Shown: positions 1 through 39,597 of the stretch, piece after piece
Layout: each line of letters opens with the position of its first letter
Numbering within the stretch: the first letter of the stretch is position 1
IMG/VR virus record: IMGVR_UViG_3300021356_000052
Location: 1-39,597 of that record
Direction: 5' to 3' (one strand)
Length of the DNA stretch: 39,597 bases
DNA from: a virus
Notes under the pieces: model-generated
Told to the model about the DNA's origin: nothing
The model's input: the letters and a program-made list of their open reading frames with translations, nothing else
Databases searched by the model: none
Translations under genes and position numbers: made by a program

Positions 1-181
1 TGTTCGTTCGTGCGGGCAGCAGTCCTATGCCGCCCGCCGCCGTGCGGTCGGATCGCGCTAAGCGATTATAAGGGGGGGGTATATAAAAAACGATGGGTCC
101 CTTTAAGCTATAAACGACCCGATTCGCGAGAGATATATTAAACGCTATATAATTTCAAAATCCGAATTTAAGTTACAAGCA
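1..181. other. Non-coding left edge with GC-rich start
   Basis: No supportable gene starts here. The first 60 bases are strongly GC-rich (CGCCCGCCGCCG tract), unlike the AT-rich remainder. They are followed by a small inverted repeat (ATCGC at 52-56, GCGAT at 62-66, loop of 5), a run of eight G near 72-79 and then AT-rich DNA. A near late-promoter match, TATAAACG, lies at 109-116, and TATAAT at 148-153 could be a weak -10 element, but no -35 box is visible. All three forward frames are open at the left edge, so the tail of an upstream gene could end here; nothing recognisable is encoded. Confidence 0.5.
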
Positions 182-358
182 ATGAGAAAAAATTTTTCGG
201 AAAATTTTGTGACCGTAGAGGTTGATCCTGTAACAGGTGAATATATCGTAGTCTTTCCTGAATGGTTAGTTAATGATATGGGTTGGTACGAAGGTACTGT
301 GTTAGAATGGAACGTCGATGGCGATGAAATTATTCTAAAAGAATCTAAAGATGACTGA
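182..358 (+). CDS. Small AbrB/MazE-like protein
   Basis: The product has 58 residues. The pattern FPEWLVNDMGWYEGT followed by a short hairpin ending in DEIILKE resembles the swapped-hairpin AbrB/MazE fold (in the family, roughly IP..I...LG...GD.L......GIIL). Family members are DNA-binding transition regulators or antitoxins. No toxin partner is seen next to it, so a stand-alone regulator is more likely than a toxin-antitoxin pair. It overlaps the next gene by 8 nt (ATGACTGA), suggesting translational coupling. No clear Shine-Dalgarno sequence precedes the ATG. The domain call is by pattern only; the reading frame itself is convincing from codon content and from the overlap. Confidence 0.72.
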   Translation: MRKNFSENFVTVEVDPVTGEYIVVFPEWLVNDMGWYEGTVLEWNVDGDEIILKESKDD

Positions 359-560
359 TACTACAAAATTTTTCCATATCTACGCAAAAGACGAATGCAT
401 CATGCCTTGTGTAAAGGAAGAAGACTTTAAAGTAACTTGGAACACTTTAAATGCGATGGTTGGTCTAATGCAGACAAACTATCAAGCAAAGGATCTAAGT
501 TACGAAGAAGTTACTATTAATAAGTATTCTTCTGAGTCTGCTGAAGATCATTCTTATTGA
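351..560 (+). CDS. Conserved small phage protein, unknown function
   Basis: The product has 69 residues, is acidic, and contains an FHIYAKDECIMPCVKEEDF stretch followed by a helix-like segment. It has two cysteines about seven residues apart (DECIMPC) but no recognisable metal-binding pattern. I recall similar short proteins in cyanomyoviruses but know of no function. The start codon lies inside the end of the AbrB-like gene, so the two are probably translated together. A 63-nt gap containing two palindromes follows before the next gene. Confidence 0.68.
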   Translation: MTDTTKFFHIYAKDECIMPCVKEEDFKVTWNTLNAMVGLMQTNYQAKDLSYEEVTINKYSSESAEDHSY

Positions 561-576
561 CATAACCTACATAATG

Positions 577-602
577 CAGTATGATTCATACTGAATCGAT
601 TC
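577..602. promoter_or_regulatory. Adjoining palindromes, possible operator
   Basis: CAGTATGATTCATACTG (577-593) is a perfect 8-bp inverted repeat around one central T. It shares its last base with a second perfect palindrome, GAATCGATTC (593-602). Both lie in the short gap before the glycosyltransferase gene. No U-run follows, so this is not an intrinsic terminator. A protein-binding site, perhaps for the AbrB-like product encoded just upstream, is possible but is inference. Confidence 0.4.
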
Positions 603-623
603 ACATTCAAACTTGACCAAATT

Positions 624-1385
624 ATGGCTAAAGGATTTACAGTAAAAGCAAAAACGCCCGTTGCGTCTTCAAAGAAAGAAGAAGAGTTTGATTACGCGAA
701 AGCAAGAGAAATGATTAAAGGTAAGACAGTAGTATTCTGTCTACCTGGACGAGGAGTATCATATATCTTCTTAAAGTCTTTCGTACAACTCTGTTTTGAT
801 CTAGTACAAGCAGGTGCAAGCATTCAAATCTCTCAAGACTATAGTTCCATGGTGAACTTTGCACGTTGCAAGTGTCTTGGAGCAAACGTACTACGTGGAC
901 CTGATCAGATTCCCTGGGATGGTAAACTCAAGTATGACTATCAACTCTGGATTGACTCTGACATTGTGTTCAATACAGAGAAGTTCTACCAACTTGTTCT
1001 GATGGACAAAGATATTGCAGGTGGTTGGTATTGCACTGAAGATGGTCATACTACTTCAGTTGCACACTGGTTGGAAGAAGATGACTTCCGTTCCAACGGT
1101 GGAGTCATGAACCATGAGACTCTTGAAAGCATTCAGAAGCGTCGCAAACCATTTACCGTTGACTACACTGGTTTCGGTTGGTTGCTCATTAAGCACGGTG
1201 TCTTCGAGGACAAAGGTATGCCTTATCCTTGGTTCGCACCTAAGATGCAAGTCTTCGAGTCAGGAGAAGTGCAGGATATGTGCGGCGAAGACGTTTCTTT
1301 CTGCCTTGATGCGAAAGAAGCAGGTTTTGATATCTGGTGCGACCCTCGTATTCGCGTCGGACACGAAAAGACTCGTATCATCTGA
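624..1385 (+). CDS. GT-A-type glycosyltransferase-like protein
   Basis: The product has 253 residues. After a Lys-rich N-terminus, a Rossmann-like opening appears at about residues 32-60 (KTVVFCLPGRGVSYIFLKSF). The acidic nucleotide-sugar/metal motif WIDSDIVF is at about 108-115. A typical GT-A C-terminal block follows near 220-250: CGEDVSFCLDAKEAGFDIW and then a DPRIRVGH stretch whose histidine often completes the metal site in this fold. Cysteines are frequent (about ten). Such genes occur in cyanophages beside tail operons; the sugar donor and acceptor cannot be read from sequence. It may modify a virion protein or a host surface glycan, which is inference. No Shine-Dalgarno sequence is obvious before the chosen ATG. 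Confidence 0.75.
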   Translation: MAKGFTVKAKTPVASSKKEEEFDYAKAREMIKGKTVVFCLPGRGVSYIFLKSFVQLCFDLVQAGASIQISQDYSSMVNFARCKCLGANVLRGPDQIPWDGKLKYDYQLWIDSDIVFNTEKFYQLVLMDKDIAGGWYCTEDGHTTSVAHWLEEDDFRSNGGVMNHETLESIQKRRKPFTVDYTGFGWLLIKHGVFEDKGMPYPWFAPKMQVFESGEVQDMCGEDVSFCLDAKEAGFDIWCDPRIRVGHEKTRII

Positions 1386-1388
1386 TCC

Positions 1389-1580
1389 ATGGCAGAAGAC
1401 CGTTATACTATTCAAGTAAACGGAGAGGTCCTCTTCAAGTCATTATCGCAAGACGAATACTTTGACAGAATGCAGGACCTTGCCTTAGAATATTACCAGC
1501 GAGGCGTCCCTCGTCCTGAGTCTATCCAAACTATTATCATCAACGAAAACGGAGATTTGAACAATGGCAATGCGCTCTAA
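1389..1580 (+). CDS. Small conserved phage protein, unknown
   Basis: The product has 63 residues. It begins three bases after the stop of the glycosyltransferase-like gene and overlaps the next gene by 17 nt, so it belongs to the same compact cluster. A beta-hairpin-like start (YTIQVNGEVLFKSL) is followed by an amphipathic helix (QDEYFDRMQDLALEYYQRG) and a short strand (SIQTIIINENGD). I do not recognise a domain. The predicted mixed fold and acidic composition fit a small soluble protein. Confidence 0.62.
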   Translation: MAEDRYTIQVNGEVLFKSLSQDEYFDRMQDLALEYYQRGVPRPESIQTIIINENGDLNNGNAL

Positions 1581-1713
1581 GGTCGGAATCATCAAGACTG
1601 GTTTCGTCGGCGGAACCCCGAAAAAAACTCGTCAAGGAAACGGGAACGGAACCAAATATGCTGCATCTTCCCGCAATAATGCAAAGAAAAAATATCGCGG
1701 ACAAGGAAAATGA
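1564..1713 (+). CDS. Very small basic protein (49 aa)
   Basis: A 49-residue, strongly basic protein reads MAMRSKVGIIKTGFVGG at its start and ends in KKKYRGQGK, with KKTRQGNGNGTKYAASSRNN between. It starts 17 nt inside the end of the preceding gene and its stop overlaps the next ATG (AATGA), a pattern typical of coupled phage genes. I recall near-identical short basic proteins in other cyanomyoviruses, which supports a real gene despite its size. The composition, rich in Lys, Arg and Gly, suggests nucleic-acid contact or ribosomal-protein-like behaviour, but no function is known to me. Confidence 0.7.
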   Translation: MAMRSKVGIIKTGFVGGTPKKTRQGNGNGTKYAASSRNNAKKKYRGQGK

Positions 1714-2225
1714 AGAATCTGCTCTTTATCTCGGAAGATAAAGAACGGGCACTCATTCAGGAGATGACCTATCGGATGAAAATGGCGAACCTGCCTATTC
1801 ATCCTTCAGATACTTGCTTTCTAATGGTCTCTCCTGACTACTCTGCTGTTGTAACACAACATCTCTCCCATTCGCTTTCAGTGGATCGGGAGATTTTTCA
1901 TATCGAAGCAGTCAATGTACCCTTTCCTGATGAAGATGTACGCGAGTATCGTACTGAGTTTACTCAAAGTTTCATGAAATGGCAGACTCGATGGGATAAA
2001 TTTGTCCTGATTGAGGCAGGAGTCATTCGTGGAGGTAACTATACCTGGATTTGCGATGTTATGACCAAGGCATCAGGTGCTGATATCTGGTCTGTTGCCC
2101 TTTGTGAGAACATTCATAGCAAATTTAAGAGCGATTTTGTCTCTTTGTACTATGATGACGACCAATTTGACTTACATTTCTGGTGGGAACAACCAAACAA
2201 CCATTGGCACTGGCAAAATAAATAG
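1710..2225 (+). CDS. Phosphoribosyltransferase-like phage protein
   Basis: The product has 171 residues. The order of elements recalls type I phosphoribosyltransferases: a flexible middle, a central strand with KFVLIEAGVIRGGNYTWI near residues 96-113 (the place of the family's VDDxxxTG PRPP loop), a following strand with SVALCENIHSKFKSDFV, and a terminal aromatic stretch (HFWWEQ) like the family's FPWE end. The acidic pair and the Thr/Ser of the canonical PRPP loop are not present, so catalysis is doubtful. It follows the 49-residue gene with overlapping start and stop. Two hairpins follow its stop. The fold call is a pattern judgement. Confidence 0.55.
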   Translation: MKNLLFISEDKERALIQEMTYRMKMANLPIHPSDTCFLMVSPDYSAVVTQHLSHSLSVDREIFHIEAVNVPFPDEDVREYRTEFTQSFMKWQTRWDKFVLIEAGVIRGGNYTWICDVMTKASGADIWSVALCENIHSKFKSDFVSLYYDDDQFDLHFWWEQPNNHWHWQNK

Positions 2226-2227
2226 AA

Positions 2228-2270
2228 AAAGGGATAGCAACCCCTTTAAAAGTTCTAAAAACGAACTTTT
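2228..2270 (+). promoter_or_regulatory. Two tandem hairpins before a strong RBS
   Basis: Hairpin 1 pairs AAAGGG (2228-2233) with CCCTTT (2242-2247). Hairpin 2 pairs AAAAGTTC (2248-2255) with GAACTTTT (2263-2270) around a 7-nt loop. The second stem ends exactly where the strong Shine-Dalgarno sequence GGAGG (2271-2275) begins, five bases before the ATG at 2280. AATAAATA (2217-2224), a one-mismatch late-promoter match, overlaps the end of the upstream gene. The structure could slow readthrough transcription, protect an mRNA 5' end or control the downstream start. Confidence 0.5.
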
Positions 2271-2279
2271 GGAGGCAAA

Positions 2280-2528
2280 ATGGCACAAAATCCTGTTCCA
2301 GACCAAGGCAGAGACTTTATTGAGTCGGGAATGACGCTAATTACCGACACAAAATCGGACAAATACCTTGATAGACCAAAACATTCTTACAATCAGTTAA
2401 GAGAAGTGGTCGGTGACAATGTTCATGACCTTGAAAGGCAGACAATGTTGCATGAACAGATCAGAAATGATGAAGATTATGATGATTGGGAGTATGGTAC
2501 TGAACCATCATACGGAAAGAGGGTATAA
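2280..2528 (+). CDS. Small acidic phage protein, unknown
   Basis: The product has 82 residues, is hydrophilic and acidic, with a cluster RNDEDYDDWEYGTEPSYG near the C-terminus and a central helix-like segment. No domain is recognised. It has one of the clearest ribosome-binding sites in the window (GGAGG, 5 nt spacer) directly after a hairpin, so it is probably well translated. Its stop codon is embedded in the late promoter TATAAATA that drives gp25. It therefore sits at the boundary between the small-gene cluster and the baseplate operon. Confidence 0.68.
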   Translation: MAQNPVPDQGRDFIESGMTLITDTKSDKYLDRPKHSYNQLREVVGDNVHDLERQTMLHEQIRNDEDYDDWEYGTEPSYGKRV

Positions 2529-2531
2529 ATA
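2524..2531 (+). promoter_or_regulatory. T4-type late promoter for gp25-gp6-gp7
   Basis: TATAAATA is an exact match to the T4 late consensus recognised by the gp55/gp33/gp45-modified host polymerase. It overlaps the TAA of the upstream gene and lies 18 nt before the gp25 start, leaving room for a short leader. It heads the baseplate wedge operon. Confidence 0.75.
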
Positions 2532-2549
2532 AGGTGAAGAAATACTTTA

Positions 2550-2954
2550 TTGATGGCAAATCAACGAATTTCGCGTTCATTTAAAGATATCAGCTTGTCA
2601 TTTGAACCACATCCAGTGACAAAGGACCTGCCTGCGTTGAGAAATGAGGGCGCGATTCGCAAATCAGTAAGAAATATTGTTCAAACCATAAAGGGAGAGC
2701 GATTCTTTGATTCACTTTTTGGATCAGATGTTCGTTCTGCCCTTTTTGAGTTTATAGATTTTGGTACTGCAACGTTTATTGAATCTCAAATCGCAACTGC
2801 GGTGTTAAATTATGAACCAAGAGTCGAAAATCTAGTCGTAAAGGCAGATCCTAGACCAGATGACAACTCTTTTGATGTTACTTTATATTTTGATGTTGTA
2901 GGATTGGACATACCAACACAAGAATACACTTTTATGCTAGAGGCAACCAGATAA
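2550..2954 (+). CDS. gp25: Baseplate wedge protein gp25 (lysozyme-like)
   Basis: The product has 134 residues, the normal size for T4 gp25. The family signature is clear: a start around SRSFKDISLSFEPHPVTKDL, then NEGAIRKSVRNIVQTIKGER, where the conserved T-x-x-GER motif appears, then a glycine-rich turn before LFEFIDFGTA. gp25 is the structural equivalent of the sheath-initiator protein of contractile systems; it joins the gp6/gp7 core bundle at the inner baseplate and nucleates sheath assembly. Two consecutive ATG codons (2550 and 2553) are possible starts; the second gives the usual MANQRIS-type N-terminus. It is followed by gp6 with a 1-nt gap. Confidence 0.95.
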   Translation: MMANQRISRSFKDISLSFEPHPVTKDLPALRNEGAIRKSVRNIVQTIKGERFFDSLFGSDVRSALFEFIDFGTATFIESQIATAVLNYEPRVENLVVKADPRPDDNSFDVTLYFDVVGLDIPTQEYTFMLEATR

Positions 2955-2955
2955 A

Positions 2956-4854
2956 ATGCCTTTTACTAAGTTCACAAACCTAGACTTTGATCAAATTAAG
3001 ACTCAGATCAAAGATTACCTTCGAGCAAACTCTGATTTTTCGGATTTCGACTTCGAAGGATCCAACTTTTCTGTAATTTTAAATGCACTGGCGTACAATA
3101 CGTATATTAATGCATTTAATGCGAACATGGTTGTCAATGAATCCTTCCTGGATTCAGCAGTCTTAAGAGAAAACGTCGTATCTCTTGCGAGATCGATCGG
3201 ATATGTGCCTAGTTCTAGGACCTGTGCGCGAGCAGAAATCAATTTAAGTGTGTCGGTAAGTACGACGAGTCCAACGATTACTCTAGAGGCGCGTGGACCT
3301 GTCTGTGTAGGTCTAACAAACAACAGTTCGTTTATATTTTCAATTCCAGAAGGCATTACCGCAACTGTAGAGAATGGTATTGCGACCTTTGGAACAGCAG
3401 TAGAACCAATCTCTGTTTTTCAGGGAACTCTACTGAAAAAGACATTTACTGTAGATGGTTCTTTAGATCAAAAATTCGTATTAGATAATTCTTTCATTGA
3501 TACTCAAACTATCGTAGTTAAAGTTGCTGGTGCATCTGAGACTGGAGAAGGTAGAGAGTATAGATTAGTTGATAATATTCTTTCAATTGATGAAACTTCC
3601 GAGATTTACCTAATTCAAGAGGTTCAGGATGAAAAGTATGAACTTCTATTTGGAGATGGTGTATTTGGTAAGAAGTTAGAGAATGGAGCTAAGATTACTG
3701 TTACTTACATCGTAACTGATGGTGCAAATGGTAATGGAGCATCAAACTTTGCATTTGCAGGAACTTTTGTTGACGCTCTCAACAACCCAGTAACTGTAAA
3801 TTCAGTAACTCTAACAACCATCAACAAGAGTGCTAACGGCACTGAGATTGAACCGATTGAGTCTGTTAAGTACTTTGCCCCTAGACTGTATTCCGCGCAG
3901 TACAGAGCGGTCACAGCAAGGGACTATGAGGCGATTATAAGTCAAGTTTACCCCAATACAGAATCTGTATCTGTAGTTGGGGGAGAGGAGTTAGATCCTC
4001 CTAAGTTTGGTACTGTTCAAATTAGTATCAAACCTAAAAATGGAGATTTTATATCTGATTTTGATAAACAACTAATTCTAAGTAGACTGAAAAATTATTC
4101 TCTAACTGGTATTAATCAGTCTATTGTTGATATTAAAGTATTGTATGTTGAAGTTGATTCTTCTGTTTATTACAATACATCTCTAACTGCAAATGTTAAT
4201 GAACTAAAAACAAATATCACAAATTCTTTGCAAGCATATTCAGATTCAGTTGAACTGAATAAGTTTGGAGGTAGATTCAAGTATAGTAAAGTTCTGAACG
4301 TTATTGACAGTGTAGATAGAGCAATTACATCTAATATTACAAAAGTAAAAATTAGAAGAAATCTAAGAGCACTGGTTGGTCAAGCAGCGCAATATGAGTT
4401 GTGCTTTGGTAACGCTTTTCATGTTGATCCTAAAGGATTTAATATTAAGAGTACTGGATTTAAAATCAACGGTGAAACGGATGTAGTTTATCTAACTGAC
4501 ATTCCAAATGCAGATAGAAAGTCTGGAGTTGTCTCTATTGTTAAACCAATTTTAGAAACTGGGGAAAATAGAGTTGTTATCAAATCTGCAGGAACAATTG
4601 ATTATGTAAAAGGAGAAATTATATTAACGACAGTTTTCATTACATCAACTGAAAATACCAATGAAGTAATTGAGATTCAAGCGTTCCCAGAGTCAAATGA
4701 CATTGTAGGTCTCAAAGATCTATATCTGGAGTTTGATGTCTCCAAGAGCAGGATAAATATGGTAAAAGACACGATATCGTCTGGAGAGAAGATATCGGGA
4801 GTTGGTTTCAATGTAACTTCAAGCTATTCAAACGGAGAGCTAAAGAGAGGATAA
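2956..4854 (+). CDS. gp6: Baseplate wedge protein gp6
   Basis: The product has 632 residues, close to the 660 of T4 gp6. The N-terminal block FDQIKTQIKDYLRANSDFSD is followed by the hallmark DFEGSNFSVILNALAYNTYI, then NESFLDSAVLRENVVSLARS, all aligning with T4 gp6 (DYDFEGSRLNVLCDLLAYNT). A mid-protein GDGVFGKKLENG loop and ITVTYIVTDGANGNG match the J-like baseplate family (PF04865-type). gp6 forms the continuous ring that holds the six wedges together with gp25, gp53 and gp7. The C-terminal part carries a beta-rich segment (about 480-590) that looks more variable. It is followed by gp7 with a 1-nt gap and an AGAGAGGA ribosome-binding site. Confidence 0.95.
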   Translation: MPFTKFTNLDFDQIKTQIKDYLRANSDFSDFDFEGSNFSVILNALAYNTYINAFNANMVVNESFLDSAVLRENVVSLARSIGYVPSSRTCARAEINLSVSVSTTSPTITLEARGPVCVGLTNNSSFIFSIPEGITATVENGIATFGTAVEPISVFQGTLLKKTFTVDGSLDQKFVLDNSFIDTQTIVVKVAGASETGEGREYRLVDNILSIDETSEIYLIQEVQDEKYELLFGDGVFGKKLENGAKITVTYIVTDGANGNGASNFAFAGTFVDALNNPVTVNSVTLTTINKSANGTEIEPIESVKYFAPRLYSAQYRAVTARDYEAIISQVYPNTESVSVVGGEELDPPKFGTVQISIKPKNGDFISDFDKQLILSRLKNYSLTGINQSIVDIKVLYVEVDSSVYYNTSLTANVNELKTNITNSLQAYSDSVELNKFGGRFKYSKVLNVIDSVDRAITSNITKVKIRRNLRALVGQAAQYELCFGNAFHVDPKGFNIKSTGFKINGETDVVYLTDIPNADRKSGVVSIVKPILETGENRVVIKSAGTIDYVKGEIILTTVFITSTENTNEVIEIQAFPESNDIVGLKDLYLEFDVSKSRINMVKDTISSGEKISGVGFNVTSSYSNGELKRG

Positions 4855-4855
4855 T

Positions 4856-7800
4856 ATGATACAAACTGGTATCGAATCAAGGGTAAAGGTTCAGGACCTT
4901 ATCGAAGGTCAACTTCCCGAATTCATATTAGATGAAAGTCCAAAAGCAGTAGACTTCCTAAAACAATATTACATTTCTCAAGAATATCAAGGTGGTCCAA
5001 CAGACCTAATTGATAATCTTGATCAGTATCTTACTCTGGAAAATTTAACTCCAGAGAGTATTGTTGGATTTACGTCTCTAACTTCTGCTGCTCCCTCTTC
5101 AGATACCACGATTTCAGTAGAATCGACTAAAGGATTTCCTCAGTCCTATGGTCTACTTAAAATTGATGATGAAATTATCACCTATACTGGTATTACTACT
5201 AATACCTTTACAGGTTGTAAGAGAGGATTTAGTGGTATAACCACATATAGCGACATTAGTAATCCTTCAAACATAACATTCTCTACATCTAGTGCTGAGA
5301 ATCATGATAATTATTCTCCAGTACAGAACCTAAGTTCTTTATTCTTAAAGGAATTTTATAAAAAACTAAAGTATTCTGTAACACCTGGATTAGAAAATAC
5401 TGAATTTGTCTCTAATGTAAATGTAGGCAACTTCATAAAAGAGGCAAGAACTTTTTATCAGGCAAAGGGAACAGAAGAATCATTTAAAATTCTGTATAAA
5501 GTTCTTTATGGAGTAACTCCTAAGATTGTTGATCTTGAGCAGTTCCTATTAAAACCTTCATCTGCAGAATATATCAGAAGAGAAGTAATTCTTGTAGAAA
5601 GAATTAGTGGAGATGTTAACAATCTAATAGGTCAAACTGTATACAGTAGTGCTTCACCTGGAACTAAAGCTGCTGTATCTGAAGTTGAAATCGTAACAAG
5701 AGATAATCAAACTTTCTATAAGATTGGTTTGTTTATTGGTTATAGTGATCAGGATTTAATTGAAGGTACTTTTACTGTAACTGCAAACACTAAGGTACTT
5801 TCTCCTAGAGTAAGAACTGGTTCTTCCGTAGTTACTGTTGATTCTACTGTTGGATTCCCCCAATCTGGAAAAATTACTACTGGTCTAACGACAGTAACCT
5901 ATACTGATAAAACATCCAACCAGTTTTTAGGTTGCACGGTAGTTGATGATCTAGAACCAAAAACTGAAGTAAGATCTGATGAAACTATTTTTGGATATGA
6001 AAACGGAGATCTAACCAAAAAAGTTGAACTGAAAGTATATTCCATTGTATCTGATATACTTTTATCAAAAGATGCTGGTCTTGCCCTACCAAATGAATCT
6101 ATAAAAGTTCTCCATCTTGGAGATCTAATTGATAATCCAGACAATATCAATGATAAGACATACAAGCAAAAATTTGCTAATAGTTGGACTTATAATACAG
6201 CATCTACATTTGAAGTTTCTGGAATTAATACTTCAACAAGAGTATATACTTTATCATCCGATTTAGATAAATCTAGTATTAAAGTAGACGATACTTTCGA
6301 AATTATAAACAATGTTTCGAAAGAAGTTCAATTAAGTGATGCTAGAGTTTCAAGTGTTGATAAAGCAAACAAGCAAGTAACATTATCATATACTGGGTTT
6401 AGCACAGATCCAAATATTCCTCATACAATAAGAAGAGTTGCGAAGAAAACTAGTAGTGACAGAGTTCCTTTGGAATATGGAGATGATACTTTAACGTCTG
6501 ATATTCAGAATGTATATTCTGAATCAGGAAGCGACTTCATGTATGTTGCTTCTAACTCCTTACCATCTTTCTCTTTCAGAAAGAATAGCAATCTAAAGTC
6601 TATTATTGTAGGAACAGGTATAACCTTTATTGGTGCAGCAACTACAGAAAATGGTGCTCTCCAAAGAGAAGTAACAGATGTTGATTATTCTATTATTTCT
6701 TTCCCAACAGCAGTTCCTTTCTTAACTGGTGATGCTGTCGTGTATCAACCAGAAACAACATCCATCATTGGTCTAAACACTGGAGAAACTTACTATACAA
6801 AAGTTCTATCAGACCCCAAGCAAATTAAATTATATCCAGCTCCATCCTTTATTGACACTGACAATTATTTAAAATTTACTCCTTTAAGTCTTGGTGTTGG
6901 AGGTAAGCATACATTTACTATTGAGTCTAAGAATGATAAAAATATTCAACCACAAAAACTTCTTAGAAAGTTCCCATTAAAAGAAGAAATTAAGCAGAAT
7001 AATGGGGAACCTCATGATCAAGAAATGCTTGGCATGTTGGTAAATGGTGTTGAGATTAAGAGTTATAAGTCTCCAGATAAAGTTTTCTATGGACCTCTAT
7101 CTAAGATTGATGTATTGAATCCTGGAACTGGATATGACGTAATCAATCCTCCTCAGATTGTAGTTGCCGATTCTCCTGGTGCAGGAACTACTGCACTAGT
7201 AAGACCTGTTATTAGTGGATCTGTAGAGAAAATATTTGTTGATCCTCAACAGAGAGAACTTGAAAATGTTGTATCTGTAAGTATTGCTGGTGGAAATGGT
7301 TCTGGTGCTATCTTAAAACCAATCACAGAAACAACATTTAAAGAAATTAACTTTGATGCTAGACTTTTAAGCAATTTTGGTGGTGTTGGAGAAGTTGCTG
7401 AAACTATTACTTTCCTATCAGATCATAATTTTAGAGATGGTGAGGAAATCATTTATAAGACAAATGGCAATTCTCCTCTTTCAATTGGAACTTTCTTTGC
7501 ATCGAATGCAGATCAAAATAGATTCCTAGTAAACAATACAAAGTATATCGCTGAATTTATCAACGATAAGACAATCAGACTGTATAACAGCACTTCAGAC
7601 TTTAATGCTGGCATTAATACTATTGGATTTACAACCGCATCCAATTCAGGTGTTCATGCATTTAGAACTTTTGATGGAAAGAAGACTCTCAAAGAAATCA
7701 GAGTATTAGAGGGTGGATCTGGATATCAGAATAGACATCTCTATGTCAAACCTGTAGGAATATCTACGATTGAGAATACTGTTACTTTCATTAATCATAA

Positions 7801-10800
7801 CTTCAAAGAAGGTGATCTTGTAGATTATCAGACTACTGGAACTGCAGTATCAGGATTAACTACTGCTAATCAATACTATATTTTTAAAGTTGATGATGAT
7901 ACCTTTAGAGTAGCAGATGCTGGTATCGGCGGAACTATTAAGACAAATTATAATAGAAACAAATTCATTCATTTTGACAGTGTGGGATCTGGTTATCAGA
8001 TCTTTAAATATCCAGATATTGCAGTAACTGTAAATGTATCTTATGGTTCAACAAATGTTGGCGTTATTACAGCAACCCCCATCGTAAGAGGAGGAATTGT
8101 CGATTCCTACCTTTATGAATCTGGAACTGCTTATGGAAGCAGCACAATTAATTTTGAGAAAAAACCATCAATAACGATTAAAAACGGAAAGGCTGCAAGT
8201 CTCTATCCTGTAGTATTAGCAGGTAAAGTAGTTAGAGTTGATGTTCGTTCTAGAGGATCTGAATACTTCTCAACACCAGATGTGGACGTTGTTGTATCAG
8301 GAAGCACTGGTGTTGGTGCAGTATTAAGACCCATCATTCTAGATGGTCAAATTGATAGCGTAGTTGTAATTAATCAGGGAACAGGATATGTTCAGGAAGA
8401 AACTTCTATCACAATTACACCAGCTGGTAGAAACGCTAACTATTCAACTAATCTCAGTTATCTAACAGTTAATGATGCTGAAAGATTTGGTTCAGAATAC
8501 TTGAATCCAACTTTTGGTAAAGGTCTCCAATATAGCAACATTTCTTATTCCAGGGATCTAGCAGCTTTTGAGTTTAATGATGATGGAACTACACACTCCC
8601 CTATTATTGGCTGGGCATATGATGGAAACCCAATTTACGGACCATATGGTTACAATGACCCATTAGATCAGAATAGCGGTAAACGTATTCTAAAATCTGG
8701 ATACATTCTTGATGCTGCTTCTGTAGACAGTCGTCCAAGTGGTTTTACCAATGGTTTCTTTGTTGAAGATTATAGATTTAATGAATCTGGAGATTTAGAT
8801 AGACATAACGGAAGATTTTGCAAAACACCAGATTTTCCAAATGGAACTTATGCATATTTTGCGGGTATTGCCACAGGCGGTCTATTCACACCCACATTCC
8901 CATATTTCATTGGAGACAGATTTAAATCTTTATATCAAGGAGTAGATCTTGGTCAAGATGATGGAATTGATAATAATGATTTAGTAAGAAATACTTTCCC
9001 ATACAGAATCAAAGATGAGTATGCATCTAATGATTACTTGAATGAATCTTTACAACAAAATAAGCAAGAAGCAATAATTACTTCAACTGAAAAGGGCACT
9101 ATTGATTCAATTGAAATTAGAACTAGAGGAGACAATTATAAGGTAGGAGATTTACTCAATTTTGATAACAGCGATACTGGAGGCGGTGGTGCTAGAGCAA
9201 CTGTTTCTAGTGTAGAAGGCAAGTCTATAGTTTCTATTGCATCTTCAACTTTAGAGTATTCTGAATCAATTATAACCAGAGAGTCTAATGATAAGGTTGC
9301 TATTCATATTCAACCAACACATGCATTTGTTGTAAATGATGTAGTTTCTATTTCAGGTTTATCTACCTTCTTACCAAATCTAACTGGTCTCAAAACAGTT
9401 GGTATAAACACTGATACTTTCAATATCTACAAAGATATTCCAGCAAATGCATCTGCTGGTTTAGTAACTGATGTTTATATTTCAAATATTCCTAACTCCC
9501 TTTCGATTGGATCGACTATTGGAATCGGAACAGAACTTCTTTCTGTCTTAAATATCTTCCCAATACCAAAGATTGTAAGGGTTAAGAGAGGAATTACAGG
9601 AACAGCACATACAACATCAACAAGTGGTTTTGTATATCCAAATAGAATCTTTGTTGATGCTCAAACTGGATATTTTAATTCCAGTCTGAATGAAAAGATT
9701 TATTTCAATCCTCATCAATCTGTTGGTGTAGGATCTACCTCTGGTGTTGGTATTGCAGTAACAAACACTCTTGGGGATGTTACTAAAGAGATAAACATTC
9801 CAACTCGCAGCATCTATCTACCAAATCATCCATTCTTAACAGGTCAAACTGCTATTTTAAGAAAGAATGGTGGCGGTAGTAATATTTCTGTTGCTAACAC
9901 AGAAACAGAAACTCAATTTGATATTCTGAGTAGTGGTTCTGAGACTGTTTATACTATTAAGAAAGGTCCAGACTTCATTGGTATTGTAACTCAAATTGGT
10001 CTAACAACTTCAAGCAGTGGACTTTTCTTCTTCAATAATGGATCTGATAATTATGAATACTCAATTGAACCAACTGAAGATCAAGTAACTTGTATTGTTC
10101 AGAAGAACGATGCATTAGTTTCTGTATCAACAATCCATAACTTACAACCAAAAGATAAAATTAACCTGAGTGTAATACCTGATAGATCTGTAGGAATTGG
10201 AACTTCTACTTCAGTTATTGTCAAATTCAACAATGATATTCAAAAAATTGTTATTGATCCTGTAGGATTTACCTCAGAATCTATTAGTATTGCTGAAAAT
10301 ACGATTACTCTTACAAATCATAATTTCACAACTGGCGAAAAAGTATACTATGATTCAACTGATCTGATAACTTCTGGTCTTGAGACTGGCGTTTACTATG
10401 TACATAAGATTGATAAAGATAGGATCAAACTTTGTGATACCTTTGACGACACTCTTGCTTCTCCGCCAGTAGTAGTTTCTCTTGCTTCAACTGGAGGAGC
10501 TTCCCAGGAATTATCAGCAGTCAATCCTAAGATCACTCCAACAAGAGGAAATGATCTCGTATTTGATCTATCTGATGCTTCTCTTACTGGACTTGAATTT
10601 AAAATCTACAAAGACTTTGAGTTTAATAATGAATTTGTCTCTATTGCAAATACAACTACTTTCTCAACTGCGGGTATTAGTACAGTTGGAGTTGGAACTA
10701 CAGCATCTTTAACTCTCAAGTATTCTGAGCAACTACAAAATCCACTCTTCTATAACGTAGAAAGATCTGGATTTATCTCAACTGCTGATGCAACAGTTAA

Positions 10801-13800
10801 AGACTTCAATCAAATCATGTATAAGAAGAGTAAGTATGACGGTTCTTACTCAATTATTGGTGTTGCAGAAACAACTTTTGTTATCACTCTAACTGATATT
10901 CCAGAGTTTGATTCTTATCAGACAAATAATACAACATCGATGAAGTATACAACTACTTCATCTAATACATCTGGTCCAATCGGAACTATTAATATAATCT
11001 CTGAAGGTTCTGCATACAGATCTCTTCCTGCAATTTCAAGCGTCACTTCTACAAATGGTAGTGATGCTCTTCTATTCCCCAAATCAACTAAACTTGGTAA
11101 TCTGAAGCAATTCAGAATCGGGCAACAAATTATAGAATTTAATACTGATAAAACATTAAGTCCTAAAGCTGCTCTACCAGCAACTATTGAACTAAAAGAT
11201 AATTTAACTATTGATGAGATTGAAATCTTAGATGGAGGAAGTAACTATACTATTGCACCAGATCTAGTAATCGTTGATACACTAACTGGTCTAGAGCAAG
11301 ATGGTATACTTCTATGCGAAATCGGATCAAGTTCTATTGATAACGTAACTATCTTTGAACAACCAACTGGATTGACTTTCAATCCAAAAACTATATTTGC
11401 AGTCAATAATACTAACGGTGTTGGTATTGCAACAATGCAATCATCCTTGAGTGGAATTGTTACCTGCTTCTTAACTACACCTCTACTAGGATTTAGTACA
11501 AGTGTATTTGCTATCGGAGATGAAGTATTTGTTGAAGGTGTTACTAAAAATGGAACTGATGGTACAGGATTTAATTCGGATGATTATGGATATTCATATC
11601 TAACTGTTCTTTCATATTCAAACACCATTCCTGCTAAGGTAGAATATAGTGTTGCTGGTTTAACTACTAATCCAGGTCTCGCAGATACTACTCAGAGTTC
11701 CTTCGCTAATATGACGAAGAGATCTGATTTACCAGTATTCAGAGTAACTCAGAAGAAATCAGAATTTAGTATTGGTGAGAATATAAGTGTAAACGGAGAG
11801 AATACTGATCTATTCATCTCTTCTATACTGAAAGACTATATTAAAGTTACTGGTGTATTCCAATTAAAAGTTGGAGATGTAATTCGAGGTAACATTTCTG
11901 GTTCCAAAGGAACTGTATCTTCTCTCAATACAAGTGATGGTAGATTTACTGTAGATTATTCTGTAAGGTCTGATCAAGGTTGGAAGACTAATACTGGTGA
12001 ACTAAACAATGACATTCAAGTAACTCCAGATAACGACTACTATCAAAATCTCTCCTACTCTATTAAGAGTCCTATTCAATATAAGGATTCGATTGACTCT
12101 ATCAATCGTCTAGTACATACATCTGGTCTCAAGAATTTTGTAGAAACTGAACTAAGTTCTACAAGTTCTATCAGTGTAGGCAGTACTTCTCCCACAGCTC
12201 TCAACTTTATCGATCTAAGTTCGGATAATAGAGTTGATACCATCTATGGATTCGGTCTCAGTAGAGATACAGAAGTTTCTGCTCTAAATGCATTTACAAA
12301 TTCCTCAAGATTCATTGAACTTGGCAATATTAAACTTGTAGATAGTTTGATTTGCAGAACAAATAGAGTTCTTGAAATTGATGATGTTAGTAAGCAGTTT
12401 ACAAATAAAGAGAATGTAATTGATGAATTCATTGACCTTGATGAATACACCAAAGATATCGCAAGATTCCTCGTTCAAGTCAGAAGTACTGATGGACTAC
12501 AAACAGCAATCTATGAATTGATCATTATCTGGGATGAATTACAAGAAAACGTCCTTACTCTTAATAAGGCATATCTCTCCAGTACAGGAGTTGGTGTTAC
12601 TTATTCTGGTGCAGATTCTTCCGAGATTACAAATCTATGGGATGAAAGAGAGTTTGCAACTGTAACTGGTCATATTGATGTCTTTGATGTTCTTTCTGTA
12701 AGATTTACTCCTGAAGATGTCTTTAATATCGACTACGACATTAAGTTCATTAAAGATACTTTTAATAGCAATGCTGTTGGACTAGCATCGACTTCTATTG
12801 GATTCATTAAGAATCAATCTTCATATCGAATTGCAGGTACAGGAGGTACGGCGACACTATTCGAATATGATGCTACAGACTTTGATGCAGTTCATGTTCA
12901 AACACACATTTATGATGAAACCGACAATGTTCAGAACTTCCTGGAGATGTATCTGCATCATGATGGAACAGATACTTACATAACCGATTACTACTTTGAT
13001 AGCAATCCTTCGGAAGGTATTAGCGGAAATGATTTTACTAACTTTATACCTGAATTAAGCGGTGGAGTACTCTCACTCAAGTATGTAAATACTGGTTCAA
13101 ATGATATTGAAGTAAAAACTAATGCTGTTGGATTCGGAGCAACATCTAATGGAATTTCTACTCTAAGATTCCAGTCTACTGGTGTTCCTGATGGATCTGA
13201 AAGAAGTGCTTATTATGAATCAAATTATGCTGTAGGCACTGGAGTAACAGAAATCTTCAGAGGTTCTAAGCAACTATTCACTTCTGTTAAGAGTTTGGTT
13301 AGCGTCAATAATGGTTCTGACTTTGCCCTACATCAAGTTTATTCTTTAAACTCCGACGAAACTAATACATTCTCTACACAAGCTCCATTTATCTCTATTG
13401 GTAGCACAACTGGTATTGGAACCTTTGGTTCTGATTTTGATGGGTCAGACTTTATTGTTAAGTTCTTCCCCAATGCTGATGCTTCTGGAATTGTAACTGT
13501 AAAAGCATTTAATGAAGCACTTTATGAACTAGTTGACCTAGAAAATGAGTATGAAAATATTGATTACGGATTCATCAAGAAGCAAGAGATTGGAATTGCT
13601 CTCTATGATGCAGTTAACAGTCCAAGAATTAATAAGAATTCTTTTGAAATGGAATATCAAGGTATTCCAATCTTCAAAAAGACATTTAATCCAGCAGATA
13701 CAAATATCTTAGATCGTACAACTGGTATATTTACGATTGATAATCACTTCTTCTCTGATGGGGAAGAATTGATTTACAAAGCAGGTTCGACTGTTGTTGG

Positions 13801-16800
13801 AATTAATTCATCTTCTGTTGGTATTGGAGAGACTGCAGATTCTGTTGGTGTAGTTACAAATACACTACCATATAGAGTCTGGTGCGATAAAATTACTCCA
13901 AATACTTTTAGACTTTCCACAAGACCAGAATATGTAACTGCAGGAATCTATGTAACCTTTACCAACGTTGGTGAGGGTAATGCTCACTCTCTTGAGATGG
14001 TTAAGAAGAATGAGAAGACCATATTTGCTCTCGATGATCTAATTCAAGCACCTTTAGCATATACTCCTATTGTTTATGATCTCCAAGGTAATGGCGGTTC
14101 TATCAGTGCTGCATCAACAGTATTTTCTCTATCAGGTATTGCATCTGTCGTAAATGGAGACATCCTCCAGATTGAAGATGAATACATGAAAGTTGGTGGT
14201 GTTGGTTTAGGAACAACGTCTGTTGGACCAATTTCATCAGGAGACGTAAATCTGGTTGAAGTTGTAAGAGGTTTTGTTGGAACTGCTGCTACAGACCATA
14301 CTGAACCAACTACAATTAGAGTTTACAGAGGTTCTTACAATATTTCTGGAAACAGAGTATTCTTCACTGATCCTCCAAAAGGAAGCGGACTTGTAACCCT
14401 TGATGATTCTGGTCTACCAAGAACATTCTCCAAATTTAGTGGAAGAACATATCTAAGACAAAGTTATGAAAATAACCTTGTTTATGATGATATTTCTAGA
14501 CAATTTACTGGTATTGCACAAACGTTTGTAGTTCAAAACACTGGAGTTAATACTACTGGTATTGAAACTGGAAGCGGTCTAGTTCTGTTGAACGGTATCT
14601 TCCAAACGCCAACTACTAATAATAATGCAGGAAATAACTTCTCATACGGAGAGGTTGCAGGTGTTTCTAGTATTACATTTACTGGTATTACCTCAACTGA
14701 TGGTAGTCAGATAACTTCTATCTCCGATGTTAACCAGAATGGTTTCCCACGAGGAGGTTTGATTGTTTCTCTTGGTTCTACTAATGGTCTTGGTTTCGCT
14801 CCTTTAGTTGGAGCAGATATTCTTCCAACGGTTTCTGGTGGAGTAATTACTGGAGTAGTTGGAGTTCCAACATACGGTCAATCACTCGGTCTTGATACTT
14901 GCTCTTATAATAATGAGAGCGGAATCCTTGAAGTAACAACTGCCTCTGCACATAATTTGAAAGATCACAACCAGCAAGTTTGGTTGGAAGGTCTTGAGTT
15001 CTCCTGTGCTGCTCCTCATGCAGGAGTTACAACTACAATCTTCCCAGATGGAAGTCTTGGAAATGTATTTGCAATCAGCGGAATCGTTTCTACTACTACA
15101 TTCAACGTTAATGTTGGAACTAGCACTATTCCCCACACTTACATGGGTTCTGGTTCTGCATATCCATACTTCAGCAGACTCAATGTTGGATCTGGATATA
15201 ATGGACTTACGGGCATCGGAGTTAGTGTGTATGAAGCAAGTCACACTGGAGCAGCTGCAACAATTACTGCAGTTGTTGGTGCTGGCGGAACTTTAACCTT
15301 CACTGTTGAGGGAGGAGGAAGCGGTTACACTAATCCAGATATTCTTGTTGATGCCCCATCATATACAAACTTGGAAATTGAGGGAACATTCAGGAGAGGA
15401 ATCGGTTCTACAACTACTACTGGAGTAAATCTCCTAATGTCGGTAGAACTTGGACCAAACTCTCAGTCAATCTATGCAGATCGCTACGCAGATGCTGCTG
15501 CATTACTTGAAGACAACAGAACTTTCATTGCTGAGATGGCAGTTGGAAGAATGCTTGATGCATATCCTTCCTTCACTATTCCAACTGGAAATCAAGCATG
15601 TATCGATGATGCTGTTGATGTTGTTGAGGCGATTGCATACAACTTAAGGTTCGGTGGAAATGATGCAACCTATGATGCTGCAACATTGTATATCAGCGGA
15701 GCACACGTTGCTGGAGAAGAAGACGAATCGATTTACGTATTCAATGAAGTTGGTTATCTAGCAAATAATATTATTAATAACGTTGCTATTGCAAAATCTG
15801 GTTACACATCCGAAGATCAAGTATTTGATTTCAGCATTACTGCTGATCCTTTGACTGGATTCAATACAAGTCCAAGTTCTTGTGCGGATGTACAATCTTC
15901 AATTACATCTTTCGTAGGTATCGTAACGAATGCTATTGGACTTAGCACAATTCCTGGAAGCAGAACTATTGCTCCTGCATCTCTATATGAAGTTGCTAAA
16001 TTCAGTATTGATAGGCAGGGTTATGCATTTGAACCTGGAGATAAGTTCAAACCAATTGGTCTCGTTACCGCTCTTGGACTAACCTCTCCACTTGAAGAGT
16101 TTGAATTAGAAGTAACTGATGTTTATTATGATACATTCTCCTCTTGGCAATTCGGTCAACTGGACTTTATCGATCCAATTAAAGTTCTTCAGAATGGAAC
16201 AAGATCTGTATTCCCAATGTATTACAATGCGGAACTTGTAAGTTTTGAAAAAGATCCTCTAGATCAAGATTCTGCACTTATTGATATGGATTCTGTTCTA
16301 TTGGTATTCATCAATGGAGTTCTTCAAGAACCAAAATCTGCATATCAGTTTGATGGTGGTTCTTCAATCCAGTTTATTACTCCTCCAAAACCAGAAGATA
16401 ACGTTTCAATCTTCTTCTATCAGGGAACTAGAAATGTTGACGCAACTAACTTAGACATTAATGAAACAATTAAACCAGGAGACTCTGTTTTCCTTAATAG
16501 ATTCCCTGGAATTACAACATCTGTTGATCAAAGAGAAAAGAGAATTGTTTACTCAATTCCAAGTGCTCAAAGACTACAGACTAATGTCTATTCAGATATT
16601 GGTATTGATGAAGAGAACTTCAGACGTTTGGATTGGACTAAGCAGAAGAGAGACCTATTCGTAAATGGAGATTACATCTATAAGTCTAGAGATTCTCTTG
16701 AAGGTATGGTTTATCCTACTGCTAAGGTTATCGCTGATGTTAATCCTTCGGACACTGCAATATTTGTTGATAACGCACAATTCTTTAACTATGAAGAGAA

Positions 16801-17662
16801 TGAGTCTAGTGTTGTAACTCCATCTGTTGACGCATTCTTGACTGATGATATTACAGTTTCTCCTGCAGTGTTTACTGCATCAGTAACTTCTGCTGGTATT
16901 GTTGATGGAGTCACTATTGTAGATGGAGGTGTTGGATATGCCTCAACATTATCTTCAATAAACCTTGCATTCTCTGCTCCTAAGTTTATTGGTGTTGGTA
17001 TTGGAACTACCGCGACAGCAACAGCAACCATTACAAATGGTTCAGTTTCTAGCGTAACACTTATAAATCCTGGTCTTGGATATACCAATTCTCAGAATGT
17101 AGCAATTGCTCCTCAGGTAATTGCAGAGCAACCTAAAAATGATGACGAACTATTGACAGTAATTTCTGTTGTTCAAGGTAATACTGGAATCATTACTGGC
17201 ATCAAACCAGTTACTGGAATCGGAACAGACTTAGCACTTAAGTTCTACACTGATAATACCACAGATCTTCAGGCAGGATATTATATTCTTGTTACTGGAA
17301 CAAATGTTGGTAGCGGAGTTACTTCGGTCTTTACTCATGATGATGACATCATTGGAATTGGTACAGAATATCTGAATAATGTCTATAGAATTAATTCTAT
17401 TCCTGTTATTAATGAGATTGTTTGCAACATTGCATCAAATACTGTTACTGCTGGAATCGAAACTCTTGGAACTTCTGTTTACAATCCAAATGGATATTTC
17501 TCCTGGGGCAGACTTTCCAGTATAACTAGAGATAGTTCTAATCCTATCTCGATTGGCGTAACTGGAAGAACAGTTTCTGGTTTATCAACATATCCTATTC
17601 TTCAAAGAAAAGGTTATGGATTAAGAGATAATGGTGCTATTAGAAAAATCCTCCCAGATTAA
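4856..17662 (+). CDS. gp7: Giant baseplate wedge protein, gp7-like (4268 aa)
   Basis: Residues about 15-310 align with the C-terminal part of T4 gp7 (1032 aa): ARTFYQAKGTEESFKILYKV at about 197-216, followed by the LIGQTVYSS segment. T4's large N-terminal region is missing. A modular extension of nearly 4000 residues follows. Visible parts are: start-type modules with GFPQS..L.I.DEIITYTG (about 75-135, 325-370); HNF-type modules near 617, 857, 981, 1822 and 2964; GxGY beta repeats near 755, 953, 1042, 1132, 1173, 2049, 2125, 3443, 3485, 4022 and 4070; a YHYH-type domain at about 1205-1345; a helical domain at about 3530-3700; and a C-terminal block with VFINGVLQEP (about 3818) and NFRRLDWTKQKRD (about 3920). 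The single uninterrupted frame and the position between gp6 and gp8 support gp7. It probably forms the wedge's outer arm. The extension's function is unknown. Confidence 0.88.
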   Translation: MIQTGIESRVKVQDLIEGQLPEFILDESPKAVDFLKQYYISQEYQGGPTDLIDNLDQYLTLENLTPESIVGFTSLTSAAPSSDTTISVESTKGFPQSYGLLKIDDEIITYTGITTNTFTGCKRGFSGITTYSDISNPSNITFSTSSAENHDNYSPVQNLSSLFLKEFYKKLKYSVTPGLENTEFVSNVNVGNFIKEARTFYQAKGTEESFKILYKVLYGVTPKIVDLEQFLLKPSSAEYIRREVILVERISGDVNNLIGQTVYSSASPGTKAAVSEVEIVTRDNQTFYKIGLFIGYSDQDLIEGTFTVTANTKVLSPRVRTGSSVVTVDSTVGFPQSGKITTGLTTVTYTDKTSNQFLGCTVVDDLEPKTEVRSDETIFGYENGDLTKKVELKVYSIVSDILLSKDAGLALPNESIKVLHLGDLIDNPDNINDKTYKQKFANSWTYNTASTFEVSGINTSTRVYTLSSDLDKSSIKVDDTFEIINNVSKEVQLSDARVSSVDKANKQVTLSYTGFSTDPNIPHTIRRVAKKTSSDRVPLEYGDDTLTSDIQNVYSESGSDFMYVASNSLPSFSFRKNSNLKSIIVGTGITFIGAATTENGALQREVTDVDYSIISFPTAVPFLTGDAVVYQPETTSIIGLNTGETYYTKVLSDPKQIKLYPAPSFIDTDNYLKFTPLSLGVGGKHTFTIESKNDKNIQPQKLLRKFPLKEEIKQNNGEPHDQEMLGMLVNGVEIKSYKSPDKVFYGPLSKIDVLNPGTGYDVINPPQIVVADSPGAGTTALVRPVISGSVEKIFVDPQQRELENVVSVSIAGGNGSGAILKPITETTFKEINFDARLLSNFGGVGEVAETITFLSDHNFRDGEEIIYKTNGNSPLSIGTFFASNADQNRFLVNNTKYIAEFINDKTIRLYNSTSDFNAGINTIGFTTASNSGVHAFRTFDGKKTLKEIRVLEGGSGYQNRHLYVKPVGISTIENTVTFINHNFKEGDLVDYQTTGTAVSGLTTANQYYIFKVDDDTFRVADAGIGGTIKTNYNRNKFIHFDSVGSGYQIFKYPDIAVTVNVSYGSTNVGVITATPIVRGGIVDSYLYESGTAYGSSTINFEKKPSITIKNGKAASLYPVVLAGKVVRVDVRSRGSEYFSTPDVDVVVSGSTGVGAVLRPIILDGQIDSVVVINQGTGYVQEETSITITPAGRNANYSTNLSYLTVNDAERFGSEYLNPTFGKGLQYSNISYSRDLAAFEFNDDGTTHSPIIGWAYDGNPIYGPYGYNDPLDQNSGKRILKSGYILDAASVDSRPSGFTNGFFVEDYRFNESGDLDRHNGRFCKTPDFPNGTYAYFAGIATGGLFTPTFPYFIGDRFKSLYQGVDLGQDDGIDNNDLVRNTFPYRIKDEYASNDYLNESLQQNKQEAIITSTEKGTIDSIEIRTRGDNYKVGDLLNFDNSDTGGGGARATVSSVEGKSIVSIASSTLEYSESIITRESNDKVAIHIQPTHAFVVNDVVSISGLSTFLPNLTGLKTVGINTDTFNIYKDIPANASAGLVTDVYISNIPNSLSIGSTIGIGTELLSVLNIFPIPKIVRVKRGITGTAHTTSTSGFVYPNRIFVDAQTGYFNSSLNEKIYFNPHQSVGVGSTSGVGIAVTNTLGDVTKEINIPTRSIYLPNHPFLTGQTAILRKNGGGSNISVANTETETQFDILSSGSETVYTIKKGPDFIGIVTQIGLTTSSSGLFFFNNGSDNYEYSIEPTEDQVTCIVQKNDALVSVSTIHNLQPKDKINLSVIPDRSVGIGTSTSVIVKFNNDIQKIVIDPVGFTSESISIAENTITLTNHNFTTGEKVYYDSTDLITSGLETGVYYVHKIDKDRIKLCDTFDDTLASPPVVVSLASTGGASQELSAVNPKITPTRGNDLVFDLSDASLTGLEFKIYKDFEFNNEFVSIANTTTFSTAGISTVGVGTTASLTLKYSEQLQNPLFYNVERSGFISTADATVKDFNQIMYKKSKYDGSYSIIGVAETTFVITLTDIPEFDSYQTNNTTSMKYTTTSSNTSGPIGTINIISEGSAYRSLPAISSVTSTNGSDALLFPKSTKLGNLKQFRIGQQIIEFNTDKTLSPKAALPATIELKDNLTIDEIEILDGGSNYTIAPDLVIVDTLTGLEQDGILLCEIGSSSIDNVTIFEQPTGLTFNPKTIFAVNNTNGVGIATMQSSLSGIVTCFLTTPLLGFSTSVFAIGDEVFVEGVTKNGTDGTGFNSDDYGYSYLTVLSYSNTIPAKVEYSVAGLTTNPGLADTTQSSFANMTKRSDLPVFRVTQKKSEFSIGENISVNGENTDLFISSILKDYIKVTGVFQLKVGDVIRGNISGSKGTVSSLNTSDGRFTVDYSVRSDQGWKTNTGELNNDIQVTPDNDYYQNLSYSIKSPIQYKDSIDSINRLVHTSGLKNFVETELSSTSSISVGSTSPTALNFIDLSSDNRVDTIYGFGLSRDTEVSALNAFTNSSRFIELGNIKLVDSLICRTNRVLEIDDVSKQFTNKENVIDEFIDLDEYTKDIARFLVQVRSTDGLQTAIYELIIIWDELQENVLTLNKAYLSSTGVGVTYSGADSSEITNLWDEREFATVTGHIDVFDVLSVRFTPEDVFNIDYDIKFIKDTFNSNAVGLASTSIGFIKNQSSYRIAGTGGTATLFEYDATDFDAVHVQTHIYDETDNVQNFLEMYLHHDGTDTYITDYYFDSNPSEGISGNDFTNFIPELSGGVLSLKYVNTGSNDIEVKTNAVGFGATSNGISTLRFQSTGVPDGSERSAYYESNYAVGTGVTEIFRGSKQLFTSVKSLVSVNNGSDFALHQVYSLNSDETNTFSTQAPFISIGSTTGIGTFGSDFDGSDFIVKFFPNADASGIVTVKAFNEALYELVDLENEYENIDYGFIKKQEIGIALYDAVNSPRINKNSFEMEYQGIPIFKKTFNPADTNILDRTTGIFTIDNHFFSDGEELIYKAGSTVVGINSSSVGIGETADSVGVVTNTLPYRVWCDKITPNTFRLSTRPEYVTAGIYVTFTNVGEGNAHSLEMVKKNEKTIFALDDLIQAPLAYTPIVYDLQGNGGSISAASTVFSLSGIASVVNGDILQIEDEYMKVGGVGLGTTSVGPISSGDVNLVEVVRGFVGTAATDHTEPTTIRVYRGSYNISGNRVFFTDPPKGSGLVTLDDSGLPRTFSKFSGRTYLRQSYENNLVYDDISRQFTGIAQTFVVQNTGVNTTGIETGSGLVLLNGIFQTPTTNNNAGNNFSYGEVAGVSSITFTGITSTDGSQITSISDVNQNGFPRGGLIVSLGSTNGLGFAPLVGADILPTVSGGVITGVVGVPTYGQSLGLDTCSYNNESGILEVTTASAHNLKDHNQQVWLEGLEFSCAAPHAGVTTTIFPDGSLGNVFAISGIVSTTTFNVNVGTSTIPHTYMGSGSAYPYFSRLNVGSGYNGLTGIGVSVYEASHTGAAATITAVVGAGGTLTFTVEGGGSGYTNPDILVDAPSYTNLEIEGTFRRGIGSTTTTGVNLLMSVELGPNSQSIYADRYADAAALLEDNRTFIAEMAVGRMLDAYPSFTIPTGNQACIDDAVDVVEAIAYNLRFGGNDATYDAATLYISGAHVAGEEDESIYVFNEVGYLANNIINNVAIAKSGYTSEDQVFDFSITADPLTGFNTSPSSCADVQSSITSFVGIVTNAIGLSTIPGSRTIAPASLYEVAKFSIDRQGYAFEPGDKFKPIGLVTALGLTSPLEEFELEVTDVYYDTFSSWQFGQLDFIDPIKVLQNGTRSVFPMYYNAELVSFEKDPLDQDSALIDMDSVLLVFINGVLQEPKSAYQFDGGSSIQFITPPKPEDNVSIFFYQGTRNVDATNLDINETIKPGDSVFLNRFPGITTSVDQREKRIVYSIPSAQRLQTNVYSDIGIDEENFRRLDWTKQKRDLFVNGDYIYKSRDSLEGMVYPTAKVIADVNPSDTAIFVDNAQFFNYEENESSVVTPSVDAFLTDDITVSPAVFTASVTSAGIVDGVTIVDGGVGYASTLSSINLAFSAPKFIGVGIGTTATATATITNGSVSSVTLINPGLGYTNSQNVAIAPQVIAEQPKNDDELLTVISVVQGNTGIITGIKPVTGIGTDLALKFYTDNTTDLQAGYYILVTGTNVGSGVTSVFTHDDDIIGIGTEYLNNVYRINSIPVINEIVCNIASNTVTAGIETLGTSVYNPNGYFSWGRLSSITRDSSNPISIGVTGRTVSGLSTYPILQRKGYGLRDNGAIRKILPD
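8468..8892 (+). other. YHYH-type domain inside gp7
   Basis: Residues about 1205-1345 of the giant protein carry the marks of the YHYH family (PF14240): THSPIIGWAYDGNPIYGPYG at 1246-1265, and a closing block DRHNGRFCKTPDFPNGTYAY at 1315-1334. The family's first YHYH signature strand seems degenerate here. In bacteria the domain occurs in secreted or extracellular proteins of poorly known function. Its presence in a baseplate protein suggests an exposed domain. Confidence 0.75.
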
Positions 17663-17664
17663 AC

Positions 17665-17672
17665 TATAAATA
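17665..17672 (+). promoter_or_regulatory. T4-type late promoter for gp8
   Basis: TATAAATA (context CTATAAATAG) is an exact late consensus match. It lies three bases after the gp7 stop and 19 nt before the gp8 start. It would give gp8 and the genes after it their own late transcript, independent of the 15-kb upstream unit. Confidence 0.75.
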
Positions 17673-17691
17673 GAAAGAAAACTGCTAAAAA

Positions 17692-19272
17692 ATGTCGGCA
17701 ATTATAACTGATCAATTCAGAATATTAAATGCGAATAATTTTGTTGAGTCTGTTGACAATGCCAACAACTCTTACTACATCACTGTAGGGTTGCCAAATC
17801 CTGCTGCGGCAGTTGGATACGGAAGAGTAACTAATTGGGATTCCAACGTTCCTTCCCCAACTGATAATTTTGATTATGTTTCTCATACCGTAGATACTAC
17901 TCTTTTCGGTAAAAAGGTTTCATCTGCTAACTGCAGGAGACTGATTAGAAGGGTAGACTGGACTAGAGGAACTCGCTATGAAATGTATCGACATGATTAT
18001 AGCGTAGATAATCAATCTCCAGTAACTTCATCTACAAGACTATATGATGCAAATTACTATGTAATGAATTCTGACTTTAGAGTTTATATTTGCATTAGTA
18101 ATGGAACCAGCGGCATCAATACTGCTGGTACTGCATCTCAGGATGAACCTCTATTTACAGACCTTGAACCATCAAAAGCTGGCGAAAGCGGAGATGGTTA
18201 TGTTTGGAAATACTTGTTTACTGTAGCACCTAGTGATATTATCAAATTTGACTCAACTCAGTTTATCTCTGTTCCTAATGACTGGGATACCTCAACAGAT
18301 TCTCAAATTCAAGCAGTAAGAGAGAATGGGGATTCTAGCGTAAATGAAAATCAAATTAAAAAGATTTATATTGAAGATCCAGGATTAAGTTACTCTGGCG
18401 GAGAAGTTGATATTGTTGGAGATGGAACTGGCGCAAAATGTGTTGTTACTGTAGATAGTAATGGAAAAATTACTGATGCGGTAGTTTCTTCTGGTGGAAA
18501 AAATTATACTTATGCAATGGTTGATTTGGGTCCTCTGCAACCAGCAGGAAGTATTCCAAATCCAGCAAAACTAATTCCTATCATCCCTCCTGGAAAAGGT
18601 CATGGGAATAACATTTATAGGGAACTGGGAACTGACAGAGTTCTACTTTATGCAAGATTTGATGATTCTGATAAAGATTTTCCAACCGACACTTCATTTG
18701 CTCAAATTGGAGTAATTAAAAATCCATTGAGAGTGAACTCAACCGCAATTTTTGATGGTAATCAATTTAGTGGCACTTCAGCAATTAAATTGAAATTGGA
18801 CGGGACTATCGCTGGAGAAGAATTTCTGACTGTTGGTAAGAGAATTACTCAAAGTGTAACTACTGGTGCTGGTGTTAGTGTAACCGCTGAAGGTTATGTT
18901 GCATCTTATGATTCAGAAACTAAAGTTATTAAATACTTCCAAGATAGAACACTTAATTATCATCCATCCGAATACGATCAAAGAGATTATGTTGGAGTAA
19001 GTAGCGAAGGTCAAAGATATGCTTTTGCATTCAATGGTTCTTCAATTACTACCGCTGACGGATTCTCGGGATCTGTAGATTCTGGATATACTGGAATTAC
19101 TACAAATCCAACAGGGAATAAGAACATTAACTTGGGTGTTGAGTTCACAAAAGGTCTTGCCGTATCGGAAATAAATAAGTTGTCGGGAGACGTTATCTAT
19201 CTGGATAATAGACCAGTTGTCGAAAGAAACGCTAGACAGAAAGAAGACGTAAAGATTATCCTGGAATTCTAA
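17692..19272 (+). CDS. gp8: Baseplate wedge protein gp8
   Basis: The product has 526 residues against 334 in T4 gp8. The T4 core is recognisable: an N-terminal ITDQFRILNANNF, a VGYGRVTNWDSN strand like T4's FGRSEPW, RRLIRRVDWTRGTRYEMYRH, the strongly conserved GDGYVWKYLFTV, then FAQIGVIKNPL and the C-terminal VIYLDNRPVVERNARQKEDV, which aligns with T4's IYMENRPPI block. The extra length includes a GxGY-type pair (IEDPGLSYSGG and VSSGGKNYTYA) at about residues 225-280 and a further beta segment at about 370-480. gp8 binds gp7 on the outside of the wedge. The next gene starts one base after its stop. Confidence 0.93.
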   Translation: MSAIITDQFRILNANNFVESVDNANNSYYITVGLPNPAAAVGYGRVTNWDSNVPSPTDNFDYVSHTVDTTLFGKKVSSANCRRLIRRVDWTRGTRYEMYRHDYSVDNQSPVTSSTRLYDANYYVMNSDFRVYICISNGTSGINTAGTASQDEPLFTDLEPSKAGESGDGYVWKYLFTVAPSDIIKFDSTQFISVPNDWDTSTDSQIQAVRENGDSSVNENQIKKIYIEDPGLSYSGGEVDIVGDGTGAKCVVTVDSNGKITDAVVSSGGKNYTYAMVDLGPLQPAGSIPNPAKLIPIIPPGKGHGNNIYRELGTDRVLLYARFDDSDKDFPTDTSFAQIGVIKNPLRVNSTAIFDGNQFSGTSAIKLKLDGTIAGEEFLTVGKRITQSVTTGAGVSVTAEGYVASYDSETKVIKYFQDRTLNYHPSEYDQRDYVGVSSEGQRYAFAFNGSSITTADGFSGSVDSGYTGITTNPTGNKNINLGVEFTKGLAVSEINKLSGDVIYLDNRPVVERNARQKEDVKIILEF

Positions 19273-19273
19273 G

Positions 19274-22200
19274 ATGCCACAGAAAACTAATTTAAATATC
19301 AATCCTTACTATGATGACTTCGATAAAGATGATAATTTTTATCGAGTTTTGTTCAAACCAGGATTCCCTGTACAGGCAAGAGAACTAACGACTCTTCAAT
19401 CTATTCTTCAGAATCAGATTGAATCTTTTGGTAGTCATATCTTTAAAGAAGGATCTATGGTAATTCCTGGAGGAATTACATATGATAGATTCTATGAAGC
19501 AGTAAGAGTCAATGCAACTCATTTTGGACTTGATGTTGATTTATATTTGAATAGTTTTGTTGGCAAAAAGATTTCTGGAGCACAGTCTGGTGTAACTGCA
19601 ACTGTTGAGAAAGTTATCTTTCCTCCCACTTTGGGAGTAGAAGAACCAACTTTATATGTAAAATATCTAAATTCAGATAATTCATTTACATTCAATCCAT
19701 TTAGTAGTGGAGAGACTCTAATTACCGAAGATACGGTAACGTATGGAAATACTACTATTCAGATTGGAGATACGTTTGCATCAACTATTGATGTGAATGC
19801 AACCTCTACAGCAGCAGCTGTACACGTCTCTAAGGGTGTTTATTTTATTCGTGGTACGTTTGTAGATGTGCCGACCGATACGATCGTCCTAGACGCATAT
19901 ACAAACAATCCTTCATATAGGGTTGGTTTTAATATCAGCGAAGAATTAGTATCTGCTGGAGACGATGATAGTTTATATGATAATGCTAGGGGTTTTTCTA
20001 ATTATGCTGCACCTGGCGCAGACAGATTAAAAATTAGCGTATCTCTGTCTAAAAAAGAACTGACAGATTATGATGACAAGAATTTTGTAGAACTTGTTAG
20101 AGTTGATAACGGAGAACTGAAAAAACTCCAAAATAAATCAACATATTCGATTATTAAAGATTATTTTGCTAAGAGAACTTTCGAAGAATCTGGAGATTAT
20201 GCAGTAAGCGAATTTGGAGTAGATCTTGGAGAATCTTTAGACAATAAGTTATCAAACGGTGGTTTCTTTGTAGAAACCCAGAAGACAGAACAAAATAATG
20301 ATCCAAGTGAAGATCTTTATTGTGCTAGAGTATCTCCAGGTAAAGCATATGTTAGGGGATTTGACATTGAGTTCCCTGGATCTCAAATTCTAGATGCTGA
20401 TAAACCAAGAGATACGACAGAAGTTACTGGAGCATCTATCCCATTTGAAATGGGTAACCTTATAAAGGTTAATAACGTTCAAGGTACTCCTTTTGTTGGT
20501 ATTAACAATACCGATAATGTCGTAAAACTACAATCATATAGAAAAGGAACTTCTGGAGCGGCAGGTATTAATGGTACAGGAGAAACTATTGGACAAGCTA
20601 GAGTTTATTCCTTTGCATTAGCAGATAATGCATATGATAATACAGATTCTCAGTTTGATCTGTATATGTTTGATGTTCAGACATATACTAAACTTGTTTT
20701 AAATGAGTTGGTATTTGCTGGTTATATGCCTCAATCCAGTTACATCAAAGGATTGAGTAGCGGTGCAACTGGTTATGTAGTTCAAGCGCCAGGTGCATCA
20801 GGAACTACTGGTATTCAACTAACTCAAACATCTGGAGAATTTATTGTTGGAGAGCAAATCTCAATCAATGAATCTACATTATACAGAAGAACTATTATTG
20901 ATATTGAAGCAAAAAATATAACAGATGTAAAATCAATATGGCAAGAAAGAGCGTCTATCGGCGGCATTTCAACTGATTTCTCTGCAGACACTGCACTCTT
21001 TGAAAGAACACCAATTGGATTTGAGATTACTGATAAGATTACAGTCAGTCCAACTGGTATTGTAACTTGTGCTGGTAAAACTTTTAGCGGCATTTCTACA
21101 AACGCAGTTATTAAGTTCCAGAGAAACGGTATAGGTTTAACTGCAGCAACATTCAATAGAGTTGCTCAAGTTTCTAATGATCTATTATCATTAGAATTAG
21201 AAGCATTACCAACGGTATTTGGTGTATGTGACGGAGATCTTCCTACTGAAGCATCTACAGAGACAACTTTCTCTGTTATGGAACCAAAGATCTTCAATGA
21301 AGAAAATTCTTATCTCTATGCAGAACTATCGAATCCAAATGTAGCATCTGTTAAGTTAGATGATTCTAATTTAACTATTTCTCATCAGGTAAGAGATAGA
21401 ACAATTAGTGCTACAGGAACATTAAGTCTTAATACTAATACTATTGGATTTACCAGTGCATTCTTTGAACCATTTGATGCTGATAGGTACTCTATCATCT
21501 ATAGTGATGGTACACTTGAACCTCTAGATTCTAGTCAGATTGAATTTGCAGATAATAGCACTACTATTAATTTCAGTGGACTTGCTAAATCTGGTATAGG
21601 TAGTGCAATCGTTAATACTACTGTTAAGAGACAATCAGTACAAAGTAAGCAAAAAGACTTTGATAGAAGTGTTCAAGTAATTGTAAGTTCTACTGCTAAT
21701 TCAGAAAGTGCAGGTATTACAGGACTTTCTTCTAGTTTCTATTATGGTCTAAGAGTAGAAGATAAAGAAATTTCTCTAAACACTCCAGATGTCGTAGATA
21801 TAGTTGCTGTATACGAATCACTGGGAACTAGTACTCCAACTCTGGATACTCTACAATTTGTAAGTGGTCTAGGTTTAGATGTAAATGCAATTGTCGGTGA
21901 AAGGGTTATTGGTCAAACCAGCAAAGCAGTTGGTCAAATTGTAACCAGACCTTCTACTACTGATGTTGGATTTGTATACTTAAATGCTAATAAGTTTATT
22001 GCTGGGGAAACTGTTAAGTTCGAAGAGTCTCTAATTGAGTCTAATTTGCAATCGATTGTTCTTGGAAATTATCTCAATATTACTGATCGTTATGATTTGG
22101 ATGCTGGTCAAAGAGAACAATACTATGATTATTCTAGAATTGTAAGACGCAAGCAGTCAGTATCTCCATCCAGAAAACTACTAATTATCTTTAACAAATA

Positions 22201-25200
22201 TACAGTTCCTTCTAATGATTCTGGAGATTTCTACACAGTAAACTCTTATAGTTCAGAAAGATACAAAAACGATATCCCATTACTGAAAAATAATACTGTC
22301 AGAGCATCTGACGTACTTGACTTTAGACCAAGAGTTGCTGATTTCAATGCTTCTACAGCAAATAGATCTCCATTTGCTTTTGAGTCTCGTTCCTTTGGAT
22401 CTTCTAGTGTAAACACAACTGCTGTAGTTGCTCCAAATGAGAGCACTTTACTTGGTTATGATCATTACATGGGAAGAATCGATAAGATTGTTCTTGATAA
22501 AGAAGGAAATCTTTCATTGGTTCAAGGAACATCTGCAGTAAGACCAAAAGAACCTACAGTCATTGAAGATTCAATGACAATTGCTAGGATCTCTCTTCCA
22601 CCATACTTATTTGATGTAGATGATGCTGAAATTTCTCTAGTTGACAATAGAAGATATACAATGAGAGACATTGGAGGTCTCGAAGATAGAATCGAAAATC
22701 TTGAAACCTTCACTTCTTTAAGTGCTCTAGAATTGAGTACACAGTCTCTACAAGTTCAAGATGCTCAAGGACTTGATAGATTTAAGTCTGGATTCTTTGT
22801 TGATGATTTTGCAGATAATGGAAGAATTGATCTAGGTAATGCCGATACAAAAGTATCTGTTGAATCTGATAGAAAAGAATTACAATCCCTATTTGATGTT
22901 TATTCTTTAGAACTGCAACCAGCATTTGATTCTTCAGTAAATATGGACACTGCGGATCTATCTGCAGATCTTCCTCTACTTGACCCAAATACACAAAAAA
23001 CTGGCGATCTAATTACCCTTAAGTATGAACAAAAGGGATGGATTGAACAACCTCTAGCTTCTAGAGTTGAGAATGTTAACCCATTCAATATGATCGAGTT
23101 TGTTGGAGCGGTTGAACTAACACCAGCATCTGATAACTGGGTAAGAAATGTATTTGTTCCAGGCGGAACAAGAAGAATTACTGGAGGATGGAATGGATCC
23201 TTCATTGATAATGTTCTAATTGATAGAAGACCAGAGACCTTTATGCGTTCAAGGAACATTATGTTCCAAGCAGGTGGTCTGAGACCTCTTGCTAGACATT
23301 ATCCATTCATGGATAGTATCGGTGGAATTGATCTGGTTCCTAAACTGATTGAAATCAATATGACTTCTGGAACCTTTGATGTTGGAGAAGATATTGATGG
23401 TTTCATTGGTCCTGATAGAGTTATTACATTTAGAGCAGCAAGACCAGACCATAAAGATGGTCCATATGATGCACCAACTCTGACCTATAATGCAAATCCA
23501 TACAATAAGGCAGAAACATTTGGTACTTCATATTCTGCATCTGCAACAGTCGTAAACGTTGATGTTCCATCACTAGCAGCTGCTGCTATTGGTAAGTATA
23601 ATGGTTTTGTTGTTGCTGGAGTTAATTTAGTTGGTAGAAGTAGCGGTGCAACTGCATCTGTTACCGATTCTCGATTAATTGCTGACGCATTCGGTGATAT
23701 TCTAGGAACGTTCTTTATTAGAAATCCACTAGCAACACCACCTCCAAGTGTAAGAATTAAAACTGGAGAAAGAATCTTCAGACTTACATCTAGCGATATT
23801 AATGCAGAACCTCTTCCTGGAAGTAAGTTAATTAGTTCTGGAGAAACTACGTACAACTCAACTGGTATCGTACAAACATTCAGACAAGATACGGTTATCG
23901 TAAGAAGACCACCCCCACCACCAAGAAGACGTAGAAGAAAAGACCCTCTAGCACAATCATTCACTGTTGATGAAACTGGAGTATTCCTAACATCAGTAGA
24001 CCTATTCTTTGCGAATAAGGATCCTAATGAAAAGTGCTATGTTGAAATTAGAACTGTAGAACTAGGAACTCCAACTAATCAGTTAGTACAAGATTTTGCA
24101 AGAGCAATCTTGTATCCAGATGATATTACAACTTCTACAGATGCATCAGTAGCAACTAATGTTAAGTTCCCATCTCCAATTTATTTGGAAGCAAATAGGG
24201 AATATGCAGTTGTTGTTCTTTCCCCAACCTCAAATAATTATGAATTATGGATTGCTCAGATGGGAGAGAAGACTGTCAATGGACAGAACTTACCAGATGC
24301 TGAAGCAGTAATGGTAACCAAACAGTATATTGGAGGAAGTTTATTCAAGTCTCAAAACGGTACTATTTGGACTGCAAGTCAGTTTGAAGATCTGAAGTTC
24401 AAACTTTACAAAGCAAACTTTACTTCTCAAAAGGGAAGTGCATTCTTCTACAATCCTAATTTGGATGTTGTTGATGAAAACGTTCCTGCTCTAACTCCAG
24501 ATGCCGTTAAGATTTTACCAAGAAAACTTGATGTTGGTATTAATACCGTTTCCCTAAATGATGTTGCTGATCAACTTGTTATTGGAGCAAGAGTTAAAGC
24601 AAACAACTCTCTAGCAAATGGATACATCGAAAGAGTTGGCGGAGCAGTTTCCTTTACAGGAATTACTACTGCAATTGCTGGAGCAGGTTATTCAACTGGA
24701 ACATATCCTAATGTAACTCTGTATCCTATTGTTGGACGAGGAAGAAACCTAGTTGCAGAAACTGTTGAATTTAATGATGCAGGAGGAGTATCTCAGATTG
24801 TTCTTAATACTGCTGGTCTTTCTACAGGAAATGGTTGGGCAACAGGTGATGTAGTTGGTATTACGACTTCTCAAGCAGGAGGCAGAGGTAGCGGAGCACA
24901 ACTATCAATTAGAGATGTCAACGGTATTGATACTTTATACTTGACAAATGTTCAGGGTGAAGAAATAACCGCTGGCGGTTTACTTCAAATTTATACTGGT
25001 AGCACTGCTGGTCCTGCTCTAGCAGATACCTCAATCACAAGTTCTAGTCCTGTAGGCGGAGAATTTGCTGGTAACGTATTTGAAGTAACTCATTATAATC
25101 ATGGAATGACCGCAGATAATAATATCGTTTCTATTAGCGGTGTTGATCCTGATACTATTCCAACTCAACTATCAGTCGATCTTGATCTAAGTGATTCTGT

Positions 25201-26392
25201 CATTGCTCTTGCAGATACGACAAGTTTCTCAAGATTTGAAGGAATTACTACTGCTGCGGGATACTTGAAAGTTAATAATGAAATTATTTACTACGATAGT
25301 ATTGCTAGCGGTCAGTTGGGTATTGCAACTCGCGGTGTTGATGGATCTGCAATTCAGAAGCATGTTAGCGGAAGTCAGGTTTATAAGTATGAAATTGGCG
25401 AAGTTTCTCTGACCAGAATCAATAAGCAACATGATATGTCTTCGACACCAGCTCTCAGCAATCTGAGAGAAATTGATTCATATCATCTAGAATTTGATAG
25501 AGGATCTAGAGGAACTGGCGAAGCACAATTGAGTTTCAGACAAGAATCTCAAGTTGGCGGAATGAATATCTTTGCATCCAGAAACGTTCAGTATGATGTT
25601 GTTCAACCTCAGTTCAATATCATTACACCAGGTCAAGGATCTAAAGTTTCTGCGACAATGAGATCCGTCAGCGGAACAAGTGCAGGCGGTGCTGAACCAT
25701 CATTCATTGATCAGGGATTTGAACCAGTTCTACTAAATGCAGAAAATGATCTCAACTCCACTAGACTGGTCTGCTCCAAGTTGAATGAGACGACAAGATT
25801 GACATCTTTACCAAGAAACCGTTCATTCACGATCGGAATTTCTATGGAAAGTGCCGATTCTAATCTGTCTCCAACTATCGATACTCAGACTGCATTTGCT
25901 GGATTTGGAAGACATCGTTTGAATAATCCAATCTCAGATTATGTAAATGATTCTAGATCTAATAATTTAAGCGATGATCCTCACGCATTCGTATACATTT
26001 CAAATAGAGTAACTCTTGCTCAACCAGCATCTTCTCTCAAAGTATTTGTTGCAGCAAATAGAGATGCTTCTGCTGATTTCAGAGTCCTTTACAAACTATT
26101 CAAGTCAGATTCGAGTGAGATTGAGCAGTCATATGTACTGTTCCCTGGATATGATAACTTGAATGATACTAATGGAGATGGATTTGGAGATGATGTAGTT
26201 GACTCTTCCAAAAATAGCGGAAGAGCAGATGCATTCGTTGTTGCTAGTGCAAATGAAGAGTTTAGAGAATATCAATTCAGTATTGATAATCTTGATCAAT
26301 TCTCTGGATATCAAATTAAGATTGTTGCTAGCGGAACAAACGAAGCGAAGTCCCCAACATTCAAAGATCTAAGAGCAATTGCATTAGCATAA
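19274..26392 (+). CDS. DUF4815-type baseplate/tail fibre protein (2372 aa)
   Basis: The N-terminal block with YYDDFDKDDNFYRVLFKPGF and PVQARELTTLQSILQNQIES is the start of DUF4815, found at the base of tail appendages in marine myoviruses. Its typical end, TVRASDVLDFRPRV, is near residue 1010, so the domain seems expanded by insertions. A helical register follows near 1130-1230, then a hinge RRPPPPPRRRRRKDP at about 1543-1557. Next comes a jelly-roll-like segment (LAQSFTVDETGVFLTSVDLF) to about 1720, a GxGY repeat near 1800, and a conserved C-terminal domain ending in KDLRAIALA. A calcium-type loop DTNGDGFGD is at 2298-2306. It occupies the place of T4 gp9/gp10 after gp8. It is probably a peripheral baseplate protein that carries fibres; the exact T4 equivalent is uncertain. 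Confidence 0.82.
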   Translation: MPQKTNLNINPYYDDFDKDDNFYRVLFKPGFPVQARELTTLQSILQNQIESFGSHIFKEGSMVIPGGITYDRFYEAVRVNATHFGLDVDLYLNSFVGKKISGAQSGVTATVEKVIFPPTLGVEEPTLYVKYLNSDNSFTFNPFSSGETLITEDTVTYGNTTIQIGDTFASTIDVNATSTAAAVHVSKGVYFIRGTFVDVPTDTIVLDAYTNNPSYRVGFNISEELVSAGDDDSLYDNARGFSNYAAPGADRLKISVSLSKKELTDYDDKNFVELVRVDNGELKKLQNKSTYSIIKDYFAKRTFEESGDYAVSEFGVDLGESLDNKLSNGGFFVETQKTEQNNDPSEDLYCARVSPGKAYVRGFDIEFPGSQILDADKPRDTTEVTGASIPFEMGNLIKVNNVQGTPFVGINNTDNVVKLQSYRKGTSGAAGINGTGETIGQARVYSFALADNAYDNTDSQFDLYMFDVQTYTKLVLNELVFAGYMPQSSYIKGLSSGATGYVVQAPGASGTTGIQLTQTSGEFIVGEQISINESTLYRRTIIDIEAKNITDVKSIWQERASIGGISTDFSADTALFERTPIGFEITDKITVSPTGIVTCAGKTFSGISTNAVIKFQRNGIGLTAATFNRVAQVSNDLLSLELEALPTVFGVCDGDLPTEASTETTFSVMEPKIFNEENSYLYAELSNPNVASVKLDDSNLTISHQVRDRTISATGTLSLNTNTIGFTSAFFEPFDADRYSIIYSDGTLEPLDSSQIEFADNSTTINFSGLAKSGIGSAIVNTTVKRQSVQSKQKDFDRSVQVIVSSTANSESAGITGLSSSFYYGLRVEDKEISLNTPDVVDIVAVYESLGTSTPTLDTLQFVSGLGLDVNAIVGERVIGQTSKAVGQIVTRPSTTDVGFVYLNANKFIAGETVKFEESLIESNLQSIVLGNYLNITDRYDLDAGQREQYYDYSRIVRRKQSVSPSRKLLIIFNKYTVPSNDSGDFYTVNSYSSERYKNDIPLLKNNTVRASDVLDFRPRVADFNASTANRSPFAFESRSFGSSSVNTTAVVAPNESTLLGYDHYMGRIDKIVLDKEGNLSLVQGTSAVRPKEPTVIEDSMTIARISLPPYLFDVDDAEISLVDNRRYTMRDIGGLEDRIENLETFTSLSALELSTQSLQVQDAQGLDRFKSGFFVDDFADNGRIDLGNADTKVSVESDRKELQSLFDVYSLELQPAFDSSVNMDTADLSADLPLLDPNTQKTGDLITLKYEQKGWIEQPLASRVENVNPFNMIEFVGAVELTPASDNWVRNVFVPGGTRRITGGWNGSFIDNVLIDRRPETFMRSRNIMFQAGGLRPLARHYPFMDSIGGIDLVPKLIEINMTSGTFDVGEDIDGFIGPDRVITFRAARPDHKDGPYDAPTLTYNANPYNKAETFGTSYSASATVVNVDVPSLAAAAIGKYNGFVVAGVNLVGRSSGATASVTDSRLIADAFGDILGTFFIRNPLATPPPSVRIKTGERIFRLTSSDINAEPLPGSKLISSGETTYNSTGIVQTFRQDTVIVRRPPPPPRRRRRKDPLAQSFTVDETGVFLTSVDLFFANKDPNEKCYVEIRTVELGTPTNQLVQDFARAILYPDDITTSTDASVATNVKFPSPIYLEANREYAVVVLSPTSNNYELWIAQMGEKTVNGQNLPDAEAVMVTKQYIGGSLFKSQNGTIWTASQFEDLKFKLYKANFTSQKGSAFFYNPNLDVVDENVPALTPDAVKILPRKLDVGINTVSLNDVADQLVIGARVKANNSLANGYIERVGGAVSFTGITTAIAGAGYSTGTYPNVTLYPIVGRGRNLVAETVEFNDAGGVSQIVLNTAGLSTGNGWATGDVVGITTSQAGGRGSGAQLSIRDVNGIDTLYLTNVQGEEITAGGLLQIYTGSTAGPALADTSITSSSPVGGEFAGNVFEVTHYNHGMTADNNIVSISGVDPDTIPTQLSVDLDLSDSVIALADTTSFSRFEGITTAAGYLKVNNEIIYYDSIASGQLGIATRGVDGSAIQKHVSGSQVYKYEIGEVSLTRINKQHDMSSTPALSNLREIDSYHLEFDRGSRGTGEAQLSFRQESQVGGMNIFASRNVQYDVVQPQFNIITPGQGSKVSATMRSVSGTSAGGAEPSFIDQGFEPVLLNAENDLNSTRLVCSKLNETTRLTSLPRNRSFTIGISMESADSNLSPTIDTQTAFAGFGRHRLNNPISDYVNDSRSNNLSDDPHAFVYISNRVTLAQPASSLKVFVAANRDASADFRVLYKLFKSDSSEIEQSYVLFPGYDNLNDTNGDGFGDDVVDSSKNSGRADAFVVASANEEFREYQFSIDNLDQFSGYQIKIVASGTNEAKSPTFKDLRAIALA

Positions 26393-26393
26393 T

Positions 26394-26600
26394 ATGGATC
26401 TGATTAAAGTTGAAAATAACCAGAACTTGTATAGAGATGCAGGTTCTGGTGCTATCGTAAATAAAGATTCTACGGCTTATTCTCGATATATGACAGAGAA
26501 AAAGCGTAGAGAGAAAGAAAGGCAAGAATTTGATGATGTTAAAAGCGAACTTGCTGAAATTAAAAAATTACTACTTGATTTGACTAAACAAAATAGTTGA
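26394..26600 (+). CDS. Small coiled-coil phage protein
   Basis: The product has 68 residues. A short beta-like N-terminus (LIKVENNQNLYRDAGSGAIV) is followed by a charged helix (TEKKRREKERQEFDDVKSEL) and a leucine-repeat helix (AEIKKLLLDLTKQ), which together look like a coiled coil. It follows the large DUF4815 gene after one base, so it is probably a small partner or chaperone of a structural protein. I recall similar short proteins in this position in cyanophages; the function is unknown. Confidence 0.7.
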   Translation: MDLIKVENNQNLYRDAGSGAIVNKDSTAYSRYMTEKKRREKERQEFDDVKSELAEIKKLLLDLTKQNS

Positions 26601-26640
26601 GATCTAAATAATTAAATAAAGAAACCTTCATTATAGAGAA

Positions 26641-26976
26641 ATGGCAGTATACGTAGCTAATCTGACAATTAATCAAGGATCTGACTTTTATCAGACTTTT
26701 AATTTGTCAAATTCTATTGGAGATACTTCCTTTGATCTATCAGGTTTTACCATTGAAGCGAAGATCAAAAAACATGCTGGATCTGTTGGATTTACAACAT
26801 TTACTGCAACTATTGAGAACGCTTCAAATGGAACGATAAGTCTGGCACTTAATTCAACGCAGACATCTGCGTTAAAAGCTGGCAGACAAGTTTACGATAT
26901 TATTGTTACTAGTTCTGGAGGATATAAATCCAGGGCGATTGAAGGAAGTGTATTAGTACGAGAAGGAGTAACTTAA
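26641..26976 (+). CDS. Small beta-sandwich virion protein
   Basis: The product has 111 residues. It is made of alternating strands: LTINQGSDFYQTFNLSNSIG, FDLSGFTIEAKIKKHAG, TFTATIENASNGTISLALNS, RQVYDIIVTSSGGYKSRAIE, ending in SVLVREGVT. This is the pattern of small immunoglobulin-like baseplate or fibre-attachment proteins (the N-terminal domain of BppU-like proteins looks alike). It overlaps the next start by 1 nt (TAATG). It probably forms part of the tail appendage with the neighbouring genes. No exact T4 homologue is recognised. Confidence 0.7.
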   Translation: MAVYVANLTINQGSDFYQTFNLSNSIGDTSFDLSGFTIEAKIKKHAGSVGFTTFTATIENASNGTISLALNSTQTSALKAGRQVYDIIVTSSGGYKSRAIEGSVLVREGVT

Positions 26977-27290
26977 TGGCATCAATCAGAGGTAGATTAG
27001 GACAATCAAATACTATAAAAGTAGTTGCATCTAACTCTGTTACGGGTTCAAGTGGCAGATTATCAGATATTGCTGACGTAGATGTTACTAGTCAGTCTGA
27101 TAAATTTGTCATGGTTTATAATGCAAATACCAACAAATATGAGTTTGTCGATCCCGATGAAGTTCTTGTAGCAGCTGCTTCCACCGTTAACCCTGTAGGT
27201 ACTAGCGGTCTTCCAACTGAATTCATTAATGCTTTAAATACTGACCCAAGTAGGCAATCTAATATTGACCTAGATGGTGGTACTTGGTAA
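26976..27290 (+). CDS. Small tail structural protein, unknown
   Basis: The product has 104 residues. It contains GRLGQSNTIKVVAS, then a DIADVDVT strand and KFVMVYNANTNKYEFVDPDE, a pattern frequently seen in phage fibre-associated proteins where a short domain ends in a Y-x-x-x-x-x-KYEFV strand. The C-terminus is low in structure and rich in small polar residues. The start overlaps the previous stop, so the two genes are coupled. A late promoter follows immediately. It is probably a virion component of the tail periphery. Confidence 0.66.
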   Translation: MASIRGRLGQSNTIKVVASNSVTGSSGRLSDIADVDVTSQSDKFVMVYNANTNKYEFVDPDEVLVAAASTVNPVGTSGLPTEFINALNTDPSRQSNIDLDGGTW

Positions 27291-27295
27291 AAATT

Positions 27296-27303
27296 TATAA
27301 ATA
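27296..27303 (+). promoter_or_regulatory. T4-type late promoter for the tail fibre
   Basis: TATAAATA is an exact late consensus match in the 48-nt gap after the small structural gene, 35 nt upstream of the fibre start codon. The fibre also has a GAGG ribosome-binding site. Confidence 0.75.
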
Positions 27304-27338
27304 CCTACAAAAGAGTATTCAATAAGCGAGGCAATTAG

Positions 27339-29468
27339 ATGGCAGCCGCTGTAGTTCAGTTTAAAAGAGGTGCGTATGCTGGTTTGCCAGCCTTACAGGC
27401 AGGTGAACCAGGTTTTTCAACCGATAAGTACGATTTCTATATCGGTTTAGATAATACTATTTCGGGCAACAAGTTCTTCGGAAGTCAAAGGTATTGGCAA
27501 AGAGAAGACGGTATTGAGTCCGCATACTTAAATTTAGTAGATAGAGATGGATCTAATAAGATCGCTCTAAAAACTCCAAACGTATTATCTGGCGTTACCA
27601 CTTATGTTCTGCCAGCAACTCCTGTAGCTGGAGGTTTGCTACAGTCTGATGCTGACGGAAATCTTTCCTGGTCAAGTGCTCTTACCCAGGTCAACCTAAA
27701 CAGTCTATATGTTACTGGTCTATCAACATTCCAGTCTGCAATATACGTCTCAGACACTACTGATTCTGAGGACAAGGACACTGGTTCTGCAGTATTCAAT
27801 GGCGGTCTAGGTGTAGAATTATCAACCAATATTGGAAGAAACCTAAAAGTAGGTGGTATTGGTACATTCGTTGGTGCTCTAAGTGTAGACTCCACGACAG
27901 ATTCTAGTAGTCCAACAACGGGTGCTCTAGTTGTTGGCGGTGGCGTCGGATTATCAAGAAATCTATATGTAGGTGCTGGCGTTTCTGTCGTCGGAGTTTC
28001 TACATTCTCAGATACTACAAATACAACTGCAGTAGGAACAGGTGCAGTTGATATTAAAGGTGGTTTATCTGTTGCACAAAATGCATATGTTGGTGCTGCA
28101 TTAAGTGTATCTGGAGCAGCAACACTTCAAGGTGCTACAGCACTAAACGGTAATGTCAATCTCGGTAATGCTGAGACCGACATTGTTACTATTAATGCTG
28201 ATATTCAGGGAGATCTACTTCCTGAAACTGACGGATCATTTAATATTGGCGATAATACTGCTGGTAAGCAATGGTTGAATGGTAGTTTCTCAGGTATTAT
28301 CACTGCAACTACTGGTCTTCAAGGTGCCAACGTAAAAGTTGGTATGACATCTGCTAGAACTATTGATACTTCTAGCGGTTCTCTATTCCTTAGTGGTGCT
28401 GATGATAGAGTTACTGTTGATGGTACTCTAAGTGTTCTTGCCAACGAAAACGTAGAAGGAAATCTAGACGTAGCTGGAACAGGTCAGATTTCGAATGTTA
28501 ACATTGGCGTTAACAGCACGACTCAGATTGAGTCAACAGCAGGTAATCTAAAACTGAATTCTGCTACAAACACTATTGATATCGATTCCCAGACAAGCAT
28601 TACTGGAATTGCAACATTTAATACTGGACTGAAGGTTGCTACTGGTCAAGAAGGAGCAATCATTGGTAATATTGGTATCGGTACTGTTGATGACCAAACA
28701 ATCAGTACAGAAGCTGGAAATCTGGTTCTAAGATCTGGTCCTGCATCTTCTACAGTTAGAGTTGAAGATGACCTAGTTGTTACTGGAACTATTACTGGTT
28801 CGATTACTGGTTCTATCTCAACTGCAACCAGATCTCAAACTATTGACGTTTCTTCTGTTTCAGATACTGCTGACAGATATCTAATATTCTCTGAGGCATC
28901 AGCAACTGGAACTGGACAAACTGCATATGTTGCTCCAGATATCAAATATAATGCAGACGCAACAACTTTAACTGTACCAACTGCTCAAATTGGTGCTATT
29001 AAGGCATCTGATGGCAGCGATGCTCTAACGATCTCTAACACGACTGGTAACGTAAGTTTCGCAAGTAGTATTACTGTTACAGGCGATATCACAGTTCTCG
29101 GTACTCAGACAATCGTCAATACTGAGGCTCTGAAGGTCGAAGATCCTGTCATTGAACTTGGTCTAGTAAACAGCGGTGGAAATCTTGTTCCTCCAACTGT
29201 AGACCAAAACTATGACATTGGTCTGATGTTGCACTATTATACAACATCCGCCAAGGTTGCTGCAGTTTACTGGGATGAGTCAGTAAACAGAGTTGCAATC
29301 GCATCTTCTGTAACCGAGTCAGCAAATGTCATGACTGAAGTTGCATACGCTGATGTTGAATTTGGCGGACTTTGGATCAACGATGCTGCTGGACAATCTC
29401 AGGTAATCAGACATAACGGAACTGCAAGAATCCTTGAGAACATCACCGTTGATGGGGGTGCCTTCTGA
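27339..29468 (+). CDS. Tail fibre protein with tandem repeats (709 aa)
   Basis: The N-terminus (VVQFKRGAYAGLPALQAGEP and then FYIGLDN) is the usual attachment segment of phage fibres, in which QF-x-RG, an L..GE stretch and IG..D mark a small beta domain. Residues about 137-264 hold three related repeats built around a GG-x-G(V/L) turn and NLYVGAG-type strands (period about 40-46). After them come long beta-helix-like stretches rich in Thr, Ser, Gly and Ala with heptad-free trimer-like composition. The C-terminal domain has DPVIELGLVNSGGNLVPP and ends in VIRHNGTARILENITVDGG, a block I recall from marine phage fibres. No intramolecular chaperone is visible. It probably contacts the host surface. 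Confidence 0.82.
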   Translation: MAAAVVQFKRGAYAGLPALQAGEPGFSTDKYDFYIGLDNTISGNKFFGSQRYWQREDGIESAYLNLVDRDGSNKIALKTPNVLSGVTTYVLPATPVAGGLLQSDADGNLSWSSALTQVNLNSLYVTGLSTFQSAIYVSDTTDSEDKDTGSAVFNGGLGVELSTNIGRNLKVGGIGTFVGALSVDSTTDSSSPTTGALVVGGGVGLSRNLYVGAGVSVVGVSTFSDTTNTTAVGTGAVDIKGGLSVAQNAYVGAALSVSGAATLQGATALNGNVNLGNAETDIVTINADIQGDLLPETDGSFNIGDNTAGKQWLNGSFSGIITATTGLQGANVKVGMTSARTIDTSSGSLFLSGADDRVTVDGTLSVLANENVEGNLDVAGTGQISNVNIGVNSTTQIESTAGNLKLNSATNTIDIDSQTSITGIATFNTGLKVATGQEGAIIGNIGIGTVDDQTISTEAGNLVLRSGPASSTVRVEDDLVVTGTITGSITGSISTATRSQTIDVSSVSDTADRYLIFSEASATGTGQTAYVAPDIKYNADATTLTVPTAQIGAIKASDGSDALTISNTTGNVSFASSITVTGDITVLGTQTIVNTEALKVEDPVIELGLVNSGGNLVPPTVDQNYDIGLMLHYYTTSAKVAAVYWDESVNRVAIASSVTESANVMTEVAYADVEFGGLWINDAAGQSQVIRHNGTARILENITVDGGAF
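27748..28133 (+). repeat. Three in-frame repeats in the tail fibre
   Basis: Units begin near 27748 (SDTTDSED), 27886 (VDSTTDSSS) and 28009 (SDTTNTTA). Each continues with a TG-A-x-x-GG-x-G(V/L) turn, an N(L/A)YVG or NLKVG strand and a closing short strand. The repeat is at protein level; the DNA has diverged. Tandem strands of this kind usually set fibre shaft length. Confidence 0.7.
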
Positions 29469-29471
29469 TCC

Positions 29472-29479
29472 TATAAATA
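29472..29479 (+). promoter_or_regulatory. T4-type late promoter for the neck operon
   Basis: TATAAATA (context CCTATAAATAGG) is an exact late consensus match four bases after the fibre stop and 28 nt before the coiled-coil gene. It heads the run of coupled genes through gp13, gp14, gp15 and gp16. Confidence 0.75.
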
Positions 29480-29507
29480 GGGTTACTACTTAGATAAGAT
29501 TTAGATT

Positions 29508-29888
29508 ATGTCATCTGAAGTTGATTATCAGATTCTGCTGGGTACTTACCAGCAGAAATCTTCTGAATTGCTTAGTCAGACAATCGCATTAGAGGCAAGA
29601 GTAAGGTCATCGAATCATCAGATCGAGGTCCTTAACAAGCAGGTAAATGATTTGATTGCTGAGTTAGAGAGACACAAGTCTATTATTGCTGAACTAAAAA
29701 CGGCAGAATTTAATAGATTGGAAGAAGAAAAGGAGAAGCAAAAACTCCTTGAAGAAGAAAGGGAGCAGGACAATTTACACTTTGGTTTGGTATCTGCACC
29801 AGAACCAAAACCTAAGGTAGCAAGGAAAAAGAAAATAAATAGTGCTGAGACTAATTTATTAACTCAGCCAGCTGAGGGAGAGGTTTAA
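29508..29888 (+). CDS. Coiled-coil protein upstream of gp13
   Basis: The product has 126 residues. A long helix spans about residues 8-90 (LLGTYQQKSSELLSQTIALE through LNKQVNDLIAELERHKSI to a Glu/Lys-rich stretch EEEKEKQKLLEEEREQ), clearly a coiled coil. A basic KPKVARKKKIN segment follows. There is no membrane segment. It is the first gene after a late promoter and its stop overlaps the gp13 start by 1 nt. It is probably a virion or assembly protein for tail or neck; short coiled-coil genes are seen here in related phages as far as I recall. Confidence 0.72.
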   Translation: MSSEVDYQILLGTYQQKSSELLSQTIALEARVRSSNHQIEVLNKQVNDLIAELERHKSIIAELKTAEFNRLEEEKEKQKLLEEEREQDNLHFGLVSAPEPKPKVARKKKINSAETNLLTQPAEGEV

Positions 29889-30730
29889 TGGCAAAACCAT
29901 CAACACGCCAGGAATTAATCGATTATTGTTTTAGAAGATTAGGCGCTCCTGTGCTGGAAATTAATGTTGATGATGAACAGGTTGATGATCTGGTAGATGA
30001 TGCTATTCAATTTTATAACGAACGTCATTTTGACGGGGTTGAAAGAATGTATCTTAAGTATGAACTTACCCAAGATGATATTGATAGAGGAAAGGCAAAA
30101 AATACTACTGGAGTTGGAATTGTAACCACAACTGGAACCGCATCGATTCCTGGTTACGGTTCGACTACTTTTAATTTTTACGAAAACTCTAATTATATTC
30201 AAGTTCCAGATTCTGTAATTGGAATCGAAAAAGTATTTAAGTTTGATACAAGCACTATCTCTGGAGGTATGTTCAGTATCAAATATCAAATATTTTTGAA
30301 TGATATGTATAGATTCAACTCTGTTGAGTTGATGCAATATAGTATGACAAAAACTTATTTGGAAGATATTGACTTCTTACTAACAACTGATAAGCAAATA
30401 AGATTTAATAAGAGACAAAATAGAATGTACCTTGATATTGATTGGGGTGCTCAAACTGCAGGAAACTTCTTAGTTATTGATTGTTATAGAGCATTAGATC
30501 CTGCAGACTTTGCAAAAGTATATAATGATTCATTCGTCAAAAAATATCTTACTTCATTGATAAAGAGACAATGGGGACAGAATTTGATTAAATTTAGGGG
30601 TGTAAAACTTCCTGGCGGAATTGAAATGAATGGAAGAGAAATTTATCAGGATGCTGAAAATGAGCTAAAAGAATTAAAGCAGATCATGGCTCTAGAGCAT
30701 GAGTTACCACCCTACGACTTTATTGGATAA
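29888..30730 (+). CDS. gp13: Neck protein gp13
   Basis: The product has 280 residues, near the 309 of T4 gp13. The opening TRQELIDYCFRRLGAPVLEI and NVDDEQVDDLVDDAIQFYNE (residues about 5-45), then RHFDGVERMYLKYEL, is the conserved core of the family, which forms the head-tail connector ring beneath the portal. Further conserved segments are IGIEKVFKFD, YQIFLNDMYRF and the C-terminal LIKRQWGQNLIKFRGVKLPG. The strong GAGGGAGAGG ribosome-binding region and overlap with both neighbours indicate tightly coupled expression with gp14. Identification rests on recalled sequence and gene order. Confidence 0.93.
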   Translation: MAKPSTRQELIDYCFRRLGAPVLEINVDDEQVDDLVDDAIQFYNERHFDGVERMYLKYELTQDDIDRGKAKNTTGVGIVTTTGTASIPGYGSTTFNFYENSNYIQVPDSVIGIEKVFKFDTSTISGGMFSIKYQIFLNDMYRFNSVELMQYSMTKTYLEDIDFLLTTDKQIRFNKRQNRMYLDIDWGAQTAGNFLVIDCYRALDPADFAKVYNDSFVKKYLTSLIKRQWGQNLIKFRGVKLPGGIEMNGREIYQDAENELKELKQIMALEHELPPYDFIG

Positions 30731-33700
30731 TGGCACTTAATCCATTCTTTCTCCACGGATCCTCTTCGGAACAGCGACTTGTTCAAGACTTGATTAATGA
30801 ACAGTTGAGAATGTATGGTATTGAGGTCGTATATATTCCAAGAAAAATAGTAAACAGGGACGAAATCCTCGCTGAGGTGCAGTCTTCCAAGTTTGATAAT
30901 GCATACATCATAGAGGCGTATTTAAACACCTATGAGGGGCATACTGGGGGCGGAGACATCCTTAGTAAGTTCGGTATGCAACTGAAAGATGAGATTAATC
31001 TCGTTATTTCAAGAGAAAGGTATGAAGAATATATTGGTGCTTTCATTCAGGATGAAGATCCATATGAAATAGAGGTTGCATTAAGACCTAGAGAAGGAGA
31101 TATAATTTATTTCCCTCTTAGTGAAAAGTTTTTTGAAGTTAAGTTTGTAGAACACGAAAAACCATTCTATCAATTAGGAAGGGGTTATACTTATGAACTT
31201 AATTGTGAACTCTTCGAATATGAAAATGAAGTTCTCGATGTTGGTATACCTGAGGTTGATAGAGCACTTGAAAATGTTGGTGAGATTATAACACTCAAGA
31301 TGGTTGGTTATGGTCAGACTGCAGCAATTGGTGCAGATATCAATACTGGATATGTAAGACAGGTTTATATTAATAATGATGGTTACAATTATACCTCGAC
31401 TCCAACAGTAACCTTTGAAGATGCCCCATCATACGGAAGATCTGCAAAAGGTGTTGCAATTACAACTTCTATTGCAGGAGTTAGATCTTTAAAAGAAATT
31501 ATTTTAATAGATGCTGGTTATGGTTATAGACATACACCGACTTTAACAATTAGTGGAGGAGGTGGAGTAGGTGCAGCAGCTACCTGTTCCATTGAACTGT
31601 ACAGAAAAGGTGTTTCTAGAGGAGTTATTATTAACAGAGGAGAAGGATATACAGAAATACCTTCAGTAACCTTCAGTGGTCCTACCTTTACTGGTGCAGC
31701 AGGAACTACAGTTATTATCAATAATGCTGTTGATAGGGTATCCATGACTGAGGGTGGAACAAATTATTCCACAAAACTGGCAATCGGAGTTACGTTCAGT
31801 TCACCAAATCCAGTTGGATTTGTAACTGGTGTAATAAGTGCTGTTGCAGCAAATGACCAATTATCAACAGTATCAATTACTAATGCTGGAATTGGACATA
31901 GTATTCCTCCAACTTTGACATTTAGTGCTCCAACAGGAGCAGCAGCAACTGCTACAGCAACAGCAGTTGGAGGATCTCTCTACGGAGAGCAAGTTTCTAG
32001 CGTTTCAATTGCATCTTCTGGAAGATATTATTTAAGTGCTCCAACAGTAACGTTTGATAATCCGACAGGAATAGCATCGACTGCTACTGCAAATACAACA
32101 TTATCGTCCTCTGGCGGCATATCTACGTTCTCATACACACTACAAAGTGGAGGTAGATATTACCTAGCACCTCCAACGCTAACTATTGATTTCTTATCAC
32201 TATCTTCGGGGTATATTGCAGATTCTTATTTTGGAACTAATGCATGGAAAGTCGTTAATGCGGATTTAGATAGAAATATTACTCATCCAGGAACCGCTTC
32301 AACTACTGCAATTGGTTACAGTGGTTCTATTCAACTCGCAGCAAAGATTCCAAGTTCTTTACCAGGTCTTTCAACATTTATTTCATTCAATAAATTATCT
32401 AACGGGAGTAAGTCTACTCAAGTAGATCTTAGAGTCAATGATGACGGATATATTGAAGTTGGTCTTGGTACAGATAAAGTAGGAGTTAATACGGATAATC
32501 TAACCTACGACTATACTGGATTGGATGTTAGAGATGATCAATGGCATTGGATCTATATCAATTCAACAATACTTCCAAACTTTACTCAACGTTTAGAATT
32601 ACAAGTAGATGGCGGTTTACCTGTAGATACATTCTTTGCTGCTGGTGGAGGAGAAATTCAAATAGTTACTGGCGCAGACGTAACTCCACCAGTAATTGAA
32701 AATGATTTAAACAGCGGAATTATTGTTGACGGTATTTTTGGAACAGTTGATGCTGGAACTGCATCTTCTACTGCACCAGGATCAATGCCAACTGCGGATT
32801 CCAATACAATATTATTTGATGATTTTGAAAATGATGCAATCGGAAATCTAAACTCGATTAGTATTGGTTGTTCAATTTCAAACGGTGTTGTAACTTCAAT
32901 TGATAATTCATCAACAACATTATCTGGCATTATAACTTCTATTGTATCTGCAGTTATTGACCCTCCAATTGGAACACCATCAAACTTTGTTGCAACTGGA
33001 GTTGCAAGTGTAACTGCTGGTATAGTTACTGATATTTCTCTAGATTATGCTGGATATGGTTATGTAACTTCTCCAGGAGTTACTCTTTCAGCACCAACAG
33101 GAGTAGCAACTCAATTTACTGCTACTGCACATGGTAAAATAAACGGAGATGGTAAACTCAGCGAGATTGAAATTACAGATAGAGGACTTGGATATATTTC
33201 TAATCCAACTGTTAGTATATCTGCGCCATTGGGACAGACACCAGAAGGTTATGGAAATGTTGGTGTTGCAGGAACTATTATATCCGTAACATTAACTAAG
33301 ACTGGTGTTGGTTATACAGAACCATCGATTGTATCCATTTCCAATACTGTAACTGATAGAGATTTTGCTACTGGATTCACAACAGCAACTGGAACAGTTA
33401 CCTTAAATGCGGACGATAATAGAATCGATCATATTAAGATTATTGATCCAGGATCGGGTTATCTAACTCCTCCTACAGTAACTGTTGGAGATGCTCCAAT
33501 TGCTGCTGGTATTGGCACATATTGGTTCAACGAAGTTATTACTGGTTCAAAATCTGGTGCAACAGCAAGAGTTAAGCGTTGGGATGGTGAAGAAGGAATT
33601 CTACAAATCTCTATTGAAAATGGCACTTTCCTAGATGGAGAGCGAGTTGTTGGATCCTCTTCGTCCGCTATATATGTTGTCGATTACTACATAAACAAGA

Positions 33701-33822
33701 GAGATGTACCTAAGATTGCATCTGTCGAAAATATTGACGACTATGAACAAAATGATGAAATAGAATTTGAAGCCGATCAAATTTTAGACTTTTCTGAGAA
33801 AAATCCCTTTGGAAATTACTAA
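30730..33822 (+). CDS. gp14: Neck protein gp14 with giant surface insertion (1030 aa)
   Basis: T4 gp14 has 256 residues; this one has 1030. The N-terminal core (residues 1-175) is plainly gp14: LINEQLRMYGIEVVYIPRKI, AYIIEAYLNTYEGH, SKFGMQLKDEINLVISRERY and the block RPREGDIIYFPLSEKFFEVK ending in PFYQLGRG. The last 40 residues (DEIEFEADQILDFSEKNPFG) resemble the T4 C-terminus. Between them lies an insertion of about 780 residues: seven GxGY-type beta repeats (about 215-480), a laminin-G/concanavalin-like domain (about 498-648, with DDQWHWIYI and LELQVDGG), four more repeats (about 770-925) and one SGA-type module (ITGSKSGATARVKRWDGEEG). gp14 sits at the connector, so the insertion probably projects as a collar or whisker-like decoration. 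That role is inference. Confidence 0.9.
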   Translation: MALNPFFLHGSSSEQRLVQDLINEQLRMYGIEVVYIPRKIVNRDEILAEVQSSKFDNAYIIEAYLNTYEGHTGGGDILSKFGMQLKDEINLVISRERYEEYIGAFIQDEDPYEIEVALRPREGDIIYFPLSEKFFEVKFVEHEKPFYQLGRGYTYELNCELFEYENEVLDVGIPEVDRALENVGEIITLKMVGYGQTAAIGADINTGYVRQVYINNDGYNYTSTPTVTFEDAPSYGRSAKGVAITTSIAGVRSLKEIILIDAGYGYRHTPTLTISGGGGVGAAATCSIELYRKGVSRGVIINRGEGYTEIPSVTFSGPTFTGAAGTTVIINNAVDRVSMTEGGTNYSTKLAIGVTFSSPNPVGFVTGVISAVAANDQLSTVSITNAGIGHSIPPTLTFSAPTGAAATATATAVGGSLYGEQVSSVSIASSGRYYLSAPTVTFDNPTGIASTATANTTLSSSGGISTFSYTLQSGGRYYLAPPTLTIDFLSLSSGYIADSYFGTNAWKVVNADLDRNITHPGTASTTAIGYSGSIQLAAKIPSSLPGLSTFISFNKLSNGSKSTQVDLRVNDDGYIEVGLGTDKVGVNTDNLTYDYTGLDVRDDQWHWIYINSTILPNFTQRLELQVDGGLPVDTFFAAGGGEIQIVTGADVTPPVIENDLNSGIIVDGIFGTVDAGTASSTAPGSMPTADSNTILFDDFENDAIGNLNSISIGCSISNGVVTSIDNSSTTLSGIITSIVSAVIDPPIGTPSNFVATGVASVTAGIVTDISLDYAGYGYVTSPGVTLSAPTGVATQFTATAHGKINGDGKLSEIEITDRGLGYISNPTVSISAPLGQTPEGYGNVGVAGTIISVTLTKTGVGYTEPSIVSISNTVTDRDFATGFTTATGTVTLNADDNRIDHIKIIDPGSGYLTPPTVTVGDAPIAAGIGTYWFNEVITGSKSGATARVKRWDGEEGILQISIENGTFLDGERVVGSSSSAIYVVDYYINKRDVPKIASVENIDDYEQNDEIEFEADQILDFSEKNPFGNY
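31363..33516 (+). repeat. Eleven GxGY beta repeats in gp14, split by a LamG-like domain
   Basis: Repeat marks begin near 31373 (NDGYNYTSTPTVTF), 31507 (DAGYGYRHTPTLTI), 31630 (NRGEGYTEIPSVTF), 31750, 31881, 32010, 32140, and then after the LamG-like stretch at 32221-32670 near 33045, 33179, 33298 and 33445 (DPGSGYLTPPTVTV). Each unit is about 40-45 residues: G-x-G-Y, P-x-V-T-(F/I/L), then an Ala/Gly-rich turn and a valine-rich strand. Protein-level similarity is high while the DNA has diverged. Confidence 0.8.
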
Positions 33823-34670
33823 TGTTAGGAAGCCATTACTACCACGAAATTATTCGTAAAACTATCATATCTTTTGGAACGTTATTCAATAATGTTTCAA
33901 TCAAGCACTATGATAAAAATGATCAGAACGTCATCGATGAGATGAGAGTTCCTCTGGCATATGCGCCAAGGCAAAAATTCTTAGCAAGATTAACTCAGCA
34001 ATCTGAGTTGAATAAGTCGGTTGCAATTACATTACCAAGAATGTCATTTGAGATGACATCTCTCCAATACGATCCGTCTAGAAAAACGGGCGTTACTCAA
34101 ACTTTTAAGGCATTGGATGGGGATAATAATCTCAAAAAGGTTTTCATGCCCGTTCCTTACAATATTGGTTTTGAACTGAATGTTTATTGTAAATTAAACG
34201 ATGATGCTTTGCAAATTGTTGAACAGATTTTACCTTATTTCCAACCAGCATTGAATGTCACTATTGATCTAGTCAGTTCTATTGGGGAGAAGAGAGACAC
34301 TCCCATTGTCCTTAACAGTGTTTCTTTTGTAGATGACTATGAAGGAGATTTCACTACAAGAAGAGCACTAATTTATACCCTTTCATTTACTGCTAAAACT
34401 TATCTGTTCGGTAAGGTTAGCGATAATTCTGATGGTCTCATCAGGAAGGTACAGGTTGATACTTATACAAATACTGATCCTGTCACTGCTAAGAGAGAGA
34501 TGAGATATACAGTAACTCCTAAGGCGAAAGAAGATAAGAATAATGATGGCGTAATTAATACTGTCGATGACGCATTACTAGGTCCTCAAGATGACTTTGG
34601 ATTCTCTGAAGGATTTGAATTCTTCACGGATGGTAGAAGTTACAATATTGGACAAGACTCTGACCTTTGA
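33822..34670 (+). CDS. gp15: Tail terminator / sheath stabiliser gp15
   Basis: The product has 282 residues (T4 gp15 has 272). The alignment with T4 is clear: SHYYHEIIRKTIISFGTLFN, NVSIKHYDK, VPLAYAPRQKFLARL, ITLPRMSFEM, the motif QIVEQILPYFQP (identical in T4), and RRALIYTLSFTAKTYLFG followed by DGLIRKVQVD. gp15 forms the hexamer that caps the contracted or extended tail tube and joins it to the gp13/gp14 neck. The C-terminal part holds a dockerin- or EF-hand-like loop DKNNDGVINTVD (residues 238-249), suggesting bound calcium. It starts with a 1-nt overlap to gp14. Confidence 0.95.
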   Translation: MLGSHYYHEIIRKTIISFGTLFNNVSIKHYDKNDQNVIDEMRVPLAYAPRQKFLARLTQQSELNKSVAITLPRMSFEMTSLQYDPSRKTGVTQTFKALDGDNNLKKVFMPVPYNIGFELNVYCKLNDDALQIVEQILPYFQPALNVTIDLVSSIGEKRDTPIVLNSVSFVDDYEGDFTTRRALIYTLSFTAKTYLFGKVSDNSDGLIRKVQVDTYTNTDPVTAKREMRYTVTPKAKEDKNNDGVINTVDDALLGPQDDFGFSEGFEFFTDGRSYNIGQDSDL

Positions 34671-34680
34671 TTAATAAATT

Positions 34681-35109
34681 ATGTCTGATGAATTTGAAAA
34701 TCTAGATCTTGCTCTGAATAATGAGTCAAATATCCAAAAACCTCCTGCCAAAAAAGTCGAGATTGAAAAACCTGCAGGTGAAGATATTAAAAAGGATTAT
34801 GAATATACCAGGGCAAATTTATATTCTTTGATTGAAAAGGGTCAGGAAGCGATCAATGGAATTATGGAATTGGCTGGGGAAGGTGCCAGTCCCAGATCAT
34901 ATGAAGTTGCTGGTCAACTTATCAAAAACGTTGCAGATACAACAGATAAGTTGATGGAACTTCAGAAAAAAATAAAAGATATTGAGGATGAAACAACCAA
35001 ATCAACTACAAATAATGTAACTAATAATGCATTATTTGTAGGATCTACCTCAGAGTTATCAAAATTACTAAAACAAGGTTTCCTAAATAATAATACACCA
35101 GAGTCATAA
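34681..35109 (+). CDS. gp16: Terminase small subunit gp16
   Basis: The product has 142 residues (T4 gp16 has 164). Conserved points are an acidic N-terminus, DYEYTRANLYSLIEKGQEAI (as T4 DDYGVVRRNMHFQQQMLM), a central helix with SPRSYEVAGQLIKNVADTTD (T4 DSPRHMEVFATLMGQMTT), then KLMELQKKIKDIEDE and the C-terminal NNALFVGSTSELSKLLKQ matching T4 NATVFMGSPTELMDE. gp16 forms a ring that regulates the large terminase gp17 and starts packaging. gp17 is not in the window: four bases further begins an unrelated gene. Confidence 0.92.
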   Translation: MSDEFENLDLALNNESNIQKPPAKKVEIEKPAGEDIKKDYEYTRANLYSLIEKGQEAINGIMELAGEGASPRSYEVAGQLIKNVADTTDKLMELQKKIKDIEDETTKSTTNNVTNNALFVGSTSELSKLLKQGFLNNNTPES

Positions 35110-35112
35110 CAA

Positions 35113-36552
35113 ATGTCTTCTGTGAATGAAGAAGGACTGCGAAAGTGGTTTGGAAAATCAAAATCTAAAGACGGCAAATCTGGTTGGGTTGATGTCGTGG
35201 ACGGAGATGCATGTGCTAGAGAGAAGGGGGAAACCGCTACTCCAAAGTGCGTATCATCTGCAAAGCGTGCATCAATGACTAAAAAGGAGAGACTTGCTGC
35301 ACAAGCAAGAAAACGTCGCAAAGATCCTGGTCAACCAGATAAATCTGGAGCGGCAAAACCCACATACGTCAAAACTGATTACACACCTGATGGCGACATG
35401 GATCTTCAAGAAGTAAAAGATAAACCAGGCAAAGGCAGCGGAACAAAAGATGCCTGCTACCACAAGGTCAAATCGCGCTATAAAGTTTGGCCAAGTGCTT
35501 ATGCTTCTGGAGCTCTAGTAAAGTGTCGCAAAGTTGGTGCTTCAAACTGGGGAAACAGCACTAACGAAGAAAAAGATCACGAAGTTTCAATGGCTCAATC
35601 TCAGTTAAAAAAATCTGAGAAGAACATCGCTAAACTAAAAAAAGCTTTAGGTAAGAAAGAGAAAAATATTCCTGCTTGGGTTCAAGCAAAAATTACAGAT
35701 ACTGAACACAATACTGATGCCGCATCTGGGTATATGGATGAGGCAAAAAAATGTTGGAAAGGTTATGAAAAGAAAGGGACTCAGAAATTGTTTGGTAAAA
35801 CTTACAATCGCTGCGTGAAGAAAGAGTCTGTTTCTGTTGAAGATGCGAATGGAAATTCGTTTATAGAATTCATTGACTTAATTAAACCTGAACCCCTCAA
35901 ACCATCTAAACCTGTTATACAGGTTCAAGAAGGTAACCCAAGCATGGATATTGACACCAATGCTCATAGAAAACTCCAGAAGATGAATAAGATTAGAAAT
36001 CTTATGGATAAGGGCACTGGCGGTGAAAAAGGTGCGGCAGGTGCAGCACTACAAAGAATGGGAGGTGGCATCAACTTACCTTTAGCAAAAAAAGATAGCG
36101 AGAAGAAACTTCAGTTAGCGCACTACGAAGTATCGAACTGGAGATCAGAACTTGCAGAACAGTCACCAAACTGGCCCCCAGAAGGACCAGGAGAAAACAA
36201 TTCAAGAGTTGAAGAAGTTAATGTTTCTGATGCAACAGCATCGAGCGAAGAGACTGGAAATCCCAACTCACGACCAATCTTTGATCGAGTAATGGAAGAT
36301 TGGCAAAAAGTAAATAAAGGCGACAAAACTGACGGTATGAGTCAGAAAGCAGTTGATGCATACCGTAAAGAAAATCCTGGTTCCAAATTAAAAACTGCTG
36401 TAACTGGAGATCCAGAACCAGGTAGTAAGGATGCTAAGCGTCGTAAGTCTTTCTGCTCTCGTTCAGAGGGACAAAAAGATATGCACAATATTGATTGCAC
36501 TAAAACACCTGATAAGGCAATTTGTAAAGCCCGTCGTCGTTGGAAGTGCTGA
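35113..36552 (+). CDS. Lys/Cys-rich mosaic protein, possible head-internal protein
   Basis: The 479-residue basic protein is a chain of short motifs that I recall as separate pieces in cyanophage and large-virus proteins. They are: an N-terminal LRKWFGKSKSKDGKSGWVDV with DACAREKGE and AKRASMTKKERLAAQARKRR; GSGTKDACYHKVKSRYKVW with PSAYASGALVKCRKVGA (about 109-142); IPAWVQAKITDTEHNTDAAS (about 182-201); CWKGYEKKGTQKLFGKTYNR (about 214-233); and a C-terminal RRKSFCSRSEGQKDMH (about 438-453) ending in KARRRWKC, similar to the DUF6321-type motif. Paired cysteines in each module hint at metal or disulphide sites. The high charge fits DNA binding. It lies between gp16 and the expected gp17. Function is unknown; motif names need a domain search. 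Confidence 0.75.
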   Translation: MSSVNEEGLRKWFGKSKSKDGKSGWVDVVDGDACAREKGETATPKCVSSAKRASMTKKERLAAQARKRRKDPGQPDKSGAAKPTYVKTDYTPDGDMDLQEVKDKPGKGSGTKDACYHKVKSRYKVWPSAYASGALVKCRKVGASNWGNSTNEEKDHEVSMAQSQLKKSEKNIAKLKKALGKKEKNIPAWVQAKITDTEHNTDAASGYMDEAKKCWKGYEKKGTQKLFGKTYNRCVKKESVSVEDANGNSFIEFIDLIKPEPLKPSKPVIQVQEGNPSMDIDTNAHRKLQKMNKIRNLMDKGTGGEKGAAGAALQRMGGGINLPLAKKDSEKKLQLAHYEVSNWRSELAEQSPNWPPEGPGENNSRVEEVNVSDATASSEETGNPNSRPIFDRVMEDWQKVNKGDKTDGMSQKAVDAYRKENPGSKLKTAVTGDPEPGSKDAKRRKSFCSRSEGQKDMHNIDCTKTPDKAICKARRRWKC

Positions 36553-36857
36553 TGAAAAACTTTAAACAATTTCTCTCAGAAAGCATCACCATCAATGGTG
36601 ATTTTAATGGAACTCTCAATGTAGGAGGTTCTCAACCAGAGCAAACACAAGAATCATTCTTTGCTGATGTAATCTGGGAAGGCAGATTGTATCGTCTTGA
36701 AATAGAAGGTCAAATGCTTTCTAAAAATGAACTTGTAGAAGAACTTCAGGGAGAGTATCCTGGAGCAATTGTTCAGAACATCTATCCTGGTTCTGGTCCA
36801 ACTAAAATTAAAAGAGCGCAGAGGTATCAACCAGAAAGATTAAGTTGGAGTGACTAA
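36552..36857 (+). CDS. Small protein with capsid-targeting-like N-terminus
   Basis: The start at 36552 (TGATG overlap with the upstream stop) is preferred over the ATG at 36540 because it restores the N-terminus MKNFKQFLSES, a form widely seen in cyanophage proteins. The product has 101 residues. The first ten residues resemble the T4 capsid-targeting sequence of internal proteins (MKTYQEFIAE), including an L-S-E site that fits the gp21 protease cleavage rule (L/I-x-E). The rest is a small beta-rich domain: SITINGDFNGTLNVGG, WEGRLYRLEIEGQML and a final basic helix. The function is unknown; a role inside the head is an inference from the N-terminus. Its stop overlaps the next gene by 1 nt. Confidence 0.72.
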   Translation: MKNFKQFLSESITINGDFNGTLNVGGSQPEQTQESFFADVIWEGRLYRLEIEGQMLSKNELVEELQGEYPGAIVQNIYPGSGPTKIKRAQRYQPERLSWSD

Positions 36858-37660
36858 TGGCACAGTGGAATAAGGATACACAAGCATATCTAAATCAAAC
36901 AAAGACAAACTTCGAAGTTTATATGTGTGCCGATAAGTATGGCAACATTGGTGCTTGTGGTGGGGATACACAATTTGATCTAAATGTTGCTGCTGGTATT
37001 ACAACTCAAATAGCAAACGTTCATAAGTTTGGTGCTGTTCTGACTTCATCAGCAGATTATGATACCGTTTGGACTGAACGGGGACAATATGCTTTCCCAA
37101 CATCAGCATCTGTTGTAAATATTATTTCTGCTTCTGCAACTGATAGTGATACTGATAACACTGGGGCAGAAACCGTTGTAATTCAAGGATTGGATGGTGA
37201 TTACAATGAAGTTGAGGAAACTTTAAGCACCAATGGAACTTCTAGTGTTACTGGAACTCAATCTTTTTTAAGAGTTCATAGAGCATTTGTTGCTACTGGT
37301 GTAACTAATGTAGGTGATATTGATATCAGACACGGAACAACTGTTGTCTGCCAGATTGCGGCAGGTATGGGTCAGTCTCAGGTTGCTTATTATACTATCC
37401 CAGCGGGTAAGAGTGGATATTTACGATCTTTTGCCGCCACAATGAATAAGAACCAAGAAAATACGGTTCGATTATTTCAAAGACCTTTCGGTGGAGTATT
37501 CAGAGTTGCTAGCGAACTCAATCTATATAATAGTAATATGCATACAACTTATAGTATCCCAATTTACTTTACAGAAAAAACTGATTTGGAAGTAAGAACA
37601 TATACGGGATCAAATTGTACAGTATCAGCAATGTTTGATTTATTGATTGTAGACAATTAA
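36857..37660 (+). CDS. Predicted beta-sandwich virion protein
   Basis: The product has 267 residues. It begins with a short helix (WNKDTQAYLNQTKTNFEVYM), then alternating beta strands throughout. Examples are GAETVVIQGLDGDYNEVEET, SFLRVHRAFVATG, a GTTVVCQIAAGMGQSQVAYY strand pair, IPAGKSGYLRSFAATMN and LEVRTYTGSNCTVSAMFDLL. Similar proteins are annotated in marine phages as structural proteins of unknown position, as far as I recall. Such jelly-roll proteins often decorate heads or tails. It overlaps the preceding gene by 1 nt and a clear GAGGAG ribosome-binding site follows for the next. No signal peptide or membrane segment is present. Confidence 0.75.
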   Translation: MAQWNKDTQAYLNQTKTNFEVYMCADKYGNIGACGGDTQFDLNVAAGITTQIANVHKFGAVLTSSADYDTVWTERGQYAFPTSASVVNIISASATDSDTDNTGAETVVIQGLDGDYNEVEETLSTNGTSSVTGTQSFLRVHRAFVATGVTNVGDIDIRHGTTVVCQIAAGMGQSQVAYYTIPAGKSGYLRSFAATMNKNQENTVRLFQRPFGGVFRVASELNLYNSNMHTTYSIPIYFTEKTDLEVRTYTGSNCTVSAMFDLLIVDN

Positions 37661-37677
37661 TTTTTATGAGGAGTATT

Positions 37678-37857
37678 ATGACTGAGAAAGAGCAGAAACG
37701 CAAAGATGCTTTTCACATTTTTTATGAGAGTGTATTAAAACCAGACCACGAACTTCGACTCTATGCACACGATGAAAAGTGCTATCATGAGTTGATGGAG
37801 TGGCGATCTGAAATAATTGAATATCTTGATAAGCGCAGAAACGAAGAATTTCACTAA
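37678..37857 (+). CDS. Small helical phage protein, unknown
   Basis: The start is placed at 37678 rather than the in-frame ATG at 37666, because TGAGGAG (37667-37673) just overlaps the earlier ATG and serves as the Shine-Dalgarno sequence with a 4-nt spacer. The product then has 59 residues, is strongly charged and mostly helical (EQKRKDAFHIFYESVLKPDH, HELMEWRSEIIEYLDKRRN). No domain is recognised. The gap before the next gene is 29 nt. Confidence 0.65.
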   Translation: MTEKEQKRKDAFHIFYESVLKPDHELRLYAHDEKCYHELMEWRSEIIEYLDKRRNEEFH

Positions 37858-37886
37858 ATAGGTTTGATCGTTATCGGTGTCAAATT

Positions 37887-38081
37887 ATGTTTGCGTTTTT
37901 ACTCCCACTAGCATCAAAAGTTATTACTGATGCAGTCGCTAAGATTCCAGAAAATGAGGAACTGGGCGAACAACTAATCAAAATTTGTATTGTCATTCTT
38001 CAAAAAGCAGTCAAGTTAACCAAGACTGATATGGATGATAGACTTCTTGAAAAAGTTATCAAAGCGATCGAAGTACGATGA
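37887..38081 (+). CDS. Small hydrophobic protein, possible membrane-associated
   Basis: The product has 64 residues. The N-terminal stretch FAFLLPLASKVITDAVAKI is hydrophobic and could anchor in a membrane, and a second hydrophobic segment ICIVILQKAV lies mid-protein, but both could also be amphipathic helices. A charged C-terminal helix follows (MDDRLLEKVIKAIEVR). The size and organisation allow a holin-type or membrane-remodelling role, but nothing specific confirms it. Its stop is eight bases before an intrinsic terminator stem, so it is the last gene of the transcript. Confidence 0.6.
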   Translation: MFAFLLPLASKVITDAVAKIPENEELGEQLIKICIVILQKAVKLTKTDMDDRLLEKVIKAIEVR

Positions 38082-38088
38082 CTTCTCT

Positions 38089-38117
38089 GGAGACCAAAAC
38101 TATGGTCTCCTTTTTTT
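38089..38117 (+). terminator. Intrinsic terminator
   Basis: GGAGACC (38089-38095) pairs perfectly with GGTCTCC (38104-38110) around an 8-nt loop, followed directly by seven T (38111-38117). This is a textbook rho-independent terminator and the clearest one in the window. Confidence 0.9.
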
Positions 38118-38124
38118 ATAAATA
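38117..38124 (+). promoter_or_regulatory. T4-type late promoter, fused to the terminator
   Basis: TATAAATA is an exact late consensus match. Its first T is also the last T of the terminator's U-tract. It lies 29 nt before the next start codon and restarts transcription for the genes that follow. Confidence 0.75.
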
Positions 38125-38153
38125 TCTGTATACAAGATTATAGGTAAGGAAAC

Positions 38154-38651
38154 ATGTCTCTTTGGGGCAAATCAGACTCTTTATTCTCTACTGGTACTAT
38201 CAGCGTAAACCTTACAACTAAGGTCGCAACTATCAGTACTGGAACACTTCCCGCTGCTGCCACCATCGAGGGCGGAGTTGTTACCATCACAGGTAAAGGA
38301 AGTGCAACCATCAAAGAAAGAACTGGAAACACCACTTTCACAATCCACAATACAACTGGATTGGATGGTACTGCAATCAGCGGTGTTGCATACTTCATCT
38401 CTGATCAACCAGTGTATCTTCCATTGGATAGCAACTATGAATCTAATGAGATCTTCGGTGTTGATGAAGCAGAAATGCAAGCAGCACGCGATGATGATTC
38501 ACAGTACAGACCACAACACGCTGGTTGGGTAGGAATTACTTCTTACACTGATCAACACGGTAACCAGAGAGTGAAGACCGAGTGTTTCGTTGCTGGAAGC
38601 AGCATCACTGGTGACAACAATGCAGACGATACCATCCTGCCCGATAGCTGA
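38154..38651 (+). CDS. Virion structural protein (MSLWGKSD family)
   Basis: The product has 165 residues. It opens with MSLWGKSDSLFSTGTISVNL, a start I recall from a widespread structural protein family in marine T4-like phages. A beta-rich core follows (TKVATISTGTLPAAATIEGG and VVTITGKGSATIKERTGNTT), then the typical end AGWVGITSYTDQHGNQRVKT and a short acidic tail NNADDTILPDS. Its position after a terminator and a late promoter indicates its own late transcript. The place in the virion is not established; a role in head or tail decoration is plausible. A moderate AAGGA-type ribosome-binding site precedes the ATG. Confidence 0.8.
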   Translation: MSLWGKSDSLFSTGTISVNLTTKVATISTGTLPAAATIEGGVVTITGKGSATIKERTGNTTFTIHNTTGLDGTAISGVAYFISDQPVYLPLDSNYESNEIFGVDEAEMQAARDDDSQYRPQHAGWVGITSYTDQHGNQRVKTECFVAGSSITGDNNADDTILPDS

Positions 38652-38668
38652 TAGTTGAATAATTTAAT

Positions 38669-39040
38669 ATGCGATTTGATGAATTAAATGAATCGAACTA
38701 TATAATGTTTGCTATCAAGCATTACGAAAATCCTCAGGCAGTAACGCAGGAGGATTTTTATGATGACATGAAGCGGTTTAAGTGGATCAAGCGATTGCTG
38801 AACAAATATAAAAACACGGGGGAGATGAATGTTCCTCTCCTCCTGAATCATTTTATTATCTTGTATAATATATTTGGTGATGCTACTACTCCATTACTGT
38901 TTTACAGAATTGATGAAGAGTTGTGGTGTATACTCAAGACCTTTATAGTCTATCTTGGTAGACTTCCTGAGTATCCTATATCACAATTACATGATATACC
39001 AGTTGATGAAAAGTGTTTGGATATCTTAGAATCCCTATGA
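38669..39040 (+). CDS. Conserved small phage protein, unknown
   Basis: The product has 123 residues, predicted mostly helical. It begins MRFDELNESNYIMFAIKHYE, continues with EDFYDDMKRFKWIKRLLNKY and a hydrophobic LLLNHFIILYNIFGDATTPL, then EELWCILKTFIVYLG. I recall this protein in other cyanophages near the terminase genes; the function is unknown. The N-terminus LNES fits L-x-E at residues 6-8, a possible prohead protease site. It ends by overlapping the next start (ATGA). There is no obvious Shine-Dalgarno sequence. Confidence 0.72.
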   Translation: MRFDELNESNYIMFAIKHYENPQAVTQEDFYDDMKRFKWIKRLLNKYKNTGEMNVPLLLNHFIILYNIFGDATTPLLFYRIDEELWCILKTFIVYLGRLPEYPISQLHDIPVDEKCLDILESL

Positions 39041-39225
39041 AAACTTTCAGACAGTTTTACGAAGAAATGATGGTCGCTAATGCCCCTGGCACTAGTGGTG
39101 GTTTCGGTCAGAAGTCTGACGCTGCAGGACCTACTGCTGGATGTGATCCTGTCATGAGTAAAATGAAAAGAAGAAAGAAGATAATTGGATTAGGACCTGG
39201 ATCTAGAAAACGCTGGATGAAGTAA
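39037..39225 (+). CDS. Small basic protein with capsid-targeting-like N-terminus
   Basis: The start at 39037 is chosen over the in-frame ATG at 39013: it overlaps the previous stop (ATGA) and restores MKTFRQFYEEMMVANAPG, a conserved cyanophage form. The product has 62 residues. After the N-terminus comes a glycine-rich stretch with GTSGGFGQKSDAAGPTAG and DPVMSKMKRRKKI, then a basic tail ending in GSRKRWMK. The first residues closely resemble the T4 capsid-targeting sequence MKTYQEFIAE. A head-internal or scaffold-associated role is inferred only from that likeness. The high positive charge would fit contact with packaged DNA. Confidence 0.7.
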   Translation: MKTFRQFYEEMMVANAPGTSGGFGQKSDAAGPTAGCDPVMSKMKRRKKIIGLGPGSRKRWMK

Positions 39226-39226
39226 A

Positions 39227-39597
39227 ATGTTCTCCGACTCCAAAGTCACTGCATTAGAGACAAAGTTAGACATCTACGAGGAACTTTCCAGAGAGATGCT
39301 GGCGAAGTTGGAGTCTGCTGTAGATAAGATATCGGAAGGTAATGCTAGAATTGCTCAGATTCTTGCTAAGCATGACGAAAGAATCGAGCAGAGTATCAAG
39401 AGTGATGATCTCATTATCAAAATGATTGATGAGATTAAGGAAAACGAAGAGAAGAATCATAGAATCATTCACGGAAGAATAGATAAAATCCAGGAAGACA
39501 TCAAAGCATTTTCAAAATTCCGCTGGCAGGTTGGCGGAGTTTTAATCGTCGGAGCACTGGTCATCGGAGCAGGCAGTAGAATCGCACCAATGTTCTT
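39227..39597 (+). CDS. Coiled-coil protein with C-terminal membrane anchor (cut by window end)
   Basis: The 123 residues visible start at the ATG 39227, one base after the preceding stop, with no stop before the window edge. A long coiled coil spans about residues 8-95 (ETKLDIYEELSREMLAKLES and onward). It is followed by FRWQVGGVLIVGALVIGAG, a single hydrophobic transmembrane-like segment at about 98-116, then RIAPMF at the edge. The order of helix then one anchor resembles XhlA/hemolysin-type phage lysis accessories or spanin-like anchors, but the family is not certain. The gene is probably nearly complete. gp17 might be the next gene beyond the edge. Confidence 0.72.
   Translation, partial: MFSDSKVTALETKLDIYEELSREMLAKLESAVDKISEGNARIAQILAKHDERIEQSIKSDDLIIKMIDEIKENEEKNHRIIHGRIDKIQEDIKAFSKFRWQVGGVLIVGALVIGAGSRIAPMF

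Follow-up and report, generated by a model that had tools for sequence, protein, structure and literature searches.

The window, a stretch of 39,597 nucleotides covering positions 1 to 39,597 of IMG/VR virus record IMGVR_UViG_3300021356_000052, encodes large baseplate and neck proteins of a marine T4-like phage related to Kyanoviridae, e.g., P-SSM2 and S-SRM01. According to the original prediction, three types of small module recur in four of these proteins as insertions in unrelated T4 cores. This raises the question whether the modules are related, and whether they are exchanged between genes of one genome or were inherited at their present positions.

Virion proteins and their module families

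The coordinates and protein identities predicted for the four proteins were right: the giant putative baseplate wedge protein "gp7" (4856..17662, + strand, 4268 aa, phrog_2885), the baseplate wedge protein gp8 (17692-19272), the DUF4815 protein (19274-26392) and gp14 (30730-33822, 1030 aa). gp8 matched Phage-Gp8 (PF09215) above the Pfam cut-off (51.8 bits vs 25), and T4 gp8 maps onto its residues 2-197 and 491-526. The DUF4815 protein matched PF16075 (197.5 bits vs 30) and solved DUF4815 phage chains (E 3.5e-37), and gp14 matched T4_neck-protein (PF11649, 107.8 bits vs 25) within the gene order gp13-gp14-gp15; on these sequence matches they are, respectively, a member of the DUF4815/VrlC-like baseplate proteins and the T4 neck protein gp14 (head closure Hc2). 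The T4-gp14-like core lies at 30736..31404 (+ strand, as are all features below; aa 3-225; PF11649 E 8e-31, T4 neck chains in PDB E 6e-25). T4 gp7 (1032 aa) gave no match by phmmer in 15 cassettes and a single match by hhalign (82 columns, probability 88), which leaves only about 80 T4-gp7-like residues (aa 196-290) in "gp7". This protein also contains a YHYH domain (8576..8866; aa 1241-1337; PF14240 E 1.3e-24). The prediction that modules are inserted in T4 cores thus describes gp8 well; in gp14 they extend the core, and in "gp7" only that short stretch resembles T4 gp7.

We distinguish four module families: GxGY (about 34-44 aa), SGA (about 55 aa), HNF (about 80 aa) and RG (about 66 aa), the last of which was missed by the original prediction. 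In gp7, RG modules are found at 5102..5296 (aa 83-147; E 6e-25; hhalign probability 96 to the DUF4815 protein) and 5822..6016 (aa 323-387; E 4e-18), and a SGA module at 11852..12034 (aa 2333-2393). HNF modules, detected by HMM, lie at 6695..6937 (aa 614-694), 7406..7684 (aa 851-943), 7781..7984 (aa 976-1043), 9812..10069 (aa 1653-1738), 10304..10531 (aa 1817-1892) and 13730..14014 (aa 2959-3053). Single GxGY modules are present at 7091..7198 (aa 746-781; E 2e-9), 9095..9202 (aa 1414-1449), 11207..11290 (aa 2118-2145) and, weakly, 15296..15367 (aa 3481-3504; E 0.01), and pairs at 8222..8437 (aa 1123-1156 and 1164-1194; hhalign probability 96 to gp8, 94-96 to gp14) and 16895..17125 (aa 4014-4056 and 4062-4090; probability 95 to gp14 759-834). 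Inside the T4-like fold of gp8 there is a GxGY pair (18310..18585; aa about 207-298), weak in HMM searches, with hhalign probabilities of 96 to gp7 and 92 to gp14. The DUF4815 protein carries SGA modules at 19541..19735 (aa 90-154), 20735..20875 (aa 488-534) and 21878..22030 (aa 869-919; probability 90 to gp14 930-986), a GxGY-type stretch visible to profile methods only (24641..24937; aa about 1790-1888; probability 93 to gp8, 79-80 to gp7) and an RG module (25193..25408; aa 1974-2045).

GxGY is therefore common to all four proteins and SGA to gp7, the DUF4815 protein and gp14, whereas the six HNF copies are confined to gp7, so that within the window HNF is not shared between proteins. The literal pattern G-x-G-Y..P-x-V is rare (one strict match) and understates a family that is otherwise real. 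The four modules make up 42.4% of gp14, 22.3% of gp7, 9.9% of the DUF4815 protein and 9.7% of gp8.

Homology was assessed with profile HMMs, leave-one-out HMMs seeded from single proteins, and an unbiased scan of profiles against profiles in which reversed slices served as controls. A GxGY HMM seeded from gp14 only recovered 8 copies in gp7 and 10 in gp14 (iE<0.01), along with two weak copies in gp8 (iE 0.21 and 0.026), and had no match below iE 0.01 in block-shuffled proteins. SGA was likewise still found across proteins after single-protein seeding, with one copy in gp7, three in the DUF4815 protein (and a fourth weak one, iE 0.039) and one or two in gp14. For the unbiased scan, seven window proteins were cut into profile slices of 90 residues, giving 2460 comparisons. 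Of these, 64 reached an hhalign probability of at least 40, every one of them within the set of gp7, gp8, DUF4815 protein and gp14; gp6, gp13 and gp15 had none, and neither did reversed slices at this level. As the fifth-round HNF model had drifted to terminases and sheath proteins (iE<0.01), fourth-round HNF and SGA models were used for later counts.

Short Gly/Ser/Thr-rich beta repeats could also come to resemble one another by composition, without common descent; the units are short, their sequence complexity is low, and the copies in gp8 and the DUF4815 protein are weak in plain HMM searches. Against this, profile-profile probabilities reach 90-96 with none among reversed profiles, block-shuffled proteins gave no GxGY, HNF or RG match at iE<0.01 (and one SGA match, in the fifth and last round), and SGA and RG align over 55-66 positions rather than one motif. 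We consider such convergence most improbable. Judged by these comparisons, the four modules are real, and GxGY, SGA and RG are homologous across virion proteins.

No Pfam family was found above cut-off for any of the four modules in the window proteins. Ig-like models, in searches limited to sequence models, were absent among the matches for gp7, gp8, the DUF4815 protein and gp14, and in a scan of parts of gp14 the best of them, Big_5, stayed below cut-off (12.9 bits vs 23.6). No paper on these repeats was noticed in the part of the open-licence PMC literature covered, which is searchable by text and not by module sequence.

Relationships among module copies

When within- and between-genome similarity was compared, 30 of the 35 window copies had their closest match in the corresponding protein of another cyanophage, mostly at the same position (HNF 6/6, SGA 5/5, RG 3/3, GxGY 16/21). 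Copies were ranked at iE<=0.3 for GxGY, 0.05 for SGA and 0.01 for HNF and RG, and pairs with under half of their columns in common were skipped, which left 209 of 241 GxGY copies rankable. All five exceptions are short GxGY copies; four belong to the gp14 array, where most are better explained by local duplication. These 5 of 21 GxGY copies do not rank their orthologue first, and modules of 34 columns are noisy in such a ranking. Across all 15 cassettes, 72 of 209 GxGY copies had their closest match in another genome and another protein family, a figure partly due to unassigned proteins being counted as "other"; dispersal between proteins may thus be commoner than the window copies indicate.

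The original prediction explained the shared modules by ongoing recombination that copies them between virion genes of this genome, with a common surface function as the selective reason. That four proteins have module families in common fits this idea, as does one GxGY copy (gp14 334-363) that is nearest to a gp7 copy of the same genome, with the clade average in agreement (gp14 unit 4 to window gp7 4014, score 77). The distribution of nearest copies described above, which for 30 of the 35 copies is the outcome that the prediction itself had named as contrary to it, speaks against it, and best cross-family matches showed no excess of same-genome partners for GxGY (19/198 vs 14.3 +- 4.8 permuted), SGA (5/80 vs 5.7) or RG (4/42 vs 3.0), in a test that omitted the AG-345-E02 cassette, a near-copy of P-SSM2. 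DNA repeats, considered as a trace of recent copying, yielded no convincing case: those of 30 nt or more in the window have identities of 67-79% only, and none is near-identical. Copying within the genome is largely refuted in this analysis, and we regard it as very unlikely.

Modules did move between proteins on the scale of the marine T4-like lineage. RG occurs in some gp15 proteins and HNF in one gp13 (S-CAM9), and neither is closest to copies in its own genome, which again argues against within-genome copying. Two further HNF carriers in our survey were mislabelled: a supposed gp14 is P-HM2 30838-38109, annotated as gp7 (2423 aa) and misassigned by the family HMM, probably via its GxGY units (this row is included in the gp14 survey denominator of 105), and a supposed DUF4815 protein is a 123-aa ORF piece. 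Within the seven families, HNF is consequently firm outside gp7 in S-CAM9 gp13 alone. GxGY is also present in gp8 and in the DUF4815-position protein of Rhizobium phage IG49.

None of the four modules was detected in T4 gp5-gp15 and wac (iE<0.5); T4 gp8 and gp14, whose cores are homologous to those of the window proteins, thus lack what the window gp8 and gp14 carry, suggesting that the marine T4-like lineage acquired the modules, spread them among its proteins and has retained them since. Taken together, homology across proteins, absence from the tested T4 proteins and orthologues at the same place in cyanophages for most copies point to early dispersal followed by inheritance in place. Baseplate and neck proteins do draw on a common pool, as predicted, but that pool belongs to the whole marine T4-like lineage and not to one genome.

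The GxGY arrays and lectin-like domain of gp14

The window gp14 contains a first GxGY array of seven units (31348..32217; aa 207-496), a putative concanavalin-A-like domain (32200..32910; aa 491-727), a second GxGY array of four units (33019..33519; aa 764-930) and a SGA module (33508..33699; aa 927-990). In most relatives gp14 has 4 GxGY units and about 460 residues; in the clade of the window it has 10-12 units and 1,019-1,109 residues, and the array is broken at residue 488-491 by the lectin-like domain. Among 90 viral-contig gp14s the units form a ladder of 4, 6-8 and 10-12. The long form occupies one branch of the tree (18/102 rows, 1 change vs 16.8 when shuffled), with support of 76.8 for a single origin, which is not strong. 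The ends of the array are orthologous to those of the short form (long01 to canon1, long02 to canon2, long11 to canon4), and adjacent units are alike (long06/07 97, long05/06 79). Addition of GxGY units continues to alter the length of gp14. Selection is purifying in all regions and tightest on the core, with the lectin-like domain the loosest-constrained region in the three most distant pairs.

By profile search the lectin-like domain was found in gp14-type ORFs only (44/44 loci, of which 8 are cut before the core); the 36 gp14s with the core seen all have 10-12 GxGY units as well. Weak phmmer matches to it in short gp14s and other proteins (E 0.02-10) were dismissed as chance or GxGY cross-matches. 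It had no sequence match in Pfam or PDB, and tblastn of the region against 50,697 phage records gave no match at E<=0.01. Its putative fold, a beta-sandwich of the concanavalin A-like lectin/laminin G kind, comes from structural matches that, among the matches listed, reach Z of about 8-9 over 118-156 residues in a part of the model where pLDDT is low. The full-length model is poor (mean pLDDT 53, too poor for use outside this region), so the fold assignment is not secure. The lineage-specific novelty is this long gp14, with extra GxGY repeats and a lectin-like domain found only in gp14.

The GxGY array itself is modeled confidently (pLDDT 90-96 over most of 200-360), with three strands per unit. 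Foldseek found no match to it in PDB at E<=0.001. The best VIA-align 2 match (Z 6.1; strands 184-205 and 374-427) was to a barrel like aIF2-gamma domain 3, suggesting that the array may be inserted in a barrel, although a Z below 8 can be chance. A BFVD search gave 54 matches at E<=0.001. Those with a name were neck, baseplate wedge, tail-fibre or structural proteins from cyanophages, besides a few from uncultured phages and one from a giant virus.

In this clade gp14 might itself be the neck fibre, its extra units and lectin-like domain replacing the T4 fibritin whiskers and handling tail-fibre retraction or attachment. The unit number and lectin-like domain of the 36 gp14s are compatible with this role, and no T4 wac homologue was found in any of the 15 cassettes (cassettes rather than whole genomes); but cassettes with a short gp14 also lack a wac match, so that wac absence does not track the long form, and the full model is poor. 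We consider this role rather doubtful.

Possible roles and comparison with other phages

We think it likely that the modules are old, that the marine T4-like lineage acquired them early and that they were then inherited in place while gp14 arrays grew, with GxGY units possibly serving as arms or spacers. A few small beta-rich families would have entered and spread among virion genes early in that lineage, RG and HNF having moved again later on occasion (into gp15 and one gp13, respectively), and the window clade has one gp14 enlargement that includes the putative concanavalin-A-like domain. GxGY units, each confidently modeled with three strands, may stack into stiff arms that project from neck and baseplate as spacers. 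The gp14 ring of the window clade would then bear long arms with the lectin-like domain part-way along, which could either serve as a holder for tail fibres or further parts of the virion, or weakly contact glycans near the cell. More tentatively, GxGY might be an undescribed beta-repeat fold and a general baseplate and neck spacer, and gp14, normally a plain closure ring, might in one uncultured clade be a many-armed neck appendage with a lectin-like knob, so that the neck closure protein itself would contact the host or the virion surface.

Ig-like domains, which are reportedly scattered over phage structural proteins, are another case of small beta modules attached to a range of unrelated virion proteins. 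They are sporadic, whereas GxGY, SGA, RG and HNF sit at fixed places and have no Pfam family above cut-off in this analysis.

A passage on phage protein domain shuffling, neck passage structures included (PMC10684548), also describes domains common to neck, baseplate and tail proteins; it stresses ongoing shuffling across phages, while the window copies are mostly old and in place and change mainly in unit number. According to a passage on 936 lactococcal siphophages (PMC6669499), carbohydrate-binding modules are present in neck and tail and their binding was assayed; as proposed for gp14, a neck protein of variable length there has a carbohydrate-binding type of fold, but it is a separate neck passage protein, whereas here the closure protein gp14 itself bears the predicted domain. 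Cyanophage A-1(L), in the passage concerned (PMC10966104), has projecting neck appendages with a carbohydrate-binding module, comparable to the arms proposed here, but builds them from separate proteins (gp80-gp82); its neck-fibre module did not bind its host, which weakens the case for the proposed role of the gp14 arms. In passages of PMC7029224 and PMC7824862, marine T4-like and jumbo virions have concanavalin A and YHYH domains in proteins of the tail and baseplate, and the window gp7 contains a YHYH domain too; those passages mention neither a lectin-type domain of gp14 nor any of the four repeat families.

Four module families without a Pfam model above cut-off in this analysis account for a tenth to two fifths of large marine-phage virion proteins. 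A story of recent traffic is replaced by a testable one of old shared modules, fixed positions and growth of the gp14 array, and the gp14 of the window clade stands out as an unusual neck protein, open to structure solution or imaging.

Gene content of the structural cassette

The window, an entire virus contig (39,597 bases), carries a T4-like structural cassette. This cassette contains a wedge subunit at the gp25 position, gp6, 'gp7' (4268 aa), gp8, a DUF4815 protein (2372 aa), an Mtd_N protein, gp13, gp14 (1030 aa), gp15 and the small terminase subunit. The 709-aa Mtd_N protein, located between the DUF4815 protein and gp13 (27339–29468), was identified by its Mtd_N domain (PF18454, E 2.3e-6). 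Window gp8 matches 515 of 50,697 phage records, and is 60.0% identical to that of Synechococcus phage S-SRM01 and 58.7% to that of P-SSM2. The likeness of 'gp7' (4856–17662) to T4 gp7 consists of a single 82-column match (probability 88) at residues 196–290; beyond these residues no more T4 gp7 resemblance was found in this protein, and its putative assignment as gp7 rests on that match. In S-SKS1, 'gp7' (7570–19956) is spread over several ORFs, some of them unannotated, which could stem from a frame error in the record or from a genuine split.

Homology of the modules between proteins

Module HMMs were seeded from the window copies and iterated over the 215 ORFs of 15 cassettes (the window and 14 others). 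In the window, the HMM search placed all six HNF copies in gp7, and SGA copies in gp7 (1), the DUF4815 protein (3) and gp14 (2). Copies of RG, a module type absent from the original prediction, were found in gp7 (2) and the DUF4815 protein (1). A GxGY model seeded from gp14 only also picked up eight gp7 copies. Block-shuffled proteins gave no match below 0.01 for any module model, save one SGA match in the last round.

Because the SGA and RG seeds had come from several proteins, the search was redone from single proteins, trained on their own orthologues only. Among the matches listed, SGA from gp14 alone reached the DUF4815 protein (best 1.9e-7), gp7 and gp8, RG from the DUF4815 protein reached gp7 (8.9e-8), and GxGY from the DUF4815 protein reached gp7 (4.8e-9) and gp8. 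Also among the matches listed, SGA from gp7 reached gp14, but reached the DUF4815 protein no better than iE 0.013; when seeded from the first DUF4815 copy, SGA reached gp14 and gp7 no better than 0.012. In an unbiased scan, 90-residue profile slices of each of seven window proteins were compared with the other six (1550 + 910 comparisons); all 64 matches at a probability of at least 40 lay within gp7, gp8, the DUF4815 protein and gp14, and reversed slices gave none. These analyses indicate that the likeness between the four proteins reflects homology and not chance. The predicted sharing of modules between window proteins is thus borne out for GxGY and SGA; HNF is confined to gp7.

Nearest copies and spread of the modules

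The original prediction attributed this sharing to domain traffic by recombination within one genome, to be judged by within- versus between-genome similarity. In a nearest-copy test (best-scoring other copy over the model columns), which is biased toward other genomes (one versus 14), 30 of 35 window copies were nearest to the same protein of another phage (HNF 6/6, SGA 5/5, RG 3/3, GxGY 16/21), mostly at near-equal residue numbers (e.g., HNF at 2959 versus 2935 in S-SRM01, and SGA at 91 versus 90). Of the remaining five GxGY copies, two had their closest match within gp14, two in different proteins of other phages and one in gp7 of the window's own genome. A permutation of genome labels, restricted to best matches that fall in another protein family and so free of this bias, showed no clear same-genome excess for GxGY (19/198, against a permuted mean of 14.3 with s.d. 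4.8, and equalled or exceeded in 188 of 1000 permutations), SGA (5/80; permuted 5.7) or RG (4/42; permuted 3.0), and no near-identical DNA repeats are present in the window. The observation of recurring modules stands with the corrections described, but its explanation by within-genome exchange does not hold.

None of the modules was found in T4 gp5–gp15 or wac. In Rhizobium phage IG49, GxGY is present both in gp8 and in the protein at the DUF4815 position. In S-CAM9, gp14 has eight GxGY units and SGA, gp13 (36337–37458) carries HNF (iE 5.8e-15) and gp15 (39448–40527) carries RG. Across 188 loci, at a strict threshold, GxGY was detected in 99/102 gp7 and 105/105 gp14, SGA in 104/105 gp14, and RG in 90/102 gp7, 60/66 DUF4815 proteins and 26/101 gp15, with two HNF rows mislabelled (one as 'gp14', which is included in the gp14 total of 105, and one as 'DUF4815'). 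Modules that plainly moved do not have their nearest copies in the same genome. Together with the absence from these T4 proteins and the spread across the survey, this points to one module stock that spread among virion genes at an early date and has seldom moved since.

The enlarged gp14

The enlarged gp14 is the most interesting piece. In an alignment of ten gp14s, the stretch from the third to the last GxGY unit is ~560 residues longer in the window protein. Among 90 gp14s from viral contigs, those with 3–4 GxGY units measure 354–559 aa (the shortest truncated by a contig end), those with 6–7 units 542–648 aa, and those with 10–11 units 960–1030 aa (two cut). Between these forms the end units are orthologous and adjacent middle units are alike, as expected if the middle units arose by local duplication. 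The extra domain of the long form starts at residue 488–491 and occurs in 44 loci, of which 36 have it in an ORF that includes the gp14 core and 8 in an ORF cut ahead of the core. Four loci (L225–L228) encode a gp14 of 1109 aa with 12 GxGY units and a ~80-residue additional insert within this lectin-like domain. Six others (L042, L043, L050, L062, L095, and L107) have a ~550-aa gp14 with four GxGY units, whose C-terminal SGA region contains an additional stretch of ~90 residues.

A tree built from gp14 cores places the long form on a single branch, with one change (shuffled mean 16.8; support 76.8), and the mid-length form takes four. All gp14 regions are under purifying selection; between the window and loci L028, L029, and L032, dN/dS is 0.06–0.16 in the core and 0.35–0.47 in the inserted domain, and in the latter 0.07–0.22 between close relatives. 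Between the window gene (compared over 30730–33819) and that of locus L019 (10001–13090), synonymous divergence is ~0.18–0.21 in the flanks and 0.04–0.08 in residues 331–890, a pattern that resembles homologous recombination among closely related phages.

The model of a canonical 459-aa gp14 confidently predicts a beta structure for the GxGY array (pLDDT 90–96 across most of it), with three strands per unit. Comparison with solved structures gave no convincing fold match; predicted viral structures that match include cyanophage neck, baseplate and tail proteins. The model of the full window gp14 is of low confidence (mean pLDDT 53); in it, residues 499–688 match concanavalin-A-like folds (Z ~8–9 among the 50 matches listed), including laminin G, galectins and sialidase lectin domains. 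PMC6669499 gives precedent for carbohydrate-binding modules at the neck, with the caution, from PMC10966104, that the A-1(L) neck module showed no binding to its host. The window gp14 probably forms a ring, as in T4 complexes (C6 in the titles of T4 structures); the GxGY arrays may project as spacers, and the lectin-like domain may make contacts.

Follow-up and report, generated by a model that had tools for sequence, protein, structure and literature searches.

The window, that is, the whole 39,597-nucleotide stretch of viral DNA that was analysed (IMG/VR virus record IMGVR_UViG_3300021356_000052), contains a tightly packed gene string, gp13-gp14-gp15, in which gp13 ends at 30730 and gp15 starts at 33822, each overlapping the gp14 open reading frame (ORF) by one base. 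The three genes and the segments of gp14 are as follows:

29888..30730, + strand: gp13 (adaptor Ad2), 280 aa, lacking the part that would align with most of the fibritin-binding domain III in T4 gp13
30730..33822, + strand: gp14 (neck protein for head closure, Hc2), 1030 aa including the insertion
30730..31263, + strand: T4 gp14-like core, residues 1-178 (PF11649; T4 gp14 9mkb)
31285..32199, + strand: first repeat block, residues 186-490, with seven beta repeats of the GxGY type (seen as motifs and in the model)
32200..32844, + strand: LamG/ConA-like domain, residues 491-705 (predicted fold; no Pfam match)
32845..33504, + strand: second repeat block, residues 706-925, a beta-rich linker followed by four GxGY repeats
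33505..33693, + strand: small beta domain (NEVITGSKSGATARVKRWDGEEGILQISIENGTFLDGERVVGSS), residues 926-988, which the repeat-free gp14 of S-CAM1 shares
33712..33822, + strand: conserved C-terminal motif (EADQILDFSEKNPFGNY), residues 995-1030 plus stop (compared by means of a profile built from marine gp14 C-termini)
33822..34670, + strand: gp15, the tail sheath stabiliser, with which the gp14 C-terminus is predicted to pair (PF16724, E 2.5e-89)

The ORF at 30730-33822 is firmly identified from its sequence as gp14, the head closure protein Hc2, by its core profile, its position between gp13 and gp15 and its C-terminal tail. The Pfam family PF11649 (T4_neck-protein) matches residues 3-181 with an E value of 8.2e-31 (107.8 bits vs a cut-off of 25), PHROG 460 (Hc2) matches the 1030-aa protein with an E value of 1e-136, and the T4 gp14 structures 9mkb and 9lu4, which were the sole PDB sequence matches, align with its core at 6e-25. 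A chimera or assembly error was ruled out by the presence of 26 full-length copies in separate contigs. The gp15 of the window is 64-72% identical to those of marine single-cell viruses and of Synechococcus and Prochlorococcus phages, and TerL of one related (window-type) contig of 105 kb shares 70% identity with S-SSM7 TerL; on sequence grounds, a cyanobacterial host of the window virus is likely. The host marker psbA was absent from the window-type contigs, which are fragments of 43-105 kb and hence uninformative in this respect.

As claimed in an earlier note on this DNA, a long insertion interrupts gp14, and Pfam, PHROG, the T4 structures and a tail profile place the T4-like core at residues 1-178 and the C-terminal motif at about residues 995-1030. 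The core is the best-conserved segment of the protein (99-100% amino acid identity at dS of about 0.4). The eleven GxGY repeats described in that note are exactly eleven by motif (seven starting at residues 217, 262, 303, 341, 386, 430, and 473, and four at residues 774, 818, 858, and 907), but a literal GxGY is present in only six of them, and two (near residues 341 and 473) are degenerate, the other nine scoring well with a repeat HMM. The first block is modelled as strand triplets of the long-short-long type (pLDDT 80-87 over about residues 200-300), and no solved relatives of the repeats were found by PDB sequence search. Such repeats also occur in a giant baseplate-wedge-type ORF of the window (4856-17662) and in gp14s that contain no LamG domain.

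The C-terminal tail was examined by scoring a profile of marine gp14 C-termini against shuffled sequences. Sinorhizobium phage phiN3, whose gp14 has no insertion, scored 16.1 bits with this profile (maximum over 200 shuffles, 2.9 bits); residues 213-229 of T4 gp14 scored a weak 7.0 bits (maximum over 500 shuffles, 4.8 bits), and SFP10 gp14 gave no score. In T4, gp14 residues 178-256 contact gp15 at the tail top (PMC12270204), and residues 995-1030 of the window protein are, as judged from this profile, the equivalent of that tail.

No Pfam family was found for the domain at about residues 491-705, and a PDB sequence search with residues 477-712 gave no match. Two AlphaFold2 models were obtained, one of the full protein (22 relatives in the alignment, mean pLDDT 58) and one of the domain only (17 relatives, pLDDT 46.5), the latter being less confident. 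In the full model, residues 491-705 match neurexin, agrin, laminin LG, pentraxin, and sialidase lectin domains with VIA-align Z scores of 11.0-11.9 and rmsd values of mostly 2.8-3.8 (neurexin 2r1d: Z 11.9, rmsd 2.8, 139 aligned residues). The domain-only model gave Z scores of 8.6-10.4, best with agrin, PAPP-A, and pentraxin-type LamG folds, and also matched viral models labelled concanavalin A-like. In both runs, which used different alignments, the LNS/pentraxin matches extend over about 140-175 residues. The domain contains, in this order, WHWIYI, LQVDGG, and GIIVDGIF, and the succession W-H-x-I-x-I, L-x-V-D-G, I-V-D-x-I is one that we take to be typical of LamG_3 domains. It is likely from these models that residues 491-705 adopt a LamG/ConA-like jelly-roll fold. 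The lectin-like domain of the earlier note is thus retained as a predicted fold with LamG/ConA matches in both low-confidence models, but it spans about residues 491-705, wider than the 498-648 given there, and has no Pfam match. The low confidence of both models is a point against regarding the domain as an exposed binding module.

Repeat insertions in the gp14 of marine phages, which the earlier note had suggested may exist, do occur and are a cyanophage feature, not present in T4 or the other non-cyanophages examined. The protein has 213 aa in Salmonella phage SFP10, 217 in phiN3, and 256 in T4, and among cyanophages it has 292 aa in S-CAM1, 390 in S-RIM8 and S-RIM2, 463 in S-SRM01, 470 in P-SSM2, 483 in Bellamy, 656-657 in S-PRM1 and S-CAM9, 762-763 in S-SSM7, S-SSM6a, and Sf-FS3, and 1021-1109 in the window clade. 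The insertion site, after residue ~178, is common to the gp14s examined; S-CAM1 has no GxGY repeat there but possesses the small beta domain. T4 gp14 (Hc2; PDB 9mkb, 9lu4-9lu7) resembles the window protein in its core, the gp13-gp14-gp15 gene order and the C-terminal tail, but has neither repeats nor a LamG-like domain. The gp14s of Kyanoviridae such as P-SSM2, S-SRM01, and S-CAM9 carry a GxGY insertion at the same site as the window, but with fewer repeats and no detected LamG-like domain. The repeat insertion itself is therefore ordinary, and the unusual part of the window gp14 is its LamG-like domain.

The window-type domain was found at 35 IMG/VR loci, all 35 of them in gp14 (26 full-length and 9 at contig edges). 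Another LamG domain (S-SSM7-type) is located between the repeat blocks of gp14, as in the window, in the cultured Synechococcus phages S-SSM7, S-SSM6a, and Sf-FS3 (Lipsvirus group), where it occupies residues 291-480. It is recognised by Pfam as Laminin_G_3 in 12 of 12 aligned members (31.2 bits for Sf-FS3 vs a cut-off of 27.6, with full-length S-SSM7 just under the cut-off at 26.6), but it is not alignable to the window domain. There were 123 IMG/VR stretches matching the S-SSM7-type, and at 79 of the 80 loci examined the domain resides in ORFs that have gp14 ends or run off the contig edge, the remaining ORF missing the N-terminal motif but keeping the gp14 C-terminus.

Homology between the two types of LamG was considered and set aside, as an hhalign profile comparison found nothing, and they were treated as separate. 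In a tree of the gp14 core, carriers of the window-type and of the S-SSM7-type LamG form separate, well-supported clades, and the LamG-free S-CAM9 and S-PRM1 lie beside the S-SSM7-type clade, at a join where long branches meet. As the clades are separate and the profiles of the two domains show no resemblance, the most parsimonious view is that the LamG domain was gained twice in gp14, which is probable; a single gain followed by losses and deep divergence is less probable. Base composition gave no signal of foreign origin (GC of 0.375 in the LamG segment vs 0.372 in the window). IMG/VR scans for LamG of either type in other proteins or in a donor returned only gp14 copies, and as these scans were based on degenerate DNA patterns, distant donors would be missed. 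Only chance matches were obtained by tblastn in named phages. A full-text literature search found no paper on a LamG domain in phage neck proteins, although a paper on pelagimyophages notes concanavalin A domains among structural proteins generally, not in gp14.

The segments of gp14 differ in their rate of change. Identity between the window and its relative L024 is 84% in the core, 71-75% in the repeats, and 50% in LamG; in comparisons of the window with its relatives, the core changes most slowly and, once distances are larger, LamG changes fastest. However, dN/dS of the window-clade LamG is about 0.1 between close relatives, so selection on the domain is purifying. Fast change combined with purifying selection is what one would predict for a module that is both functional and exposed. 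The flanking repeats of the S-SSM7 lineage often vary more than its LamG domain (65-76% vs 92-95% in two relatives). This does not resemble an arms race over receptors, it counts against LamG as an exposed binding module, and the two lineages thus give no consistent signal of such a race with the host.

Taken at about even confidence, our preferred reading is that this is a working gp14 with six arms projecting at the head-tail joint, in which LamG serves as an exposed accessory binding module. The core and the C-terminal tail would do the standard job of gp14, with the DNA channel sealed under gp13 and gp15 docked. An arm of eleven beta repeats with the LamG/ConA-like domain mid-arm would leave the protein where T4 gp14 exits its beta-barrel (residue ~178), and the insertion site, lying between the barrel and the gp15-gripping tail, would by analogy with T4 face outward. 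Because T4 gp14 is a hexamer, located under gp13 in the virion (PMC12270204), six arms of about 80 kDa each would project as a collar round the joint, if the hexamer is conserved in the window phage, as we presume. The insertion-free gp14s of phiN3 (217 aa) and SFP10 (213 aa) show that head closure can do without the arm, and the cyanophages provide intermediate lengths. The LamG-like domain would then be an exposed, replaceable module with a putative ligand, and its most likely role would be to adhere weakly, as an accessory, to polysaccharide of the cell surface or of the environment, or else to hold the fibres of the virion itself. We rank such weak accessory binding first, structural reinforcement second, and a whisker-like role third. 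A stronger version, in which six gp14-borne LamG arms constitute an adhesive neck collar, distant from baseplate and fibres, that arose at least twice in fibritin-less phages, seems rather unlikely to us.

Head closure proteins are viewed as plumbing inside the virion, and gp14 shows an insertion-tolerant point in one of them. With repeat arms in the gp14 of most cyanophages examined, and lectin folds in that of two lineages, the neck becomes a possible display site for binding, and abundant marine phages may show binding functions there. As S-SSM7 and Sf-FS3 have been cultured on Synechococcus, the idea of neck adhesion is directly testable.

A neck-borne appendage with a carbohydrate-binding-type module, to which the window arms may be likened, is known from the neck fibres (gp80-gp82) of Anabaena phage A-1(L), but there the appendage is built of separate proteins attached to a 15-mer adaptor. 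With the carbohydrate-binding module of gp80, located at the fibre tip, host binding was not observed (PMC10966104). This is the closest tested analogue, and its result goes against the adhesion reading, including the gripping of host surface glycans that the earlier note put forward as a possibility.

The insertion could instead be purely structural, the repeats and the LamG-like domain wrapping the neck and sheath top (gp15, capsid vertex) and forming a collar that reinforces them, without any ligand, with the LamG fold serving merely as a beta-sandwich spacer. The occurrence of GxGY repeats in LamG-free gp14s and in the baseplate-wedge-type ORF, the conservation of the S-SSM7-type LamG in the manner of a structural part, and the A-1(L) result are all in line with this explanation; however, a spacer accounts neither for gp14 having probably taken up a lectin-type fold twice independently nor for LamG changing fastest in the window clade, and we consider it somewhat unlikely. 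It is improbable that residues 491-705 are an unrelated beta-sandwich within the repeat array, resembling LamG through an AlphaFold artefact of shallow alignment: the empty Pfam and PDB sequence searches, the empty profile comparison with the S-SSM7-type and the low pLDDT of both models would fit such a domain, but the agreement of two runs from different alignments on LNS/pentraxin folds and the presumed LamG_3 motif order do not.

The neck projections of T4 are the whiskers and collar made by fibritin (gpwac), to which the window arms would be comparable in position, but fibritin is a separate coiled-coil protein docked on gp13 domain III (residues ~190-239), not on gp14 (PMC12270204), and no homologue was detected in the window. 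In agreement with the earlier note, which saw no wac gene, Fibritin_C (PF07921) was absent from the window, five related contigs, and five complete cyanophage genomes; a control search of 14 named genomes gave no T4-like positive, leaving the sensitivity of the search unproven. A gap of about 40 residues over most of T4 domain III was observed in gp13 of the window and in four other cyanophage-type gp13s. As plain short-gp14 cyanophages also have no wac, the absence of fibritin belongs to cyanophages at large rather than tracking LamG, and the LamG insertion is not a general fibritin replacement; the suggestion in the earlier note that it replaces fibritin also conflicts with the docking of T4 fibritin on gp13. 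Least probable of all is that the arms hold the long tail fibres or sense conditions like whiskers, replacing fibritin via gp14 rather than gp13: the missing Fibritin_C, the gp13 gap over the fibritin-binding domain, and the reported lack of wac in cyanomyoviruses (PMC2984593) are compatible with it, but cyanophages with short LamG-free repeat insertions manage without wac, so that LamG is not required, the insertion has no homology to fibritin, and the Fibritin_C search is of unproven sensitivity. Whiskers have been mentioned for one cyanomyovirus isolate as an unpublished observation (PMC2984593).

GxGY repeats seem to be common to more than one virion protein. Within gp14, an extra GxGY-type segment of about 80 aa sits inside the LamG-like domain of L026 (L026:5001-8327), one of the window-type contigs (IMG/VR loci with the same gp14 domain as the window), and the length of gp14 in this branch is 1109 aa with the segment added. 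L126-L129, which are loci of the same branch, carry the same segment within the domain, and the segment in this branch is a nested insertion.

Other features in the window and in the record of cyanophage S-SRM01 (L002) are as follows:

window 4856-17662, single ORF of 4268 aa, baseplate wedge by PHROG match (phrog_2885)
window 27339-29888, 709-aa protein whose N-terminal domain is of the major-tropism-determinant type (Mtd_N), then a 126-aa ORF
window 35113-36552, 479-aa ORF 3' of gp16
L002:7430-7957, annotated HNH ORF between gp14 and gp15

In the baseplate-wedge-type ORF, a YHYH domain is accompanied by a few GxGY repeats resembling those of gp14. The Mtd_N protein and the 126-aa ORF (charged and coiled-coil-like) lie upstream of gp13, and this order is kept in all window-type contigs extending that far. 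Cyanophages have variable inserts between gp16 and gp17, and the 479-aa ORF is located at this site; more distant window-type contigs match only about 117 aa of it. In the S-SRM01 record, the psbA match falls into three pieces with stops, a pattern that an intron would give.
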